In this document: piece after piece, positions 1-64,000 of the stretch
Numbering within the stretch: position 1 is the first letter of the stretch
How the letters are laid out: the number at the start of each line of letters is the position of its first letter
DNA from: an uncultured Lachnospiraceae bacterium
GTDB taxonomy: Bacteria > Bacillota > Clostridia > Lachnospirales > Lachnospiraceae
DNA: 64,000 nucleotides
Assembly: GCA_947631685.1 (NCBI GenBank)
Contig: CANRMI010000011.1
Coordinates: 1 to 64,000, forward strand
Reading direction: 5' to 3'
Notes under the pieces: generated by a model
Database searches by the model: none
Told to the model about the DNA's origin: nothing
Seen by the model: only the letters and a program-made list of their open reading frames with translations
Program-made: the position numbers and the translations under genes

Positions 1-175
1 GGCACCTCCTTTTTGGTGTCTGATTTATTGTAACAGGTAGTGCATGATCGTGTCTACTTATTTAGTATAGATCCAAACTGTAAGGATCATATAGGTGAAA
101 TGTAAGGAATATATGATACGCTAAAGGAGTATGACAGGAAAGACGTCAAAGAAAACCAGGAACGGAGGAAACGAT
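1..175. other. Leader region of the ABC importer operon, no gene
   Basis: No coding frame is convincing here. An inverted repeat GATCC-N9-GGATC at about 71-89, flanked by TATA on both sides, could be an operator or just AT-rich symmetry. I could not settle on a sigma-A promoter: TTGTAA at 28-33 has no good -10 at 16-18 bases. An ATG at 131 has AAAGGAG directly against it, which is too close for initiation; the better start is GTG at 176 with GGAGGAA at 164-170. Confidence 0.35.
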
Positions 176-2167
176 GTGAAAGGGAAAAGGATGGCGCTTC
201 TGAAAATACTCCTTTTTGTTTTGCCCTGTCTCTGCGGCTGCGCGGAACGGGTACCGGCAAGGGAGTGGGGAGACAGGACCATAAGCAGCTTCGCGTTGGA
301 AGGATTACAGGAAATCTGTCCGGATGAGAGGGGAGAGTTTTTCTACTGTGTCGTATCGGATAACGCTGCCCTGCAGCGGTATACCGTACAGGGAGAATTT
401 GTGGAAGAGATTCCCCTATGGGCCGATGAGAAAGAGCCGGTGGAGGCACAGACCTTGGAGGAGCTGCAGACGGGAATCCGGAGCGTAAGCTGTCTGTGCG
501 TCCACGGGAACCGGCTGTATTGCTACAGGCCCTCTACGGACTCCCTGATAGCCGTGGACCTGGAGGTGCACAGCCAGGAGCTGTTAGGAAAGGCCGGCGC
601 CGGGAACGGGATGAAAGCCATGGCGGCAGGGGAAAATACCCTGCTGCTGCAGCTTTGGAATGCGGAGGGGAAAGAAGAGCTGCGGATATGGGATCTGGAA
701 ACCGGTCAGGCTGAAAAGCTGCAGGCGGAAGGCATTTATCTTGGGGAGTATGCTTCGGGGGACAGCTACTGGCTGGCAGGCTGTGGAGAGAATGAGGGCA
801 GTTATGTGCAGGAATACGACGCAGCCACAGGGACTTTTTCGGAGAAATATCCGGTCAGTCTGACGGAGCCTTTGGCCGAGATGACCTATGCGCAGGAAGA
901 AAACCGCCTCTACGGACGGGAGAACGGTATAGGGCAGTATGTGTGTTTTACTCCCGGACAGGAGGCTGTGACGCGTTTTCAGGCACAGCATATCTATGAA
1001 AGCGGCGGATTTTATATAAGGGAGAAGAGACTGTACGCGGCGGACGCTTCGCTGGGGGAGGTCTATTCCTTTGATACTGCCGCCTATATGACCGAGAACG
1101 CGCCCTTAAAGGGCTATGTCCTGAATCTGGCGGACGCGCAGGACTATGCGGGGTACAATGTGATCATAGAGGAACTGTCCTGGGAGGAGCTGGCTTTGAA
1201 AGTGCTGGCGCAGGATGCGGACTATGATTTTGTGATCCTGAATACGGAGATGGCGGAAGCGCTGGCTCTGCGGGACGCGCTGGCCTATGAGCCCATTCCC
1301 CAATCCGCTGTGGAAGAGTACTGGCAGGAGTGCAGGCCCTGTATCAGGGAGGCTGCCATGCACGATGGAGAAATCTGGATGCTGCCCCTGTGCCTGCGGA
1401 CGGAATTTGTAGTGTACAATGAGGAAAATCTGCTGAATGAAAATATTGACATGGAAGAGATAAAAAGCCTGCAGGAGTGGTACGCGGCGGCGGAAAAGTT
1501 ATATAGGGCAGGAAAGGAAGACTGCTACAGTTTAAATTATCCTGTGGATACCGTATTGTATGCCTATCTATACGCTAGAGAGGATGCGGGAAAAACAAAT
1601 TTTGATACACCGGAGTTTGTAAAGCTCCTGGCATTTCTTACAGGAGAGGAAGGCTACCGGGCGGATTACTGGCATCTCGGGCTGGGACTGAACTGGATGG
1701 ATTACGGCGCGGACTGGGAAGAGGCCAGAAGGCTGCTGGCGGACGATTTGTATATGGCGGCAGCGGATACGGGAGCATATTACGCGGGATACCAGGGCTG
1801 CGAGGGACTGCATGCCAGGGCGATTCCCCCTTTGGAGGGAGAGAAGGAAATCGTGCAGGTGACAGGGGATATTCTCATTTTAAATCCCAATGCCCCCAAT
1901 CAGGAAGATGTGCTGCGGTTTGCAGCGGATATGGCCGGACTGGCAATAGCGGATCCGGAAAACTGGCTCTCCTCGGATGAAAGCATCTATCCGAAGGACG
2001 CGTTGACAAAAGATATTTTTACGCTCTTTGAAAATGGAATCCTCCGTTTTGGCCTGCCGGACGAGCTCTTTGCGTCATATTACGATTATGTCAGCGGCCA
2101 GACCGGGGACGCCGCGGCCGTGGCCGAGGAGCTGAACAGAACCTTAGGGATGTATCTGGGGGAATGA
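176..2167 (+). CDS. Lipoprotein: propeller-like domain fused to a solute-binding domain (ABC importer)
   Basis: Probable substrate-binding lipoprotein of a carbohydrate-type ABC importer, 663 residues. The GTG start at 176 follows GGAGGAA by five bases and gives a classic lipoprotein signal, hydrophobic residues 7-20 then lipobox LCGC with Cys22, so the mature protein is anchored outside the membrane. Residues about 35-300 look like repeated short beta units of a propeller (recurring RLYCYRPSTDSLIAVDL- and RLYAADASLGEVYSFD-type strands). Residues about 310-650 resemble an extracellular solute-binding family 1 domain (DYDFVILNTEMAEAL, then MLPLCLRTEFVVYNEENL). Typical binding proteins are 400-450 residues, so the N-terminal domain is extra. 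The permease genes immediately downstream support the role. The substrate is unknown. The family assignment is by appearance only. Confidence 0.7.
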   Translation: MKGKRMALLKILLFVLPCLCGCAERVPAREWGDRTISSFALEGLQEICPDERGEFFYCVVSDNAALQRYTVQGEFVEEIPLWADEKEPVEAQTLEELQTGIRSVSCLCVHGNRLYCYRPSTDSLIAVDLEVHSQELLGKAGAGNGMKAMAAGENTLLLQLWNAEGKEELRIWDLETGQAEKLQAEGIYLGEYASGDSYWLAGCGENEGSYVQEYDAATGTFSEKYPVSLTEPLAEMTYAQEENRLYGRENGIGQYVCFTPGQEAVTRFQAQHIYESGGFYIREKRLYAADASLGEVYSFDTAAYMTENAPLKGYVLNLADAQDYAGYNVIIEELSWEELALKVLAQDADYDFVILNTEMAEALALRDALAYEPIPQSAVEEYWQECRPCIREAAMHDGEIWMLPLCLRTEFVVYNEENLLNENIDMEEIKSLQEWYAAAEKLYRAGKEDCYSLNYPVDTVLYAYLYAREDAGKTNFDTPEFVKLLAFLTGEEGYRADYWHLGLGLNWMDYGADWEEARRLLADDLYMAAADTGAYYAGYQGCEGLHARAIPPLEGEKEIVQVTGDILILNPNAPNQEDVLRFAADMAGLAIADPENWLSSDESIYPKDALTKDIFTLFENGILRFGLPDELFASYYDYVSGQTGDAAAVAEELNRTLGMYLGE

Positions 2168-2202
2168 GGGTATCAAACGTTAGGTAAGCAGGAGGAAAAA
2201 CG

Positions 2203-3357
2203 ATGAAGAAACTGGTCAGGACAGTATTTTTGGCGTTGCTTTTAGGCTGGAGTATGCTTGGCTGCGCCAGCGGAAATACAGAAGAGGGACAGGGACAGGT
2301 ACAGGAACCGCCGCAGGCTGATGCTTCGAGCCAAGAGGCCGGGGAATGGGGACTGGAAAGCGAAGCCGCGGAAGAGAAGGATTCTACAGCCGCAGAGGGG
2401 AGGGATTCCGCAGCCGCGGAAGAGACGTCTTTATCAGCCGTTATGGGGCTTTTGGCAGTAGATACGGACGAGCGGGAAGCGGTACGCAATTCCAATAAGC
2501 TGAATTTCGGGGCGCTCAGCGAAGGGGAGGACGGCAGAATCTATTATATAGACAAAGTTCATAACAGGGTGATAGAAAGCGGCGTATGGGGAGAGGACGC
2601 CGGAGTGGTGTATGAAGGAGCCGTCAAAAGCCTGCAGGAAGCGGAGGGATATTTGTACCTGCAGCTGGATACGGGGCTGCTGCGGCTGGACTGCGAAACC
2701 GGAGAGTCCCGGCTGTTGTGGGAGGCGCCTTTCGGTGAGTTTTTGGTGGTGAAAGATAAGGTGTACATCAACTGTGAGGAAGGCTTCTGCGTTATGGACA
2801 GGGATGGGGGCAATAGGGAAGTGCTTCTTGGGCAGCCCCAGGCAGCTTCTTTCATGCCCTGTGGAAACGGCTGGCTGTGTGTGGAAATTTCGGAGACGGA
2901 TCCGTCGGTGTTCTGGGAAGGACATCTGCTGTTTCTAAAGGAGGGCAGCGGGGAAGCGGTTCCGGTGGGGACGGGGTTCAATTATCCTCTTTCCGCCGGC
3001 CGCCGGATCATTGTGTTCAACTCGGAGACGAAATCCTTTCATATATGGGATTCGGAAACGGGAGAGGATACGGATTCCAGGGTTTACGTGCAGAAAATGG
3101 TAAGTGACGGGGAAAAGCTCTACTACTTTGCGGACAGGTCGAATGACAGGGATGAAACTAGGAACGCGCTCCTATGCCGGGACGGGGAAAATGTGGCGGA
3201 ACTGGGAATCTTTACCGGCCGCGTGGAAAACAACGCTCTCTATATGGCCCACGGATATTTGTACTGGCTCTCCCAGGCTGGAGAGGAAGTGCAATGGATC
3301 TGCTTTCACCCGGAAACCGGAGAGATGGGGGTGCTGCCCAATGAAGTTTTCCAGTAA
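2203..3357 (+). CDS. Lipoprotein with predicted beta-propeller (DUF5050-like)
   Basis: Secreted lipoprotein of 384 residues. The ATG has a strong ribosome site (GGAGGAA, seven bases upstream). Residues 1-21 form a signal peptide ending in LGC, so Cys21 or so would be lipidated. Residues about 25-75 are a low-complexity Glu/Ala/Ser linker in which AAE and DS units recur, likely a flexible tether. The rest consists of repeated GRIYYIDKVHNRV-, YLYLQLDTGLLRLDCETGES- and EKLYYFADRS-like strands, as in DUF5050/TolB-type propellers. The stop overlaps the start of the first permease, so it belongs to the importer operon. It has no catalytic motif I recognise; a ligand-presenting or sensing accessory for the importer is an inference. 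Confidence 0.6.
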   Translation: MKKLVRTVFLALLLGWSMLGCASGNTEEGQGQVQEPPQADASSQEAGEWGLESEAAEEKDSTAAEGRDSAAAEETSLSAVMGLLAVDTDEREAVRNSNKLNFGALSEGEDGRIYYIDKVHNRVIESGVWGEDAGVVYEGAVKSLQEAEGYLYLQLDTGLLRLDCETGESRLLWEAPFGEFLVVKDKVYINCEEGFCVMDRDGGNREVLLGQPQAASFMPCGNGWLCVEISETDPSVFWEGHLLFLKEGSGEAVPVGTGFNYPLSAGRRIIVFNSETKSFHIWDSETGEDTDSRVYVQKMVSDGEKLYYFADRSNDRDETRNALLCRDGENVAELGIFTGRVENNALYMAHGYLYWLSQAGEEVQWICFHPETGEMGVLPNEVFQ

Positions 3358-4117
3358 AATGAAGCTCTGCCTGCTTCCCGCGGCCCTTGGGATCTGCCTC
3401 TTTTATCTTTTGCCGTTTTTGCGGGTATTCCTGTATTCCGTAATGCAGGGACAGTACCGGTGGAAATTCGCGGGTTTCAAGCATTATATGAAAACGCTGT
3501 CCAATCCGTATTTTCAAATGGCCTGCTGCAACACGCTGCTTTTGATCGTATGCTGTGTGCCGCTGTTTGTATTGGGGGCTGTGCTGCTTTCTTTTCTCTG
3601 CATGAGGGGAAACAGGCTGTGCCGCGTTTTAAGGAAAAGCGCCCTGCTGCCCCTGTTTCTGCCGTCGGTCAGCGTGGCAGGCGCGTTCGCCGCAATCTTT
3701 GCCGCGGTGGATTCTCCTCTGCCCGTATACTGTTTGTTTCTGTGGAAATATATGGGTATGGGGATTGTGATCCTTTCCGCGGCCTTTGCCGGCGTAGATC
3801 CCGCACTCTATGAGGCGGCCAGGCTGGACGGCGCCGGGAGCTTTACCATATGCAGAAAAATCACGGTGCCCCTCTGCATCCAGCCTATCAAATTCACGGT
3901 GGTTCTGGCAGTCGTCTACAGCTTCAGGACTTTTCGGGAGAGCTTTTTGTATTACGGGACAAATTACCCGCCGGATCACAGCTATACCCTGCAGTACTAT
4001 ATGAACAATCAGTTTTTAAAACTGGATTACCAGACGATGGCGGCCGCGTCCGTGATGATCACGGTGCTGCTTTCCGCATTGATCGTCCTGCTGACAAGGG
4101 GGAGAAGAGCGAAATGA
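3341..4117 (+). CDS. ABC transporter permease, MalF/UgpA type
   Basis: Integral membrane permease of a binding-protein-dependent sugar-type importer, 258 residues. The ATG at 3341 overlaps the end of the preceding lipoprotein gene; GGGGGTG lies about seven bases upstream. A second in-frame ATG at 3359 lacks a ribosome site. Six hydrophobic segments are visible. The EAA loop that docks on the ATPase is present as EAARLDGAGSFTICRKITVPL shortened here to EAARLDGAGSF. It ends in an ATGA overlap with the second permease, so the two are translationally coupled and probably form a heterodimer. No ATPase gene follows; such importers often share an MsmX/MalK-like ATPase encoded elsewhere. Confidence 0.85.
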   Translation: MKFSSKMKLCLLPAALGICLFYLLPFLRVFLYSVMQGQYRWKFAGFKHYMKTLSNPYFQMACCNTLLLIVCCVPLFVLGAVLLSFLCMRGNRLCRVLRKSALLPLFLPSVSVAGAFAAIFAAVDSPLPVYCLFLWKYMGMGIVILSAAFAGVDPALYEAARLDGAGSFTICRKITVPLCIQPIKFTVVLAVVYSFRTFRESFLYYGTNYPPDHSYTLQYYMNNQFLKLDYQTMAAASVMITVLLSALIVLLTRGRRAK

Positions 4118-4863
4118 ACAAAACAGTCAAAATAATGCTGGCGGTGCTGCGGATATGCTGCACAGGCGTGATACTGTTTCCTGTTTTATGCATGTTTGGA
4201 AAAGTGCGGCTTTCTGATTTTTATGAGCTGCTCATTGCGGGATTCTGGTTCTATCCGCGTTTCTGGTATTCCTTTTTTCTGGCAGCGGTTATCGGACTGG
4301 GCGCATCGGTACTTGCATTTCTGGGGGCAGCAGGTATAAAATGGGGAATGGGAAAGAGCAGGAGGCTCATTTTGTTTTTGCTGCTGTTAATGATGCTGAT
4401 GCCCTTGCAGGTCACCCTGCTGCCCAATTATGTGGGACTGCGGGATATGGGGCTGCTGGATACGCCGGCGGCGCTGATCCTGCCCATGGTATGCTCTCCC
4501 TTTGCCATCTATCTGATGTACCAATATATGGAAACGCTCCCCAAAGAAGGGATCGAGGCGGCCAGGCTGGAAACCTCTTCCCTGTTTCCCATATTGGGGC
4601 AGGTCATATTTCCAGGTATGAGGGCCTGCGTGGCGGCGGTTTTCGTGTTCATGTTCGCGGAAGGCTTCAATATGGTGGAGCAGCCTCTGTATTTTGTGAA
4701 AAAGGATATGTTAAAGCCTCTTTCCGTTCTGACGGAAATCCTGCCCGGAGAAGAATCGTATCTGATCTACGCGGCCGGCATTGTGTGTATGCTCCCGCTG
4801 CTTTTGCTGTATGGATTTTATGAGGAAGAAATCATGGAGGGTCTGGGGTATTTAAAAGCATGA
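4114..4863 (+). CDS. ABC transporter permease, MalG type
   Basis: Second permease subunit, 249 residues, starting inside the stop of the first permease (ATGA). It carries an N-terminal membrane segment, further hydrophobic helices including a leucine/methionine-rich one near residues 80-100, and the EAA motif as EAARLETSSLFPILGQVIFP. The motif lacks the usual DGA triplet after EAA.L (ET in place of DG), a modest divergence. It is expected to pair with the upstream MalF-type permease. It overlaps the next gene by ATGA, so four consecutive genes are tightly packed in one operon. Confidence 0.85.
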   Translation: MNKTVKIMLAVLRICCTGVILFPVLCMFGKVRLSDFYELLIAGFWFYPRFWYSFFLAAVIGLGASVLAFLGAAGIKWGMGKSRRLILFLLLLMMLMPLQVTLLPNYVGLRDMGLLDTPAALILPMVCSPFAIYLMYQYMETLPKEGIEAARLETSSLFPILGQVIFPGMRACVAAVFVFMFAEGFNMVEQPLYFVKKDMLKPLSVLTEILPGEESYLIYAAGIVCMLPLLLLYGFYEEEIMEGLGYLKA

Positions 4864-5282
4864 GAAAGAGAATTTTATGGGTTTTGACCGGGTGTTTTTT
4901 TCTGCTCATGCTGTTTGGGACATTCTTTCATGATGAGGTGGATGGACTGTTCAGGGAGCAGGTAAGGGCGGCAGTTCCGCAGAAAGAGACGGTACAGACA
5001 GCCGTCACAGTGATGATAGGCGGGGAAGAAGTTCCGGCAGAGATGACAAAGGAGTTTCTGACGGTGCCTGTTTCGGCTGTGAAAGACGGCCGGGTTTATG
5101 TGATCGAGCAGGTGGAGGTACCCGGCGGCAGCTACTTTGTAGTGAGGCTGCGGGAAGTGGAAACGGACGGAGAACGGGAAGGCAGGATCAGGATCACCTG
5201 CGGGCTTTCGGAAGGAGAAGAGATCGCGGAAGTGTTTACGGATACGCTTTCGGACGGCATGAGAGTCAGGAGCATCCGGTAA
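4860..5282 (+). CDS. Small membrane-anchored protein resembling the C-terminal part of an HlyD/RND adaptor
   Basis: Protein of 140 residues with a single N-terminal membrane helix (residues about 5-22, LWVLTGCFFLLMLFGTFF) and an extracytoplasmic remainder. Residues about 60-140 read like the membrane-proximal end of HlyD/MacA adaptors: a VPVSAVKDGRVYVIEQ strand pair, then REVETDGEREGRIRITCGL and SEGEEI. No hairpin or lipoyl half is present, so it would be a very short form of the family. It is coupled to the MalG-type permease by ATGA. The similarity is a pattern judgement; it could instead be an importer-specific accessory with an unrelated fold. Confidence 0.45.
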   Translation: MRKRILWVLTGCFFLLMLFGTFFHDEVDGLFREQVRAAVPQKETVQTAVTVMIGGEEVPAEMTKEFLTVPVSAVKDGRVYVIEQVEVPGGSYFVVRLREVETDGEREGRIRITCGLSEGEEIAEVFTDTLSDGMRVRSIR

Positions 5283-5303
5283 GAAAACAGAAAGGCGGAG
5301 CTT

Positions 5304-6065
5304 GTGAAAAAAGGAATAAACGGCAGTACTTTAAAAATAATAGCTCTTGTTACCATGCTGACGGATCACATTGGGGCGGTGGTATTAGAGAGGATGCTGC
5401 TGCAGCGGGGCTATCTGGAGGCCGTGTGGAGAGGCCAGGAATTTTATCAGGCATTTTACAGGGAAAATTTCATACTTACGACCGCCTATTTTATAATGCG
5501 GAATATCATCGGGAGATGGGGATTTCCTATCTTCTGTTTTTTGCTGGTAGAAGGATTCTGCCATACCCGCAGTGTGTGGAAGTATGCCTTAAGGCTGGGG
5601 CTGTTTGCCCTGATCTCCGAAGTGCCCTTTGATCTGGCGTTTTTCGGGACTTTCTTTTACCGGCAGTATCAGAATATCTTTTTCACTCTTTTGATAGGAT
5701 TGCTGGTGATGATCCTTTTTCGCTGCATCCAGGAGAAGGTGAGGGCGCATGTCTTGCTGAAGCTGCCCCTTTACGGGCTCGCTTTTCTTGCGGGGGCGGC
5801 GCTGGCGGATTTTTTGTGTACAGATTACGGTTCTAAGGGGATCGTGGCCATTGTGGTATTGTACGTGTTCAGAAATATAAGATGGCTGCAGCTTCTTGCG
5901 GGGGCCGCCGCTTTCTGCTGGGAATTTCCGGCGCCCCTGGCCTTTATCCCAGTGTGGTTTTATAACGGGGAACGTGGGCTGAAAATGAAATATTTTTTCT
6001 ATATTTTCTATCCCGCGCACCTGTTTCTGCTGTATCTGGCGGCATATTTTTGCGGACTGCTGTAA
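5304..6065 (+). CDS. TraX family membrane protein
   Basis: Polytopic membrane protein of 253 residues. It starts at GTG 5304, preceded by AAGGCGGAG. The opening segment GSTLKIIALVTMLTDHIGA matches the hallmark of the TraX family (LK-IALI-MLIDHIG), and about seven to eight hydrophobic helices follow. F-plasmid TraX acetylates pilin, but chromosomal TraX-like proteins of Lachnospiraceae are widespread and uncharacterised, so acetyltransferase activity is inference only. The gene follows the importer operon by 21 bases and may be cotranscribed; plsX has its own promoter downstream. Confidence 0.75.
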   Translation: MKKGINGSTLKIIALVTMLTDHIGAVVLERMLLQRGYLEAVWRGQEFYQAFYRENFILTTAYFIMRNIIGRWGFPIFCFLLVEGFCHTRSVWKYALRLGLFALISEVPFDLAFFGTFFYRQYQNIFFTLLIGLLVMILFRCIQEKVRAHVLLKLPLYGLAFLAGAALADFLCTDYGSKGIVAIVVLYVFRNIRWLQLLAGAAAFCWEFPAPLAFIPVWFYNGERGLKMKYFFYIFYPAHLFLLYLAAYFCGLL

Positions 6066-6081
6066 AAGAGGATTTTTTGAC

Positions 6082-6110
6082 TTGATTTTTATAAGTTCGT
6101 TTAGTATAGT
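6082..6110 (+). promoter_or_regulatory. Sigma-A promoter for plsX-acpP
   Basis: TTGATT at 6082-6087, a 17-base spacer, then TATAGT at 6105-6110, ending 36 bases before the plsX start. Position and spacing suit the housekeeping promoter of the plsX-acpP-rnc-smc-ftsY run. Confidence 0.6.
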
Positions 6111-6146
6111 AAGAAAGGGTATTTCTATACGAAAGGAAACAGAAGT

Positions 6147-7157
6147 ATGTCGGAAACGGTAAGAGTAGCGGTAGACGCCATGGGCGGGGACAATGCTCCC
6201 GGAGCTATCGTGCAGGGGGCCATTGACGCGGTGAACGCCGAACCGCGCCTGAAATTATTTCTGGTAGGGCGCAGGGAGGCCATAGAAGAAGAACTGAAAA
6301 AGTATACCTTCGATCCCGAGCGGGTAGAGATCGTGCATACGGAAGAAGTCATCGAAACGGCGGAGCCGCCGGTCATGGCAATCCGTAAGAAGAAAGATTC
6401 TTCCATTGTAAAAGCCATGAACATGGTCAGGGAAGGTGCCTGCGACGCGCTGGTATCGGCCGGCTCCACGGGCGCGGTGCTGGTGGGCGGCCAGGTCATA
6501 GTGGGACGCATCAAGGGCGTGGAAAGACCGCCTTTGGCGCCGCTTATCCCTACGGAGAAGGGTGTGGCTCTTTTGGTAGACTGCGGAGCCAATGTGGACG
6601 CTAGGCCATCCCATCTGGTGCAGTTCGCGAAAATGGGCTCTGTCTATATGGAAAGCGTTATGGGCGTGAAAAATCCCAGAGTCGGCATCGTGAACAACGG
6701 GGCCGAAGAAGAAAAGGGCAACGCGCTGGTAAAGGAGACCTTTCCTCTGCTGAAGAACTGTCCGGAGATCAATTTCGTGGGCAGCGTGGAAGCCAGGGAC
6801 ATTCCGGCAGGCGCGGCGGATGTCATTGTCTGTGAAGCCTTTGTGGGAAATGTCATACTGAAAATGTACGAAGGAGTGGGCGCTTCCCTGATCAAAAAGG
6901 TTAAAGCCGGTATGATGGGAAGCCTGCGCAGCAAGATAGGCGCCTTATTGGTAAAGCCTGCTCTGAAGAAGACGCTGAAAGATTTTGACCTGGAACAGTA
7001 TGGCGGAGCGCCGCTGCTTGGGTTGAACGGGCTGGTAGTCAAAAGCCATGGCAGCGCCGGGGCGGTAGAGATAAAAAATTCTGTTCTCCAGTGTGTCACT
7101 TTTATGGAGCAGAAGATTAATGATAAAATAAAAGAAAAAATCACATTAGAAGATTAA
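6147..7157 (+). CDS. plsX: Phosphate acyltransferase PlsX
   Basis: Converts acyl-ACP and phosphate to acyl-phosphate, the donor for PlsY in phosphatidic acid synthesis; peripheral at the membrane. The product has 336 residues, the normal family length. It opens with the diagnostic [20 protein letters not shown] and has [13 protein letters not shown] near residue 100, [13 protein letters not shown] and [25 protein letters not shown] lies nine bases before the ATG. acpP follows after 16 bases, and plsY lies about 31 kb further along the window, so both halves of the PlsX/PlsY route are present. Confidence 0.97.
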
Positions 7158-7173
7158 GAAAGAGGGATTTGAT

Positions 7174-7407
7174 ATGGAATTTGAAAAGCTCAAAAAGGTA
7201 ATTGCGGAAGTACTGAATGTGGATCCGGAGGAGATCACCTTAGAGACGACCTTTATGGATGACTTGGGAGCGGATTCCCTGGATGTTTTTCAGATCATCA
7301 TGGGAATCGAAGAAGAGTTTGACATTGAAATACCTGCGGAGAAAGCAGAGAAGATCTCTACCGTGGAAGAGGCTGTGGAACTGATCAAGTCTGCTGTAAA
7401 CGGTTAA
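7174..7407 (+). CDS. acpP: Acyl carrier protein
   Basis: Carrier of fatty-acid intermediates, 77 residues and strongly acidic as expected. The phosphopantetheine attachment Ser lies in the LGADSLDVF motif (about Ser37). It has a GAGGGATTT ribosome site and sits between plsX and rnc, a common arrangement in Firmicutes. Confidence 0.97.
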
Positions 7408-7423
7408 CAATAAGATCTTAGAG

Positions 7424-7484
7424 AGTATTCCTGAGTGCCGTATGCCAATAGGACCGGTATATTGCTTCAGGAATACTTTGTTTA
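7424..7484 (+). terminator. Hairpin between acpP and rnc
   Basis: Left arm AGTATTCCTGA at 7424-7434 pairs perfectly with TCAGGAATACT at 7467-7477, an 11-bp stem with a 32-base loop that holds a smaller CAATA/TATTG stem. It is followed by TTTGTTT. It could be a weak terminator or, in front of the RNase III gene, a processing site. Confidence 0.55.
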
Positions 7485-7497
7485 TGAAAGGATATTT

Positions 7498-8271
7498 ATG
7501 GCTGCGCATACAATGGATACATCATATTTGGGGAATGATACGGTTGCGGTGGGCAGAAATGCTTCACTGGAGAAGCTGGAGGACAGAATGGGCTACCGCT
7601 TTCATGACAAGCGGCTCTTACGCCAGGCAGTGACACACACCTCTTATACAAACGAGCAGAAGATCAACCGGGGACAGCACTATGAACGGCTGGAATTTTT
7701 GGGAGACGCTGTCCTGGAGCTGATTGCCAGTGATTTTGTGTTCAAAGCGGATCCGGAAATGCAGGAGGGGCCGCTGACAAGAAAGAGAGCGTCCTTAGTC
7801 TGTGAGCAGGCGCTGGCGATCTGCGCGGAAGAACTGGGAGTTGGAGAATTTTTAATACTGGGCAAGGGAGAGGACGCCACGGGCGGACGCAGGCGGAGTT
7901 CCATTACCTCCGATGTCATGGAGGCGTTGATCGGCGCAATCTATCTGGACGGCGGACTGGAACAGGCCAGGCTTTTTATCTACCGTTTTGTGCTGGTGGA
8001 AACCGGAGAAAAAGAAAAGCTCATCAGTGACAGCAAGACACATCTGCAGGAATTTGTACAGAAACACATCAAAAAGGACTTTCGTTACGAGCTGATAGAG
8101 GAATCGGGACCGGAGCATAACAAGACTTTTGTGGCGGAAGTGACAGTGGACGGAAAGCCCATGGGACAGGGCCGGGGAAGAACCAAGAAAATGGCGGAAC
8201 AGCAGGCGGCTGCTGCGGCGCTGCGCAGCTTGGAAGAGCTGTATCCGGAAGGGAAAAACGAATGTATTTAA
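7498..8271 (+). CDS. rnc: Ribonuclease III
   Basis: Cleaves double-stranded RNA in rRNA and mRNA maturation. The ATG at 7498 has GAAAGGAT upstream and yields 257 residues; an earlier in-frame ATG at 7435 lies inside the upstream hairpin and is unlikely. The signature ERLEFLGDAVLELIASDF (residues about 60-77) and the second catalytic cluster near DVMEALIGAIYLDGG are intact. The C-terminal dsRNA-binding domain ends with KKMAEQQAAAAALRSL. It overlaps smc by 10 bases, implying coupled translation. Confidence 0.97.
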   Translation: MAAHTMDTSYLGNDTVAVGRNASLEKLEDRMGYRFHDKRLLRQAVTHTSYTNEQKINRGQHYERLEFLGDAVLELIASDFVFKADPEMQEGPLTRKRASLVCEQALAICAEELGVGEFLILGKGEDATGGRRRSSITSDVMEALIGAIYLDGGLEQARLFIYRFVLVETGEKEKLISDSKTHLQEFVQKHIKKDFRYELIEESGPEHNKTFVAEVTVDGKPMGQGRGRTKKMAEQQAAAAALRSLEELYPEGKNECI

Positions 8272-11200
8272 AAAGCATTGAAATATACGGATTCAAATCC
8301 TTTGCAAATAAGATCACCTTTCAGTTTCATAATGGCATTACCGGAATCGTAGGGCCTAACGGCAGCGGCAAGAGCAATGTCGCCGACGCGGTGCGCTGGG
8401 TTCTGGGGGAGCAGCGCATCAGGCAGCTGAGGGGCGCGTCCATGCAGGATGTCATTTTCTCGGGAACGGAAACCAGAAAGCCTTTGAGCTATGCTTATGT
8501 GGCGATCACCCTGGACAATGGGGATCACCAGCTGGCCATAGATTATGATGAAGTGACGGTCGCCAGAAGAATTTACCGTTCCGGAGAAAGTGAATATCTG
8601 ATAAACGGTTCGGCCTGCAGGCTCAAGGATGTCAACGAGCTGTTTTACGATACCGGTATCGGAAAAGAAGGCTATTCCATTATCGGACAGGGACAGATAG
8701 ACAAGATATTGAGCGGCAAGCCGGAAGAGCGCAGGGAGCTCTTTGATGAGGCTGCCGGTATTGTGAAGTTTAAACGCAGGAAATACGCCGCACAGAAGAA
8801 GCTGGAAGACGAGAAGAACAATCTGGTGCGTGTCAGCGACATTCTTTCGGAACTGGAAAAACAGGTTGGGCCCCTGGAGAAGCAGTCCGAGAAAGCCAGG
8901 ATCTACCTGAAGAAGAAGGAAGAATTAAAGACCCTGGACGTCAATATGTTCCTTTTGGAGCACAACCGCATAAAGGAACAGCTGGATGCGGTGGAGAGTA
9001 AGTATGCGCTCGCGTCAGGCGACCTGGAAACCATGAACGGGCGTTTTGAAAGCATCAAGGAAGAATATGAAAAGATGCAGGCACAGGTGGAGGAACTGGA
9101 GACCGCCATTGAGCAGGCCAGAGCCAGTCTGACGGATACCAGTGTACTGCGGGGAAAGCTGGAAGGCGAGATCAACGTCTTAAAGGAACAGATACGTTCC
9201 GCGGAAGATAACGAGCAGCATCTGCAGAACCGTATGCGTGCGGTGGAGGCCGGCATTGACGAGAAGAATGTGGACAAGGACGGCATTTTGCTCAAGAAGG
9301 ACGAGATCGACAGGCAGGTGGCTGAACTTGTGGCGGCGCGGGATGAAGCCCGCGGGCTTTTGGAGCAGATACAGAACAGGATCCAGGAGCTGAATGACAA
9401 AATTGAGGGCGGTAAGAATACCATTATCGGAGAACTGAACCAGCGGGCGACCATTAAGTCCAAAATGGGACGCTATGATACCATGCTGGAGCAGATAGCG
9501 ATCCGCAAGGCAGAATTAAATTCAAGGCTGCTGCGGGCAAAGTCCGATGAGGAGGCCCATGAGGAGAATATCCGGCAGTTAAACGAGCAGTTTGAAACGG
9601 TGACGGCGCAGCTGGAAGAAATGAACGCCAGAGCCGGAGAAATGGAACAGAAGCTGGTGGCGGTCAGGGAAGAACTTGTAAACAAGGATGATTCCCTGCG
9701 GGCGGCACAGGAGCAGTATCATCAGGAGAAATCCAAACTGGAGGCTCTTTCCAATCTGACGGAGCGGTATGAAGGCTATGGCGGCAGTGTCAAAAAAGTC
9801 ATGGAGCAGAAGGAGAGAGAAAAGGGCATTGTCGGTGTCGTGGCGGATATCATCAAAGTGGAAAAGAAATATGAAACCGCTATTGAGACCGCGTTGGGCG
9901 GCAACATCCAGAACATCGTAACCGATGACGAGGAAACGGCCAAGAGGATGATCGCTTTCTTAAAACAGAATAAATTCGGACGCGCTACGTTTCTTCCCCT
10001 GACCAGTATCCGAAATCCCCAGGAATTTAAGACGCCGGAGGCCCTGAAGGAAAAAGGGGTTATCGGCATGGCGGACGAGCTGGTCACGCTGGAGAAAAAA
10101 TACCGGGATGTGGCCAGGGCCATGCTGGGCCGCATTATGGTGGTGGATCACGTGGACAATGCGGTCCGGATTGCCAGAAAATACGATTACGGTATCAGAA
10201 TGGTAACGGTGGAGGGAGAACTGCTGGTACCGGGAGGCGCCATAAGCGGCGGCGCTTTTAAAAACAACAGCAATCTTTTAGGCAGAAGACGTGAGATGGA
10301 AGAGTTGGAGAAGAATGCGGACAGACTCTTAAAGACCACGGAACGCCTGAATCAGGAAATAGAAGAGTTAAAGCATACCCGCAACGGAATGCGTATGGAG
10401 CTGGAAGCGCTGAAAGCGGATATACAGCGGAAATTTATCGAGCAGAATACGGCAAGGCTCAATGTGGAAACCGCGAGGGAGCGTATGGAAGAGGCGGAGG
10501 AAGGCTCCCGCTCCCTGCAGAGCGAAGAGAAAGAGATAGAAAAGCAGATCCAGGAGATCAAGAGCAGCAAGGAAGAGATCCTCCGGGAACTGTCCGCCTC
10601 CGAAGAGCTGGAAAAAAGCGTGGAGGAGCAGATCCTTTTGTTTCAGAAGGAGCTGGAAACGCAGAGAGGCGAGGAAACGGGAAAAGCCGCTCTGGTATCG
10701 GAATGGGATGTCAAAGTAGAAAAAATGCTTCAGACGCAGGAGTTCCACCAGCAGAACGTGGAGCGTATCTTAGGGGAAATAGAACGCTTAACACAGGAAA
10801 AGGCAGAGATAGAGGCGGGACTTTCGGAAACAGTCCAAAGCAGGGAAGAAAAGCGTAAGAATATCGAAGAGATCGAAAAGACGATCGCCGCTTCCCACAC
10901 TTCCCAGGACCAGTCCCAGAAGGAATTGGCTCAAAACCTGGAAAAGAAAGAGCTGATAAGCGCCAGACAGAAAAATTTCTTCAAGGAGAGAGAAGAGCTG
11001 GCGGAGCAGATGACAGCTTTGGATAAGGAAGTCTACAGGCTGAATACGCAGAAAGAACGTCTGGAAGAATCCATGGAAACCCAGATCAACTATATGTGGG
11101 ACGAGTATGAGATTACCCTTTCCGACGCGGCTTCCATACGCGACGAAGGAATGAACGACCTGGCTGCCATGAAAAAAGAGATCGCCTCTGTAAAAGAGCA

Positions 11201-11822
11201 GATCAAAAAGCTGGGGGACGTGAATGTCAACGCCATTGAGGATTATAAAAACCTGATGGAGCGGTACACTTTCCTGAAGAATCAGCATGACGATCTGGTG
11301 GAGGCGCAGAAGACCTTAGAGGGTATTATCACCGAGCTGGATACGGCCATGCGCAGGCAGTTTAATGAAAAGTTCGGAGAGATCACCAAAGAATTTGACA
11401 AGGTATTCAAGGAGCTTTTCGGCGGCGGCAAGGGCAGCCTGGAGCTGATGGAGGATGAAGATATCCTGGAAGCAGGCATACGGATCATTGCCCAGCCGCC
11501 CGGAAAGAAACTGCAGAATATGATGCAGCTTTCCGGCGGAGAAAAGGCTCTGACAGCGATCGCGCTGCTGTTTGCCATTCAGAACTTAAAGCCGTCGCCT
11601 TTCTGCCTGCTGGACGAGATCGAGGCGGCACTGGACGAATCCAATGTGGGCCGCTTTGCGAGGTATTTACATAAACTGACCAAGAATACCCAGTTCATTG
11701 TCATTACCCACAGAAGGGGGACCATGGAGAAGGCGGACAGGCTCTACGGCATTACCATGCAGGAGAAGGGCGTTTCCGCTCTTGTCAGTGTCAACCTCAT
11801 CGATAAAGAACTGGACAACTGA
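8262..11822 (+). CDS. smc: Chromosome segregation ATPase SMC
   Basis: Full-length SMC of 1186 residues, the core of the ScpAB condensin that compacts and segregates the chromosome. Walker A is GPNGSGKSNV near residues 32-41. Two long coiled coils flank a hinge at about 500-660 (GYGGSVKKVM; IVPGG-like LVPGGAISGG). The C-terminal head has the ABC signature LSGGEKALTA and Walker B CLLDEIEAALDESN. The order rnc-smc-ftsY is the usual Firmicute arrangement. Confidence 0.98.
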   Translation: MYLKSIEIYGFKSFANKITFQFHNGITGIVGPNGSGKSNVADAVRWVLGEQRIRQLRGASMQDVIFSGTETRKPLSYAYVAITLDNGDHQLAIDYDEVTVARRIYRSGESEYLINGSACRLKDVNELFYDTGIGKEGYSIIGQGQIDKILSGKPEERRELFDEAAGIVKFKRRKYAAQKKLEDEKNNLVRVSDILSELEKQVGPLEKQSEKARIYLKKKEELKTLDVNMFLLEHNRIKEQLDAVESKYALASGDLETMNGRFESIKEEYEKMQAQVEELETAIEQARASLTDTSVLRGKLEGEINVLKEQIRSAEDNEQHLQNRMRAVEAGIDEKNVDKDGILLKKDEIDRQVAELVAARDEARGLLEQIQNRIQELNDKIEGGKNTIIGELNQRATIKSKMGRYDTMLEQIAIRKAELNSRLLRAKSDEEAHEENIRQLNEQFETVTAQLEEMNARAGEMEQKLVAVREELVNKDDSLRAAQEQYHQEKSKLEALSNLTERYEGYGGSVKKVMEQKEREKGIVGVVADIIKVEKKYETAIETALGGNIQNIVTDDEETAKRMIAFLKQNKFGRATFLPLTSIRNPQEFKTPEALKEKGVIGMADELVTLEKKYRDVARAMLGRIMVVDHVDNAVRIARKYDYGIRMVTVEGELLVPGGAISGGAFKNNSNLLGRRREMEELEKNADRLLKTTERLNQEIEELKHTRNGMRMELEALKADIQRKFIEQNTARLNVETARERMEEAEEGSRSLQSEEKEIEKQIQEIKSSKEEILRELSASEELEKSVEEQILLFQKELETQRGEETGKAALVSEWDVKVEKMLQTQEFHQQNVERILGEIERLTQEKAEIEAGLSETVQSREEKRKNIEEIEKTIAASHTSQDQSQKELAQNLEKKELISARQKNFFKEREELAEQMTALDKEVYRLNTQKERLEESMETQINYMWDEYEITLSDAASIRDEGMNDLAAMKKEIASVKEQIKKLGDVNVNAIEDYKNLMERYTFLKNQHDDLVEAQKTLEGIITELDTAMRRQFNEKFGEITKEFDKVFKELFGGGKGSLELMEDEDILEAGIRIIAQPPGKKLQNMMQLSGGEKALTAIALLFAIQNLKPSPFCLLDEIEAALDESNVGRFARYLHKLTKNTQFIVITHRRGTMEKADRLYGITMQEKGVSALVSVNLIDKELDN

Positions 11823-11835
11823 TGGGAGTATGGCT

Positions 11836-12786
11836 ATGGAAGAGGAAAAGAAAGGCTTTTTTGCCAGATTGAAAAATGGCCTGAAAAAGACCAGGGACAA
11901 TATTGTAAGCGGTATCGATTCTGTTTTCAGCGGTTTTTCTTCCATTGACGATGAGTTTTATGAAGAACTGGAAGAGATCCTCATCATGGGCGATATAGGA
12001 GTGAACGCCGCGGAGGAGATCCTGGAACGTCTGAAGGAGGAAGTTAAAAAACGGCATATTAAGGAACCTGCGGACTGTAAGCAGCTGCTGATAGACAGTA
12101 TCAAAGAACAGATGCGCGTGGAAGATACGGCTTATGAATTTGAGCACAGACAGTCCGTGATCCTGGTGATCGGCGTGAACGGCGTGGGGAAGACCACTAC
12201 CATAGGCAAGCTGGCGGCTCTGCTGAAGGAGCAGGGGAAAAAGGTACTGATCGCCGCGGCGGATACCTTTCGTGCTGCAGCCGGAGAGCAGTTAAAGGAA
12301 TGGGCAGCCAGGGCCGGCGTGGATATGATAGGCGGAGTGGAAGGTGCGGATCCGGCCAGTGTGGTTTTTGACGCGGTGTCTGCCGCAAAGGCAAGAAAAG
12401 CCGATGTCCTGCTCATTGATACGGCGGGGCGTCTCCACAATAAAAAAAATCTCATGGAAGAACTCAAAAAGATGGACCGCATCATCGAGAGGGAATTTCC
12501 GGAGGCATACAGGGAAAACCTGATCGTCCTGGACGGAACGACGGGACAGAACGCGCTGGCGCAGGCAAGGGAATTTACGGAAGCGGCCGGTCTGACAGGA
12601 ATCGTGCTGACCAAGCTGGACGGGACGGCAAAGGGCGGTATCGCGGTGGCAATCCAATCCCAGCTGCATGTGCCCGTTAAGTACATAGGCGTGGGAGAGG
12701 CTTTGGAGGATCTGCAGAAATTTGATTCGGATGCATTTGTGAACGCGCTGTTTGATGTGGACACAGCGGAAGAAACGGAAAGCTGA
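11836..12786 (+). CDS. ftsY: Signal recognition particle receptor FtsY
   Basis: GTPase receptor that docks SRP-ribosome complexes at the membrane. I chose ATG 11836 (316 residues) because GGGAG at 11824-11828 is correctly spaced; ATG 11830 is almost on top of it. The N domain has the lysine-rich amphipathic start KKGFFARLKNGLKKTR. G motifs are GVNGVGKTTTIGKLA, DTFRAAAGEQL, DTAGRLHNK and TKLDGTAKGG. The acidic A domain of enterobacterial FtsY is missing, as is normal in Firmicutes. Confidence 0.97.
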   Translation: MEEEKKGFFARLKNGLKKTRDNIVSGIDSVFSGFSSIDDEFYEELEEILIMGDIGVNAAEEILERLKEEVKKRHIKEPADCKQLLIDSIKEQMRVEDTAYEFEHRQSVILVIGVNGVGKTTTIGKLAALLKEQGKKVLIAAADTFRAAAGEQLKEWAARAGVDMIGGVEGADPASVVFDAVSAAKARKADVLLIDTAGRLHNKKNLMEELKKMDRIIEREFPEAYRENLIVLDGTTGQNALAQAREFTEAAGLTGIVLTKLDGTAKGGIAVAIQSQLHVPVKYIGVGEALEDLQKFDSDAFVNALFDVDTAEETES

Positions 12787-12809
12787 CATAAGAAAGAGAG
12801 GTTGTTGTC

Positions 12810-14042
12810 ATGGAAGAAAAAATGTTGACGCTGGAGAAATTTGAGGAAGCCTCCGAAGTAGTAAAGCGGGTGACTTCCAGAACAAAACTGGTATACAGTG
12901 ATTATCTGAGTGAGCAGACGGGGAACAAAGTCTATTTAAAGCCTGAAAATATGCAGTTTACGGGGGCTTATAAGGTACGCGGCGCTTATTACGCCATGAG
13001 CACCCTGACTCCTCAACAGAGGGAGAAAGGCGTGATCACCTCTTCCGCGGGAAACCATGCCCAGGGCGTGGCCTATGCGGCGCAGAGTTATGGCGCGAAG
13101 GCTGTTATCGTCATGCCTACCACCACGCCGCTTATGAAAGTAAACCGGACCAAGAGCTATGGCGCGGAGGTGGTGCTTCACGGAGACGTGTATGATGAAG
13201 CCTACACCAAAGCCTGCGAACTGGCCAAAGAACATGGCTATACCTTTATCCATCCTTTCAATGACCTGACGGTGGCAACCGGCCAGGGCACCATTGCCAT
13301 GGAAATTTTCCAGGAGCTGCCGCTGGTAGACTGTATCCTGGTGCCCATTGGGGGCGGCGGCCTGGCTACGGGCGTGTCCACTCTGGCGAAACTCTTAAAT
13401 CCCAAGATCAAGGTCATCGGCGTGGAGCCTGCAGGCGCCAACTGCATGCAGGAATCCTTAAAGGCCGGAAAAGTCGTGACATTGGACAGCGTCAATACGA
13501 TCGCGGACGGCACCGCGGTAAAAACGCCGGGGGACAAGCTGCTTCCCTATATCCAGAAAAATCTGGATGAGATCATTACCGTCGCGGACGAAGAACTGGT
13601 AGTGGCGTTCCTGGATATGGTGGAAAATCATAAGATGGTAGTGGAAAATTCCGGACTGCTCACGGTGGCGGCTTTAAAGCATCTGAAAATGAAGGACAAA
13701 AAAGTGGTTTCCATTTTAAGCGGCGGCAATATGGATATTATCACCATGTCGTCGGTGGTGCAGCAGGGACTTATTTTCAGAGACCGTATTTTTACCGTTT
13801 CCGTACTTTTGCCGGATAAGCCGGGGCAGTTGTGCAAAGTGGCCGGTATTGTGGCAAAGCTGAACGGTAACGTTATCAAGCTGGAACATAACCAGTTCGT
13901 ATCTACCAACCGGAACGCGGCAGTAGAATTGCAGATTACCATGGAAGCTTTCGGTACGGAGCATAAGAACCAGATCATGGAAGCTCTGGAAAAGGAAGGC
14001 TATAGACCCAAGCTGATCCAGACTGTCCAGGCAATCTTATAA
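12810..14042 (+). CDS. ilvA: Threonine ammonia-lyase with C-terminal ACT domain
   Basis: PLP enzyme that deaminates threonine to 2-oxobutyrate; 410 residues, the short catabolic or ACT-regulated class. The PLP lysine is in FTGAYKVRGAYY (about residues 50-61). SSAGNHAQGVAYAA and the glycine loop GGGGLATG bind the cofactor phosphate. The last 80 residues (FTVSVLLPDKPGQLCKVAGI) form an ACT regulatory domain. GAAAGAGAGG precedes the ATG. A strong terminator follows the stop, closing this operon. Confidence 0.93.
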   Translation: MEEKMLTLEKFEEASEVVKRVTSRTKLVYSDYLSEQTGNKVYLKPENMQFTGAYKVRGAYYAMSTLTPQQREKGVITSSAGNHAQGVAYAAQSYGAKAVIVMPTTTPLMKVNRTKSYGAEVVLHGDVYDEAYTKACELAKEHGYTFIHPFNDLTVATGQGTIAMEIFQELPLVDCILVPIGGGGLATGVSTLAKLLNPKIKVIGVEPAGANCMQESLKAGKVVTLDSVNTIADGTAVKTPGDKLLPYIQKNLDEIITVADEELVVAFLDMVENHKMVVENSGLLTVAALKHLKMKDKKVVSILSGGNMDIITMSSVVQQGLIFRDRIFTVSVLLPDKPGQLCKVAGIVAKLNGNVIKLEHNQFVSTNRNAAVELQITMEAFGTEHKNQIMEALEKEGYRPKLIQTVQAIL

Positions 14043-14050
14043 AATATCCA

Positions 14051-14082
14051 AAATCCGCATATGCTATATATGCGGATTTTTT
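14051..14082 (+). terminator. Rho-independent terminator after ilvA
   Basis: Twelve-base perfect stem AAATCCGCATAT (14051-14062) with ATATGCGGATTT (14068-14079), a five-base loop and a run of six T. The next gene begins only 30 bases further on, with no visible promoter in between. Confidence 0.9.
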
Positions 14083-14111
14083 ATGCGCAAAATGCCGGGG
14101 GTAGAGTAAAA

Positions 14112-14981
14112 ATGCAAAAGGAAAAAAGACGGAAAAAAAGCATACAGAGCTATATGTGGATGACAGCGGCCTGCTTCTGCTATGCGGTAGCGATCAGTAT
14201 GTTTCTGGACCCAAACGGACTCTCGACGGGAGGCGTGACCGGTATCGCTATTGTCCTGAGCCATTTTACGGGCATGGGAACAGGGCTGCTCTTTCTGCTT
14301 CTCAATATCCCGATCCTCTGTGTGGGAGCCTGGAAATTCGGCTGGCGTTTCATATTTTCTACAGCCTACTGCACCTTTTTGATCTCTATATTTACGGATA
14401 TGCTGAGCGGGGCAGGGGCTTTCACAAAAGATCCGCTTTTGGCGGCGCTGACGGGAGGGGTGCTGATCGCGGTGGGGCTGGGCGGAGTATTTCATGCAGG
14501 TTCCACCACGGGCGGAATGGATATTGTCGTAAAATTGCTGCGGTTAAAGTTTCCTTATATGCGGACAGGCACTCTGTTTCTGGCGGCGGACGCAGTGGTG
14601 GTAGCCCTTTCCGCGCTGGCTTTTCAGAATGTGGAAAAAGCGCTCTATGCGGGCATTACCGTATTTGTGACCTCCTATACCCTGGATTTGGTGCTCTATG
14701 GCAGGGACGGCGCGAAACTGATCTATATTATCAGTGATAAAGCCACGCTGATCGCGGAAAGGCTTCTGGAAGAACTGGAAATCGGCGTGACCTATATAAA
14801 GGGGCAGGGAGCATACAGCGGGCGGGAAAAGAATGTGATATTCTGTGTGCTGCACAAGCGGCTGGCGCCCAGAGCGGAAGAAATCATCAAAGAAGAGGAT
14901 CCGGCGGCGTTTCTGATTATTACCAGCGCATCTGAGATTTATGGAGAAGGTTATAAAAGTTATTTTGAGGAAAAACTCTGA
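14112..14981 (+). CDS. YitT family membrane protein (DUF161/DUF2179)
   Basis: Membrane protein of 289 residues with five or six N-terminal helices and a soluble C-terminal DUF2179 domain. ATG 14112 is preceded by GGGGGTAGAG; an ATG at 14061 lies inside the ilvA terminator and is rejected. Family signatures are FLDPNGLSTGGVTGIAI, the glycine-rich GGVFHAGSTTGGMDIV, and the C-terminal YIKGQGAYSGREKNVIFCVL and EEDPAAFLIITSASEIYGEGY. The family is widespread in Firmicutes and its biochemical role is not established. Expression may depend on read-through of the upstream terminator. Confidence 0.88.
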   Translation: MQKEKRRKKSIQSYMWMTAACFCYAVAISMFLDPNGLSTGGVTGIAIVLSHFTGMGTGLLFLLLNIPILCVGAWKFGWRFIFSTAYCTFLISIFTDMLSGAGAFTKDPLLAALTGGVLIAVGLGGVFHAGSTTGGMDIVVKLLRLKFPYMRTGTLFLAADAVVVALSALAFQNVEKALYAGITVFVTSYTLDLVLYGRDGAKLIYIISDKATLIAERLLEELEIGVTYIKGQGAYSGREKNVIFCVLHKRLAPRAEEIIKEEDPAAFLIITSASEIYGEGYKSYFEEKL

Positions 14982-15007
14982 AAGCGGTGCAGAGGAAAAA
15001 ATTTTGC

Positions 15008-15107
15008 TTGCATTTTTCTCCCGCTCATGTTATGGTATATACACGAAATGAATTTCCGTACAGTAACATTCGTTATTCAGACGTGCGGAACACTGATTCA
15101 TCAGTGT
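15008..15107 (+). promoter_or_regulatory. Extended -10 promoter and leader hairpin of the coiled-coil gene
   Basis: TTGCAT at 15008-15013, 17-base spacer, TGT-TATGGT with -10 at 15031-15036. The roughly 150-base leader contains a perfect hairpin ACACTGA-TTCA-TCAGTGT at 15090-15107 without a T run, so it is not a standard terminator. Confidence 0.5.
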
Positions 15108-15192
15108 CTGGCTATTCGCCAAAATTTCACAAAACAATTTATAACATGACCGGCGAAGAGCATTTACCAGCACGCCGGAGAGGGAGGAAACA

Positions 15193-15582
15193 ATGGTAGA
15201 CAAAGAAATGCTTTCGGCAATATCAGACCTGCTGGAAGAGAAACTGGAACAAAAACTGGAAGAAAAATTAGAGGAAAAATTAGATGAGAAATTAGAAGAG
15301 AAACTCAGCACTATAAAGTGCAAAATCGACTCCATGGAGAGCGAGATCAATACCATCAACCGGCGCCTTGACAATGTGGAGCAGGATGTACGCCATATCA
15401 GAGTGGTACAGCTGGAGAACGATGTGATACCGCGTATCTCCACTATAGAGTCATGCTACCTGGATACCTATAAGAGGTATCAGAAGAGTACGGACAAAAT
15501 AGATGGCATAGCAGATGACGTGGAAATCCTGAAGCTTACGGTTTCAGAGCACAACGGCAGACTGGCACAGCTGCCTGTGTAG
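15193..15582 (+). CDS. Small coiled-coil protein of unknown function
   Basis: Protein of 129 residues made almost entirely of coiled coil. Residues about 13-39 contain a near-exact four-residue repeat of EKLE, EKLD and EQKLEEKL units, followed by heptads such as MESEINTINRRLDNVEQDV and KIDGIADDVEILKLTV. No membrane segment or signal is present. GGAGGAAACA precedes the ATG. Similar short coiled-coil ORFs are frequent in Lachnospiraceae genomes, but I know no assigned function. The gene stands alone, with its own promoter and a hairpin behind it. Confidence 0.6.
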   Translation: MVDKEMLSAISDLLEEKLEQKLEEKLEEKLDEKLEEKLSTIKCKIDSMESEINTINRRLDNVEQDVRHIRVVQLENDVIPRISTIESCYLDTYKRYQKSTDKIDGIADDVEILKLTVSEHNGRLAQLPV

Positions 15583-15622
15583 AAGAAGCGGAAAATGCAT
15601 ATTTACATATTTATGGGAAGTT

Positions 15623-15672
15623 CCGGCTGTCAAGAAAAAATACTTGACAGCCGGACTGCTTTTGTGTATGCT
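15623..15672 (+). promoter_or_regulatory. Terminator-like hairpin whose right arm contains the -35 of the ylxM-ffh promoter
   Basis: CCGGCTGTCAAG (15623-15634) and CTTGACAGCCGG (15643-15654) form a perfect 12-bp stem with an A-rich 8-base loop. Inside the right arm, TTGACA (15644-15649) is an ideal -35; TATGCT (15667-15672) follows after exactly 17 bases. ylxM starts 45 bases later. Confidence 0.7.
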
Positions 15673-15716
15673 ATCTATTGTGTCGGTCAAAGAGACGGAA
15701 AAGAGGGTTCTTCTGA

Positions 15717-16070
15717 ATGGAAAAGATTGTGGAGCTGGGGCTTTTATATGATTTCTACGGGGAACTGCTGACCGACCATCAGCAAAAGATCTATGAGGCT
15801 GCGGTGTTCGAGGATATGTCTCTGGGAGAAATTGCCGAGGAAGCTGGTATCAGCAGACAGGGTGTGCATGATCTGCTGAAACGCTGCGATAAGCAGCTTC
15901 TGGGTTATGAATCCAAGCTTCACCTGGCACAGCGCTTTGTGGAAGCCAGAAAAACCGTCAGGGAGATTCTCAGACTGGCGGAGGGCAGCGCGGACAAGGA
16001 TAACAGCGATATGGCAAAACGTCTGGATGCAATACAGCGTCTGGGCAGACGGCTTTTGGAAGAGCTTTGA
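15717..16070 (+). CDS. ylxM: YlxM, helix-turn-helix partner of SRP (UPF0122)
   Basis: Protein of 117 residues. It has the helix-turn-helix segment MSLGEIAEEAGISRQGVHDL near residues 33-52, as in the sigma-70 region 4-like UPF0122 family. In streptococci YlxM binds SRP and modulates Ffh GTPase activity; that role is known from the family and inferred here. AGAGGGTT lies ahead of the ATG. ffh follows 29 bases after the stop, so the pair shares the promoter in the upstream hairpin. Confidence 0.88.
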   Translation: MEKIVELGLLYDFYGELLTDHQQKIYEAAVFEDMSLGEIAEEAGISRQGVHDLLKRCDKQLLGYESKLHLAQRFVEARKTVREILRLAEGSADKDNSDMAKRLDAIQRLGRRLLEEL

Positions 16071-16099
16071 TCTGACGGTAGTGTCTATAGGGAGTGCGT

Positions 16100-17461
16100 A
16101 TGGCATTTGAAAGTTTAACGGATAAATTACAGAGAGTATTTAAAAATTTAAGAAGCAAGGGCCGTTTAACCGAGGAGGATGTCAAAAGCGCTTTGAAAGA
16201 AGTGAAAATGGCGCTTTTGGAAGCGGATGTCAATTTCCGCGTGGTGAAGCAGTTCATTCGTTCCATAGAAGAGCGTGCTGTGGGGACGGATGTATTGAAC
16301 GGCTTAAATCCCGCGCAGATGGTAATCAAGATAGTAAACGAAGAAATGATCGCCCTGATGGATTCGGAAACGACGGAAATTCAGATGCAGCCGGGAAAGG
16401 CCATTACCGTTATTATGATGGCCGGCTTACAGGGTGCCGGCAAGACCACCACCACGGCTAAGATCGCGGGTAAGTTAAAATTAAAAGGAAAGAAGCCGCT
16501 GCTTGCAGCCTGTGATGTATACAGGCCGGCAGCGATTGAACAGCTGCAGATAAACGGCGCGAAACAGGAAGTGGAAGTTTTTTCCATGGGAACCGGACAT
16601 AAGCCTGCGGATATAGCGGCGGCGGCCTTAGAACATGCCCAGAAGAACAACTGCAATGTGGTGATCCTGGATACGGCGGGCCGTCTGCATATCGACGAAA
16701 GCATGATGGCGGAGCTTCAGGAGATCAAATCCCGTGTTACGGTGCACCAGACTCTTTTGGTAGTGGATGCCATGACCGGCCAGGATGCGGTAAACGTAGC
16801 CAAAGAATTTGACGAAAAAGTAGGCGTGGACGGCGTGGTGCTCTCCAAGATGGACGGCGATACCAGGGGCGGCGCGGCGCTTTCCGTTAAGGCGGTAACA
16901 GGAAAACCCATTCTCTATGTGGGTATGGGAGAAAAACTTTCCGATCTGGAGCAGTTTTATCCGGACCGCATGGCCAGCCGGATCCTGGGTATGGGAGACG
17001 TCCTGTCCCTGATAGACAAGGTGCAGGCCAATATAGATATTGATGCGGACAAGGAAAAGGAAATGGCTGCCCGCATGAAAAAAGGTAAATTCGATTTTGA
17101 GGATTACCTGGAAAGTATGAAGCAGATGAAAAAAATGGGAGGGCTGTCGGCAATCCTTGGAATGCTGCCCGGCATGGGAAGCAAACTGGGAGATATAGAA
17201 TCCATAGTGGATGAAAAACAGCTGGCCCATATGGAGGCCATTGTGCTGTCCATGACGCCGGGGGAGAGGCAGAATCCCAAACTTTTAAATCCCCAGCGTA
17301 AATTCAGGATCGCGAAGGGCGCGGGTGTGGATGTGGCGGCAGTCAACCGTTTTGTCAAGCAGTTTGAGCAGAGCCAGAAGATGATGAAGCAGTTTGGCGG
17401 CGGTAAGCACAGAGGCTTTGGGTTCCCCGGCCTCGGCGGCAGGGGCGGATTCCCCTTTTAA
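16100..17461 (+). CDS. ffh: Signal recognition particle protein Ffh
   Basis: SRP54 GTPase that binds signal sequences and 4.5S/6S RNA, 453 residues. ATG 16100 is five bases behind GGGAG; a GTG six bases earlier overlaps that ribosome site. G motifs are GLQGAGKTTTTAKIA, DVYRPAAIEQL, DTAGRLHID and SKMDGDTRGG. The C-terminal M domain is methionine-rich (ESMKQMKKMGG, LGMLPGMG) and ends in a glycine/phenylalanine tail. rpsP follows, the conserved Firmicute order. Confidence 0.97.
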   Translation: MAFESLTDKLQRVFKNLRSKGRLTEEDVKSALKEVKMALLEADVNFRVVKQFIRSIEERAVGTDVLNGLNPAQMVIKIVNEEMIALMDSETTEIQMQPGKAITVIMMAGLQGAGKTTTTAKIAGKLKLKGKKPLLAACDVYRPAAIEQLQINGAKQEVEVFSMGTGHKPADIAAAALEHAQKNNCNVVILDTAGRLHIDESMMAELQEIKSRVTVHQTLLVVDAMTGQDAVNVAKEFDEKVGVDGVVLSKMDGDTRGGAALSVKAVTGKPILYVGMGEKLSDLEQFYPDRMASRILGMGDVLSLIDKVQANIDIDADKEKEMAARMKKGKFDFEDYLESMKQMKKMGGLSAILGMLPGMGSKLGDIESIVDEKQLAHMEAIVLSMTPGERQNPKLLNPQRKFRIAKGAGVDVAAVNRFVKQFEQSQKMMKQFGGGKHRGFGFPGLGGRGGFPF

Positions 17462-17480
17462 TCAAGTCAGATATGGATTT

Positions 17481-17540
17481 TTCACAAGAAAAGTTCCTTA
17501 TCCTAAATAAATATTATCATGTATGTCCGTAAATACGGAC
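17481..17540 (+). promoter_or_regulatory. Possible promoter and leader hairpin of rpsP
   Basis: TTCACA at 17481-17486 and TAAATA at 17504-17509 with 17-base spacing form a fair promoter. GTCCGT-AAAT-ACGGAC at 17525-17540 is a hairpin just before the GAGAGGA ribosome site; it might let S16 or a processing enzyme act on the leader. Confidence 0.4.
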
Positions 17541-17556
17541 GGAAAGAGAGGAAAAA

Positions 17557-17802
17557 ATGGCAGTTAAAATCAGATTGAGAAGAATGGGACAAAAGAAGTC
17601 TCCTTATTACAGAATCGTTGTATCCGATTCCCATTCTCCCAGAGACGGTAAGTTCATCGAGGAGATCGGTACCTACGATCCTAACACGGAGCCCAGCACT
17701 TTCAAAGTCAATGAGGAACTGGCAAAGAAATGGCTGGCAAACGGTGCGCAGCCTACCGAGGTAGTAGGAAAGCTGTTCAAGGCAGCCGGCATCGAAAAAT
17801 AG
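17557..17802 (+). CDS. rpsP: 30S ribosomal protein S16
   Basis: Small-subunit protein of 81 residues. The start [20 protein letters not shown] and the [16 protein letters not shown] segment are the S16 signature. It heads the rpsP-khpA-rimM-trmD-rplS block of translation genes. Confidence 0.98.
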
Positions 17803-17837
17803 TCATGACCGTATGACGGTGTGTCAGGAGGTGGATT

Positions 17838-18065
17838 ATGAAGGAATTAGTTGAGGTTATTGCAAAGGCACTTGTGGATAATCCGGATGAAGTGACTGTG
17901 ACGGAAAAAGAAGAGGGAAAAAATGTCACTGTGGAGCTTCATGTCGCGCCCTCCGATATGGGTAAGGTGATCGGCAAGCAGGGAAGGATCGCGAAGGCAA
18001 TCCGAGCGGTTGTCAAAGCAGCGTCCTCCAAAGACAATAAGAGAGTGGATGTGGAAATCATCTGA
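17838..18065 (+). CDS. khpA: KH-domain RNA-binding protein KhpA (YlqC)
   Basis: Protein of 75 residues holding one KH domain; the GxxG loop is GKQG within MGKVIGKQGRIAKAIRAV. In streptococci KhpA works with KhpB in cell-shape control and RNA binding; here only the domain and position between rpsP and rimM are visible. GGAGG lies eight bases before the ATG. The short gap after rpsP contains an ACCGT-ATG-ACGGT hairpin. Confidence 0.93.
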   Translation: MKELVEVIAKALVDNPDEVTVTEKEEGKNVTVELHVAPSDMGKVIGKQGRIAKAIRAVVKAASSKDNKRVDVEII

Positions 18066-18111
18066 CAAAAGCTTTATCGGCCGGGAGGCAGATGCGGCAT
18101 AGGAAACTGTT

Positions 18112-18639
18112 ATGGAAGATATTTTGAAAGTGGGAGTCATCACCTCTCCTCATGGTATCCGGGGAGAGGTGAAAGTATATCCCACAACAGACGAACCCAA
18201 GCGTTTTAAACGCTTAAAGCAGGTCCTGCTGGATACCGGCAGGGGTATGACGGCCATAGAGATTGAAGGCGTGAAGTTCTTTAAAAATATGGTAATCCTG
18301 AAGCTCAAGGGCCTGGATACGCCGGAAGAGGCGGAGAAATATCGGCAAAAAGAGCTGTATGTGGAGCGCAAAGATGCGGTCAGGCTGCAAAAGGACGAGT
18401 ACTTTATTGCGGATCTGATAGGCCTTTTCGTGGAAGACGAAGAGGGAAAGCCTTTAGGGACTCTGACGGATGTTATTGCCACGGGAGCGAACGATGTTTA
18501 TGCGGTGACGCTTTCTGAGAACAGTGCGTACGGAGAGGCGGGAACGGAGGTACTCCTGCCTGCCATCAGGCAGTGCGTGCTGCAGGTTCTGCCCAAAGAG
18601 AACAAGATGGTGGTACATGTCATGGAAGGACTGCTGTAA
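18112..18639 (+). CDS. rimM: 16S rRNA processing protein RimM
   Basis: Assembly factor for the 30S head that binds S19, 175 residues. The N-terminal barrel begins LKVGVITSPHGIRGEVKVYPTTDEP; the second PRC-barrel half is EYFIADLIGLFVEDEEG with GANDVYAV and the LLPAI segment. The gene ends TAATG, overlapping the trmD start. Confidence 0.95.
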   Translation: MEDILKVGVITSPHGIRGEVKVYPTTDEPKRFKRLKQVLLDTGRGMTAIEIEGVKFFKNMVILKLKGLDTPEEAEKYRQKELYVERKDAVRLQKDEYFIADLIGLFVEDEEGKPLGTLTDVIATGANDVYAVTLSENSAYGEAGTEVLLPAIRQCVLQVLPKENKMVVHVMEGLL

Positions 18640-20027
18640 TGATGAAATTCCATATATTGACGCTGTTTCCCGAAATGATAGAAAACGGACTGTCCACAAG
18701 TATTGTGGGCCGGGCCAGAGAAAAGGGGCAGATCCTGGTAGATGCGGTAAATATCAGGGATTTTTCACAGGATAAGCACAAAAAGACGGATGATTATACC
18801 TACGGCGGAGGCGCCGGTCTGCTTATGCAGGCTCAGCCCGTCTACGACGCGTGGAAATCCGTAGAAGAGAAAAAGAGCTGTCCCAAACGCCTGCGTACCA
18901 TTTACGCAACCCCCAAAGGGGCTCTGTTTACCCAGTCCATGGCGGAGGAGCTTGCCAGGGAAGACGAAGTGGTCATTTTGTGCGGGCATTACGAAGGCAT
19001 TGACGAGAGGGTGCTGGAAGAGATCGTAACGGACTATGTTTCCATTGGGGACTATGTGCTCACCGGCGGAGAGCTGGCGGCTATGGTGATGGTGGATGCT
19101 GTTGCCAGACTGGTTCCCGGTGTACTGCACAATGAAAATTCGGCGGAGACAGAAAGCTTTCACAGGCATCTGCTGGAATATCCCCAGTATTCCCGGCCGG
19201 AAGTCTGGCGGGGAAAAAAAGTGCCTGAGGTATTGCTGGAGGGCGACCATAAGAAAATTGCCGGCTGGCGTCTGGAGCAGTCTCTGGCGCTGACGAAAGA
19301 GCGGCGTCCGGATCTGTACGCCCGCTACCGGGAAGAGGAAAACGTGATTGCCAGCCTTTCTCGCTGCAAACGGCATAATATCCCCATGATAGAGAGTCTT
19401 TCCAGAGGACGTGGAGAAATCCTGTATAACGAAGCCGGAAATTTACTGATACAGGACAGGAGTTCCTACCTGTGCTCCGCTGCCGGAGAAGAAAGCGGTT
19501 TAAAGATGGCGGCGTTATGGGAGGAGGCCGAAGAGGTGCTGGCTTTCCAGAAATTTCTGGCGGATATGCTGGAAGAAAAAACGGACCTGCGTGCGGTGCA
19601 GGAATACCGGCCGGCCTGCTATACCCAGAAGAATCCTCTTCGGGTAACCCACAAGGACATCAGGCGTTTAGGCCCCGATGAACTGTCCTATGCGGAGGCA
19701 CACTGGGAAAATTGCGGGGCGAAAGAAAGGGCCTTTTCTTTACAAGACTGTACCTTGTACGGCGCCTACGCACAGGAGCGTCTGGTGGGATTTGGAGGCT
19801 GGTATGCTGACGGCAGCCTGGGACCCCTGTTTGTGGAGGAGAGCTTTCGCGGAAGAAAGATTGGCGCGTCCCTGGAGGCATTTTGTGTCAACAGACAGCT
19901 GGAGGCAGGATATGTGCCCTATGGTTTGATCCCGGCGGAGAATGAGGCCGCTATGGGGCTCCAGGAGCATTTGGGCCTGTACCTGGCGTCTGAAAGCGTC
20001 TGGCTGCTGCGCAGGGAAAAACCGTAA
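18639..20027 (+). CDS. trmD: tRNA (guanine-N1)-methyltransferase TrmD fused to a GNAT-like acetyltransferase domain
   Basis: Bifunctional-looking protein of 462 residues, about twice the usual TrmD length (near 240). Residues 1-240 are a complete TrmD, which methylates G37 of tRNA with SAM: TYGGGAGLLMQ (54-64), LCGHYEGIDERV (114-125), the trefoil-knot SIGDYVLTGGELA (135-147), DAVARLVPGVL (153-163) and ESFHRHLLEYPQYSRP (172-187). Residues about 245-462 form a separate domain ending in a GNAT/FR47-like core: LVGFGGWY (382-389), LGPLFVEESFRGRKIGASLE (394-413, an RxxxIG acetyl-CoA loop) and IPAENEAAMGLQEHLGL (431-447). The ATG overlaps the rimM stop. No frameshift or internal start separates the parts. 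The target of the second domain is unknown. Confidence 0.9.
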   Translation: MMKFHILTLFPEMIENGLSTSIVGRAREKGQILVDAVNIRDFSQDKHKKTDDYTYGGGAGLLMQAQPVYDAWKSVEEKKSCPKRLRTIYATPKGALFTQSMAEELAREDEVVILCGHYEGIDERVLEEIVTDYVSIGDYVLTGGELAAMVMVDAVARLVPGVLHNENSAETESFHRHLLEYPQYSRPEVWRGKKVPEVLLEGDHKKIAGWRLEQSLALTKERRPDLYARYREEENVIASLSRCKRHNIPMIESLSRGRGEILYNEAGNLLIQDRSSYLCSAAGEESGLKMAALWEEAEEVLAFQKFLADMLEEKTDLRAVQEYRPACYTQKNPLRVTHKDIRRLGPDELSYAEAHWENCGAKERAFSLQDCTLYGAYAQERLVGFGGWYADGSLGPLFVEESFRGRKIGASLEAFCVNRQLEAGYVPYGLIPAENEAAMGLQEHLGLYLASESVWLLRREKP

Positions 20028-20091
20028 TGGCGGCAGCACAGGCAGTCCGAGATAATCTCAGGCATCTTAGGCAGCCTGAAAGAAATAGTAC

Positions 20092-20120
20092 TTGCATTAA
20101 TCATGATATTATGTTAAAAT
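20092..20120 (+). promoter_or_regulatory. Extended -10 promoter for rplS
   Basis: TTGCAT at 20092-20097, 17-base spacer and TGT-TAAAAT with the -10 at 20115-20120. It gives rplS its own roughly 70-base leader, separate from the trmD operon. Confidence 0.6.
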
Positions 20121-20196
20121 GTCATTTGTTATGGAAACTGGATGGTCCTCTGTTACGAAAGGTATTACGAACATCTGACAGCAAAGGAGTAGAAAG

Positions 20197-20544
20197 ATGA
20201 GCGAAATTTTAAAAAGTATTGAAGCAGAGCAGTTAAAGGAAAACGTAGGCCAGTTTAACGTAGGTGATACGGTCAAGGTTTACGGTAAGATCAAGGAAGG
20301 CAACCGTGAGAGAATTCAGGTTTTTGAAGGCGTTGTGGTGAAGAGACAGGGCGGCAGCAACCGTGAGACTTTTACCGTCAGAAAAACTTCCAACGGCATC
20401 GGCGTAGAAAAGACATGGCCGCTGCATTCTCCCAATGTAGAGAAAGTGGAAGTGGTAAGAAGAGGTAAAGTAAGACGCGCGAAGCTGAACTATTTAAGAG
20501 ACCGTGTCGGCAAGAAAGCCAAAGTAAAGGAAATATTAAATTAA
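20197..20544 (+). CDS. rplS: 50S ribosomal protein L19
   Basis: Large-subunit protein of 115 residues at the 30S interface. The [31 protein letters not shown] and [20 protein letters not shown] segments are diagnostic. AAAGGAG is well spaced before the ATG. A strong terminator follows. Confidence 0.98.
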
Positions 20545-20555
20545 GAATGCAGGGC

Positions 20556-20594
20556 GCACCTTTTCGGAAGATTCTGAAAAGGTGTACTTTTTTT
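20556..20594 (+). terminator. Rho-independent terminator after rplS
   Basis: CACCTTTTC (20557-20565) pairs with GAAAAGGTG (20576-20584); then a T-rich tract with seven T in a row. Confidence 0.88.
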
Positions 20595-20687
20595 GGAAAA
20601 GCATGGCGCATGAACCGGGATGGTAGTATAATACAATAGATACAGGTATTTTACCGGCTGGTCAATATCGGTTCTGTGAGGATAAGA

Positions 20688-21266
20688 ATGGGGAAACGCA
20701 GGGGTTTAAGCTTTTACAAAAAGAAAAAGAAGATAAGCGCAGCCGCACTCAAGGAGATCGCCTCCTGGATCTTTGGAATATTTGCTGCTGTGTTTATTGC
20801 GTTTGTAACGGTCTATGCGGTGGGAATGTCCGTCAGCATGGTGGGCGTTTCCATGGAGCCGGCCATTGCAAACGGACAGCAGGTATTGATCAATAGGTAT
20901 GCTTATCTGCTGGTAAAACCCAGAGCAGGGGACGTGGTGGCTTTTCTGCCCAACGGTAACCGGAATTCCCACTATTATGTCAAGAGAGTTGTAGCGGGGC
21001 CGGGAGATACGGTGGAGATCAGGGATGGAAGGCTCTACGTCAACGGGCTCCAGGTCATAGAGGAATACGACAAAATGGCGGAGGCCGGGATCGCGGAAAA
21101 TCCTGTCACGCTGGGAGCGGACGAATATTTTGTGCTGGGAGACAACCGGAACAATTCTGAGGACAGCCGTTCCGCTAATATCGGCCTTGTCAAGGGCAGG
21201 GACATTGTGGGCAGGGTCTGGTTTAAATTAAAGCAGGGCGGAAATGCGATGGGCTTTGTAAAATAG
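20688..21266 (+). CDS. lepB: Signal peptidase I (first copy)
   Basis: Membrane-bound serine protease that removes signal peptides, 192 residues. ATG 20688 has GAGGAT upstream; a GTG at 20676 overlaps it. A lysine-rich cytoplasmic start precedes one membrane helix (residues about 25-48). The catalytic serine is in GVSMEPAI, the general-base lysine in YYVKRVVAGPGD, and box E is VLGDNRNNSEDSRSANIG. It is separated from a second paralogue by rbgA. Confidence 0.93.
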   Translation: MGKRRGLSFYKKKKKISAAALKEIASWIFGIFAAVFIAFVTVYAVGMSVSMVGVSMEPAIANGQQVLINRYAYLLVKPRAGDVVAFLPNGNRNSHYYVKRVVAGPGDTVEIRDGRLYVNGLQVIEEYDKMAEAGIAENPVTLGADEYFVLGDNRNNSEDSRSANIGLVKGRDIVGRVWFKLKQGGNAMGFVK

Positions 21267-21283
21267 TAAAGGATACAGGGAAT

Positions 21284-22201
21284 ATGTCTGTCATAGAAGA
21301 AGATAGAAAAAAGAGCGTCATCAACTGGTATCCCGGGCATATGACAAAAGCCCGCCGTATGATGCAGGAAGACATGAAGCTGATAGATCTGCTGATTGAG
21401 CTGGTGGATGCCAGGGTGCCTTTATCCAGCAGAAATCCGGATATTGATGAGCTGGGGAAAAACAAAGCCAGAATCCTTTTGTTGAACAAAGCGGATCTGG
21501 CAGATCAGACGGCAAACCGGATATGGAAGGCGTATTTTCAGGAGCGGGGCCTTTTCGTGCTGGAGATCAACGCTAAGACCGGTGCCGGTATCAGGGAGAT
21601 TCAGCCCCTGGTGCAGCAGGCGTGCAGGGAAAAGCTGGAAAGGGACAGAAAAAGAGGCATTGTCAACCGGCCGGTACGTGCCATGGTGGCCGGCATTCCC
21701 AATGTGGGCAAGTCTACTTTTATCAATTCCTTTGCCGGAAAATCCTGTACCAAAACCGGCAACAGGCCGGGTGTCACCAAGGGAAAGCAATGGATACGCC
21801 TGAATAAGTCTTTGGAGCTTTTGGATACGCCCGGTATCCTCTGGCCTAAATTTCAGGATAGGGATGTGGGACTGCGGCTGGCGTTTATCGGTTCCATGAA
21901 TGATGAGATCCTGGTGATCCGGGAAATGGCATTGGAACTGTTAGACTTTCTGATACAATCCTATCCCCGCAGTCTGGAAGAGCGCTACGGTATGAAACTG
22001 GCAGAAATAAAAGGCGGGACTGTGGGTATACTGGAAGAGATTGCCAGGGTAAGAAAATGCTATTTAAAGGGTGAGGAGCCGGATTACGACAGGGCGGCCT
22101 CCCTGCTGATAGAGGACTTCAGAAACGGCAGACTGGGAAGAATCACGCTGGAGCTGCCCGAAACAGATAGAAAAACGCAGAATGGAGACGGAGTGGAATG
22201 A
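21284..22201 (+). CDS. rbgA: Ribosome biogenesis GTPase RbgA (YlqF)
   Basis: Late 50S assembly GTPase, 305 residues. The G motifs are circularly permuted as expected: G4 LLNKADLAD (near residue 67) comes before G1 GIPNVGKSTFIN and G3 DTPGIL. INWYPGHMTKARRMM is the typical start and the C-terminal ANTAR-like region is present. The gene sits between two signal peptidase genes and overlaps the second by ATGA. Confidence 0.95.
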   Translation: MSVIEEDRKKSVINWYPGHMTKARRMMQEDMKLIDLLIELVDARVPLSSRNPDIDELGKNKARILLLNKADLADQTANRIWKAYFQERGLFVLEINAKTGAGIREIQPLVQQACREKLERDRKRGIVNRPVRAMVAGIPNVGKSTFINSFAGKSCTKTGNRPGVTKGKQWIRLNKSLELLDTPGILWPKFQDRDVGLRLAFIGSMNDEILVIREMALELLDFLIQSYPRSLEERYGMKLAEIKGGTVGILEEIARVRKCYLKGEEPDYDRAASLLIEDFRNGRLGRITLELPETDRKTQNGDGVE

Positions 22202-22770
22202 AAGAAAAAGGTATATTGAGAGAAATATTGAGTACCAGTATTTTTTTGCTGATCGTAGTGTTTGCTACCTACCTGCTCATTACCTTTGTGGCCCAGCGGG
22301 CGGTGGTAAGGGGCTCATCCATGGAGCCGACGCTTTACGGCAAGGATGCAAGCAATCCGGAGGTAGTGGGGGACAGTCTGATCGTGGATAAGATCAGCTA
22401 TCGTTTCAGAGATCCCCAGCGTTTTGACATTATTGTGTTCAATTTTCAGTATAACAGCAAGGAAGACCTGATCAAGAGGATCATCGGACTGCCGGGCGAA
22501 ACGGTACAGATAGATGCGGACGGAAATATCTATATTAACGGAGAGCGTCTGGAAGAGGGCTACGGCAAGGAGGTCATATTGGATCCCGGCAGGGCTGCGG
22601 AGCCTATCACCCTGGGAGAGGGCGAGTATTTTGTTTTGGGCGATAACCGCAACAACAGTACGGACAGCCGTTCCGCCAGTGTAGGAAATGTGCATGAGAG
22701 CATGATCATCGGCAGGGCCTGGCTGCGCATCTGGCCTCTCAGCCGCTTTGGTATTTTAAAACACCGCTGA
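22198..22770 (+). CDS. lepB: Signal peptidase I (second copy)
   Basis: Second type I signal peptidase, 190 residues. It has one N-terminal membrane helix (residues about 11-32), catalytic serine in RGSSMEPTL, lysine in DLIKRIIGLPGE, and VLGDNRNNSTDSRSASVG. It is clearly distinct from the first copy in its linker and substrate-cleft segments, so the pair is not a recent duplication. It starts within the rbgA stop. Confidence 0.93.
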   Translation: MKEKGILREILSTSIFLLIVVFATYLLITFVAQRAVVRGSSMEPTLYGKDASNPEVVGDSLIVDKISYRFRDPQRFDIIVFNFQYNSKEDLIKRIIGLPGETVQIDADGNIYINGERLEEGYGKEVILDPGRAAEPITLGEGEYFVLGDNRNNSTDSRSASVGNVHESMIIGRAWLRIWPLSRFGILKHR

Positions 22771-22794
22771 TATCACAAAAGAAAAGGGGACGGA

Positions 22795-23559
22795 ATGGAA
22801 AACAGTGTTTCCGCCGTGAGGGCGGTTTTTGGAAAAGCTTCTCTGGAGGAGCTGCCGCTTCTGATAGCTGAATATGAACAGGACGGGAGAAGCGGCGTCC
22901 AGGCGCAGGTGCTCTCCGCAAAGAAAAAGCTGCAGGCTCTCGATAAGGAACTGAAACGCTTGGAAAAGATGAAAGTCTATGAGCATCAATACGCTGAGAC
23001 CGCCTTTATCTGCGGGATCGATGAGGCCGGAAGAGGGCCGCTGGCCGGACCGGTAGTAGCCGGCGCGGTCATATTGCCCAAGGATTGTGACATACTGTAT
23101 CTAAATGATTCCAAGCAACTCTCCGAAAAAAAAAGAGAGGAACTCTATGACGTGATCATGGAAAAAGCGACAGCGGCCGCGGTGGGGTATGCTTCTCCGG
23201 AACGGATCGATGAAATCAATATTTTACAGGCTACCTATGAGGCCATGCGGCAGGCAGTCGCGGGGCTGGCCATAAAGCCGGCGCTTCTGTTGAATGACGC
23301 GGTCACGATTCCCGGGCTGGACATGCCGCAGGTACCCATTATAAAGGGAGACGCCAAAAGCGTATCCATAGCGGCGGCCAGTATTTTAGCGAAAGTGACC
23401 AGGGACAGACTCATGAAAGAGTACGACAAGATATTTCCCATGTACGGCTTTGCGCAGAACAAAGGTTATGGATCCGCTTCGCATATTGCCGCATTGAAGC
23501 AGTATGGGGCCTGCCCCATTCACCGAAAGAGTTTCATCGGACATTTTATAGAGATATAG
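22795..23559 (+). CDS. rnhB: Ribonuclease HII
   Basis: Removes ribonucleotides and RNA from DNA hybrids, 254 residues. The catalytic core opens with FICGIDEAGRGPLAGPVVAG (about residue 65), with KGDAKSVSIAAASILAKV and the distal DxxxP-like region present. An extra N-terminal 60 residues, helical, is common in Firmicute RnhB. The order rbgA-rnhB-ylqG-ylqH matches Bacillus subtilis apart from the inserted signal peptidase. Confidence 0.95.
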   Translation: MENSVSAVRAVFGKASLEELPLLIAEYEQDGRSGVQAQVLSAKKKLQALDKELKRLEKMKVYEHQYAETAFICGIDEAGRGPLAGPVVAGAVILPKDCDILYLNDSKQLSEKKREELYDVIMEKATAAAVGYASPERIDEINILQATYEAMRQAVAGLAIKPALLLNDAVTIPGLDMPQVPIIKGDAKSVSIAAASILAKVTRDRLMKEYDKIFPMYGFAQNKGYGSASHIAALKQYGACPIHRKSFIGHFIEI

Positions 23560-23567
23560 GAGGCTTC

Positions 23568-25316
23568 ATGAGGCTTTCGGACATTTTTTCCCCGTCTCCC
23601 CGCCCGGTAAAGGGGGAGAAAAGCGCTTCTCTCCGCAGCGGAGGAAGTTCCAGCGACAATATCAACAGACAGATCAAAGCGCTGACTCCCGGCAAGGTGA
23701 TCCAGGGGGAAGTATTGGACAAAAACGGCGGGGAAGTCAGGATTAAATTAAGTGATGATATGGTCCTTACAGCGCGACTGGATAAGGATGTGAACGTGGA
23801 GGCTGGCAGGCTGCTTGCTTTTGAAGTACGCAACAATGGCAGCTTTCTTTCATTGAGTCCGCTTTTTACCAATACGGCCAACACGGATACGGTGCTGAAG
23901 GCCCTGCAGATGGCGGGGCTGCCGGTCAACAGTGACACCGTGGCCATGACGGATGCCATGATGCAGCAGGGGATGAGCATTGACAGCAAATCTCTGCAGA
24001 GTATGTTTAAAGAAGTTGTGGCTTTTTCCCAGACCGATCCGGTGAATATCGTAACCCTGCATCAGCTGGGGTTGGAGGTAAATGAAGAGAATATACAGCA
24101 GCTGGAAAATTATCAGAATTTACGATACCAGCTGCTGGAGGGTATAACCGATGTGCTTTCTGAACTGCCCGGCGCGCTGCAGCAGGCCGTCGCGGCAGGC
24201 GGCGAAGAGGGCGGCGTCAAGATGTATCAGGCGCTGTTGGGACTGTTTCTCACAGAAAGCGCAGGGGAAGGCGAAGAAGGAGAAGTTTCAGAGAACCTGA
24301 CAGAGGGAACCGTCAGTCCCGGAAAGGGAGAACAGGTTTTGCAGGAAGCCGGTATCCAGGCGCCCGCGGCGGGGCAGGAAGCCGGAAACACACAGGAGGC
24401 AGTGTCCCTGGCGGCTTTTGCGGAAGGGGAAAACGCGATGCAGGAGGCTTTGACCGGGTTGACTGCCGGGGAGGATATAAGCGCGGAAAGCAGGCTGCCT
24501 TTGAACCCGGAAGAGCGGAATACGCTGGCAGCGCTGTTAGAGGAGCTTCCAAAGGAGAGCCTGCCGGATAAAGAGAACTTTCTGATGGCGCTCAGGCAGG
24601 GGAGTCTGGATACCAGGGAAGTGCTTACGGCGCTGTCCCATGTCCAGGGCGGGGAGGCTGCGGAGAAAGCCCTGGTGGAACTGTTGAAAAGTCCGGAATT
24701 TGGCAAGCTGTTTCGGGAGCAGGTACTGGAGCAGTGGGCCTTAAAACCGGATGAGGTAATGAAAGAAAATAAAGTAGAAGAACTCTATGATAAACTCCAG
24801 AAGCAGTTAGACAATATGAAGGAAATCTTGCAAAATGCCGGCGCGGGACAGACCGCAGCGGCAAAAAATGCAGGAAATATCAGTCAAAATCTGGATTTTA
24901 TGAATCAGATGAACCATTTATACACCTATGTGCAGCTGCCGCTTAAAATGGCCGGCGGACAGACCACGGGGGATCTGTATGTCTATACCAACAAGCGTTC
25001 CCTGGCTGAAAGGGACGGCAATGTCAGCGCCCTGCTGCATTTAGACATGGAAAATCTGGGTCCTGTGGATGTGTATATCGCCATGCAGCAGGAGCGGGTG
25101 AGCACCCGTTTCACGGTGCGGGACGATGATATGCTGGACTTTTTAAACGACAATATGCATATTTTGAATGAACGCCTGGAAAAGAAAGGATATTCCATGC
25201 ACTGTGAAATGAGCGTCAGGGAAGAGGCCGCAAAGGAAAGCCCCATTGCGCATGTTCTGAACGGGGACAGAAACAATACGGTGCTGGCGCAATACGGATT
25301 TGACGTGCGCACGTAG
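23568..25316 (+). CDS. YlqG-like protein with FliK-type C-terminal domain
   Basis: Protein of 582 residues, no signal peptide. The N-terminus (LTPGKVIQGEVLDKNGGEVRIKL) looks like a small beta domain; residues about 130-390 are Glu/Ala/Gln-rich and low in complexity; the C-terminal 130 residues (YVQLPLKMAGGQTTGDLYVY, then ALLHLDMENLGPVDVYI) match the shape of the flagellar hook-length control protein FliK. It is followed by a FlhB-tail-like gene and preceded by rnhB, the B. subtilis ylqG-ylqH context. No other flagellar gene is in the window. The function of YlqG is not established. Confidence 0.7.
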   Translation: MRLSDIFSPSPRPVKGEKSASLRSGGSSSDNINRQIKALTPGKVIQGEVLDKNGGEVRIKLSDDMVLTARLDKDVNVEAGRLLAFEVRNNGSFLSLSPLFTNTANTDTVLKALQMAGLPVNSDTVAMTDAMMQQGMSIDSKSLQSMFKEVVAFSQTDPVNIVTLHQLGLEVNEENIQQLENYQNLRYQLLEGITDVLSELPGALQQAVAAGGEEGGVKMYQALLGLFLTESAGEGEEGEVSENLTEGTVSPGKGEQVLQEAGIQAPAAGQEAGNTQEAVSLAAFAEGENAMQEALTGLTAGEDISAESRLPLNPEERNTLAALLEELPKESLPDKENFLMALRQGSLDTREVLTALSHVQGGEAAEKALVELLKSPEFGKLFREQVLEQWALKPDEVMKENKVEELYDKLQKQLDNMKEILQNAGAGQTAAAKNAGNISQNLDFMNQMNHLYTYVQLPLKMAGGQTTGDLYVYTNKRSLAERDGNVSALLHLDMENLGPVDVYIAMQQERVSTRFTVRDDDMLDFLNDNMHILNERLEKKGYSMHCEMSVREEAAKESPIAHVLNGDRNNTVLAQYGFDVRT

Positions 25317-25349
25317 GAAGCATATCCGCGCGGGAAAGGAGGAGGCAAA

Positions 25350-25634
25350 ATGGAAGAAAAAAAGCAAAAAGTAAAGCAGGCCGTTGCGCTGGAATATGAT
25401 CCCAACGAAGAGGCACCCAAGGTCATCGCTACCGGCCGGGGCGCTCTGGCAGAGCGTATTATCGAAAAGGCTAAAGAAGCGGATGTGCCGGTACACAGGG
25501 ATGACAAGCTGGCGGATACTCTGTCCCGTCTGGAGATAGGGGATATGATCCCCCCGGAGCTGTATGAGGTTGTGGCGGAAATCCTGGTTTTTGTGGATTC
25601 CATGGATAAGATCAGAGCGAAGATGAACAAATAG
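25350..25634 (+). CDS. YlqH-like protein, homologue of the FlhB cytoplasmic domain
   Basis: Protein of 94 residues corresponding to FlhB-C alone: AVALEYDPNEEAPKVIATGRG, then LAERIIEKAKEADVPVHRDDKLADTL and IPPELYEVVAEILVFV. The NPTH autocleavage motif just before this region in true FlhB is absent, as are its membrane helices. GGAGGAGG precedes the ATG. Its coupling to the FliK-like gene mirrors the FliK-FlhB substrate switch, but whether they act in export is unknown. Confidence 0.8.
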   Translation: MEEKKQKVKQAVALEYDPNEEAPKVIATGRGALAERIIEKAKEADVPVHRDDKLADTLSRLEIGDMIPPELYEVVAEILVFVDSMDKIRAKMNK

Positions 25635-25733
25635 TCTGTTTATTCTTTTCTAATGCATATCTTTTATTGTATATCAGTTTTTGATTTAAGAAAATCCTAA
25701 GAATTTTTTAAACGCATATGAAAACTTTTCTGT

Positions 25734-25739
25734 TATGCT
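25734..25739 (+). promoter_or_regulatory. Possible extended -10 promoter of the vanG-like operon
   Basis: TGT-TATGCT with -10 at 25734-25739 lies 66 bases ahead of the ligase start, in an AT-rich gap of about 170 bases. No good -35 is visible at 17 bases, so this depends on the TGn element. No VanR-type direct repeats were recognised. Confidence 0.35.
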
Positions 25740-25805
25740 GAATGTATTGTCCGGTTGGGAAATAAAATGAGAACAGGCATTCTGCAGAAGGGATGTGTAT
25801 ATGCG

Positions 25806-26873
25806 ATGAAAAAGAGAATATTGCTGGCATTCGGCGGCTGTTCCACGGAATATGAAGTGTCTTTGACCTCCGCTTCGGCAGTGCTGGCGGCCATGGACAG
25901 AAGCCGCTATGACATCCTGCTTCTGGGCATCAGCAAAGAGGGGCAGGCCTTTTATTTTACGGGAAAAGAAGAAAAGATTGCCGAAAATACCTGGCAGGAA
26001 GCGGACTGCTTTCCGGCCACCGTCTCCATGAGCAGAGGAAAGCCCTGTCTGTGGGTAGAGCGGGGAGAAAGGCTTGAGAAGCAGGATTTCGATATCCTTT
26101 TTCCCGTTCTTCACGGTAAAAACGGAGAGGACGGCAGCTTGCAGGGACTTTGCGAGATGGCGGGCATTCCCGTGGCCGGCTGCGGAATGGAGAGCTCCGT
26201 CATAGGCATGGATAAGGTATTGGCTCATACCCTGGTTGCTCTGGCAGGCATTAGGGTGCCTAAGAGCGTGGTGCTGCGGGAGTTTTCCGAATACGGCCAT
26301 AAGCGCGGGGAAATAGAGGCGCTGGGGCTGCCTGTCTTTGTCAAGCCGGTGCGCGCAGGTTCTTCTTTCGGTATCAGCCGCGTGGTCAGGGCAGAGGATA
26401 TGGAAAAGGCTTTGCGGGAAGCTTTCCGTCATGACGCGCAGGTGGTGGTCGAAGAGGCCATCGAGGGATTTGAAGTGGGCTGCGCGGTCATGGGAAATGC
26501 CGAGCCCTTTGCGGGAAGAGTGGACGAAATAGAGCTTTCCCAGGGATTTTTCGACTACGAAGAAAAATACACGCTCAAGACCTCCGCTATCCACATGCCG
26601 GCCAGAGTGGCTGCCGAGGATGAGGAGAGGATCCGCAAGAGCGCGGTAACCATATACCAAACCCTTGGCTGCAGAGGTTTTACCAGGGTGGATATGTTTT
26701 TTACAAAGGAAAAAGAGATCGTGTTCAATGAGATCAATACCATACCCGGCTTTACCGCGCACAGCAGGTTCCCCAGTATGATGCGGGGCGTGGGCATGGA
26801 ATTTACGGAAGTGATAAACCGGATACTGGAATTGGCCTGGGAGGAGCAAAATTGCGGCAGGGAACAAGAATAA
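25806..26873 (+). CDS. vanG: D-alanine--D-serine ligase, VanG type (ATP-grasp)
   Basis: Joins D-Ala to a second D-amino acid for peptidoglycan stems, 355 residues. The start MKKRILLAFGGCSTEYEVSL and the substrate loop FDYEEKYTLKTSAIHMPARV resemble the VanG ligase rather than ordinary Ddl (whose loop reads YDYEAKY-like with other specificity residues). Other motifs are FPVLHGKNGEDG, FVKPVRAGSSFGIS, GCAVMGN and VFNEINTIPGFTAHSRFP. The start at ATG 25806 is chosen by family alignment; its best ribosome site is about 12 bases away and an alternative ATG lies at 25767. It overlaps a VanT-like membrane gene, which supports D-serine use. It could still be the cell's only ligase. Confidence 0.8.
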   Translation: MKKRILLAFGGCSTEYEVSLTSASAVLAAMDRSRYDILLLGISKEGQAFYFTGKEEKIAENTWQEADCFPATVSMSRGKPCLWVERGERLEKQDFDILFPVLHGKNGEDGSLQGLCEMAGIPVAGCGMESSVIGMDKVLAHTLVALAGIRVPKSVVLREFSEYGHKRGEIEALGLPVFVKPVRAGSSFGISRVVRAEDMEKALREAFRHDAQVVVEEAIEGFEVGCAVMGNAEPFAGRVDEIELSQGFFDYEEKYTLKTSAIHMPARVAAEDEERIRKSAVTIYQTLGCRGFTRVDMFFTKEKEIVFNEINTIPGFTAHSRFPSMMRGVGMEFTEVINRILELAWEEQNCGREQE

Positions 26874-27931
26874 AAAGTCTGGATGATTTCAAATGGGCGG
26901 CCGCTCTGTTGGTGGTGGCCATTCACACTTCCCCGTTAGAGAGCGTTAATATGACTGCGGATTTTCTGCTGACCAGAGTTATAGCCAGAACGGCAGTGCC
27001 GTTTTTCTTCATGGTAACAGGATATTTTGTCCTGGGCAGGGCATACCAAAGCGATGATATGGCAGGGATAAAACGATTTTTAAAACGGCTCTGCACACTG
27101 TATTTCTGGGTTACGCTCCTTTATCTCCCTGTACAGGCATATCGTTTTTTACGGGGCGGCTGGGCACAGGCTGCAGACAGCCCTCTGGTGAGGGCCGGGA
27201 AATTGTTCTGGCAGCTTTTGCAGGCGGTTTTCTTTGACGGTACCTATTATCATCTGTGGTATCTGCCGGCAGTCGGCCTGGGACTCATCCTGGCGTTCTG
27301 GGGACTGCAGAAGCTGGGAGAAAGGGGCGCTCTGGCGGGAGCGGGACTTTTGTATCTGGCCGGACTTTTGGGGGACAGCTATTACGGACTGACGGAAAGG
27401 GTGCCTGTGCTGAGAGCTTGTTATGAGGGCTTTTTTCGGCTGTTTTCCTATACGAGGAACGGACTGTTTTTTGCACCCCTGTTTCTGCTGTTAGGATGCC
27501 GGGCGGCGCTGCAAAATGAGGAAAAGAAACCGGCAGGAACCGTAGAGAAACTCTGTACGGGAGGACTGTTATTATGCATGTGCGGAGAGGGGCTGCTTTT
27601 ACATAGCGCGGGCTGGCAGCGCCATGACAGTATGTATCTGCTGCTGCCGGCTGTGATGACGGGGCTTTTTTCTCTGCTGTTAAGCGCCGGAGAGAAGAAA
27701 AGAGCCAGAGGATTACCGGCGGAGCCTAAGCGGCGGGCCTTTTACAGTCAGGGGCCTATGCTGCTTTACTGTGTACATCCGGCAGGGATTCTGGCGGTGC
27801 GGGGAGTGGCGAAAGTCACAGGCTGGAATTTCCTCTACAGGATCAGTCCCCTTTACTATCTGCTGGTAACGGGAGGAAGCCTGTTCCTGATATGGCTTTT
27901 GCTGGCAGCGCGGCTGCGGGGAAGGGAATGA
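26852..27931 (+). CDS. vanTm: Acyltransferase-3 membrane protein matching the VanT membrane domain (VanTm-like)
   Basis: Membrane protein of 359 residues with about ten helices. It uses a TTG start at 26852, five bases behind GGGAGGAG and overlapping the ligase gene by 22 bases. LDDFKWAAALLVVAIHTSPL, AVPFFFMVTGYFV, YYHLWYLPAVGLG, LAGLLGDSYYGL and QRHDSMYLLLPAV follow the N-terminal half of VanT serine racemases. In most van clusters this half is fused to the racemase; in VanL-type operons it is a separate gene, vanTm, as here. It is thought to import or hand over serine. It could instead be a general OafA-like acyltransferase. Confidence 0.75.
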   Translation: MRQGTRIKSLDDFKWAAALLVVAIHTSPLESVNMTADFLLTRVIARTAVPFFFMVTGYFVLGRAYQSDDMAGIKRFLKRLCTLYFWVTLLYLPVQAYRFLRGGWAQAADSPLVRAGKLFWQLLQAVFFDGTYYHLWYLPAVGLGLILAFWGLQKLGERGALAGAGLLYLAGLLGDSYYGLTERVPVLRACYEGFFRLFSYTRNGLFFAPLFLLLGCRAALQNEEKKPAGTVEKLCTGGLLLCMCGEGLLLHSAGWQRHDSMYLLLPAVMTGLFSLLLSAGEKKRARGLPAEPKRRAFYSQGPMLLYCVHPAGILAVRGVAKVTGWNFLYRISPLYYLLVTGGSLFLIWLLLAARLRGRE

Positions 27932-27941
27932 AGAGAAGCTT

Positions 27942-29072
27942 ATGAAAGAGTGGACAGGCAAAAACCAAAAACCGGGACGGGCGTGGCTGGAAATCTCCTT
28001 AAAAAATCTGCGGGATAATTACAGGAGCATTTTGGAAAGACTGCCGGAGGGCTGCGCTTGTATGGCAGTGGTGAAAGCGGACGCTTATGGCCACGGTGCC
28101 GTTAAGGTGGCGCAGACGCTGGAACAGGAGGGCTGCCGTCATTTCGCGGTAGCAACCCTGGAGGAAGGAATTGCCCTGCGGGCGGCGGGAGTGAAGGGAG
28201 AAATCCTGATACTGGGATACACCATGCCGAGAGACGCGTTTTTGCTGAAGCGCTATGACCTGCTGCAGACGGTGGTGGACGAGGCGCATGGGAAAGCCTT
28301 AGCGGCTGCCGGATATTTTTTAAGAGTACATCTGGCGGTGGATACGGGGATGCACCGGCTGGGGATTTCCTGTCAGGACGAAGAGGGGATAGAACGGATT
28401 TTCCGTATGAGCGGATTAAAGGCAGAGGGTTTGTATTCCCACCTGAGCGTGGCGGACAGTCTGCGGGAAGAGGACAAAAGCTTCACCCAAAAGCAGATCG
28501 CTGATTTTCTGGAACTGAAAAGGAAACTGGCGGCCAAAGGGTTTTTCCCCGAATGCCATATACAGAGCAGCTACGGGCTGTTTTGCTATCCTGTGGAGGG
28601 TATGGCCTATGCCCGCGTAGGAATCGCCCTGTACGGCTGCACAAGCAATTCCCCAAAGGAAAATCTGGGTGTGCGGTTAAAACCTGTCCTGTCTTTAAAA
28701 TGCAGGATTGCCTGTATCAGAACCGTGGAGGCGGGAAGCTTTGTCTCTTACGGCAGAACCTGGCAGGCGGCAAAAGAAAGCCGTCTGGCCGTAATCGCTA
28801 TGGGCTACGCGGACGGGCTGCCCAGAAACCTGGAGGAAGGTTACGCACTGGTGAACGGAAAACGGGCGCCCATTGTGGGACGTATCTGTATGGACCAGAC
28901 CATTCTGGATATAACGGGGCTGGAGGCAAAAGAGGGGGATACCGCCACCTTGATCGGTCGGGACGGGGAAGAAGAGATACAAGCCGTGGCTCTGGCCCAG
29001 AGAGCCGGCAGCATCACCAACGAGCTGTTGAGCCGGCTGGGAAAACGGCTCACCGCGGTTTATACGGAATAG
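27942..29072 (+). CDS. vanTr: Serine/alanine racemase, VanT catalytic subunit (VanTr-like)
   Basis: PLP racemase of 376 residues. The PLP lysine is in AVVKADAYGHGAVKVA (about Lys46); the catalytic tyrosine region is GSFVSYGRTW with MGYADGLPR, and RICMDQTILDI is conserved. HIQSSYGLFCYP and ARVGIALYGC are like VanT racemase domains. It follows the VanTm-like gene by 10 bases with a weak ribosome site (GAAGAGAAG). Whether L-Ser or L-Ala is preferred cannot be decided from sequence. If the ligase makes D-Ala-D-Ser this enzyme would supply D-serine. Confidence 0.8.
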   Translation: MKEWTGKNQKPGRAWLEISLKNLRDNYRSILERLPEGCACMAVVKADAYGHGAVKVAQTLEQEGCRHFAVATLEEGIALRAAGVKGEILILGYTMPRDAFLLKRYDLLQTVVDEAHGKALAAAGYFLRVHLAVDTGMHRLGISCQDEEGIERIFRMSGLKAEGLYSHLSVADSLREEDKSFTQKQIADFLELKRKLAAKGFFPECHIQSSYGLFCYPVEGMAYARVGIALYGCTSNSPKENLGVRLKPVLSLKCRIACIRTVEAGSFVSYGRTWQAAKESRLAVIAMGYADGLPRNLEEGYALVNGKRAPIVGRICMDQTILDITGLEAKEGDTATLIGRDGEEEIQAVALAQRAGSITNELLSRLGKRLTAVYTE

Positions 29073-29119
29073 CTGAAACAAAGGGTCGGAACAGCCGAAA
29101 AAGCCGGCACAGGAAAGAT

Positions 29120-29148
29120 TTGACGGCGGTTGGAGAAAACAGTATACT
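29120..29148 (+). promoter_or_regulatory. Sigma-A promoter upstream of yraN
   Basis: TTGACG at 29120-29125, 17-base spacer and TATACT at 29143-29148, ending 28 bases before the yraN start. It gives yraN-pgeF and possibly the two-component genes a start separate from the ligase/racemase genes. Confidence 0.7.
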
Positions 29149-29176
29149 GAAAAGCAGGAAGTACGGAGGATAGGAT

Positions 29177-29548
29177 TTGGAGGGAAAAAACCGAAGAAAG
29201 ACGGGAGCCCTGCAGGAAGAAAAAGCGGCGGCGTATCTGACGGAACGGGGCTTTCGGATCACGGAGCGCAATTTCCGTTCTTCCCAGGGCGAAATTGACA
29301 TCATCGGTTATGATGGGGATTACCTGGTATTTGTGGAAGTAAAATACAGAAGCTCCGATATGTATGACAATCCGCTGGAAGCGGTGGGCAGTGCCAAAAG
29401 AAAGAAAATCTGCCGGGTGGCCGATTATTATCGCTATACGAAAGGAATAGGGAGAGAGGTGCCTGTGCGCTATGATGTGGTAGGGATATGGCGGGAGGAG
29501 ATCGCCTGGATACCCAATGCTTTTCCCCATGTCTACGGCAGGGGATAG
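29177..29548 (+). CDS. YraN family endonuclease-like protein (UPF0102)
   Basis: Protein of 123 residues with the PD-(D/E)xK nuclease fold signature: GEIDIIGYDGDYLVFVEVKY (residues about 36-55), preceded by KAAAYLTERGFRITERNFRS. It starts at TTG 29177, six bases after GGAGGA. The family is related to archaeal Holliday junction resolvases; its role in bacteria is unproven. pgeF follows after 17 bases. Confidence 0.88.
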   Translation: MEGKNRRKTGALQEEKAAAYLTERGFRITERNFRSSQGEIDIIGYDGDYLVFVEVKYRSSDMYDNPLEAVGSAKRKKICRVADYYRYTKGIGREVPVRYDVVGIWREEIAWIPNAFPHVYGRG

Positions 29549-29565
29549 GGAAGGACTGACAGGGA

Positions 29566-30417
29566 ATGAAAATATTGAGAAAAGGGAAAGCTCCCGTATT
29601 GGAAGAAAAGGAGCAGAATGGGTTATACTACCTGTCCTTTCCGGCCTTTACGGAGACGGGGCTGGTGTCCCATTTGTTTTCCACCCGTCTGGGCGGGGTG
29701 AGCAAGGGAATCTTTTCCACTTTAAATTTAAGCTTTACCAGAGGCGACAGGGAAGAGGATGTGCTGGAAAACTATAAAAGAGTGGCTGCGGTGCTGGGCT
29801 GCGGGATAGAAGATATGGTCTGCTCTGACCAGACGCATACCGTCAATATCAGAAACGTAACCAGGGCGGACTGCGGAAAAGGAGTGGTATTGCCAAAGGA
29901 CTACCGGGATGTGGACGGGCTGGTTACCGACGAGCCTTTAGTGGCGCTGGCTGTCTTCTGCGCGGACTGTGTGCCTTTGTATTTCCTGGATACCCACAGG
30001 CGCGTAATCGCTCTGGCGCATTCCGGGTGGCGGGGAACGGCGGGCCGGATAGGCGGCCGGATGATAGAAAAAATGGAGCGGGACTATGGATGTAAAAAAG
30101 AGCATATCCTGGCAGGGATAGGGCCGTCCATCTGCGGGGACTGCTATGAAGTATCGGAAGACGTGGCAGGAGTCTTTAAGCAGGAATTCGGAGAAGAGGT
30201 GCTCTCCTTAGGGAAGGCTCCGGGCAAATACCAGCTGGATCTGTGGAAAACCAACAGACTCATACTGGAGCAGGCGGGCCTGAAGAGAGAGCAGATCACC
30301 GTGACGGATGTCTGCACCTGCTGCAATCCGGATATTTTGTTTTCCCATAGGGCAAGCGGGGGAAAAAGGGGAAATATGGGGGCTTTCCTGATGTTAAAAC
30401 CGGATACAAGGAGTTAA
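29566..30417 (+). CDS. pgeF: Peptidoglycan editing factor PgeF / multicopper polyphenol oxidase family
   Basis: Protein of 283 residues of the YfiH family. The metal-ligand motifs are CSDQTHTVNI, the cysteine in AVFCADCVPLYFLD, the histidine in IALAHSGWRGTAGRI, and GPSICGDCYEVSEDV. Members act as purine nucleoside phosphorylase/adenosine deaminase-like enzymes, and in E. coli the homologue corrects L-Ser misincorporated at position 1 of the peptidoglycan stem. That second role is notable next to a D-serine ligase and racemase, though the link is inference. Confidence 0.88.
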   Translation: MKILRKGKAPVLEEKEQNGLYYLSFPAFTETGLVSHLFSTRLGGVSKGIFSTLNLSFTRGDREEDVLENYKRVAAVLGCGIEDMVCSDQTHTVNIRNVTRADCGKGVVLPKDYRDVDGLVTDEPLVALAVFCADCVPLYFLDTHRRVIALAHSGWRGTAGRIGGRMIEKMERDYGCKKEHILAGIGPSICGDCYEVSEDVAGVFKQEFGEEVLSLGKAPGKYQLDLWKTNRLILEQAGLKREQITVTDVCTCCNPDILFSHRASGGKRGNMGAFLMLKPDTRS

Positions 30418-30443
30418 AATAAAACAGAAGGGAAAAATGGAGT

Positions 30444-31136
30444 ATGGCAAATATACTGGTTTGTGATGACGATAAAGAAATTGTGGAAGCAATTGAGATC
30501 TATCTAAGAAACGAGGGATATACCATCTATAAAGCCTATAACGGGGAAGACGCCCTTGCTATTTTGCGGAAGGAAGAGATCCATCTGGTGATCATGGATG
30601 TGATGATGCCCAAACTGGACGGTATCCATGCCACCGTGAAGATACGGGAGTGCAGCAGTGTACCCATCATTATCCTTTCCGCCAAATCAGAGGATACGGA
30701 TAAGATACTGGGGCTCAATATCGGAGCGGATGACTACATTACAAAGCCCTTTAATCCGCTGGAGCTGGTGGCCAGAGTAAAATCCAATCTGCGCCGTTAC
30801 ACCAAGCTGGGCAGTATGCCGAAAGAGAGCAGCGCCATATACAGGATAGGCGGATTGTGCATCAACGACGAGACCAAGGAAGTGACCGTGGATGAGGAAG
30901 CGGTGAGGCTGACTCCCATAGAATACAGCATTCTGCTGCTTTTGGTGAAAAACGCGGGAAGAGTTTTTTCCATCGATCAGATTTATGAAAATATCTGGAA
31001 TGAAGAGGCCATAGGAGCGGATAATACGGTGGCGGTGCACATCAGGCATATCCGTGAAAAAATAGAGATCAATCCCAAGGAGCCTAAATATGTGAAAGTG
31101 GTCTGGGGCGTGGGATACAAGGTGGACAGGCAGTAA
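30444..31136 (+). CDS. OmpR-family response regulator (VanR-like)
   Basis: Transcription factor of 230 residues. Receiver domain: acidic pocket DDD at 8-10, phosphoacceptor Asp52 in VIMDVMMPKLDG, and the conserved lysine in DDYITKPFNPLEL. C-terminal winged helix with LTPIEYSILLLLVKNAGRV and NTVAVHIRHIREKIEINPK ending VWGVGYKV, as in VanR and other clostridial regulators. It lies 14 bases ahead of the kinase gene, which is its obvious partner. Targets are not visible. Confidence 0.9.
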   Translation: MANILVCDDDKEIVEAIEIYLRNEGYTIYKAYNGEDALAILRKEEIHLVIMDVMMPKLDGIHATVKIRECSSVPIIILSAKSEDTDKILGLNIGADDYITKPFNPLELVARVKSNLRRYTKLGSMPKESSAIYRIGGLCINDETKEVTVDEEAVRLTPIEYSILLLLVKNAGRVFSIDQIYENIWNEEAIGADNTVAVHIRHIREKIEINPKEPKYVKVVWGVGYKVDRQ

Positions 31137-31149
31137 GAGGGAGTTTACG

Positions 31150-34038
31150 TTGAAGACAAAAAGAGGACTGACAAGGAAGAAAAGTGTTTTATATCATATT
31201 CTGCAGCAGCTGGGAATGTGGCTGGCAGCCATGTCCGCAGCCTGTCTTGTTCTCTACTCTTTTATCAGCGTGAAAGTGGAAAATGAGAATATTGTTTCCC
31301 GCAGACTCACTTATGACTGGAATTTATTTTCGGAGAGCAGACATTTTGACGAAACCGAAAGCTTCGATTCCATCCTGTGGGACTCCCTGCATGACATCAT
31401 CCGCTATAATGTGGCGAAGAGCCAGCTGGAGAGGGACGGTGTCTTTGACGGCAGCAAAGTGATAGACATCCAGAGCTTTGTAAACAGAAGAGAAAACGGT
31501 ACGGAGCTTTCCGGAAAAGAGGACGACGAGTATCTGGTACCGGTGGAATACTATCTGAAGGATCTGATAAAATGGCAGAAATACGGTATCAACTACATAA
31601 GCACAGTCCTGTCAGAGGAACAGTTTGTATTTTACTTCGGGAATAAATATTATGTTAATGCTGACCGCTATCTGACAGGGGAAGAAGTGGACGCATTGGG
31701 AGCCTATCTGGAAGATGTGTATTTGGCGCAGCTTTTTAGCGAGTATTATGGATACATTTCGGGGGACGTTTATGAGAAGTACGAGGAGTACATGGAGAAG
31801 TACGAGGAGTACGAGGAGTACATGGTTGGCCCGGCCGAGGAACCCGCGGCAGAAGCGGAAGGTGTCTCCAAAGGACAGAGCGGCAGCGGCGCGTCAGCAA
31901 GTGTGGGAATCACAGTCACCAAGATAACGGAAATTACGCAGCTTCACGAGGCCATGGCAGATATTCTGCTGGATGGCGGCGACTCCTGCGTAGAGGATAT
32001 TTATGTGGACAGTACCGGGGAGGTATGGGTGGTAGTCAGGATGCTGGAAGAGCGTTACCAGCCCATCGATACCCGGAACAATACCATTGATACCATTGCG
32101 GACTGCGCAAACGGATGGGACCGTTACAATCTTATCTGCGGCTGGCTGGAACAGGCAGTGGCGGACATTTCCTACAATTATGGCGAATACCTGGGCTTTC
32201 AGGAGCGTTACAGCGCGGAGAACAGCAATATTGACTATCACTGTGAGATGTCCATGATGGGAGAAAGCGTGCGGGTGAGCAATTCCTCTCTGGATTCCTG
32301 GACAGGACTGGACGAGTATTACCGGGAGAATTATGGCAGATACCTGATCTACAGGCCGGAGGATATGATCTTTGAAACCAACATGGGAACGGAATGGTTC
32401 AATGAAGAGTCCCTTTTTGAGGCATTTTCCAAATACGAGTATGCCTATCCGGAAACGGCCCACATCTGGCTGGGGATTGATACTTCTTATCCGGCGGAGG
32501 ATATTATTTCCCGGGCAAATGACGCTTACGCGGCCGTTCATCCGGTGGTGTATCTCATAGCAGCAGCGGGAGTGGCGGGGCTGCTTTTATGGTTTGGCCT
32601 GTTTCTGTATCTGAGTGTCAAAACCGGCTGGCGGAGAGAAGAAGGTGGGGAAGAGGGCGCGGTCCTGACCCTGGGCTGGTTCGATGACATTCCAACGGAA
32701 CTGACAGCCGGAATAGGAGCGGGAGCAGCCTGCCTGCTGGTGATTGCCGGAAAAATGCTTTTGGAGTATTTTTATTCCTTTCTGGAAACGGTGTGTGTCC
32801 ACAGGTTTCAAAACGCGCTGCTGCTTAGCGGATACGCGGTGCTGTGCAGTCTGCTTTTCTGCCTTTTCTGGTACAGTCTGCTGCGCAGGATAAAGGCACA
32901 CACTCTTTGGAAAAACAGCCTGCTCTGTATGCTGTGGCAGAAAGGGATCAAGCGCCCTCTGTGCGCGCTGGGGCGGATGCTGCTCAAATTCTACGATAAC
33001 AGCGGAGTCTTTTTCAGAAGCCTCTTTATTTTAGGCGGGATCATGGGGCTCAACCTGTTTTTCGGATTCTACTGCGCTACGGCGGTGATGTATCATAACC
33101 GGCTGTTTTTGCTGTTGTTCATACCGATGATCGTATTCACGGATGCCGCTGTCCTCAGCTTCTGGATCTATCATCATTTAAAGCGCAAGAGGATCATAGA
33201 AGCGATCAAAAGGATTCGGGAAGGGGAGCTGGACTGCCAGATAGGGCTGGAAAAAATGCATGGAGAAAACAGGCAGTTAGCGGAGGCGGTGAACAGTATC
33301 GGCGCCGGGATCAAGACCGCGGTGGAAACCTCCATGAAAGACGAGCGTCTGAAAGCGGATCTGATCACCAATGTTTCCCATGACATCAAGACGCCTCTCA
33401 CATCGATCATCAACTACGTGGATCTGTTAAAACGGGAGCGGATCGAGCAGGAACCGGCAAAGACCTATATCGGCGTACTGGAGAACAAATCCTGGCGGTT
33501 AAAGCAGCTGACGGACGATCTGCTGGAGGCCTCCAAGATCTCTTCCGGCAATATTACCCTGCACCCGGAAAATATTGATCTTACAGAGCTTTTAAAGCAG
33601 GCGTTGGGAGAATTTTCCGAAAAATTTGAAGAAAAGAACCTGACCGTGATAGAAAGCTGTCCCCAGAAAGAGGTCTGCATCGAGGCGGACAGCCGCAGGA
33701 TCTGGAGAGTGATGGAGAATCTCTTTAACAATATCTGCAAGTATGCCCTGTCAGGCACCAGAGTGTATCTGGATATGCAGACCAACGGGGAGGAAGTTAC
33801 CCTGTCCATGAAAAATATTTCCGCCCAGTCCTTAAACATCCCGGCCGAAGAACTGACAGAGCGTTTCATCCGGGGAGATGTTTCCCGAAATACCGAGGGC
33901 AGCGGCCTGGGCCTGTCCATAGCCAAAAGCCTGGTAGAGATGCAGAAGGGCAGATTTGAAATCTATCTGGACGGGGATCTGTTCAAGGTAACGCTGGTAT
34001 TTCCCCTGTTAGACAAGAAAGAGGAGAGCCAGCCTTAG
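31150..34038 (+). CDS. Very large membrane sensor histidine kinase
   Basis: Kinase of 962 residues, double the size of VanS. TTG start at 31150 with GAGGGAG upstream. One N-terminal helix (about 17-41) is followed by an extracytoplasmic region of roughly 420 residues containing a charged tandem repeat of EKYEEYM/EEYEEYM units (209-225). Helices cluster at about 465-490, 518-545, 557-582 and 620-678. The catalytic part is intact: His744 in NVSHDIKTPLTSI, N box NLFNNICKYA and G box EGSGLGLSIAKS. The sensing domain is unlike any I recognise. The gene ends head-on against prs with overlapping stop codons. Confidence 0.88.
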   Translation: MKTKRGLTRKKSVLYHILQQLGMWLAAMSAACLVLYSFISVKVENENIVSRRLTYDWNLFSESRHFDETESFDSILWDSLHDIIRYNVAKSQLERDGVFDGSKVIDIQSFVNRRENGTELSGKEDDEYLVPVEYYLKDLIKWQKYGINYISTVLSEEQFVFYFGNKYYVNADRYLTGEEVDALGAYLEDVYLAQLFSEYYGYISGDVYEKYEEYMEKYEEYEEYMVGPAEEPAAEAEGVSKGQSGSGASASVGITVTKITEITQLHEAMADILLDGGDSCVEDIYVDSTGEVWVVVRMLEERYQPIDTRNNTIDTIADCANGWDRYNLICGWLEQAVADISYNYGEYLGFQERYSAENSNIDYHCEMSMMGESVRVSNSSLDSWTGLDEYYRENYGRYLIYRPEDMIFETNMGTEWFNEESLFEAFSKYEYAYPETAHIWLGIDTSYPAEDIISRANDAYAAVHPVVYLIAAAGVAGLLLWFGLFLYLSVKTGWRREEGGEEGAVLTLGWFDDIPTELTAGIGAGAACLLVIAGKMLLEYFYSFLETVCVHRFQNALLLSGYAVLCSLLFCLFWYSLLRRIKAHTLWKNSLLCMLWQKGIKRPLCALGRMLLKFYDNSGVFFRSLFILGGIMGLNLFFGFYCATAVMYHNRLFLLLFIPMIVFTDAAVLSFWIYHHLKRKRIIEAIKRIREGELDCQIGLEKMHGENRQLAEAVNSIGAGIKTAVETSMKDERLKADLITNVSHDIKTPLTSIINYVDLLKRERIEQEPAKTYIGVLENKSWRLKQLTDDLLEASKISSGNITLHPENIDLTELLKQALGEFSEKFEEKNLTVIESCPQKEVCIEADSRRIWRVMENLFNNICKYALSGTRVYLDMQTNGEEVTLSMKNISAQSLNIPAEELTERFIRGDVSRNTEGSGLGLSIAKSLVEMQKGRFEIYLDGDLFKVTLVFPLLDKKEESQP
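31774..31824 (+). repeat. In-frame tandem repeat inside the kinase gene
   Basis: Units of GAGAAGTACGAGGAGTAC-type sequence recur about three times with nine- to fifteen-base phasing, encoding EKYEEY and EEYM blocks. Such tracts change length by slippage. Confidence 0.75.
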
Positions 34039-35219
34039 TCAAAAGGCACCCGTTTGTTATAGGACTCCAAGATCCCGTGGATCTTTTCCGTGGTGGCAAG
34101 CGTGTTGGCCAGGGAAACATCATGGTTCATAAAATCAATAATGGAGGCCATGAACTTGCTCATGTCCGCTTCCACAAAATAAGGCTTTTTACGGATCTCC
34201 GGCGGAAGATAGGTCAGATTGGTGGTAATGACTTTGTCAAAATAACATTTCTCATACGCTTCGTCGAAAGCGCTTAAACCGTTGGTGAAAAGGCCGAATG
34301 TGCAGCAGAGGTAGACCCGTCTGGCGTGCATGGCCTTTAACTGTCTGGAGGTATCCAGCATACTTTCGCCGGAAGAGATCATATCGTCAATGATGATAAC
34401 GTCTTTATCTTCAATATTGTCCCCTAAAAATTCATGGGCTACAATGGGATTCTTGCCGTTTACCACAATGGAGTAATCCCGTCTTTTATAGAACATGCCC
34501 GTATCCACGCCCAGCACCGTGGCAAAGTAGATAGCTCTGTCCAGAGCGCCCTCGTCGGGACTGATCACCACTAAGTGCTCCTTGTCCACGAGAAGATCCT
34601 CTTCGGCCGCCAAAAGCGCTTTGATGAACTGGTAGGGCGGTGTAAAGTTATCAAAACCGTTTAGGGGAGCCGCGTTCTGTACTCTGGGATCATGGGCGTC
34701 GAAGGTCACGAAATTGGTAACGCCCATGGCACTCAATTCTTCCAGCGCGTAGGCGCAGTCCAGGGATTCCCTGCCGTTTCGTTTGTGCTGTCTGCCCTCA
34801 TACAAAAAGGGCATGATGACATTGATCCGGTGTGCCTTGCCGTTGCAGGCCGCAATCACCCGTTTGAGATCCTGATAGTGGTCGTCGGGGGACATGTGGT
34901 TGGTAAAGCCCCCCACATCATAGGTGATGCTGTGGTTGCAGACGTCGGTGATGATAAACAAATCTTTTCCCCGGATGGATTCGTGGAATACCGCCTTACC
35001 CTCGCCGCTGCCGAAGCGGGGGCATTCAAAATTAGTCAGGTAGCTGCTTTCTATGTAGCCGTGAAAGGCGGGATCGTCCTTGACCTTGTTGTTGACGCTC
35101 TTGCGGAAGCTTACCAGGTAGTCGTTGACGCTGCGGGCCAGCTTCTCGGCAGAAGGCATGGCAACGATCTTTAACGGAGCCACCGGCATGGCATTTTCCA
35201 GTTCGTGTAAATCAGGCAT
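34035..35219 (-). CDS. prs: Ribose-phosphate pyrophosphokinase, long form
   Basis: Makes PRPP, precursor of purines, pyrimidines, histidine and NAD, from ribose-5-phosphate and ATP. The product has 394 residues against the usual 310-320. ATP/Mg site: DVCNHSITYDVGGF is unusual, while RQHKRNGRESLDCA, FDAHDPRVQNA and the PRPP loop VIIIDDMISSGESMLD are clear. The extra residues are mostly in the N-terminal 60 and before the flexible loop, a variant seen in Clostridia. GAGAGGAAA precedes the ATG and is part of a leader element shared with ppa. The end overlaps the kinase gene by four bases. Confidence 0.93.
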   Translation of the reverse strand: MPDLHELENAMPVAPLKIVAMPSAEKLARSVNDYLVSFRKSVNNKVKDDPAFHGYIESSYLTNFECPRFGSGEGKAVFHESIRGKDLFIITDVCNHSITYDVGGFTNHMSPDDHYQDLKRVIAACNGKAHRINVIMPFLYEGRQHKRNGRESLDCAYALEELSAMGVTNFVTFDAHDPRVQNAAPLNGFDNFTPPYQFIKALLAAEEDLLVDKEHLVVISPDEGALDRAIYFATVLGVDTGMFYKRRDYSIVVNGKNPIVAHEFLGDNIEDKDVIIIDDMISSGESMLDTSRQLKAMHARRVYLCCTFGLFTNGLSAFDEAYEKCYFDKVITTNLTYLPPEIRKKPYFVEADMSKFMASIIDFMNHDVSLANTLATTEKIHGILESYNKRVPFD

Positions 35220-35250
35220 ATTTTCCTCTCATTCCGCCGCGAAGAGCGGC
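35220..35250 (-). promoter_or_regulatory. Leader hairpin-plus-SD element of prs, shared with ppa
   Basis: Read on the minus strand, GCCGC-TCTTC-GCGGC forms a hairpin directly followed by GGAATGAGAGGAAAAT and the prs ATG. The inorganic pyrophosphatase leader at 60061-60090 has nearly the same block; 29 of 34 aligned positions agree through the ATG, and the one change in the stem keeps pairing as G-U. Confidence 0.7.
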
Positions 35251-35291
35251 ACTGCAGTCGTAAGATTTTCATGAATCGATCCTATGAATAT

Positions 35292-35337
35292 TTTATAACA
35301 TTCCCCTAGTGACACGTCAAGAAATTTCTAGTACAAT
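35292..35337. promoter_or_regulatory. Back-to-back promoters for prs and the DUF512 gene
   Basis: Minus strand: TTGACG (35320-35315), 17-base spacer, TATAAA (35297-35292) for prs. Plus strand: GTGACA (35309-35314), 17-base spacer, TACAAT (35332-35337) for the DUF512 gene. The two -35 hexamers abut, so two polymerases could not bind together. Confidence 0.75.
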
Positions 35338-35362
35338 AGGAATGGACGCAAAGGAGCAGAGG

Positions 35363-36766
35363 ATGGAAAAACGCAAAGGACATGTTATCAAACAGGTGGA
35401 ACCGGACAGCATCGCGGAAGAAATGGGACTGGAGCCGGGAGACAGTATCGTGGCTATAAACGGCCAGGAGATAGAGGATATTTTTGACTATCAGTTCCTG
35501 CTGCAGGATGCTTATACGGAAGTTCTGGTGGAGACAAAAGACGGAGAGGAATGTCTGCTGGAAATAGAAAAGAACTGGAACGAAGACTTGGGAGTCGTAT
35601 TTGAAAACGGCCTGATGGATGAGTACAGGCATTGCTGCAATCACTGTATCTTTTGCTTTATCGACCAGATGCCTCCCGGAATGCGTCAGACCTTGTATTT
35701 TAAGGACGATGATTCCCGGCTCTCTTTTCTGCAGGGCAACTATGTGACTCTGACCAATATGTCCGAACACGATATAGACAGGATCATCCATTACCGGCTA
35801 GGACCTATCAATGTTTCCTTTCAGACCATGAATCCCGAACTGCGGTGTAAGATGTTGAACAACCGGTTCGCGGGAGATGCTCTGAAAAAAGTGGACAGGC
35901 TCTATCAGGCGGGCATCCCCATGAACGGTCAGATCGTGCTCTGCAAGGGCATCAACGACGGGGAGGAGCTGGAGTACAGTATTGCCAGACTGGCGGAGTA
36001 CATACCGGTGCTGGAAAGCGTTTCCGTGGTGCCGGTAGGTCTCACCAGATACAGGGAGGGATTGTATCCCCTGGAGGCTTTTACGGAAAAGGACGCGGAA
36101 GAGGTCATCGACAGGATAGAGCGCTGGCAGAAGAAACTTTACAAAGAAAAAGGCGTACATTTCGTCCACGCCAGTGACGAGTGGTATGCGCTGGCGGACA
36201 GGGAACTGCCGGAGGAAGCCCGCTATGACGGCTATCATCAGTTGGAAAACGGTGTGGGCATGCTGCGGCTTCTGTTGGATGAATTTCAAGAAGCCATGGA
36301 ACAGCAAAGGGCTTGGATAGATTCCGATAAAGAGTTCGATAAAGCTTCCCGCAAGGAAGGGAAGCCTGTCATTGTTTCTCTGGCTACGGGCAGGCTGGCA
36401 TATCCCTATATCCGGCAGATGGCAGAGACGATGGAGGCGGCCTGTAAGGGGCTGCAGATTCTGGTCTATCCTGTGCGGAATGATTTTTTCGGGGAGAGCA
36501 TAACGGTATCGGGGCTTTTGACAGGACAGGATATTGCCGCCCAGCTTGCGGGAAAGGCACTGGGAAGCAGGCTGTTTCTGCCGCAGAATGTGCTGCGCAG
36601 CGAGGGGGATCTGTTTCTGGACGATATGAAACTGCCGGAGTTAGAGAGGACTTTACAAGTTCAGATAGATATTGTAAAATCAAGTGGTTATGATTTTGTG
36701 GAAAGCATTCTGCGCGTATGGAAGGAGGCAAACGGATGGCAGGAAGAAAGTCGAAGCCCATTGTAG
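35363..36766 (+). CDS. DUF512 protein with PDZ and radical-SAM-like cysteine motif
   Basis: Protein of 467 residues. An N-terminal PDZ-like domain (KQVEPDSIAEEMGLEPGDS, residues about 8-26) precedes a CxxxCxxC cluster, Cys91-Cys95-Cys98 in CCNHCIFCFIDQMPPGM, the iron-sulfur signature of radical SAM enzymes, then GNYVTLTNM and the DUF512 C-terminal region. ATG 35363 follows AAAGGAGCAGAGG. It overlaps der by 31 bases, an association I recall as common in Clostridia. The reaction is unknown. Confidence 0.87.
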   Translation: MEKRKGHVIKQVEPDSIAEEMGLEPGDSIVAINGQEIEDIFDYQFLLQDAYTEVLVETKDGEECLLEIEKNWNEDLGVVFENGLMDEYRHCCNHCIFCFIDQMPPGMRQTLYFKDDDSRLSFLQGNYVTLTNMSEHDIDRIIHYRLGPINVSFQTMNPELRCKMLNNRFAGDALKKVDRLYQAGIPMNGQIVLCKGINDGEELEYSIARLAEYIPVLESVSVVPVGLTRYREGLYPLEAFTEKDAEEVIDRIERWQKKLYKEKGVHFVHASDEWYALADRELPEEARYDGYHQLENGVGMLRLLLDEFQEAMEQQRAWIDSDKEFDKASRKEGKPVIVSLATGRLAYPYIRQMAETMEAACKGLQILVYPVRNDFFGESITVSGLLTGQDIAAQLAGKALGSRLFLPQNVLRSEGDLFLDDMKLPELERTLQVQIDIVKSSGYDFVESILRVWKEANGWQEESRSPL

Positions 36767-38076
36767 CCGTAGTGGGAAGACCGAATGTGGGCAAGTCTAC
36801 CTTGTTCAATGCGCTGGCGGGAGAAAAGATCGCGATCGTAAAGGATACGCCGGGAATCACCCGAGACAGGATCTATGCGGATGTAAGCTGGCTGGATGAA
36901 AATTTTACATTGATAGATACGGGAGGAATAGAGCCGGACAGCCGGGATATTATCCTGTCCCAGATGCGTGAGCAGGCGCAGATCGCCATAGATACCGCGG
37001 ACGTGATCCTGTTCATGGTGGATGTACGGCAGGGATTAGTGGACGCCGACGCCAAAGTGGCGGATATGCTGCGGCGTTCTAAGAAGCCTGTGGTGCTGGC
37101 GGTCAACAAAGTGGACAGCTATGAAAAATACGGCAACGATGTCTATGAATTTTATAATCTGGGTATCGGGGAGCCCCATCCCATTTCCTCGGTCAATAAG
37201 CTGGGACTGGGAGACCTGCTGGATGAAGTGATCTCTTTCTTCCCGGAAGGGACGGGGGAGGAAGAAGAGGACGACAGGATACGAGTCGCGATCGTAGGAA
37301 AGCCCAATGTGGGGAAGTCCTCCATTATCAACAGGCTTTTGGGGGAAAACAGGCTGATCGTATCGGATATTGCGGGCACTACCAGGGACGCGGTGGATAC
37401 GGATGTAAGCTATAACGGCAGGGAATATGTCTTTATCGATACGGCGGGACTGCGCCGCAAGAATAAAATAAAAGAAGATCTGGAGCACTATATGATCCTG
37501 CGTACCGTGAGCGCGGTGGAGCGGGCGGACGTGGTGGTTCTGGTGATCGACGCCGTAGAGGGCGTCACCGAGCAGGACGCCAAGATCGCGGGAATCGCCC
37601 ATGACAGAGGCAAGGCTGTCATTATCGCGGTCAACAAATGGGACGCGGTGGAAAAGGACGATAAGACCATTTACCGTTTTACGGAGAAGGTGCGAAATAC
37701 CCTTTCTTTCATGCAGTACGCGGAGATACTTTTTATTTCCGCCAAGACCGGACAGCGGCTTCCCAAACTGTATGAGACCATTGACATGGTAAGCGAAAAC
37801 CACGCCATGAGGGTGCAGACCGGTGTGCTCAATGAGATCATGGCGGAAGCCACAGCCATGCAGCAGCCGCCTTCGGACAAGGGCAGACGGTTAAAGCTCT
37901 ACTATATTACCCAGGCTGCGGTCAAGCCACCCACCTTTGTGATCTTTGTAAACGACAAGGATCTGATGCATTTTTCCTATACCAGATATATTGAGAATCA
38001 GATAAGGGATACTTTTGGGTTCAGGGGAACGCCCCTGCGGTTTATTATCAGGGAGAGAAAGGAACAGGACAAATGA
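36736..38076 (+). CDS. der: Ribosome assembly GTPase Der (EngA)
   Basis: Double GTPase required for 50S maturation, 446 residues. First G domain: AVVGRPNVGKSTLFN, DTPGITRD, NKVDSYE. Second: AIVGKPNVGKSSIINR, DIAGTTRDAVD, DTAGLRRK, NKWDAVE. A KH-like C-terminal domain ends the protein. AAGGAGG lies before ATG 36736, inside the end of the DUF512 gene. Confidence 0.98.
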   Translation: MAGRKSKPIVAVVGRPNVGKSTLFNALAGEKIAIVKDTPGITRDRIYADVSWLDENFTLIDTGGIEPDSRDIILSQMREQAQIAIDTADVILFMVDVRQGLVDADAKVADMLRRSKKPVVLAVNKVDSYEKYGNDVYEFYNLGIGEPHPISSVNKLGLGDLLDEVISFFPEGTGEEEEDDRIRVAIVGKPNVGKSSIINRLLGENRLIVSDIAGTTRDAVDTDVSYNGREYVFIDTAGLRRKNKIKEDLEHYMILRTVSAVERADVVVLVIDAVEGVTEQDAKIAGIAHDRGKAVIIAVNKWDAVEKDDKTIYRFTEKVRNTLSFMQYAEILFISAKTGQRLPKLYETIDMVSENHAMRVQTGVLNEIMAEATAMQQPPSDKGRRLKLYYITQAAVKPPTFVIFVNDKDLMHFSYTRYIENQIRDTFGFRGTPLRFIIRERKEQDK

Positions 38077-38735
38077 TATTGGAGAGAGTGATCTGTCTGG
38101 TGATCGGATATGTGTTCGGTCTGTTCCAGACGGCGTATTTTTACGGAAAGGCTCACGGAATCGACATCAGAGAACATGGCAGCGGCAATTCCGGCACCAC
38201 GAACGCCCTCAGGGTATTGGGGACCAAGGCGGGACTGATCGTGCTGGCGGGGGACTGTTTAAAATGCATCCTGGCGATCTGGCTGACCTATCTGCTCTTC
38301 GGGCAGAGTCATCCGGAAAACAAATACCTGCTGGCTCTCTATACGGCGGCGGGAGTGATCCTGGGACATAATTACCCTTTTTACATGCATTTTAAGGGGG
38401 GAAAGGGCATCGCGGCCACGGCGGGACTGGTGCTGGCTTTTCATCCATATTTTATCCCCATGGGCGTGATCATCTTTTTTGCCACCTTTTTTACCACCCA
38501 CTATGTATCCTTAGGCTCTCTGTTAGTATACGCGGGTTTTATGGTGGAAATGGTGATCTGTGGGGAACTGGGTGTCTTTCATGGTATGCAGAGGCCCCAG
38601 CTGATAGAAATGTATATCCTCACCGCTCTGTTGACGATACTGGCGTATGTGAAACACAGGGCGAATATTGCGAGACTCATAAAAGGGGAAGAGAGAAAAA
38701 CTTATCTCTTTAAGAAAAACAAAACGGAGGAGTAG
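38073..38735 (+). CDS. plsY: Glycerol-3-phosphate acyltransferase PlsY
   Basis: Membrane enzyme that transfers the acyl group of acyl-phosphate (from PlsX) to glycerol-3-phosphate. 220 residues with about five helices. The conserved motifs are the GSGNSGTTNALRVLG loop (near residues 36-50), the GHNYPFYMHFKGGKGIAAT loop and a PlsY-type C-terminal end. It overlaps der by ATGA and precedes gpsA, which makes its substrate. Confidence 0.95.
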   Translation: MILERVICLVIGYVFGLFQTAYFYGKAHGIDIREHGSGNSGTTNALRVLGTKAGLIVLAGDCLKCILAIWLTYLLFGQSHPENKYLLALYTAAGVILGHNYPFYMHFKGGKGIAATAGLVLAFHPYFIPMGVIIFFATFFTTHYVSLGSLLVYAGFMVEMVICGELGVFHGMQRPQLIEMYILTALLTILAYVKHRANIARLIKGEERKTYLFKKNKTEE

Positions 38736-38741
38736 ACGAAT

Positions 38742-39755
38742 ATGGCAGATATAGGAATAATCGGAGCAGGAAGCTGGGGAATCGCGCTGGCAGTGCTTCT
38801 GCATAAAAACGGGCATCGCGTTACAGTCTGGTCCAAACTGGCGGACGAGATCGCCATGCTGGAGAAAGAGCATGAACACAAGGACAAACTGCCTGGCGTG
38901 AAGCTGCCGGCGGACATGGCCTTTACCACTGATCTAAAGGAAGCCGTAAAGGGCATGGATGTACTGGTGCTGGCAGTGCCTTCTTCCTTTACCAGGAGTA
39001 CGGCCAGGGAATTGAGCGCGGAGGTGGAAGAGGGACAGATCATCGTCAATGTGGCGAAAGGCATTGAGGAGCACACGCTCATGACGCTTTCCCAGATCAT
39101 TGAAGAGGAAGTGCCCAAGGCGACGGTAGCGGTGCTTTCCGGACCGTCCCACGCGGAGGAAGTGGGAAGAGGGATTCCTACCACCATTGTGGTGGGAGCC
39201 AGGAAAAAAGCTACGGCTGAGTATCTGCAGAACATTTTCATGAACGATGTGTTCCGTGTCTATACCAGTTCCGACGTACTGGGGATGGAGCTGGGAGCCG
39301 CCCTGAAGAATGTGGTGGCGCTGGCGGCAGGTATGGCGGACGGCCTGGGCTATGGGGACAATACCAAGGCGGCGCTGATCACCAGGGGAATCGCGGAAAT
39401 CTCCAGAGTGGGCGTGGCTATGGGAGCAAGAGCCGAAACGTTCAACGGTCTGACGGGTATCGGGGATCTGATCGTAACCTGCGCGTCCATGCATTCCCGC
39501 AACCGCAGGGCGGGCATTTTGATCGGACAGGGCAAGAGCATGGAGGAAGCCATGGCAGAAGTAAAGATGGTAGTAGAGGGTGTCTACTCCGCCAAGGCGG
39601 CCATGGGACTTGCTGAGAAATACGGAGTGCAGCTCCCCATTATCGAGCAGGTCAATCTGATCCTTTTCCATGGGAAAGCTCCCGGCGAAGCAGTCCGGGA
39701 TCTGATGCTGCGGGATAAGAAGATAGAAATCTCGGATGCCCAGTGGGAAGAATAG
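38742..39755 (+). CDS. gpsA: Glycerol-3-phosphate dehydrogenase [NAD(P)+]
   Basis: Reduces dihydroxyacetone phosphate to glycerol-3-phosphate for phospholipids; 337 residues. The nucleotide site is IIGAGSWGIALAVLLHKNGH, with VAKGIEEHT, LSGPSHAEEVGRGIPT, the catalytic lysine region GAALKNVVALAAGMADGLG and the TFNGLTGIGDLIVTC segment. plsY-gpsA adjacency places acceptor synthesis next to acyl transfer. Confidence 0.97.
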   Translation: MADIGIIGAGSWGIALAVLLHKNGHRVTVWSKLADEIAMLEKEHEHKDKLPGVKLPADMAFTTDLKEAVKGMDVLVLAVPSSFTRSTARELSAEVEEGQIIVNVAKGIEEHTLMTLSQIIEEEVPKATVAVLSGPSHAEEVGRGIPTTIVVGARKKATAEYLQNIFMNDVFRVYTSSDVLGMELGAALKNVVALAAGMADGLGYGDNTKAALITRGIAEISRVGVAMGARAETFNGLTGIGDLIVTCASMHSRNRRAGILIGQGKSMEEAMAEVKMVVEGVYSAKAAMGLAEKYGVQLPIIEQVNLILFHGKAPGEAVRDLMLRDKKIEISDAQWEE

Positions 39756-39780
39756 AAAATCGTATGTTGGAAGCCTAAAG

Positions 39781-39830
39781 AAAAGGCCGCGGGTCTACCG
39801 GATAGCGGATACAATCTCCGCGGCCATTTT
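39781..39830. terminator. Bidirectional terminator between gpsA and metF
   Basis: AAAAGGCCGCGG (39781-39792) pairs with CCGCGGCC followed by ATTTT (39818-39829), 8 strong base pairs plus flanking A/T. One arm lies in the last codons of metF, so it serves both convergent genes. Confidence 0.7.
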
Positions 39831-40652
39831 AGGTCTGTTCATGGTGTAGAGATGAATATCTTTGACGCCGTTATGACGTAAATCCTGTATCTGGCGGATG
39901 CAGTAGTCGATACCGGCCTTTCGCATTTCCTCCGGCCTGTCTCCGTAGGCAGCGATCAGATCGCTGAAAGCCTTTGGCAGGGAAGCGCCCGAAAGGGAAA
40001 TGGTGGTGCCCAGGGAAGAAGCTGAGGTAACGGGCATGATGCCGGCGCAGATTGGAACGGTAATGCCTTTCTTCTGGGCTCTGTCACAGAAATCATAAAA
40101 ATAATCGTTGTCAAAAAACATCTGGGTAATGAAGAAATCGGCGCCGGCGTCCTGTTTCTTTTTTAAATTGGCCAGGTCCGTTTCCCGGCTGAAGCATTCA
40201 TAATGCTTTTCCGGGTAGCAGGCACCGCCGCAGGAAAAGTCTGTATGTTCCCTTAAAAACGCGATCAGATCGGAAGCATAGAAAAATTCCCTGGACGCGA
40301 ACTGTTCGTCACTCATATCTCTGGGACGGTCGCCCCGAAGCGCCAGTACCTGAAAGATCCCCTGAGAAGCCAGTCCCTCCGTTACGGAAAGAATATCCTC
40401 TTTTTTATTTCCCACACAGGTCAGATGGGCCAGAACCTCCGTATGCAGCTCATTCTGGATAAAAGAAGCGATTTCCAGCGTCTTTTTGGATTTGCTGCCG
40501 CCGGCCCCGTAGGTAACGCTGATAAAATCAGGGTTTAGGGCGCTTAAGGCGCGCATGGTATCGAAAGCGGAAACAAAGTCCTCGTCCTTTTTGGGGGGGA
40601 ATACTTCAAAGGAAATGCCGGAACGTTCTTTGTGCAGTAAATCTTTGATCAT
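39795..40652 (-). CDS. metF: Methylenetetrahydrofolate reductase
   Basis: FAD enzyme that reduces methylene-THF to methyl-THF for methionine synthesis or the Wood-Ljungdahl route; 285 residues. It opens with ISFEVFPPKKDED and has DFISVTYGAGGS, ALRGDRPRD and the FITQMFFDNDYFYDF segment. No SAM riboswitch is visible in its short leader. GGAG lies before the ATG. Confidence 0.95.
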   Translation of the reverse strand: MIKDLLHKERSGISFEVFPPKKDEDFVSAFDTMRALSALNPDFISVTYGAGGSKSKKTLEIASFIQNELHTEVLAHLTCVGNKKEDILSVTEGLASQGIFQVLALRGDRPRDMSDEQFASREFFYASDLIAFLREHTDFSCGGACYPEKHYECFSRETDLANLKKKQDAGADFFITQMFFDNDYFYDFCDRAQKKGITVPICAGIMPVTSASSLGTTISLSGASLPKAFSDLIAAYGDRPEEMRKAGIDYCIRQIQDLRHNGVKDIHLYTMNRPKMAAEIVSAIR

Positions 40653-40673
40653 AATGTTTTCTCCATAAATTTC

Positions 40674-40721
40674 TTGATTTTAAAACAAGAATATCGTAAC
40701 ATGATAATAAATAATTTTCAA
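40674..40721. promoter_or_regulatory. Overlapping divergent promoters of metF and the MoxR gene
   Basis: Minus strand for metF: TTGAAA (40721-40716), 17-base spacer, TGT-TACGAT (-10 at 40698-40693). Plus strand for the ATPase gene: TTGATT (40674-40679), 17-base spacer, TAACAT (40697-40702). The -10 elements overlap by two bases. Confidence 0.55.
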
Positions 40722-40752
40722 TAAAAATAAGGGAAAGCGAAAGGAAGAATTT

Positions 40753-41580
40753 ATGGACGAGCAGCAGACGGGGTTTCGGGGAAGCAGCGAATATGTGGCC
40801 AGCGAAGAGCTGATGGCCAGTGTCAATGTAGCGATTGCTCTGAAAAAACCTCTTTTGATAAAAGGCGAGCCGGGGACCGGCAAGACCATGCTGGCGGAGG
40901 CAGTGGCGAAGTCCTTGGGTAAGAGGCTGATCATCTGGAATATCAAATCCACCACCAAGGCCCAGGAGGGGCTCTATGTATACGACACAATCCAGAGGCT
41001 CTACGACGGGCAGTTTGGGGAAGAGGGCGTGGACGATATTTCCCGTTATATCAAGCTGGGAAAGCTGGGAGAGGCGTTTGAAAGCGATGAACAGGTGGTG
41101 CTTTTGATCGACGAGATTGATAAGGCGGATCTGGAGTTTCCCAACGATCTGCTCTGGGAACTGGACAAGATGGAATTTTATATCCATGAGACCAGGCGTA
41201 CCGTGACGGCAAAGCACAGGCCGATTGTCATTATTACCTCCAATGCGGAAAAGGAACTGCCGGACGCGTTCCTGCGCCGCTGCATTTTCCACTATATAGA
41301 TTTTCCCGACGACGCGCTGATGGAAGAAATCGTAAAGGTGCATTATCCTGATGTGGAGGAAACCCTTTTAAAGAATGCCATGGAGGTATTCTACAGTATC
41401 AGAGGACTTAGGGACATCCGCAAGAAGCCCAGTACTTCGGAACTGATAGATTGGATCAACGCCCTGCAGTTAGGCGGTATTCCGGCGGATAAGATAAAGA
41501 GCGCCCTGCCCTTTATCGGCGTGGTGGTGAAAAAGGACGAGGATCTGGAAACCGTAAGACACAATGCCAATTCCCTGTAA
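40753..41580 (+). CDS. MoxR-family AAA+ ATPase
   Basis: Chaperone-like ATPase of 275 residues. Walker A GEPGTGKTMLAEAVAKSLG (about residues 38-56), Walker B VVLLIDEIDKAD, sensor IVIITSNAEKELPDAFLRRC with the arginine finger. MoxR proteins act with VWA proteins to mature metal enzymes or complexes. The VWA partner follows after nine bases. Confidence 0.9.
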   Translation: MDEQQTGFRGSSEYVASEELMASVNVAIALKKPLLIKGEPGTGKTMLAEAVAKSLGKRLIIWNIKSTTKAQEGLYVYDTIQRLYDGQFGEEGVDDISRYIKLGKLGEAFESDEQVVLLIDEIDKADLEFPNDLLWELDKMEFYIHETRRTVTAKHRPIVIITSNAEKELPDAFLRRCIFHYIDFPDDALMEEIVKVHYPDVEETLLKNAMEVFYSIRGLRDIRKKPSTSELIDWINALQLGGIPADKIKSALPFIGVVVKKDEDLETVRHNANSL

Positions 41581-41589
41581 GGAGGGCGT

Positions 41590-42798
41590 ATGTTTACTAA
41601 GTTTTTTCACTGTCTGCGCGAGAAGGGCATGCATGTCACCCTGGGGGAATTTTTAACCCTCCAGGAAGCGCTGCAGCAGGATCTGTGCCAAAGCAGCATG
41701 ACAGGGTTCTATTACGTGGCCCGTATGATCTTGGTTAAGAGCGAAACGGATTACGATAAATTTGACATGGCCTTTGAGGAGTGCTTTAAGGCCGCAAAAT
41801 TTGACAGGGAGATCACTTCCCAGATGCTGCGCTGGCTGGACAAATCCGATCTGCAGCAGCTTGCGGATGATGAGGCGAGGGCACAGTTAAATGAGCTGGA
41901 GGATCTGCAGGTCCATATGGACCAGGAAGAGATTCAGCAGAAATTTAAGGAAAGGCTGCGGGATCAGGACTCCGAGCACAACGGCGGCAGCTTCTGGATA
42001 GGCAGTATGGGCAAGACCTCTTTTGGAAGCAACGGCGGCAATGTGGGTGGTCTGCGGGTAGGCGGCAAAACCGGCCATCAGTCCGCCTTTGCGGTGATCG
42101 GTGAGAGAAAGTACCGGGATTTCAGGGACGACAGGGTATTGGACAACAGGCAGTTCCAGCTGGCTTTCCGCAAGCTGCGGCAGTTTTCCGCAAGGCTGGA
42201 CATTCCGGAAACGGAGCTGGATATTGACGGGACCGTAAACAAGACCTGCAACAACGGAGGCTGCCTGCAGATCGTCATGCAGAAGCCTCGTAAAAATGCG
42301 GTGAAACTGCTGCTCTTAATGGATTCCGGCGGCACCATGATCCCTTTCAGCGCCCTGTTGAATGACCTGTTTCAAGCTGTGCACAAATCCAATCATTACA
42401 AGGATGTGAAAACCTATTATTTTCATAACTGCATTTACAGCAAGCTTTACAAAACGCCGGAGTGTGAAAATGGGGACTGGATAGACACGGACTGGATGTT
42501 TAAGAATCTGGGCAGCGACTATAAGGTGATCATTGTAGGAGATGCCGCTATGGCGCCGGAAGAACTGTATTCCGATACGGGCAATTACAGAGGGCCCAAC
42601 GGAGGACTCTCCGGCTGGGACTGGCTGCAGCTTGTGAAAAAGCATTATAAAAAGGTAGTCTGGCTTAATCCCAAAATGGCGCCGGGACATGCGCCCTGGC
42701 GGGAGGCGGAAACTGCCATCAAGGGACTGTTCCCCATGTATAAGCTGACGGTGGACGGCTTAAACCAGGCCATGGTGAAGCTGATGACGAATAAATAG
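41590..42798 (+). CDS. VWA-domain protein, CoxE-like, partner of MoxR
   Basis: Protein of 402 residues with no signal or membrane segment. The C-terminal half is a VWA domain: VKLLLLMDSGGTMIPF carries an altered metal-ion site, Asp245-Ser-Gly-Gly-Thr where DxSxS is usual. Asp/Thr positions later include IVGDAAMAPEELYS. The N-terminal half is helical (ELEDLQVHMDQEEIQQKFKE). A glycine-rich linker (SMGKTSFGSNGGNVGG) separates them. The target complex is not apparent; cox genes are absent. Confidence 0.8.
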   Translation: MFTKFFHCLREKGMHVTLGEFLTLQEALQQDLCQSSMTGFYYVARMILVKSETDYDKFDMAFEECFKAAKFDREITSQMLRWLDKSDLQQLADDEARAQLNELEDLQVHMDQEEIQQKFKERLRDQDSEHNGGSFWIGSMGKTSFGSNGGNVGGLRVGGKTGHQSAFAVIGERKYRDFRDDRVLDNRQFQLAFRKLRQFSARLDIPETELDIDGTVNKTCNNGGCLQIVMQKPRKNAVKLLLLMDSGGTMIPFSALLNDLFQAVHKSNHYKDVKTYYFHNCIYSKLYKTPECENGDWIDTDWMFKNLGSDYKVIIVGDAAMAPEELYSDTGNYRGPNGGLSGWDWLQLVKKHYKKVVWLNPKMAPGHAPWREAETAIKGLFPMYKLTVDGLNQAMVKLMTNK

Positions 42799-42831
42799 AA
42801 GCGGAATGCCGGTCCACGGTGCAATTTTCGG

Positions 42832-42860
42832 TTGACAATCGGATAAACTGTTTGTATAAT
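42832..42860 (+). promoter_or_regulatory. Consensus sigma-A promoter of T-box-tyrS
   Basis: TTGACA (42832-42837), exactly 17 bases, TATAAT (42855-42860). This is the only full-consensus promoter in the window; output is presumably limited by the T-box. Confidence 0.92.
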
Positions 42861-42866
42861 GACTAA

Positions 42867-43163
42867 TCATAATACTTTTGAACGCGATGATGGGAAGAAG
42901 TACCTTTGTTTACAGGCTCACAGAGAGCTGCCGGCTGGTGAGAGGCGCGAGCAGAGCGGAGGGAAATACATCCCGGAGCAGCGGACCGAAACGTGAAAAA
43001 GGCGCGGAGATCTTCCGCGGCGGAACGCGGAGTAGGCTCTGCCGGAGGCACCGATATCTGCCGGGGTATTGACAGATACCCGCAAAGCCGCAGGGCGTAA
43101 GTCCTGTGGGAATTAAGGTGGTAACACGGTTCACCCCGTCCTTATGAAAGGACGGGGTTTTTT
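42867..43163 (+). promoter_or_regulatory. Tyrosyl T-box riboswitch
   Basis: This fills the gap of about 450 bases before tyrS. Stem I carries the AGAGAGCTGCCGGCTGGTG block (42922-42940). The specifier loop has GAAA-TAC-ATCC with the Tyr codon UAC at 42967-42969. The T-box core is AATTAAGGTGGTAACACGG (43111-43129). The terminator CCCCGTCC (43134-43141) with GGACGGGG (43150-43157) and six T ends it. Uncharged tRNA-Tyr would stabilise the antiterminator and switch tyrS on. Confidence 0.95.
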
Positions 43164-43247
43164 GTGGTAAAAGCGGCCGCGCGTTATGGGACGGTGATGG
43201 CTGCCAATGTTTTATCATCGCGGCTTTCTAACAGGAGGAGAGAAGAA

Positions 43248-44471
43248 ATGACGGTATTTGAGGAATTAAAGAAGCGGGGACTTCTGGCCCAGCTTACGGA
43301 CGAGGAAGAGATCAGGGAACTGGTCAACAACGGCAGAGCCACTTTCTATATCGGCTTTGATCCCACCGCGGACAGCCTGCATGTAGGCCATTTCATGGCG
43401 CTGTGCCTGATGAAGCGTCTGCAGATGGCGGGAAATAAGCCCATTGCCCTGATCGGCGGCGGCACGGCTATGATTGGGGATCCTTCCGGCAGAAGCGATA
43501 TGCGGACCATGATGACAAAGGAGACCATAGAGCATAACTGCGAATGCTTCAAAAAGCAGATGAGCCGTTTTATCGACTTTTCGGAAGGCAGAGCGCTGAT
43601 GGTGAACAACGCGGACTGGCTTATGGATCTGAACTATATCTCTTTTCTGCGGGAGATCGGTGCCCATTTCAGCGTCAACCGGATGCTGACCGCGGAATGT
43701 TATAAACAGCGTATGGAAAAGGGCCTGAGTTTCCTGGAGTTCAACTACATGATCATGCAGAGCTACGATTTCCTGCAGCTTTATGAGAAATACGGCTGCA
43801 ATATGCAGTTCGGCGGGGACGACCAGTGGAGCAACATGCTGGGAGGGACGGAGCTGATCCGCCGGAAGCTGGGAAAAGACGCCTATGCCATGACCATTAC
43901 CCTGCTGCTCAATTCCGAGGGCAAGAAAATGGGAAAGACGCAGAAAGGCGCCGTATGGCTGGATCCCAATAAGACTTCTCCCTTTGAATTTTACCAGTAC
44001 TGGAGAAACGTGGCGGACGCGGATGTGTTGAAATGTCTGCGGATGCTCACTTTCCTGCCTTTGGAGCAGATAGAGGAAATGGATCAGTGGGAGGGCAGCC
44101 AGCTGAACACCGCCAAGGAAATTCTGGCGTATGAGCTTACCAATCTGGTACACGGAGAGGAAGAGGCAAAACGGGCCCAGGAAAGCGCGAGAGCTCTCTT
44201 TAGCAGCGGCAGCGCGGCTGAAATGCCCACCTCCGTTTTGAAGAAAGAGGATTTTGTAAACGGCAGCATCGACATCATGGGCGTGCTGGTAAAGGCGGGG
44301 CTGACAACTTCCCGTTCCGAGGCCAGAAGAGCGGTGGAACAGGGCGGCGTGACCGTGGCGGATGAAAGGGTTACGGATATTAAGACGGTGTACGCGCCGG
44401 AGCAGTTCGCCGGAGAGGGCCTGGTGGTCAGACGCGGCAAGAAAAATTTTAGGCGGGTAGTGATGGAATAA
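43248..44471 (+). CDS. tyrS: Tyrosyl-tRNA synthetase
   Basis: Charges tRNA-Tyr; 407 residues, bacterial TyrS length. ATG 43248 follows AGGAGGAG. Class I signatures are [10 protein letters not shown] (HIGH) near residue 45 and KKMGKTQKG (KMSKS). [10 protein letters not shown] and [14 protein letters not shown] are typical. A C-terminal S4 domain ([18 protein letters not shown]) binds the tRNA. Regulated by the T-box in front. Confidence 0.98.
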
Positions 44472-45112
44472 TGGAGGGTTACAGAGCAGGCAGGGAATGC
44501 GGCGCATGTAAAGGCAGATGCTGCCGGGAGAGAGGCTGTTCCCTTTCGCCGGAGGATATGCTGCAGGCGCTTTCACCGGAGGATACAATGCAGACGCTTT
44601 CATCAGAGGGTATGCTGCAGGCACTTTCATCAGAAGATATACCGCGGATTCTTCCGCCGCAGTCGGAAGAGGAGAAAGCCGCCCTGAAAGAGGCTTTGCT
44701 GCGAACGCTTTCGGAGGGAGACCTCTACGCCATAGACTGTTTTCATGAGGGAGGAAGAGCTTTTTATTATCTGCGTATGCGCCACAAATGCTACACCTTT
44801 ATCGGCGTGGAAGCTATGGGAGAGTGCATCGCCCTGACGGAACAGGGCTGCCGGTTATCCGAAGAAAAACGGCCTAAGGGCGGGCGTTTCCTGGAGAGCA
44901 GTCCGGACGGCCGCTGCGTTCAGCACTATACGAAAGAAGAGCTGTTGCGGGACTGGGAACCTTATCAGCCGGTATTAAAGGAAATCTGGGATGTTTATTA
45001 TGCCCGTTTTACGGAAGACGGTACCTTTGACGCGTGCGATGAGGCCAATTTCGCGTGGATGAGGGAATGCAGGAACAGTATGCGGCAGCATGTGGAACAG
45101 GATTTTTCATAG
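44471..45112 (+). CDS. Cysteine-cluster protein with internal 9-residue repeats, function unknown
   Basis: Protein of 213 residues starting in the tyrS stop (TAATG). Residues 10-23 read CGACKGRCCRERGC, and further cysteines occur in KCYTFIGVEAMGECIALTEQGC and DGRCVQHYT, suggesting a bound metal or iron-sulfur cluster like the YkgJ family. Between them four 9-residue repeats (SPEDMLQAL, SPEDTMQTL, SSEGMLQAL, SSEDIPRIL; residues 26-61) interrupt the cysteine region. No signal or membrane segment. Cluster type and role are unknown. Confidence 0.6.
   Translation: MEGYRAGRECGACKGRCCRERGCSLSPEDMLQALSPEDTMQTLSSEGMLQALSSEDIPRILPPQSEEEKAALKEALLRTLSEGDLYAIDCFHEGGRAFYYLRMRHKCYTFIGVEAMGECIALTEQGCRLSEEKRPKGGRFLESSPDGRCVQHYTKEELLRDWEPYQPVLKEIWDVYYARFTEDGTFDACDEANFAWMRECRNSMRQHVEQDFS
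44546..44653 (+). repeat. Four 27-bp tandem repeats in the cysteine-cluster gene
   Basis: Units at 44546-44572, 44573-44599, 44600-44626 and 44627-44653, each starting TC(G/A)(C/T)C and ending in CTT. Units 1-3 are close and unit 4 has drifted. The unit length keeps the frame. Confidence 0.85.
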
Positions 45113-45117
45113 AATCA

Positions 45118-45147
45118 GTCATAAAAGGAATACCCCTTTCATACATT
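45118..45147 (+). promoter_or_regulatory. Sigma-E-type promoter of spoIVA
   Basis: GTCATAAA at 45118-45125, 14-base spacer, CATACATT at 45140-45147. This fits the known mother-cell sigma-E pattern (GTCATATT-N14-CATACAAT). The spoIVA start lies 27 bases on. Confidence 0.75.
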
Positions 45148-45173
45148 GAACTAAGTATGGAAGGGGTAACTTT

Positions 45174-46673
45174 ATGGACGCGAACAGTTTTAAAGAATAT
45201 GACTTATACAAAGACATACAGGTAAGGTGCAACGGAGAAATTTACATAGGGGTGGTAGGCCCCGTACGTACCGGCAAATCTACATTTATCAAGCGGTTTA
45301 TGGACGTGTGCGTGCTGCCTTTCATGGAAGATGAGCATGAAAAGGAAAGGGCGAGGGATGAACTGCCCCAGAGCGCAGGCGGCAAGACCATTACCACAAC
45401 GGAGCCGAAATTCATCCCCAAGGAAGCCGCCAGAGTCCTTTTGGGCGGGGACGTGGAGGCCAAAGTGCGGCTGATCGACTGTGTGGGATATATGGTGGAA
45501 GGCGCGGCCGGCCACATGGAGGGCGACGCTGAGAGAATGGTAAAGACTCCCTGGTCGGAAAACGAAATCCCTTTCACCCAGGCAGCCGGTATCGGAACAG
45601 ATAAGGTGATCGGAGATCATTCCACTATCGGACTGGTGGTGTTTACGGACTGCAGTTTCGGAGAACTGCCCAGGAGCAGCTATCAGGAAGCGGAAGCCAA
45701 GACCATCGCGGCGCTGAAAAAAATCAAAAAGCCGTTTCTGGTACTGTTAAATTCCCAGAAACCTTACGCAGAGGAAACAAAAGCGCTGGCAAAGGAACTG
45801 GAAGAAAAATATCAGGCGGGTGTGCTGCCGGTCAACTGTGAGCAGCTTAAAAAAGAGGACATATACGCGATCATGGAGCAGATACTCTATGAATTTCCCA
45901 TTTCCCGCATGGAGTTTTATATGCCTAAGTGGGTGGAAATGCTGCCCGGGGATAACCGCATGAAGGCGGATATGGTGTCTGCCGTTAAGGGCCTGATGAA
46001 AGAGATCAGTACCGTCAAGGAACTGCGTATGCGCCAGACGGAGGGCCAGCTTTTCTTAGACAGCCAGTATATGAAACGCTGTAAGATCGACAAGGTGGAT
46101 CTGGCGGACGGCAGCGTGAAGCTGCAGGTGGATGTGGACAATTCCTACTATTACGAAATGCTAAGCGAAATGGTAGGAGACGAGATCGCGGGAGAATACC
46201 AGCTTATATCCAAATTAAAGGAACTTTCCGCCATGAAAAAGGAGTACTCCAAGGTCTTAGAGGCCGTCCGGGCAGTGCGCTATAAAGGCTACGGCGTAGT
46301 GACACCGGAGCGGGCGGAGATCACCCTGGAAAAACCGGAGTTGATACGCCATGGAAATAAATTCGGCGTGAAGATAAAAGCGGAGAGCCCCTCCATCCAC
46401 ATGATCAAAGCCAATATCGAAACGGAGATAGCGCCCATTGTGGGAACGGAAGAACAGGCTAAGGATCTGATCAAATACATTGAGGAGGCCGGCGAAGACG
46501 GGGACGGCATCTGGGAAACCAATATTTTTGGCAAGACGATCGAGCAGCTGGTCGGCGATGGCATCACGAACAAAATTTCCTTAATCGGGGATGAAAGTCA
46601 GATAAAGCTGCAGGACACCATGCAGAAGATCGTAAACGATACCAACGGCGGTCTCATCTGTATCATCATATAG
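45174..46673 (+). CDS. spoIVA: Stage IV sporulation protein A
   Basis: Mother-cell ATPase that polymerises around the forespore as the base of the coat; 499 residues, the family length. Walker A in GVVGPVRTGKSTFIKRF near residues 23-39, the sensor loop LIDCVGYMVEGAAGH, and the acidic, helical C-terminal half (HMIKANIETEIAPIVG; GLICIII end) that anchors to SpoVM. Preceded by a sigma-E-like promoter and AAGGGGT; followed by a terminator. Confidence 0.97.
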   Translation: MDANSFKEYDLYKDIQVRCNGEIYIGVVGPVRTGKSTFIKRFMDVCVLPFMEDEHEKERARDELPQSAGGKTITTTEPKFIPKEAARVLLGGDVEAKVRLIDCVGYMVEGAAGHMEGDAERMVKTPWSENEIPFTQAAGIGTDKVIGDHSTIGLVVFTDCSFGELPRSSYQEAEAKTIAALKKIKKPFLVLLNSQKPYAEETKALAKELEEKYQAGVLPVNCEQLKKEDIYAIMEQILYEFPISRMEFYMPKWVEMLPGDNRMKADMVSAVKGLMKEISTVKELRMRQTEGQLFLDSQYMKRCKIDKVDLADGSVKLQVDVDNSYYYEMLSEMVGDEIAGEYQLISKLKELSAMKKEYSKVLEAVRAVRYKGYGVVTPERAEITLEKPELIRHGNKFGVKIKAESPSIHMIKANIETEIAPIVGTEEQAKDLIKYIEEAGEDGDGIWETNIFGKTIEQLVGDGITNKISLIGDESQIKLQDTMQKIVNDTNGGLICIII

Positions 46674-46682
46674 CATATAGCG

Positions 46683-46722
46683 AAAAAAGCCTCTGTCCGT
46701 ATCTGCGGACAGGGGCTTTTTG
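46683..46722 (+). terminator. Rho-independent terminator after spoIVA
   Basis: AAAAGCCTCTGTCCG pairs with CGGACAGGGGCTTTT (one mismatch, T-G) around a six-base loop, ending in a T run. Confidence 0.88.
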
Positions 46723-46816
46723 TAATCGGTGTTTTGTGTATGCCCTTTGCAGTAAGAGGCTGGTCAAGACGGTTGAGGACTTGATCAGTTTCAGCTGTCC
46801 AACCCTGCTTTTTACC

Positions 46817-46845
46817 TTGAAATGATGCCCGCGATTTGGTATGAT
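46817..46845 (+). promoter_or_regulatory. Promoter of the nucleoside-salvage operon
   Basis: TTGAAA (46817-46822), 17-base spacer, TGG-TATGAT with -10 at 46840-46845. Confidence 0.65.
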
Positions 46846-46900
46846 AAAAATAAGAATACGGGAAGGAAAAAAGAAAGAAAAAGCAGAAGGAGGAATGCAT

Positions 46901-47725
46901 TTGGATTCGATATACGGGAAGCTGGAGCGTTGCCTTGCCTGCATACGGGAAAAAGTGGATTTTGTACCTCAAACGGTGTTGGTACTGGGTTCCGGATTGG
47001 GCAATTTCGCTGACCAGATTCAGGTGGAGGCGGAACTGGCCTACAGAGAGATAGACGGGTTTCCCGTTTCTACGGTAGCCGGGCACGCGGGAAAGCTGAT
47101 CTTCGGGTACTTGGAGGAGCGTCCCATTGTCTGTATGAAAGGACGGGTGCATTTTTATGAAGGCTACGATATGGAGGATGTGGTGCTGCCGGTCAGGCTC
47201 ATGAAGCTGTTAGGAGCGCGCACCGTGTTCTTGACAAACGCGTCCGGCGGTGTGAATCCGGATTTTGCCGCTGGAGATCTGATGCTGATTACGGACCAGA
47301 TTTCCTGCTTTGTGAGAAATCCGCTGATCGGGCCCAATGTGGAAGAACTGGGCACCCGTTTCCCGGACATGAGTGAGATTTATGATAAAGAATTGTGCGG
47401 TGTCATAAGAAATACTGCCAAAGAGCAGGGAATAGCGTTAAAAGAGGGCGTATATTTACAACTGACAGGACCGTCATTTGAGTCTCCGGCGGAGGTCAGG
47501 ATGCTCAGAATGCTTGGCGCGGACGCGGTGGGCATGAGTACCGCGGTGGAGGCTATTGCGGCCAGGCATGCGGGCCTTCGGGTATGCGGCGTCTCCTGTG
47601 TATGCAATCAGGCCGCAGGCATGACAGAGAAGCCCCTGAGCCACGAAGAGGTGCAGGAGGCGGCGGATAAAGCGGCACCTTTGTTTACAAAGCTGGTAAA
47701 GGAGAGTATCCTGCGGTTTTCTTAA
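46901..47725 (+). CDS. punA: Purine-nucleoside phosphorylase
   Basis: Cleaves purine (deoxy)ribonucleosides with phosphate; 274 residues, trimeric PNP class. Motifs are VLVLGSGLGNFADQ, STVAGHAGKLIFG, KGRVHFYEGYDMEDV, FLTNASGGVN, LTGPSFESPAEVRMLRMLG and VGMSTAVEAIAARHAG. TTG 46901 is seven bases behind AGAAGGAGG; an ATG at 46895 is only one base from it and is less likely. cdd and an aminohydrolase follow. Confidence 0.93.
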   Translation: MDSIYGKLERCLACIREKVDFVPQTVLVLGSGLGNFADQIQVEAELAYREIDGFPVSTVAGHAGKLIFGYLEERPIVCMKGRVHFYEGYDMEDVVLPVRLMKLLGARTVFLTNASGGVNPDFAAGDLMLITDQISCFVRNPLIGPNVEELGTRFPDMSEIYDKELCGVIRNTAKEQGIALKEGVYLQLTGPSFESPAEVRMLRMLGADAVGMSTAVEAIAARHAGLRVCGVSCVCNQAAGMTEKPLSHEEVQEAADKAAPLFTKLVKESILRFS

Positions 47726-47749
47726 AGGGATACCGGAAAGGAGAAAGCG

Positions 47750-48163
47750 ATGGAGAACCGGAGGGAGGAACTGATACGAGCTGCTTTAGCAGCAAGAGGA
47801 TTCGCTTATGCGCCGTATTCCGGATTCAGAGTGGGCGCGGCGCTTCTTACCAAAGAAGGCAGAATATTTACCGGCTGTAATGTGGAGAACGCTTCCTACG
47901 GCGCGGCAAACTGCGCAGAGAGGACGGCCTTTTTTAAGGCGGTCAGCGAAAGAGAGCGGCGTTTTGATGCCATTGCCATTGCAGGCGGAAAAGGAGAAAT
48001 GCCGGAGGACTACGCGTATCCCTGCGGTATCTGCAGACAGGTCATGCAGGAATTCTGCGAGGCGGACTTTATTATATTGACAGTGAAAAATGAGCAGGAC
48101 TACAAGGAATACTCTTTGAAAGAACTGCTCCCCCACGGGTTTGGAGGTGACAGACTGAAATGA
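47750..48163 (+). CDS. cdd: Cytidine deaminase
   Basis: Zinc enzyme converting cytidine or deoxycytidine to uridine; 137 residues. The motifs are FAYAPYSGFRVGAAL, the zinc site CNVENASYGAANCAERTAF and PCGICRQVMQEF. It has AAAGGAG ahead of the ATG and overlaps the next gene. Confidence 0.96.
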   Translation: MENRREELIRAALAARGFAYAPYSGFRVGAALLTKEGRIFTGCNVENASYGAANCAERTAFFKAVSERERRFDAIAIAGGKGEMPEDYAYPCGICRQVMQEFCEADFIILTVKNEQDYKEYSLKELLPHGFGGDRLK

Positions 48164-49482
48164 GGATTCGACTGTATAACGCAAGAGTGCTTACCATGGA
48201 AAAGGACAGGCCCATTTTCCGGGGCGAGGTATGGGTGGAGGAGGACAGGATCCTTCGGGTACAGGAAGAGAACGAGGAAGAGAAAAGGGAAACGGAAAAG
48301 CTTTCTTCCGAAGCGGTAAGCGGTGAGGAGCCTCCTGACTTTCACAAAGAGATAGACTGCGGGGGCAATCTGCTGATGCCGGGCTTTAAAAATGCCCATA
48401 CCCATTCGGGAATGACCTTTTTGCGCTCGTATGCCGACGACCTGCCTTTGCAGAAATGGCTGTCGGAGAAGATCTTCCCCATGGAGAAGAAGCTGACCGG
48501 AGAGGATATTTTTCATTTTGTCAAGCTGGCGGTGCTGGAATATTTGAGCAGCGGTATCACGGCCATATTTGATATGTATTTGAATCCCGGTATCGCGGCC
48601 CATGCCTGCATGGAAATGGGGATGCGCTGCGTGCTTACCAGCGGGCTCAACGACTTTACTTCTTCCGTGGAGGCGGTGGAGGAGGAGTATGACCAATGGA
48701 ACCATACCTCTCCCCTTATTTCCTATCAGCTGGGATTTCATGCGGAATATACCTGTTCCAAAAAACTGCTGACACAGATGGCGGCTTTGGTGAACAAATT
48801 AAAGGCTCCGGTCTATGCCCATATATGTGAAACGGCGGCAGAGGTGGCCGGCTGTAAAAGAAGATACGGGATGACGCCTTTATTCTTCTTGGATACTTTG
48901 GGAATGTTCAATTACGGCGGCGGGGGATTCCACTGTGTGCATGTGAAACCCGAAGATATTGGCTTGCTGCGGAAGAGAAGAATGTACGTCATCACGAATC
49001 CGGGCTCCAATACCAAACTGGCCAGCGGGATCGCGCCCATTTCCCTGTTTTTGGAAAAGGGGATTCCGGTAGCGATCGGAACGGACGGCGCGGCCAGCAA
49101 CAACAGTCTGGATATGTTCAAGGAAATGTTTCTGGTATCGGGACTGGCAAAGCTGAAAGAGAAAAACGCTGCCTGCATGGAAGCGGAAGAAGTGTTGCGC
49201 ATGGCTACCGTAAACGGCGCGGCTGCTATGCATTTGGAGCAGGCGGATGTGCTGGCGGAGGGCAGGCTGGCAGATATGATCCTGATCGACCTGCAGAAGC
49301 CGAATATGCAGCCTGTGCACAATATTGAAAAGAATCTGGTCTACAGCGGCAGCAAGCAGAATGTGAAAATGACCATGATAGGCGGAAAAATATTGTATCA
49401 GGACGGGCAGTATCACGTGGGCGAGGAACCTACCCATATCTACAAAGAGGTGGCTGAAAGAGTGGCGCGCCTGACGAAATAG
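48160..49482 (+). CDS. mtaD: MTA/SAH deaminase-like aminohydrolase
   Basis: Metal-dependent amidohydrolase of 440 residues. Metal ligands: NAHTHSGMTFLRSYADDL near residue 75, LGFHAEYTCS, HICETAAEV, and GTDGAASNNSLDMFKEM. This set matches the methylthioadenosine/S-adenosylhomocysteine deaminase family. An acidic insert of about 35 residues (EENEEEKRETEKLSSEAV region, 30-63) separates the N-terminal strands from the barrel. The substrate cannot be told apart from guanine or other aminohydrolase options; neighbours favour purine salvage. Confidence 0.82.
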   Translation: MRIRLYNARVLTMEKDRPIFRGEVWVEEDRILRVQEENEEEKRETEKLSSEAVSGEEPPDFHKEIDCGGNLLMPGFKNAHTHSGMTFLRSYADDLPLQKWLSEKIFPMEKKLTGEDIFHFVKLAVLEYLSSGITAIFDMYLNPGIAAHACMEMGMRCVLTSGLNDFTSSVEAVEEEYDQWNHTSPLISYQLGFHAEYTCSKKLLTQMAALVNKLKAPVYAHICETAAEVAGCKRRYGMTPLFFLDTLGMFNYGGGGFHCVHVKPEDIGLLRKRRMYVITNPGSNTKLASGIAPISLFLEKGIPVAIGTDGAASNNSLDMFKEMFLVSGLAKLKEKNAACMEAEEVLRMATVNGAAAMHLEQADVLAEGRLADMILIDLQKPNMQPVHNIEKNLVYSGSKQNVKMTMIGGKILYQDGQYHVGEEPTHIYKEVAERVARLTK

Positions 49483-49492
49483 GGAGCGGAAC

Positions 49493-51181
49493 ATGGAATA
49501 TATTGTGTTTTGGGCACTGGTTTTAGGGGTCTTAGCGGTGATAGCGGGAAAAGGGATTTATGATGAACACGCTGCCTCATTGCAATTTCTGGATAAGCTG
49601 AAGAACCATTACGGTGAAATCGAAAAAAAGGAATACAGACCGGAGCAGTATGCGTCCATTTCCCGATATTATACCCGCCATCCGTCGCCCAACCAGATCG
49701 ATGACATCACCTGGAACGATCTGAATATGGATGAGGTCTTTCAAAGCATGGATGGGACTCTTTCTTCCGCGGGGGAAGAAGTGCTCTACGCCCTGCTGCG
49801 GCAGCCTTGCGAGGATCCCGGGGAGCTGGAGCGGTTTGAAGAATTGGTGACCTTTTTTTCGGAGCATGAAAATGAGAGGATCAAACTGCAGTTAGAACTG
49901 AACAAGCTGGGCTTTACGGGCCGCTTTTCTTTGTATGATTATCTGGAGCATCTGGATATTCTGGGAGAGAGGAGCAATCTGAAACACTATATTTTCCTTT
50001 TGCTCTATCTGCCCTTTTTTGTATGCTGCTTTTTCTTTCCCACTGTGGGCGTTCTGGGATTGCTGGGCTGCATGATATGGAATATTCTGGCCTACTTTAA
50101 GGAAAAAGGGGAAATAGAGCCCTATATTGTTTCTTTTGCTTACGTGATGCGCCTGCTCCACGCGACAGGAAAAATTGCGGACAATCTTCCCGGGGAGCTT
50201 GCACCGGAGGCGGATATGCTGCGGGAACACAGAAAATCCTTAGGAAAGTTTAAGCGCGGCGCTTTCTGGCTGATGTCCTCAGGCAGAATGTCAGGTTCCG
50301 GTAACCCGCTGGATATTTTTATGGACTATATCAGAATGGCCTGTCATCTGGATCTGATAAAATTCAATTCCATGCTGGCCCAGGTACGGGAAAGAACCAA
50401 AGACGTGGATGCGCTCTTTTTTGTTACGGGCTATCTGGAATCCGCCGTGGTGACAGGGGCATACAGAAGGTCCCTAGGAGAGGGATACTGCGTTCCCCAT
50501 CTCAGCAGGGAAGGCTGTTTTTTAAAGGCGGAGGAGATATACCATCCTCTGCTGGAGGATCCCGTGAAAAATTCCGTATCGGTAAACAGAGGCATTCTGC
50601 TGACGGGCTCCAATGCCTCCGGAAAATCTACTTTCTTAAAGACCGTGGCGGTGGGGGCTGTCTTTGCCCAGACCATTCATACCGTACCGGCGGATGCCTA
50701 TGAGGGAAGCTGTTTCCATATCTGCAGCTCCATGGCGCTCAGGGACGATCTGATGGGCGGGGAAAGCTATTATATTGTGGAGATCCGCTCCCTGAAGCGG
50801 ATACTGGATCTGGCGGCCCATAGGGTGAAGGTGCTCTGTTTTGTGGATGAAGTACTGCGTGGAACCAATACCGTGGAAAGGATTGCGGCTTCCGTGGAAA
50901 TTTTAAAGAGCATGGCCTATAGCCGGACTGGAAATGTCCTTTGCTTTGCGGCCACCCATGATGTGGAGCTCACGGGACTGTTAGAAGAGGAATATGACAA
51001 CTATCATTTTGAAGAAGAGATCGTAGACGGAGACATCCGTTTCCCGTACAAGCTGTTAAAGGGAAAGGCCGCAACCCGCAACGCGATCCGGCTGTTACAG
51101 ATGATAGGGTATCGGGAAGAGATCATCGCCCATGCGGAAGAACGGGCGGAAGAATTTTTAAAAAGCGGCCGCTGGAAATAG
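49493..51181 (+). CDS. Membrane-associated MutS-like ATPase
   Basis: Protein of 562 residues with the MutS ATPase core: Walker A LLTGSNASGKSTFLKTVAVG (about residue 370), the SSMALRDDLMGGESYYIVEI loop and Walker B VLCFVDEVLRGTNTVERIA, then CFAATHDVEL. Unlike mismatch-repair MutS it has no DNA-recognition domain; instead there is a helix at residues 3-20 and a hydrophobic pair at about 163-205 (FLLLYLPFFVCCFFF). Such short MutS relatives are known in Firmicutes but uncharacterised. It sits between the aminohydrolase and rnhA. Confidence 0.8.
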   Translation: MEYIVFWALVLGVLAVIAGKGIYDEHAASLQFLDKLKNHYGEIEKKEYRPEQYASISRYYTRHPSPNQIDDITWNDLNMDEVFQSMDGTLSSAGEEVLYALLRQPCEDPGELERFEELVTFFSEHENERIKLQLELNKLGFTGRFSLYDYLEHLDILGERSNLKHYIFLLLYLPFFVCCFFFPTVGVLGLLGCMIWNILAYFKEKGEIEPYIVSFAYVMRLLHATGKIADNLPGELAPEADMLREHRKSLGKFKRGAFWLMSSGRMSGSGNPLDIFMDYIRMACHLDLIKFNSMLAQVRERTKDVDALFFVTGYLESAVVTGAYRRSLGEGYCVPHLSREGCFLKAEEIYHPLLEDPVKNSVSVNRGILLTGSNASGKSTFLKTVAVGAVFAQTIHTVPADAYEGSCFHICSSMALRDDLMGGESYYIVEIRSLKRILDLAAHRVKVLCFVDEVLRGTNTVERIAASVEILKSMAYSRTGNVLCFAATHDVELTGLLEEEYDNYHFEEEIVDGDIRFPYKLLKGKAATRNAIRLLQMIGYREEIIAHAEERAEEFLKSGRWK

Positions 51182-51233
51182 GCCAGGAGGCGGAAAGGAA
51201 ATGCCGCGTAAAACGGCAGAATGAAAGAAAAGC

Positions 51234-51716
51234 ATGGAAGTAATGCTGTATACGGACGGCGCGGCCAAAGGCAATCCGGAAGGCCCTGGCGGGTACGGCG
51301 CCATTTTACAATATGTGGACGCGAAAGGCACCCTGCATGAAAAGGAATTGAGTGCCGGCTACAGGAAGACCACCAACAATCGGATGGAGCTTATGGCGGT
51401 GATCGTAGGATTGGAGGCGCTGGTCAGGCCCTGTCATGTGCGGGTGACTTCCGACTCCAAATATGTGACGGATGCCTTTAATCAGAACTGGATAGCGGGC
51501 TGGCAGAAAAATAACTGGAAGACCAGTACCAAAAAGCCGGTCAAGAATGTGGAACTCTGGAAGCGGCTTCTCCAGGCCATGGAGCCTCATGAGGTGGAGT
51601 TTGTGTGGGTAAAAGGGCACGACGGCCATCCGGAAAACGAGCGCTGCGACAGGCTGGCTTCAGGCGCCGCGGACGGCGAGATACTGCTTGACGATGATGG
51701 CGGCGCGCTGGTATAA
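51234..51716 (+). CDS. rnhA: Ribonuclease HI
   Basis: Cuts RNA in RNA-DNA hybrids; 160 residues. Catalytic residues: Asp in [20 protein letters not shown], Glu in [16 protein letters not shown], Asp in VTSDSKYV, and the final Asp in NERCDRLAS. The leader holds GCCG-N7-CGGC followed by AGAATGAAAGAAA, a weaker relative of the prs/ppa leader. It is the second RNase H of the window, with rnhB. Confidence 0.95.
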
Positions 51717-51731
51717 TAAAATAGCTGAAAC

Positions 51732-51766
51732 AAAGGATGATATATCTAACAAAGGATGGTATATCT
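51732..51766 (+). repeat. Short direct repeat before the small membrane gene
   Basis: AAAGGATGATATATCT at 51732-51747 and AAAGGATGGTATATCT at 51751-51766, one mismatch in 16. It lies just upstream of the ribosome site of the next small gene. Confidence 0.6.
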
Positions 51767-51777
51767 GTGGAGGGAAT

Positions 51778-51927
51778 ATGATTGCGTTTGTGAATGCGTT
51801 TTTGAGTTATCTCTTGTTGTTTGTGATCATGGCTGCCATTGTGGGAACGGGCATTCTGATCGGAACTACGCTGCGCAGGCGGAAAAACCTGAAGGCCGCC
51901 GGGGAGGCAGAAGGAAAAGAAGAATAG
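51778..51927 (+). CDS. Small single-span membrane protein
   Basis: Protein of 49 residues: FVNAFLSYLLLFVIMAAIVG forms one helix, followed by a positively charged tail (LRRRKNLKAAGEAEGKEE). ATG 51778 is preceded by GGAGGGAA, which fixes the start. A terminator follows immediately. No function is recognised; topology is probably N-out, tail inside. Confidence 0.7.
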   Translation: MIAFVNAFLSYLLLFVIMAAIVGTGILIGTTLRRRKNLKAAGEAEGKEE

Positions 51928-51930
51928 TGG

Positions 51931-51957
51931 AAAGTGCCGTTTTTACGGCACTTTTTG
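51931..51957 (+). terminator. Rho-independent terminator after the small membrane gene
   Basis: Perfect 10-bp stem AAAGTGCCGT (51931-51940) and ACGGCACTTT (51945-51954), loop TTTT, T run. Confidence 0.9.
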
Positions 51958-51976
51958 ACGTATGGGTGGAAGCAAG

Positions 51977-52675
51977 ATGCGCTATGACGTAATACTGTGG
52001 GATGTGGACAACACCCTGCTGGATTTTGATTATTCCCAGAGGCATTCCTTTTGCAGATGCCTGCGGGAGATCGGGATCGAGCCGGAAGAAGAAATGGTAA
52101 GCGCCTATGCGGCGATCAATGAAAGCTGGTGGAAACGTCTGGAGCTGGGAGAGACCACAAAAGAGAAGCTTTTGGTGGGGCGCTTTCAGGATTTTTTTGC
52201 CGTGTACGGGATTGTCTGTCCGGATCTGCAGAGCTTTTGCGGAAAGTACCAGGAGTATCTGGGCAGCATATACCGTTATCTGGACAATTCCCTGGAAATC
52301 TGCAGGAGTCTTCAGAGCAAGTGCAGGCAGTTCGCGGTGACGAACGGCGTGACCAAAACCCAGTCCGAAAAGCTGCGGGCAAGCGGTCTGGCGGAGATCA
52401 TGGAGGATATTTTCATTTCGGAACAGATTGGAGCGCCCAAGCCCCAGAAAGCGTTTTTTGACAGGGTGTTGGAAAGAATAGGAGCGCCTTTGGAGAAGAT
52501 ACTGATCGTAGGGGACTCTCTGACCAGCGACATACGGGGCGGCAGACAGGCCGGTATCGCTACCTGCTGGTATCATCCCGCAGGTCTGCCGGAAACGGAG
52601 ACAGGCTTTGCGGACGCGGTTCCGGATCATATCATACGGCACCTGAAAGAAGTGGAAGGGATCTTGGAGGGATAA
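51977..52675 (+). CDS. HAD-superfamily hydrolase, YjjG type
   Basis: Phosphatase of 232 residues. HAD motif I is ILWDVDNTLLDFDYS, motif II is in VTNGVTKTQ, the lysine is in IGAPKPQKAFFD, and motif IV is ILIVGDSLTSDIRGG. YjjG-like members remove phosphate from noncanonical nucleotides, which would suit the nucleotide genes around. ATG 51977 is chosen for GGTGGAAG upstream; it lies only 20 bases after a terminator. Confidence 0.85.
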   Translation: MRYDVILWDVDNTLLDFDYSQRHSFCRCLREIGIEPEEEMVSAYAAINESWWKRLELGETTKEKLLVGRFQDFFAVYGIVCPDLQSFCGKYQEYLGSIYRYLDNSLEICRSLQSKCRQFAVTNGVTKTQSEKLRASGLAEIMEDIFISEQIGAPKPQKAFFDRVLERIGAPLEKILIVGDSLTSDIRGGRQAGIATCWYHPAGLPETETGFADAVPDHIIRHLKEVEGILEG

Positions 52676-53680
52676 ATGGCAAAGTCAGTCAATCAGAAGC
52701 TGAAGCTCTTTTATATTTTACAGATGTTAATGGAAAATACGGACGAAGAGCATGTGCTGAGTACCCAGGAGATCATCGACAGGCTGGCCGCCAACGACAT
52801 TAAGGCGGAGCGCAAGACCATCTATGACGATATGGCCTGCCTGCAGGATTTCGGCTATGACATTATTTTAAAAAAGGGCAGGGTGGGCAGCGGCTATTAT
52901 CTGGCCGCCAGAGACTTTGAACTGGCGGAGTTAAAGCTTTTGGTGGACGCTGTGCAGGCCTCCCGCTTTATGACAATCAAAAAATCCCGGGAACTCATTA
53001 AAAAGCTGGAGAAGCTGGCCAGCAGGCACCAGGCCGGACAGCTCCAGCGCCAGGTATATGTGACCGGCAGGGTAAAGACGGAAAATGAAAAGATCTACTA
53101 CAATGTGGATACCCTGTATAAGGCAATCGCGGAAAATGTAAAGATCACCTTTATGTATCTGGAATGGACGCTTTCTAAGGAATTAAAACCCAGAAAAGAA
53201 GGGGCGAAATACTTGGTCAGTCCCTGGGCGCTTATCTGGGACAATGAAAACTACTATCTTGCGGCCTATGACGAGGAAGCGCGTAAGATCAAGCATTACC
53301 GGGTGGACAAAATGGGCAGTGTAGCGCTCACCAGACAGGAAAGGAGCGGCAGGGAGCAGTTTGAAAAGGTGGGGCTGGCGGAATATACCAAGCGTACTTT
53401 CGGCATGTTCGGCGGAGAAGAGGAAACGGTGACGCTGGCTTTTTCAGACAGGCTCATCGGCGTGGTAATGGACAGGTTCGGCAGGGAAACGGATATTCGC
53501 CCCATGGGAAACGGCTGCTTTACCAGCCGCATCAAGGCGACGATCAGCGGACAGTTTTTCGGTTGGCTGGCCGGACTGGGAAAGGACGTCTGGGTGGTTT
53601 CCCCCAATGAAGTAAAAACAGCTTACCAGAATTGGCTGGAAGACATTTTAAAGGCACAAAAAGGAGGAGCGGCAGAGTGA
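52676..53680 (+). CDS. WYL-domain transcriptional regulator
   Basis: Protein of 334 residues. The N-terminal winged helix (STQEIIDRLAANDIKAERKTIYDDM) is followed by a WYL ligand-sensing domain (KYLVSPWALIWDNENYYLAAYDEEARKIKHYRVDKM split between residues 180-215) and a C-terminal WCX-like extension. Starts next to the HAD stop and ends with GTGA overlap to nrdD, so it is in one transcript with the reductase. Ligand and targets unknown. Confidence 0.88.
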   Translation: MAKSVNQKLKLFYILQMLMENTDEEHVLSTQEIIDRLAANDIKAERKTIYDDMACLQDFGYDIILKKGRVGSGYYLAARDFELAELKLLVDAVQASRFMTIKKSRELIKKLEKLASRHQAGQLQRQVYVTGRVKTENEKIYYNVDTLYKAIAENVKITFMYLEWTLSKELKPRKEGAKYLVSPWALIWDNENYYLAAYDEEARKIKHYRVDKMGSVALTRQERSGREQFEKVGLAEYTKRTFGMFGGEEETVTLAFSDRLIGVVMDRFGRETDIRPMGNGCFTSRIKATISGQFFGWLAGLGKDVWVVSPNEVKTAYQNWLEDILKAQKGGAAE

Positions 53681-55866
53681 GCGTGGCAATGGAAGAAACA
53701 CAAAAGGATACGGTGGATTACAGAGCGGAATACCGGCCTGCGAAGCCGGTAGCAGTCATAAAAAAAGACGGCAGCAAAGAAGCTTTTAATATGCAGAAGG
53801 TAGTGGACGCTATTGGAAAGAGCGCTTACCGGGCGCTGACTCAATTTACCGAGGATGAAAAACGACATATATGTCAGCATGTCATCGACAAGGTGGACGG
53901 GATAGGGGCGGACGAGATTCCTATCCAGGTCATGCACAATGTGGTGGAGAGCGCGCTGGAAGAGGTAAAGCCCATTGTGGCCAAAAGTTACCGGGACTAC
54001 CGCAATTATAAGCAGGATTTTGTGCGTATGCTGGACGATGTCTATAAAAAGAGCCAGTCCATTATGTACATCGGCGACAAGGAGAATGCCAACACGGACT
54101 CCGCGCTGGTCTCCACCAAGAGGAGCCTGATCTTCAATCAGTTGAATAAGGAGCTCTACCAGAAGTTCTTTATGACGACGGAGGAGATCCAGGCCTGCCG
54201 GGACGGATATATCTATGTCCATGACATGTCAGCCCGCCGGGATACCATGAACTGCTGTTTATTTGATGTGGAGAGCGTACTGTCCGGCGGCTTTGAAATG
54301 GGGAATATCTGGTACAATGAACCCAAGACACTGGATGTGGCGTTCGATGTGATCGGGGATATTGTGCTGAGCGCGGCCAGCCAGCAGTATGGCGGGTTTA
54401 CGGTGCCCAGCGTGGACAATCTCTTAGAGCCCTACGCGGAAAAATCCTACAGAAAATATGTGGAAAAATATGAGGGTTTGGGAATCTCCCATGAGAAAGC
54501 CGAGGAAACGGCCTATGCGGATGTGGTAAGGGAATTTGAACAGGGCTTCCAGGGCTGGGAATATAAATTCAATACCGTTGCCAGCAGCAGAGGGGATTAT
54601 CCTTTCATTACCGTGACCGCCGGTACGGGGACGGGACGTTTCGCGAAGCTGGCTACGATTTCCATGCTCAATGTCAGAAGAGAGGGACAGGGAAAGAAAG
54701 AATGCAAAAAGCCTGTGTTCTTTCCCAAGATCGTATTTCTGTATGATGAGAACCTGCATGGGGAGGGGAAACCTTTAGAGGACGTATTTGAAGCAGGTAT
54801 CCGCTGTTCCGCCAAATCCATGTATCCGGACTGGCTGAGCCTGACGGGAAAGGGCTATGTGGCCAGCATATACAAGCAGTACGGCAGGATCATTTCTCCC
54901 ATGGGCTGCAGGGCTTTTTTGTCCCCCTGGTACGAAAGAGGCGGTATGCATCCTGCGGACGATAAGGATATGCCGGTGTTTGTGGGACGCTTTAATATAG
55001 GCGCGGTGTCCCTGCATCTGCCCATGATTCTGGCCAAGGCCAGACAGGAGAGCCGGGATTTTTACGAAGTACTGGATTACTATCTGGAACTCATCCGGCA
55101 GCTGCATATCCGCACCTATGCCTATCTGGGGGAAATGCGGGCCTCCACCAATCCGCTGGCCTACTGTGAGGGCGGTTTCTTAGGCGGGCATTTAAAGCTC
55201 ACCGACAAGATCAAGCCCCTTTTAAAGTCCGCTACCGCAAGCTTCGGGATCACGGCGTTAAACGAGCTGCAGATGCTTTATAACGGCAAGTCCCTGGTGG
55301 AGGACGGTCAGTTCGCGCTGGAGGTCATGGAGCATATCAATGCCAAGGTCAATGAATTTAAAGAGGCGGACGGCAATCTGTACGCTATCTACGGAACTCC
55401 CGCGGAAAACCTCTGTGGACTGCAGATCAAACAGTTCAGAAGAAAGTACGGCATTATCGAAGGGGTTTCCGACAGGGAATATGTGAGTAACTCTTTCCAC
55501 TGTCATGTGACGGAGGACATTACGCCCATAGAAAAGCAGGATCTGGAAGAGCGTTTCTGGAATCTGTGCAACGGCGGAAAGATACAGTATGTAAAATATC
55601 CTATAGACTACAATATTGAAGCGATCAAATCGCTGGTACGCAGGGCTATGGAAATGGGCTTTTACGAGGGAGTGAATCTGTCCTTAGCCTATTGTGACGA
55701 CTGCGGGCATCAGGAATTGGAGATGGATGTCTGCCCGAAGTGCGGCAGCCGCAATCTGACGAAGATCGACAGGATGAACGGCTATCTGTCCTACTCCAGG
55801 GTACATGGGGATACCAGACTCAATGAAGCCAAAATGGCGGAAATTGCGGAAAGGAAAAGCATGTAA
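53677..55866 (+). CDS. nrdD: Anaerobic ribonucleoside-triphosphate reductase
   Basis: Glycyl-radical enzyme that makes dNTPs without oxygen; 729 residues. GTG 53677 lies seven bases behind AAGGAGGAG; an in-frame ATG at 53689 is farther away. The ATP-cone begins VIKKDGSKEAFNMQKV. The active-site cysteines lie around IISPMGCRAFLSPW and NCCLFDVE. The C-terminus has a zinc ribbon CDDC-N-CPKC and the radical loop RMNGYLSYSRV. nrdG and dut follow. No NrdR box was found in front. Confidence 0.96.
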   Translation: MSVAMEETQKDTVDYRAEYRPAKPVAVIKKDGSKEAFNMQKVVDAIGKSAYRALTQFTEDEKRHICQHVIDKVDGIGADEIPIQVMHNVVESALEEVKPIVAKSYRDYRNYKQDFVRMLDDVYKKSQSIMYIGDKENANTDSALVSTKRSLIFNQLNKELYQKFFMTTEEIQACRDGYIYVHDMSARRDTMNCCLFDVESVLSGGFEMGNIWYNEPKTLDVAFDVIGDIVLSAASQQYGGFTVPSVDNLLEPYAEKSYRKYVEKYEGLGISHEKAEETAYADVVREFEQGFQGWEYKFNTVASSRGDYPFITVTAGTGTGRFAKLATISMLNVRREGQGKKECKKPVFFPKIVFLYDENLHGEGKPLEDVFEAGIRCSAKSMYPDWLSLTGKGYVASIYKQYGRIISPMGCRAFLSPWYERGGMHPADDKDMPVFVGRFNIGAVSLHLPMILAKARQESRDFYEVLDYYLELIRQLHIRTYAYLGEMRASTNPLAYCEGGFLGGHLKLTDKIKPLLKSATASFGITALNELQMLYNGKSLVEDGQFALEVMEHINAKVNEFKEADGNLYAIYGTPAENLCGLQIKQFRRKYGIIEGVSDREYVSNSFHCHVTEDITPIEKQDLEERFWNLCNGGKIQYVKYPIDYNIEAIKSLVRRAMEMGFYEGVNLSLAYCDDCGHQELEMDVCPKCGSRNLTKIDRMNGYLSYSRVHGDTRLNEAKMAEIAERKSM

Positions 55867-56390
55867 TGAGGTATCACAATATCACCAAAGACGATATGCT
55901 CAATGGGGACGGCCTGCGGGTGGTGCTGTGGGTATCCGGCTGTGCCCACTGCTGTGATGGCTGTCACAATCCGGTAACATGGGATCCCAACGGAGGACTT
56001 CTGTTCGATGAGGACGCCAAAGAGGAGCTGTTTGAACAGCTTGAAAAGCCCTATATCAGCGGAATTACCTTTTCGGGGGGAGATCCCCTGCATCCCGCCA
56101 ACCGGCTGGAGGTACGGGAACTGATGGCAGAGATCCGGGAAAAATTTCCGGATAAGACCATTTGGCTTTATACGGGAGCCGTATGGGAAGAAATCTATTC
56201 CGATCCTCTTATGGAGTATGTGGATGTGGTGGTGGACGGGGAGTTTCAAAAAGAGAAAAAGGATACCAAGCTGCTCTGGAAGGGCAGCGCCAACCAGCGG
56301 GTGATAGACGTTAAGAAAACGCTGGCGGGAGCAGACAGGAGAATACCGGTTCTGCATTGCGGGAATTATGAAAGTGAGGATGGCATATGA
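55866..56390 (+). CDS. nrdG: Anaerobic ribonucleotide reductase activating protein
   Basis: Radical SAM activase for NrdD, 174 residues. The cluster motif is CAHCCDGCHNPVTW (CxxxCxxC at about residues 27-34), with ITFSGGDPLHPAN near 65. It begins one base within the nrdD stop, and overlaps dut by ATGA. Confidence 0.95.
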   Translation: MRYHNITKDDMLNGDGLRVVLWVSGCAHCCDGCHNPVTWDPNGGLLFDEDAKEELFEQLEKPYISGITFSGGDPLHPANRLEVRELMAEIREKFPDKTIWLYTGAVWEEIYSDPLMEYVDVVVDGEFQKEKKDTKLLWKGSANQRVIDVKKTLAGADRRIPVLHCGNYESEDGI

Positions 56391-56899
56391 AGAAGGTAGC
56401 GCGTTTTTATAAGGTCAGCGAAGAAAATTTTGTGGAGGCTATGAAAGCGGAATTTCCCGAGTATACGGAAGAAGATATTAAGGATATGTACGATTCCCTG
56501 CAGCTCCCTAAAAGAGCCACGAAGGGCAGCGCGGGCTATGATTTTTTTGCGCCCTTTGCTTTCAGCCTGCCTGCGGGCAGTACCATCAAGATTCCCACCG
56601 GAATCCGGGTGAAAATAGAGGACGGCTGGGTGCTGCAGCTCTACCCCAGAAGCGGCCTGGGATTTAAGTACAGACTCCAGTTGAACAATACGGTTGGAAT
56701 CATCGACAGCGACTACTACGATTCCGACAACGAAGGCCATATCTTTGCCAGGATAACCAATGATTCCAACGAGGATAAAACCCTGGAAATAGGAGCGGGC
56801 GCCGGCTTCATACAGGGGATTTTCATGGAATACGGGATCACGGAGGACGATGAAGCGGAAGGCGTCCGAAACGGCGGATTCGGAAGTACCAGCAGATAA
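56387..56899 (+). CDS. dut: dUTPase-like deoxyuridine triphosphate nucleotidohydrolase
   Basis: Hydrolyses dUTP to dUMP; 170 residues. The five dUTPase motifs are visible: AGYDFFAP, PRSGLG, NTVGIIDSDYY, GAGAGFIQGIF and RNGGFGSTSR at the flexible C-terminus. An N-terminal extension of about 35 residues (FVEAMKAEFPEYTEEDIKDM) is additional. Clustered with nrdDG, it removes dUTP from the dNTP pool. Confidence 0.92.
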   Translation: MKKVARFYKVSEENFVEAMKAEFPEYTEEDIKDMYDSLQLPKRATKGSAGYDFFAPFAFSLPAGSTIKIPTGIRVKIEDGWVLQLYPRSGLGFKYRLQLNNTVGIIDSDYYDSDNEGHIFARITNDSNEDKTLEIGAGAGFIQGIFMEYGITEDDEAEGVRNGGFGSTSR

Positions 56900-56903
56900 A
56901 ATA

Positions 56904-56964
56904 TGCATAAAGGACTCCTTTTTCGGGATACTAACCTTAGTATATCTGGAAAGGGAGTTTTTTT
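56904..56964 (+). promoter_or_regulatory. Sigma-G-like promoter nested in the terminator hairpin before spoVAF
   Basis: TGCATA (56904-56909), 17 bases, GATACTA (56927-56933) fits forespore sigma-G. The same stretch forms a hairpin, ACTCCTTTTTC (56914-56924) with GAAAGGGAGT (56949-56958), followed by seven T and the ATG. The ribosome site GGGAG is in the right arm. Confidence 0.65.
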
Positions 56965-58416
56965 ATGGATAACAATGAAGAAAAAACCAACGCCAGGATA
57001 AGCGGCGTTTTAAAAGACGATATGGCCTATCTGAATGAAAGGCTGGCTGTGGATATGAGCTTCGACCTGGTCTACCGGGTAATCCGGATCGGAGAGAGGG
57101 ATGCCTGTATGTATTTTGTGGACGGTTTCTGCAAGGACGAGTTGATGCAGAAGCTGCTGCAGTATTTTATGAGCATTACAAAAGAGGACATGCCGGCGGA
57201 TGCCCATGAGATGAGCAAGAGGCATATTCCCTATGTGGAGGTGGATCTCAAGGATTCCTGGGATGACATTCTCTACGGCCTCTTGTCCGGTGTGTTTGTC
57301 CTGCTGATCGAAGGCTACACCAGCGCGATCATGATCGATTCCAGAACCTATCCGGCCAGAAGCGTGGGAGAACCGGATAAGGACAAGGTGCTCAGGGGTT
57401 CCAAGGACGGCTTTGTGGAAACCCTGATCTTCAATACCGCGCTGATCAGAAGAAGGATCCGCAGTACGGAGCTGCGCATAGAAATGATGTGCGCCGGCAA
57501 TAACTCCAAAACGGACATAGCCGTCTGCTACATGGATTCCCGTGTGGATCATAAATTTCTGGCGCAGATCAAGGAGCGGATCCAAAACATTCAAGTGGAC
57601 GCGCTGACCATGAACCAGGAGAGCCTGGCAGAGTGCCTGTATGAAAGGAAATGGTACAATCCCTTTCCCAAGTTCAAGTATTCGGAGCGGCCCGATACGG
57701 CGGCGGCCCAGATACTGGAAGGAAATATCGTGATCCTGGTGGACAATTCCCCCTCCGCCATGATGATGCCCACGTCTATTTTCGATGTGATAGAAGAGGC
57801 GGATGATTACTATTTTCCACCCATTACAGGTACGTATCTGCGGCTTTCCCGTTTTTTGATTGCGCTGCTGACTTATTTTCTGACGCCTACTTTCTTGCTG
57901 CTGATGAACAACCGGGAGTACATTCCCCAGGCATTTCAGTTCATTGTGCTGAAGGAACAGGAGAACATTCCCCTGATCTGGCAGTTTTTGATATTGGAAC
58001 TGGCGATAGACGGCCTGCGGCTGGCTGCGGTCAATACCCCGAATATGTTAAGTACGCCCCTGTCCGTCATGGCGGCGCTGGTGCTGGGAGAATTTTCGGT
58101 CAACAGCGGCTGGTTTAACGCGGAGGTAATGCTCTACATGGCCTTTGTGGCCATAGCCAACTATACCCAGTCCAATTATGAACTGGGATACGCGCTGAAA
58201 TTTATGCGGATTCTGACGTTGATCCTAACCGCAATATTTGGCCTGTGGGGCTATATCGGCGGCGTCGTTTTCTGCGCGCTGGCGGTGGTCACTAACCGGA
58301 CGGTCTCCAGGCAGAGCTATATTTATCCCCTGCTGCCTTTTAATTTCAAAAAACTGGGGGCGAGACTGTTCCGCCTGCGGCTGCCGGGAGCCAGACAGCC
58401 GGGGCCCAGACATTAG
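56965..58416 (+). CDS. spoVAF: Spore germination protein SpoVAF (GerA family A subunit)
   Basis: Inner spore membrane protein of 483 residues. The soluble N-terminal half has GERDACMYFVDGFCKDELM and SGVFVLLIEGYTSAIMID; the second half has about five helices with YLRLSRFLIALLTYFLTPTF and LAAVNTPNMLSTPLSV. This matches SpoVAF rather than the nutrient-receptor A subunits. SpoVA proteins move dipicolinic acid; SpoVAF acts with FigP in germination. No other spoVA gene is nearby. Confidence 0.9.
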   Translation: MDNNEEKTNARISGVLKDDMAYLNERLAVDMSFDLVYRVIRIGERDACMYFVDGFCKDELMQKLLQYFMSITKEDMPADAHEMSKRHIPYVEVDLKDSWDDILYGLLSGVFVLLIEGYTSAIMIDSRTYPARSVGEPDKDKVLRGSKDGFVETLIFNTALIRRRIRSTELRIEMMCAGNNSKTDIAVCYMDSRVDHKFLAQIKERIQNIQVDALTMNQESLAECLYERKWYNPFPKFKYSERPDTAAAQILEGNIVILVDNSPSAMMMPTSIFDVIEEADDYYFPPITGTYLRLSRFLIALLTYFLTPTFLLLMNNREYIPQAFQFIVLKEQENIPLIWQFLILELAIDGLRLAAVNTPNMLSTPLSVMAALVLGEFSVNSGWFNAEVMLYMAFVAIANYTQSNYELGYALKFMRILTLILTAIFGLWGYIGGVVFCALAVVTNRTVSRQSYIYPLLPFNFKKLGARLFRLRLPGARQPGPRH

Positions 58417-58436
58417 AACAGCCGGGACCCAGACAT
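58395..58436 (+). repeat. 19-bp direct repeat across the spoVAF stop codon
   Basis: ACAGCCGGGGCCCAGACAT (58395-58413) and ACAGCCGGGACCCAGACAT (58418-58436) differ at one base; a shorter third copy begins at about 58383. The first encodes the last residues QPGPRH and the second lies after the stop. Confidence 0.85.
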
Positions 58437-58447
58437 GAGAAAAAGGA

Positions 58448-58476
58448 TTGTAAAATCCGGCTGATAATGGTATAAT
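58448..58476 (+). promoter_or_regulatory. Promoter of degV
   Basis: TTGTAA (58448-58453), 17-base spacer, TGG-TATAAT with -10 at 58471-58476. A GTCAA-TTAT-TTGAC inverted repeat lies in the leader near 58508-58521. Confidence 0.7.
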
Positions 58477-58552
58477 GTTCCTTATTCAAGCCGAAAACGA
58501 TTGAAAAGTCAATTATTTGACGGTTTATTTATGAAAGGGGACATGAAGCAGT

Positions 58553-59434
58553 ATGGCGGATTTTGTGATTGTGACGGATTCTACGGCAGATCTGCCCGTG
58601 GAATATTTGGAAGACAATAATATTGTATGTATGAATATGAGCTATACGGTGGACGGGGAAGTTTACAGCGGCAAGACAGGAAAGGAGCTTCCCTGGAAAG
58701 AGTTTTACAGACTGATGAGGGAAGAGGAGAAAATGCCCACCACCTCCCAGATTAATCCCGAAGAGATCAAGGACACCTTTGAAGAACTGATACAAAAGGG
58801 TAATAAGGAGATCCTCTATCTGGCCTTTTCCTCGGGATTGAGCGGTACCTGCAATAACGGAAAGATCGCGGCGCAGGACGTCATGGAAGAGCATCCCGAT
58901 GTGAAGATCATAGTGATAGATTCCCTGAGTGCTTCTTTGGGAGAGGGGCTGTTTGTGTACTATGCGGCCAGGATGCGTTTGGCAGGCAGGACCATGGAAG
59001 AAACGGCAGAGTGGCTGAACGCCAATGTCCAGAACTTTGTCCATGTCTTTACGGTGGACGATCTGCATCATCTGTACCGGGGCGGACGCGTTTCCAAGAC
59101 CACCGCGATCATCGGCACCATGGCGGGGATCAAACCCATTCTGCATGTGGATAAGGAAGGACATCTGATACCCATCGACAAGGTGCGGGGCAGAAAGAAA
59201 TCCCTGTCCAGACTGGTGGATTATATGGGGCAGCATATGGGTTCCCGCAGGAAGGACAATGAGATCGTATTTATCAGCCACGGTGACGCGCTGCAGGATG
59301 CCCAGTATGTGGCTGGGCAGGTAGAAGAGCGGTTCGGGATCAAGAATTTTATGGTAGCGCCCATCGGTCCCACTGTCGGCACCCATTCCGGGCCCGGCAC
59401 CATAGCCTTGTTCTTTTTAGGAGAGGAAAGATAA
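58553..59434 (+). CDS. DegV family fatty-acid-binding protein
   Basis: Protein of 293 residues of the DegV/FakB fold, which binds fatty acids for FakA kinase. The signature is DFVIVTDSTADLPVEYLEDN, then TSQINPEEIKDTFEEL, YLAFSSGLSGTCNNGKIA and the HSGPGTIALFF end. fakA is not in the window. Stands alone with its own promoter and terminator. Confidence 0.92.
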   Translation: MADFVIVTDSTADLPVEYLEDNNIVCMNMSYTVDGEVYSGKTGKELPWKEFYRLMREEEKMPTTSQINPEEIKDTFEELIQKGNKEILYLAFSSGLSGTCNNGKIAAQDVMEEHPDVKIIVIDSLSASLGEGLFVYYAARMRLAGRTMEETAEWLNANVQNFVHVFTVDDLHHLYRGGRVSKTTAIIGTMAGIKPILHVDKEGHLIPIDKVRGRKKSLSRLVDYMGQHMGSRRKDNEIVFISHGDALQDAQYVAGQVEERFGIKNFMVAPIGPTVGTHSGPGTIALFFLGEER

Positions 59435-59454
59435 AAAGATATAAAGAAAAAGAT

Positions 59455-59489
59455 AAGGGCACGCTCCCCATCGGGAATGTGCCCTTTTT
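59455..59489. terminator. Bidirectional terminator between degV and ppa
   Basis: AAGGGCAC-N2-CTCCC pairs with GGGAAT-GTGCCCTT to give an eight-bp outer stem, then TTTTT. The opposite strand also ends in a T-rich tract. Confidence 0.8.
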
Positions 59490-59508
59490 ATATGCCGTTT
59501 TGCAGTTC

Positions 59509-60060
59509 TTACCAGCTTCGGATAAATTTGTCGATATAATTGTCCAGACAGTGCTCAATGACTCTGATAGCGTCTTCCCTGTTGCCCTGCTCATTTACAT
59601 CGGTGGTCTTATTCTCCAGCGCCTTGTAAATAGTGAAGAAATGTTCCATTTCCTGCACCACATGTGCGGGCAGCTCGGAGATGTCGTGGTAGTTGTTGTA
59701 TGTAGGATCGTTAAAAGGCACCGCGATGATCTTCTCATCCTTTTTGCCGCCGTCCAGCATGGAAATGACGCCAATGGGATAGGCTCTGACAAGAGTCAGG
59801 GGCGATACCGGCTCCGAACAGAGCAATAGCACGTCCAGAGGATCCCCGTCGTCGCCGTAAGTCCTGGGAATAAAGCCGTAATTGGCCGGATAGTGAGTGG
59901 AAGTATATAAAATCCGGTCCAGGATAATGTAACCGGTTTCTTTGTCCAGCTCATATTTGTTCTTGCTGCCCTTGGGAATCTCTATCACGCAGATAAAGTC
60001 CGTGGGCGTAACCCTTTTCACATTGATATTATGCCAGATACTATTATTGATACTGTCCAT
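59509..60060 (-). CDS. ppa: Inorganic pyrophosphatase, family I
   Basis: Hydrolyses pyrophosphate released by biosynthesis; 183 residues. IEIPKGSKNKYELDKETG, the motif YGDDGDPLDVLLL with its catalytic aspartates, and VPFNDPTYNNYHDI are diagnostic. The leader carries a hairpin-SD block nearly identical to that of prs. Confidence 0.96.
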   Translation of the reverse strand: MDSINNSIWHNINVKRVTPTDFICVIEIPKGSKNKYELDKETGYIILDRILYTSTHYPANYGFIPRTYGDDGDPLDVLLLCSEPVSPLTLVRAYPIGVISMLDGGKKDEKIIAVPFNDPTYNNYHDISELPAHVVQEMEHFFTIYKALENKTTDVNEQGNREDAIRVIEHCLDNYIDKFIRSW

Positions 60061-60090
60061 ATTTCCTCACATTCTGCCACGAAAAGCGGC
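60061..60090 (-). promoter_or_regulatory. Leader hairpin-plus-SD element of ppa, shared with prs
   Basis: On the minus strand, GCCGC-TTTTC-GTGGC, then AGAATGTGAGGAAAT and the ATG. See the prs element at 35220-35250. Both leaders measure about 66 bases from the predicted start site to the ATG. Confidence 0.7.
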
Positions 60091-60132
60091 GTTTTCATTC
60101 CGGGAGCGTTTAATTTGCGGTACCCTAAAATT

Positions 60133-60160
60133 ATTATAGCATGTTCGGACAGGTTGTAAA
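60133..60160 (-). promoter_or_regulatory. Promoter of ppa
   Basis: Minus strand TTTACA (60160-60155), 16-base spacer, TGC-TATAAT with -10 at 60138-60133. Confidence 0.75.
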
Positions 60161-60283
60161 TATGAAAAATTTGCGCCCGCTCCATTCTGTGGCCTGCCCG
60201 GCAGGATGCGACGGGAAAAGATTTTCGGCATATTTCTTCTGGCGTTGCTTACATTTGTTTTTACATTTTGTAAGTAAGTCTAC

Positions 60284-60334
60284 ATAGAAAAACCACCCCA
60301 AAACTTTGACCGAGTGACGGGGTGGTTTTTCTAT
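60284..60334. terminator. Bidirectional terminator-like hairpin
   Basis: ATAGAAAAACCACCCC (60284-60299) pairs perfectly with GGGGTGGTTTTTCTAT (60319-60334); loop of 19 bases. The T tract is inside the stem end, typical of terminators used both ways. Confidence 0.75.
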
Positions 60335-60424
60335 CTCTTCATTTGGCTAACCCACCTTGTGGGCGGTTGTTCCTTTTTGTGCTTATAATGTAACACAGAA
60401 ATACGGAAAAAACAAGGGTTAAAG

Positions 60425-60462
60425 GTACTTATGATAGCGTAAATTTACGCTATCATAAGTAC
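60425..60462. repeat. Perfect 38-bp palindrome
   Basis: GTACTTATGATAGCGTAAA (60425-60443) is followed at once by its exact reverse complement (60444-60462), with no loop. Neither T run nor coding content is associated. Confidence 0.95.
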
Positions 60463-60624
60463 ATGGTCCATCTGCTCGTAAGGCTTCGGGGCGTACATTG
60501 GGTTGGATTTGGTTGTGGTGACTAAAATATAACACAAAGGCAGCATCTCTGCTTTTTAAATATTCAGTTGTAACACATGTATTGTAATACTACAATGGTG
60601 CTTATGGTTTTATATTGTTTTGTA

Positions 60625-60653
60625 TTGCGCTTTAAAGAGATAAACAGTATAAT
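60625..60653 (+). promoter_or_regulatory. Promoter of the methylase remnant / MNT-HEPN genes
   Basis: TTGCGC (60625-60630), 17-base spacer, TATAAT (60648-60653). Confidence 0.65.
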
Positions 60654-60668
60654 ATGACGTAAAGTAAG

Positions 60669-61082
60669 GTGTATGAAAGGATGGAGTTTTTGAGGGAGTT
60701 AATACAATTACAGTCTTTTCCAGTGAGTGCAGTGCTTCATATTCTGTTGCAAGATAAGACAACAAAGAAAAATATCATTTGGGCAACGAGAAGTTACGAG
60801 CAGCTTGGCGAACAGTATGCAGACGACAGGCAGATTACAATAGAAGCATTAACAGGTCTGAATCCTATCATGCTGCAACCAAGAATCATGAAAGCCACGG
60901 AACAGCAACTTGCAAGAACAAGGATTCATGCAGAGGTTTTCACTCCTGCATGGATATGCAATAAAATGTTTGACAATGGGGAAGATAAAACGGAAAATAA
61001 AAAAACTACCAGATGCAGAATATTTGATTGGAGGGCGGACAAGTCAATTTTATATGAATCCATGAAAAAACAGGAGGGGTAA
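60669..61082 (+). pseudogene. Truncated N-terminus of a type II restriction-modification methyltransferase
   Basis: Frame of 137 residues (GTG 60669, or ATG 60681). Residues about 5-95 (FPVSAVLHILLQDKTTKKNI, MKATEQQLARTRIHAEVFTP and WICNKM) look like the start of Eco57I-like restriction/methylase enzymes of Firmicutes. The SAM-binding and NPPF/Y catalytic region is absent and the last 40 residues do not continue the family. I read it as a remnant left by a deletion; it might still be translated with the genes behind it. Confidence 0.6.
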
Positions 61083-61086
61083 TAGT

Positions 61087-61428
61087 ATGCCGATCAGGGT
61101 AGATGATTTGTTGAAACAATATGTAAATAAAATAAAGGGAATCTATGGTTCTCATTTAAAGACAGTTATATTGTATGGCTCTTATGCGCGTGGAGATTAT
61201 AGAGAGGATTCGGATATTGATATTATGATTTTACTGGATATAGATGATCCGGAAATTAAAAACTTTGGACGCGAGCTTTCGTATATGACTTATGATTTTA
61301 ATATGGATCATGATGTGGATATTAAACCAATTGCGAAATACCGGGAACATTTCAGATATTGGTTAAATGCATATCCGTTTTATGCAAATGTTGAGAGAGA
61401 AGGGATCAAACTGTATGAAGCAGCATGA
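61087..61428 (+). CDS. Minimal nucleotidyltransferase (MNT), probable antitoxin
   Basis: Protein of 113 residues with the pol-beta signature GSYARGDYREDSDIDIMI: Gly31-Ser32 and Asp43-x-Asp45, with the third acid in HDVDIKPI. GGAGGGG precedes the ATG. It overlaps the HEPN gene by 14 bases. In MntA-HepT systems the MNT protein AMPylates and so neutralises the HEPN RNase; the assignment is by family and adjacency. Confidence 0.85.
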   Translation: MPIRVDDLLKQYVNKIKGIYGSHLKTVILYGSYARGDYREDSDIDIMILLDIDDPEIKNFGRELSYMTYDFNMDHDVDIKPIAKYREHFRYWLNAYPFYANVEREGIKLYEAA

Positions 61429-61834
61429 TGAGGGAAATAAAACAGACTTGATGAAATACCGATTGGAAACAGCAGAAAGCGATTTGAGAGTTGCAAAATC
61501 ATTAATACAATCCAAGGAATACAGAGCTGCAAATAACAGAGCTTATTATGCTATTTTTCATGCTATATCAGCGGTTCATGCGTTGGACGGAAAAGCATAT
61601 AAAAAACACAAAGATGCAATAGCGAACTTTAACAGGGATTATGTGAAAACGGAGATTTTTCCGAGGGATATAGGCAGAAAAATTTCACGTGCAGAAGAAA
61701 TTCGACATGCAAGCGATTATGATGATTTCTATATAGCAGACAAAAAGGAAACACAGGAATTGGCAGATACAGCAGAAGAATTGATAAGAATGGTTGAAGC
61801 ATATTGCAAAAATAGCATGGGCGCAGAGGAATAA
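61415..61834 (+). CDS. HEPN-domain protein, probable toxin
   Basis: Helical protein of 139 residues (ATG 61415, AAGGGA upstream). The HEPN motif is Arg42-x6-His49 in NNRAYYAIFHAISAVHALDG, flanked by the typical YRLETAESDLRVAKSLI start. The HEPN RNase family with an MNT partner forms toxin-antitoxin modules. Composition is AT-rich like its partner and unlike the flanks. Confidence 0.82.
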   Translation: MKQHDEGNKTDLMKYRLETAESDLRVAKSLIQSKEYRAANNRAYYAIFHAISAVHALDGKAYKKHKDAIANFNRDYVKTEIFPRDIGRKISRAEEIRHASDYDDFYIADKKETQELADTAEELIRMVEAYCKNSMGAEE

Positions 61835-61885
61835 CAAAAGGAAGAAAATACGCCTTTAATTTTTAATTATGATGTGGAGGAATAT

Positions 61886-61933
61886 ATGCGAATCATGCTT
61901 TTAATAATGGCGACATTAAATTTCTTAGGCTAA
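61886..61933 (+). CDS. Possible 15-residue hydrophobic leader peptide
   Basis: ATG at 61886 with GTGGAGG five bases upstream encodes MRIMLLIMATLNFLG and stops 25 bases before the next gene. The ribosome site is stronger than that of many genes here. It could regulate the YjbR-EVE gene or be a small membrane peptide; it may also be chance. Confidence 0.35.
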   Translation: MRIMLLIMATLNFLG

Positions 61934-61958
61934 CCGCAAAACATAAGGAGAAAGCCAC

Positions 61959-62714
61959 ATGAAATCTCTCAGAAAACAATTGTTTGCGTATATAAAAGAA
62001 AAATATAAAGCCTCTCCGGAATACTTGTGGCAGCGGTATCCGGGCTATGCGGTTTTTCGGCATGGGGACAATCAAAAGTGGTTTGCGATTGTCATGGATG
62101 TGCCGGGAAATAGGCTGGGATTGGACACGGAAGAGATTGTGGATATTGTGAATGTGAAGATCGCGGATCCCTTTCTTGCGGATATTCTGGTGCGGCAGGA
62201 GGGCTTTTTTAAGGGCTATCATATCAGCAGGGGAAACTGGCTCTCCATTTCGCTGTGCGGCGCAGTCGAGTTTGACGAGATATGCAGATGGCTGGAAGAG
62301 AGTTACATGGCAACGGCTTCCGTCAAAAAGAAGCAGGCGCTCAGACCGGCAAAGGAGTGGCTCATCCCGGCCAATCCTAAGTATTATGATGTGGAAGCGG
62401 CTTTCTCCAAGGAGGATGTGATCAACTGGAAGCAGGGCAGGGGCATGAAAACGGGGGATACCGTGTTTTTGTATGTTGCTGCTCCGGTGTCGGCAATCCT
62501 CTATAAATGCAGGGTACTGGAAACAGACATTCCTTTCCGGTTTGATGAGGGAACTGTCCACATGACAAGCGTTATGAAGATAAAATTGCTGAATCGATAC
62601 AAACCGGATCAGTTTACCTTTGACGTGCTGGGGGAAAGGTATGGCATCCATGCGGTGAGAGGGCCGAGGGGGATCCCGCAGAGTTTAAGTGACGCATTGT
62701 CAGCATATCATTAA
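61959..62714 (+). CDS. MmcQ/YjbR domain fused to an EVE-like domain
   Basis: Protein of 251 residues. Residues 1-115 match the MmcQ/YjbR fold (YPGYAVFRHGDNQKWFAIVM, KGYHISRGNWLSISL). Residues about 130-245 look like an EVE/PUA-type domain (KEWLIPANPKYYDVEAAF, MKTGDTVFLYVAAPVSAILY, CRVLETDIPF), which in other proteins binds modified bases. GGAGAAAG precedes the ATG. Base composition returns to the normal value, so it lies outside the island. Confidence 0.8.
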   Translation: MKSLRKQLFAYIKEKYKASPEYLWQRYPGYAVFRHGDNQKWFAIVMDVPGNRLGLDTEEIVDIVNVKIADPFLADILVRQEGFFKGYHISRGNWLSISLCGAVEFDEICRWLEESYMATASVKKKQALRPAKEWLIPANPKYYDVEAAFSKEDVINWKQGRGMKTGDTVFLYVAAPVSAILYKCRVLETDIPFRFDEGTVHMTSVMKIKLLNRYKPDQFTFDVLGERYGIHAVRGPRGIPQSLSDALSAYH

Positions 62715-62751
62715 AAGAGTCCCGCAACCGCCGGTTGAGGGACTCCTTTTT
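62713..62751. terminator. Bidirectional terminator between the YjbR-EVE gene and cotJC
   Basis: AAAAGAGTCCC-G-CAACCG with CGGTTG-A-GGGACTCCTTTT forms a long near-perfect stem with A and T on the two sides, serving convergent genes. Confidence 0.88.
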
Positions 62752-62766
62752 AAAAGACATGGGGAT

Positions 62767-63387
62767 TTAGTTATTGCAGCCACAGTCCGCGACGGTGTCA
62801 AAGCCGGGATTGAAGGCGTAGAAGTTTTTGTCGTTGAGCCTATCCTGCGTAATGCGGAGAGCTTCACCAAAGCGCTGGAAGTGTACAACTTCACGCTGGC
62901 GCAGGAATTTAATGGGTTCACAGACATCCGGATCGTCGACTAGACGAAGGATATTGTCATAGGTGGTGCGGGCTTTCTGCTCGGCCGCCATATCTTCAAA
63001 CAGATCGGTGATCACGTCACCCTTGCTCTGAAATTCGCAGGCGTTGAAAGGGATGCCGCCGGCTGCCTGGGGCCAGATACCTACGGTATGGTCGGTATAA
63101 TAAGGGCCAAAGCCGCATTTCTCAATTTCTTCCATGGACAGATTCCGTGTCAACTGGTGTACGATAGTAGCCACCATTTCCAGATGGGCCAGTTCTTCCG
63201 TACCGATGTCGGTGAGCACGCCTGCCACTTCCCTATAGGGGGTAGCGTAGCGCTGGGAGAGATAGCGCATACTGGCGCCCATTTCTCCGTCGGGGCCGCC
63301 GTACTGGGACATGATGACCTGAGCCAGCTTGGCGTTGGGATTTTTGATGTTGACGGGAAACTGTAATCTTCTTTCATAACTCCACAT
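62767..63387 (-). CDS. cotJC: Spore coat manganese catalase CotJC
   Basis: Spore coat protein of 206 residues with the dinuclear manganese catalase fold: Glu/His ligands in MGASMRYLSQRY, GTEELAHLEMVATIV and REVVHFQRFGEAL. Ends with a cysteine-rich DCGCNN. Last gene of the cotJABC operon and adjacent to cotJB. Confidence 0.95.
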   Translation of the reverse strand: MWSYERRLQFPVNIKNPNAKLAQVIMSQYGGPDGEMGASMRYLSQRYATPYREVAGVLTDIGTEELAHLEMVATIVHQLTRNLSMEEIEKCGFGPYYTDHTVGIWPQAAGGIPFNACEFQSKGDVITDLFEDMAAEQKARTTYDNILRLVDDPDVCEPIKFLRQREVVHFQRFGEALRITQDRLNDKNFYAFNPGFDTVADCGCNN

Positions 63388-63722
63388 TAGCGGTATCCTC
63401 CTTTCCCTGTATTGTTACGGGGCTGCATGGGGGGCGTTTCACATGCCAGCGGATAGGGATCCGCCACGTTCTCCCAGGGCATGGGAGCTAACACCCAGGT
63501 CCATTCTTTCTTATCCATGGAAGTATCCACCGTGAGAGGGTAGTAACGGGAAGCAAAATCCTGCATCATCTGATTTTTAATGCGGCTATAGTGATTGAAA
63601 TACTCCATTGCCTGCATGTCAAAGGGATGAGTGTCCAGGTATTCGTTCAGTTCTACCAGTGTAAAATCAATAATACTGATGTCCATTAACAGGCGTTCCT
63701 GTTCGCTGCAGTTATGGTTCAT
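63387..63722 (-). CDS. cotJB: Spore coat protein CotJB
   Basis: Protein of 111 residues with ISIIDFTLVELNEYLDTHP and the C-terminal WTWVLAPMPWEN stretch typical of CotJB. Overlaps cotJA by four bases and meets cotJC at one base. Confidence 0.93.
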   Translation of the reverse strand: MNHNCSEQERLLMDISIIDFTLVELNEYLDTHPFDMQAMEYFNHYSRIKNQMMQDFASRYYPLTVDTSMDKKEWTWVLAPMPWENVADPYPLACETPPMQPRNNTGKGGYR

Positions 63723-63889
63723 GAAACCACCCTCCTTCCGGTAAAGGGTTTATCCAGCTCGGGGAAGATGGTGCCTTTTTGAAAAGCTTCTTCCAGATTT
63801 TCGTAGATACAGGAAAGATGCTGCCAGGGAACGTAGGCCATGGCGATGGGCAAATGTTCAAGACTTTCGTCAAAATGATGATCCTGCAT
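63719..63889 (-). CDS. cotJA: Spore coat associated protein CotJA
   Basis: Protein of 56 residues. LPIAMAYVPWQHLSCIYE and GTIFPELDKPF are the CotJA signature. ATG 63889 has AAAGGAT upstream; an upstream ATG at 63952 has none. In B. subtilis cotJ is sigma-E dependent; no clear sigma-E promoter was readable in the 111 bases before it, which hold only AT-rich sequence. Confidence 0.9.
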   Translation of the reverse strand: MQDHHFDESLEHLPIAMAYVPWQHLSCIYENLEEAFQKGTIFPELDKPFTGRRVVS

Positions 63890-64000
63890 GGTAATCCTTT
63901 GGTTTTTAAGTGATTTGTTATAATATATGTCACATTTTGCAAGGCGTTCCATTCTGTTTTTGGTTCAAGAAAGAGGCTTGATTTCCTGTCCGGTTTATGC

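Follow-up and report, generated by a model that had tools for sequence, protein, structure and literature searches.

Leaders of prs and ppa carry two copies of a dispersed hairpin and ribosome-binding module in a Lachnospiraceae genome

The window, by which we mean the whole 64-kb stretch of DNA analyzed here, carries the genes for ribose-phosphate pyrophosphokinase (prs) and inorganic pyrophosphatase (ppa) on its minus strand. The leaders of both genes contain a short hairpin followed by a Shine-Dalgarno (SD) sequence, and two weaker relatives precede genes on the plus strand. The features are as follows.

17526-17554, plus strand: variant before rpsP, with hairpin TCCGT-AAAT-ACGGA, then CGGAAAG and AGAGGA (covariance model R1, 16.2 bits, E 0.79)
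34035-35219, minus strand: prs, ribose-phosphate pyrophosphokinase (Pfam PF13793, PF00156)
35224-35250, minus strand: prs copy of the module (R1, 33.4 bits, E 2.1e-5), with hairpin GCCGC-TCTTC-GCGGC at 35250-35236, GGAATG at 35235-35230, A, and SD GAGGA at 35228-35224
51203-51229, plus strand: weak relative before rnhA, with GCCG-N7-CGGC, AGAATG and AAAGAA (R1, 15.8 bits, E 0.98)
59509-60060, minus strand: ppa, inorganic pyrophosphatase (Pfam PF00719)
60064-60090, minus strand: ppa copy of the module (R1, 27.2 bits, E 9.3e-4), with hairpin GCCGC-TTTTC-GTGGC at 60090-60076, AGAATG at 60075-60070, T, and SD GAGGA at 60068-60064

The likeness of the two leaders had been located correctly by a first-pass annotation of this DNA: counted by eye, 29 of 34 positions are identical and there is one indel, and the sole difference in the stem, C to T, preserves pairing as G-U. 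The start codon lies 4 nt downstream of GAGGA in prs and 3 nt in ppa. The shared element is indeed a leader feature with a fixed place relative to SD and ATG. From -10-like boxes, both leaders are predicted to be about 66 nt long. A search for the 21-mer GCCGCTYTTCGYGGCRGAATG that permitted up to three mismatches gave two matches in the window, 35230-35250 and 60070-60090, both on the minus strand, and no others. Dinucleotide shuffles of the window gave a mean of 0.01 matches and never two (0 of 100). The earlier view that the similarity reflects neither chance nor tandem duplication is supported. The relative before rnhA, also pointed out by that annotation, is present, but its score is not significant alone. 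The same is true of the rpsP variant, which the annotation did not list and which lies upstream of the rpsP ATG at 17557 (ribosomal protein S16, PF00886).

This genome has dozens of copies of a hairpin-plus-ribosome-binding-site (RBS) module, and those in the prs and ppa leaders are two of them. We found 24 perfect RGAATGNGAGGA sites, 21 of which have an ATG 2-7 nt downstream by manual count. The pattern GCNGAATGN{0,4}AGGA gives 35 matches genome-wide and its reversed version three. A covariance-model scan of the same genome returned 35 places at E<=0.01, and the genes that follow them are unrelated; the element is not confined to prs and ppa. Random occurrence in coding regions, the pattern expected of an accidental similarity, is not what we observed: in 115 stretches retrieved by a hairpin pattern, a start codon follows 120 of the 127 motif sites, at a spacing of 3 nt in 78 and 4 nt in 31. 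Similar regularity was seen in G147, a relative, where, among 371 called genes (start codons being the output of a simple script caller), 22 have GAATG starting at -14 and 21 have GCGGC starting at -20. Of 195 confident G147 genes, 52 have a GC hairpin whose end lies 11-20 nt upstream of the start (4.6 in shuffles), as do 12 of 242 genes on contig 1 of G000 (3.2 in shuffles). In ten genomes of the family that lack the type A string, four of which contributed only 10 genes together, a start-proximal hairpin was present in 1 of 147 genes, against 2.8 in shuffles. The genes downstream of the module are diverse, as identified mostly by eye from their N-termini and with no enrichment test, and often have a same-strand upstream neighbor within 200 nt.

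The module is lineage-specific. Within the window's genus, 24 of 25 genomes have it; across the family it was detected in 23 of 299, and in other families in none of 16 genomes. Among the 30 prs leaders printed for the genus, it is present in two, those of the window's genome and of G015, its nearest relative there; sister species with 93% identical Prs have a plain SD without the module. Of 28 ppa loci located, those of G000 and G015 carry the full module, G373 and G345 a degraded form, G013 the motif without a simple stem, and G343 a variant hairpin. In the remaining loci, some of them partial, no module was seen. Pairing persists in orthologous leaders in which loops and upstream sequence vary. 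Upstream of an fnr-like gene the stems are GCCG/CGGC in two species and GCCA/TGGC in two others, and before a clpX-like gene they differ in four of the five species read, with pairing preserved in both cases. On the other hand, AGAATGAGAGG stands without a hairpin in some orthologues (the hom-like gene of G345 and G373, the L015 gene of G015), and the module is missing altogether from several close orthologues. Hairpin counts are inflated, since many loci were retrieved with hairpin-containing queries. At four genes that carry type A in G147, G375 shows a different hairpin type, RGATRGGAG, which indicates that the architecture recurs rather than one sequence.

Comparison of G147 with G375 provides clean empty sites. 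In this other genus, units of 88 nt (L244 gene) and 98 nt (L254 gene) lie between the native SD and the ATG, and both flanks are conserved at the empty sites. For prs, G015 and G373 align on both sides of a 23-nt gap with less certain edges, and the comparison of ppa with G371 is not clean. A loose filter passed 48 gapped alignments, including some of these insertions, not all of them clean. Three G147/G375 pairs share the start codon and have the unit in G147 only; in each of them the ATG is preceded by the same base on both sides (C, T and G). In a fourth, more distant pair (G376) it differs. A 100-base unit has 21 copies covering at least 93 bases in G147 (80-99% identical) and 12 in G213 (75-88% identical). 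The G147 copies, near-identical and dispersed, bear hairpins near both ends (hp1 and hp2), and hairpin-hairpin-SD units also form tandem arrays between genes. Among the G147 copies with upstream repeat sequence, 20 of 22 precede frames of at least 100 codons; two copies precede tiny reading frames, not genes. In the window's genus, searches of G000 and G005 matched only the last 28-41 bases of the long unit. Taking all hairpin types together, about a quarter of the G147 genes checked have such a site. A search for a mobilizing enzyme of the Y1 family (PF01797) found none in the draft genomes of G147, G375 and G005 (97, 96 and 82% complete) and one each in G000 and G213. A Y1 transposase was rejected as the mover because none was found in G147, the genome richest in copies.

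The first-pass annotation knew of no such RNA element, and our searches agree. At gathering score, Rfam found only a T-box in the window and nothing at the prs and ppa element. At E<=1, 15 G000 loci gave three matches and 12 G147 loci one, none at the core module; all four are below gathering and belong to families of animal or ciliate RNAs. Literature listings, which did not extend to subscription papers and preprints, made no mention of such an element. Since the stem shows little sequence variation, formal covariation is weak: with rows preselected for at least three of five pairs, the score was reached by 20 of 500 shuffles, with double changes at one pair. In type A, the 3' arm GCGGC and RGAATG are conserved in sequence, and this conservation exceeds the needs of a purely structural role. 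We also considered an insulator that holds the SD open and found no support for it, as the hairpin does not make the SD more open. In G147, openness is 0.39 for the native sequence and 0.44 after shuffling of the hairpin (p=0.03), and other genes have 0.50 (p=0.002); the G000 values, in the same order, are 0.42, 0.43 and 0.52 (not significant, n=9). A mini-ORF opened by the AUG of RGAATG was discarded: this AUG lies mostly 12 or 13 nt from the true ATG (78 and 31 copies) and therefore in no constant frame with it. T follows the AUG, giving ATG-TGA, in 9% of 132 copies, and C and G are equally frequent there. By inspection, no conserved partner strand for a K-turn was seen, and no perfectly matching antisense RNA stood out in the genome's own list of perfect matches.

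The specific coordination of prs and ppa that the first-pass annotation had proposed, based on the agreement of the two leaders, has next to no probability left. A role particular to these genes is refuted by the many other, unrelated carriers; at prs the module is found in two close species, and few ppa leaders have it. A switch or thermometer in which an upstream UUCC or CUCCC sequesters the GGAA or GGGAG of the SD is very improbable. Visual inspection of the long type A and type B units shows such complementarity, and type A of G147 shows 4.78 pairs against 3.79 expected (p=0.06). However, pairing is below that of shuffles in type B of G147 (p=0.009) and in the window's genus (2.05 versus 2.64 bp, p=0.004), the named set shows no difference (p=0.43), and none of the four sets has significantly more upstream pairing than chance.

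More weight is due to a post-transcriptional regulon, in which an RNA-binding protein or small RNA would read GCGGCRGAAUG beside the SD and block or help the ribosome at all carriers. Regulons of comparable size exist, the putatively recognized sequence abuts the SD, and the conservation of the type A arm and single-stranded RGAATG, in sets partly selected by motif, is what such a factor might impose. Nevertheless, we consider a regulon unlikely, given that the downstream genes, named mostly by eye, share no evident function, that G375 has another hairpin type at four genes, and that no antisense candidate for the putative factor stood out on inspection of the genome's own perfect matches. Somewhat less likely still is a selfish or neutral repeat whose hairpin serves its spread rather than the host, and which is tolerated at starts only because it bears an SD. 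The near-full G147 copies, the tandem arrays, the clean empty sites and the copies before tiny frames all favor it. Against it stand the short matches in G000 and G005, the persistence of pairing in orthologues despite changed loops and upstream sequence, and the failure to find a Y1 transposase in G147, G375 or G005.

Altogether, we favor, with a probability of about one half, the view that the prs and ppa leaders are copies of a dispersed, genome-wide hairpin-RBS module that enters at RBSs and then acts in cis. It comprises a 5-bp GC-rich hairpin (GCCGC-loop-GCGGC), single-stranded RGAATGN and a short SD (GAGGA), with the start codon mostly 3-4 nt further on, which places the end of the hairpin about 15 nt before the ATG. 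Genes would gain it one by one through insertion at the native RBS, which the module re-creates; in some genera it belongs to a dispersed repeat of roughly 100 nt. After insertion, it would be retained within the translation-initiation region of the gene. If the module is transcribed and folds in the cell as predicted, its stable stem would lie at the 5' edge of the site where the 30S subunit docks, and may aid ribosome docking; alternatively, it may shield the ribosome-bound 5' end from 5'-to-3' decay. As for its mode of movement, the hairpin element could be a mobile RBS targeted to start codons, inserting about 1 nt before the ATG with its own SD. We regard this proposal as tentative, and equally so the gene-by-gene rewiring of translation initiation that goes with it.

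If the favored reading is true, a spreading RNA module serves as RBS in members of a common gut-bacterial family, in the richest genome for as many as about one in four genes, and RBS evolution there would proceed by insertion and not by point mutation alone. Such modules would also provide a natural test bed for what hairpins at the 30S entry edge do to initiation and to mRNA decay. They could supply RBS parts for the engineering of gut anaerobes, and they would add a new kind of target preference to those of small mobile repeats.

Several known systems resemble the module in part. REP and REPIN elements, which are associated with RAYT transposases, are short dispersed hairpins present in many copies per genome in extragenic space; they share its high copy number, tandem or paired arrangement and lack of coding capacity; hairpins near both ends and dispersed near-identical copies likewise recall an IS200/IS605-type MITE. 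However, nearly all module copies examined end a few nucleotides before a start codon and carry an SD, and the Y1 transposase expected of a REP/RAYT system is missing from G147, G375 and G005. The BOX elements of Streptococcus pneumoniae are modular repeated units with RNA structure near genes, and in these respects resemble the module; to our knowledge they do not supply an RBS at a fixed distance. Closer in position are the TAACTGA direct repeats of Beggiatoaceae, bacteria in which canonical RBSs are reported to be rare. Many of these repeats lie within several nucleotides upstream of putative start codons, show no pattern in downstream functions, and have been suggested to act post-transcriptionally; they are heptamer direct repeats, unlike the hairpin plus SD of Lachnospiraceae (PMC4679880).

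In Bacillus, 5' stem-loop stabilizers beside an SD (aprE, STAB-SD) have been proposed to protect mRNA from 5'-to-3' decay. They share with the module a stem near the bound ribosome, but they are single-gene cases, whereas the module described here is repeated.

The prs and ppa genes of the window share a leader module made of a short GC-rich hairpin, RGAATGN, a short Shine-Dalgarno sequence (SD, GAGGA) and the start codon. Read in both sequences, the hairpin, RGAATG, GAGGA and ATG are as the first-pass annotation had described them. Its view that the likeness exceeds chance also holds: allowing up to 3 mismatches, the 21-base core occurs at those two window sites only (shuffle mean 0.01). The relevant features, with a T-box leader noted in passing, are as follows.

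34035-35219, minus strand: prs; leader GCCGC-TCTTC-GCGGC-GGAATG-A-GAGGA, then ATG
59509-60060, minus strand: ppa; leader GCCGC-TTTTC-GTGGC-AGAATG-T-GAGGA, then ATG
17557: rpsP (ribosomal protein S16) frame, by Pfam; variant leader TCCGT-AAAT-ACGGA, GAAAG, AGAGGA
42878-43146, plus strand: T-box leader (RF00230, 96.8 bits)
43164-44471: tyrosyl-tRNA synthetase-like gene (PF00579), directly downstream of the T-box leader

Pfam confirmed the identity of prs and ppa; it also confirmed the rnhA frame as RNase H and that at 17557 as S16. The weaker relative proposed at rnhA is present as a site, although the covariance model gives it only 15.8 bits (E 0.98). Since these E values are so high, neither this relative nor that of rpsP (16.2 bits, E 0.79) carries weight singly.

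Across the genome of the window (2.34 Mb, 24 contigs), GCNGAATGN{0,4}AGGA has 35 matches, against 3 for the reversed control. Perfect RGAATGNGAGGA sites number 24; by our own count, 21 lie 2-7 nt upstream of an ATG and 3 do not. A covariance model based on 11 copies returned 35 sites at E<=0.01, with 150 of 3,880 first-look candidates scored. The downstream genes, listed partly from covariance-model matches, are presumably hisS, a ferredoxin-NADP reductase subunit and its neighbour gltA, gyrB or parE, ksgA, ispD, hom, engB, nrnA, feoA, clpX, cysS, lipoproteins and response regulators; these names were given by eye from N-termini, the Pfam test covering prs, ppa, rnhA and rpsP alone. Hence, a coordination specific to prs and ppa, as initially suggested, is not borne out, because the module precedes many unrelated-looking genes in its own genome.

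Of the 25 genus genomes searched with the covariance model, 24 had 1 to 44 matches at E<=0.01 and one had none; no match was found in 16 genomes from 16 other families of the same order. Within the family, the exact string GCGGCRGAATGNGAGGA occurs in 23 of 299 genomes (reversed control, 0), and two genera are very rich in it (genomes G147, 91, and G213, 58). A hairpin-pattern scan of named genome contigs yielded at least 115 stretches. Among 80 of their titles, most are Lachnospiraceae-type MAGs (labelled Acetatifactor, Roseburia, Lachnoclostridium, Eisenbergiella and others); further labels are Clostridia, Clostridium, Muribaculum, Gastranaerophilales, Bacillota and Eubacteriales, and the single Streptomyces agrees with a chance rate that we estimate at about 1. 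Among the matches listed for these stretches, 120 of 127 RGAATGNGAGGA sites are followed by the start codon of an open frame, at 3 nt (78), 4 nt (31) or 5-10 nt (11); the other 7, including the Streptomyces one, are not. The scan pattern contained no start codon; therefore, this placement is not a selection effect.

In a G147 sample of about 390 kb (371 genes from a simple script caller), GAATG begins at -14 in 22 genes and GCGGC at -20 in 21. A GC-rich hairpin ends 11-20 nt upstream of the start in 52 of 195 confident genes (shuffles, 4.6), with a peak at 13-16 nt. The same placement was seen in 12 of 242 genes on contig 1 of the window's genome (shuffles, 3.2), in 9/71, 5/34, 2/29, 4/40 and 11/43 genes of carrier genomes, several of whose stretches were chosen for containing matches, and in 1 of 147 genes from ten family genomes lacking the string of type A, the RGAATG form of the module (shuffles, 2.8; four of them gave 10 genes together). 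Beside type A, G147 and its close relative G375 carry other hairpin-RBS types, with RGATGGGAGC, ATGGAGG or ATGAAAGGAT. A second type, with a GC-rich hairpin (e.g. GCGCGC-loop-GCGCGC) and RGATRGGAG, was read in G147 stretches L274, L278, L281 and L286 and in G375 stretches L571-L574; among the stretches of G375 that were read, it outnumbers type A.

A simple stem is present in 99 of 127 motif sites outside the named-contig set (shuffles, 5.3), many of these loci having been fetched by hairpin queries; several of the remaining 28 have longer stems by eye. For the genus, 36 copies had 3 or more of the 5 pairs; 32 were aligned after four with a different stem geometry had been set aside, and 160 of 160 cells are paired. 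Variation is small, C-G to U-G plus U-A in three copies. Since the covariation score is also attained by 20 of 500 shuffles, it is weak on its own. The comparison of orthologues is more informative about selection on the stem. At the fnr-like gene, the arms read GCCG/CGGC in two species and GCCA/TGGC in another two, the clpX stems are long and quite unlike each other in 4 of 5 species read, and at hisS and prs the loops and final stem pair change together; RGAATGNGAGG follows each of these stems. As counter-cases, AGAATGAGAGG is kept without a stem at hom in two species and at one gene of G015, the nearest relative of the window's genome.

Also against selection of the stem, close relatives lack the module at several genes where one species has it. 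Most of 30 prs leaders retain a recognisable promoter (TTGACGTGTCACTA, TATAAA), and the module occurs only in the window's genome and G015 (97% identical). In G345 and G373 (93% identical), the prs leader is short and plain and its last bases are GGAGGAAAC-N-ATG; in the alignment with G373, G015 carries an insert that shows as a gap of 23 nt, with CGCA on one side and GAGGAAA on the other. Compared with G375, inserts of 88 and 98 nt separate the native SD from ATG in two G147 genes, and the core alone is inserted ahead of ATG in a third. The base preceding ATG is identical in all three but differs in a fourth comparison, made with the more distant G376. A wider scan passed 48 gapped alignments through a loose filter, some being cases already seen and not all clean. 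At four genes with type A in G147, G375 has another hairpin type, and further species read there have plain sites.

In G147, a longer unit of about 100 nt has the module at its 3' end; this unit runs from a hairpin (GATTGAAA..TTTCAATC) through a second long hairpin and CTGATTAAAAT to type A. G147 holds 21 copies spanning at least 93 of 100 bases (80-99% identity to the query) and G213 holds 12 (75-88%); in the window's genome the match is confined to the last 28-41 bases. Frames of at least 100 codons lie downstream of 20 of 22 G147 copies with upstream repeat sequence. Two copies precede tiny intergenic frames of 6 and 3 codons (L262, minus strand, about 443; L288, plus strand, about 9223). 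Tandem hairpin-hairpin-SD arrays lie between G147 genes in L239 (minus strand, about 1260-1530), L262, L278 and L254. First-hairpin stems vary with pairing retained (GATTGAAA/TTTCAATC, GGTTGAAAG/CTTTCAACC, AGTGTGAAA/TTTCACACT in L277), and the first-hairpin piece alone (positions 1-26 of the long unit) occurs at about 14 places in G375 among the matches listed (92-100% identity).

We found no support for an upstream sequence that sequesters the SD, the window's genus having 2.05 expected pairs against 2.64 in shuffles (p=0.004). The corresponding values are 3.68 against 5.12 for hairpin type B in G147 (p=0.009), 4.78 against 3.79 for type A in G147 (p=0.06) and 3.83 against 3.50 for the named-contig set (p=0.43). 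Nor is insulation of the SD supported: openness in G147 is 0.39 for native sequences, 0.44 with the hairpin shuffled and 0.50 at other genes, a slightly lower value when the module is present. The module would place a stable stem about 15 nt upstream of the start codon, where the 30S footprint has its edge, beside a short SD. In our judgement the most likely reading is a direct cis effect, in which the stem would either influence how the ribosome docks or protect the ribosome-bound 5' end. A trans-acting binder of the module ranks second, and a repeat that is merely tolerated ranks third.

The first-pass annotation knew of no such RNA element; in agreement, the module matched no Rfam family, and the literature searched yielded no report of it. 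A search of G147 for a Y1 transposase, the enzyme type responsible for REP movement, found none. Among known kinds of repeat, REPINs and BOX elements come closest; they are not known to occupy start codons and carry an SD, whereas the module sits at start codons with its own SD. In position and in the absence of a functional theme, the module comes nearest to the TAACTGA repeats of Beggiatoaceae (PMC4679880).
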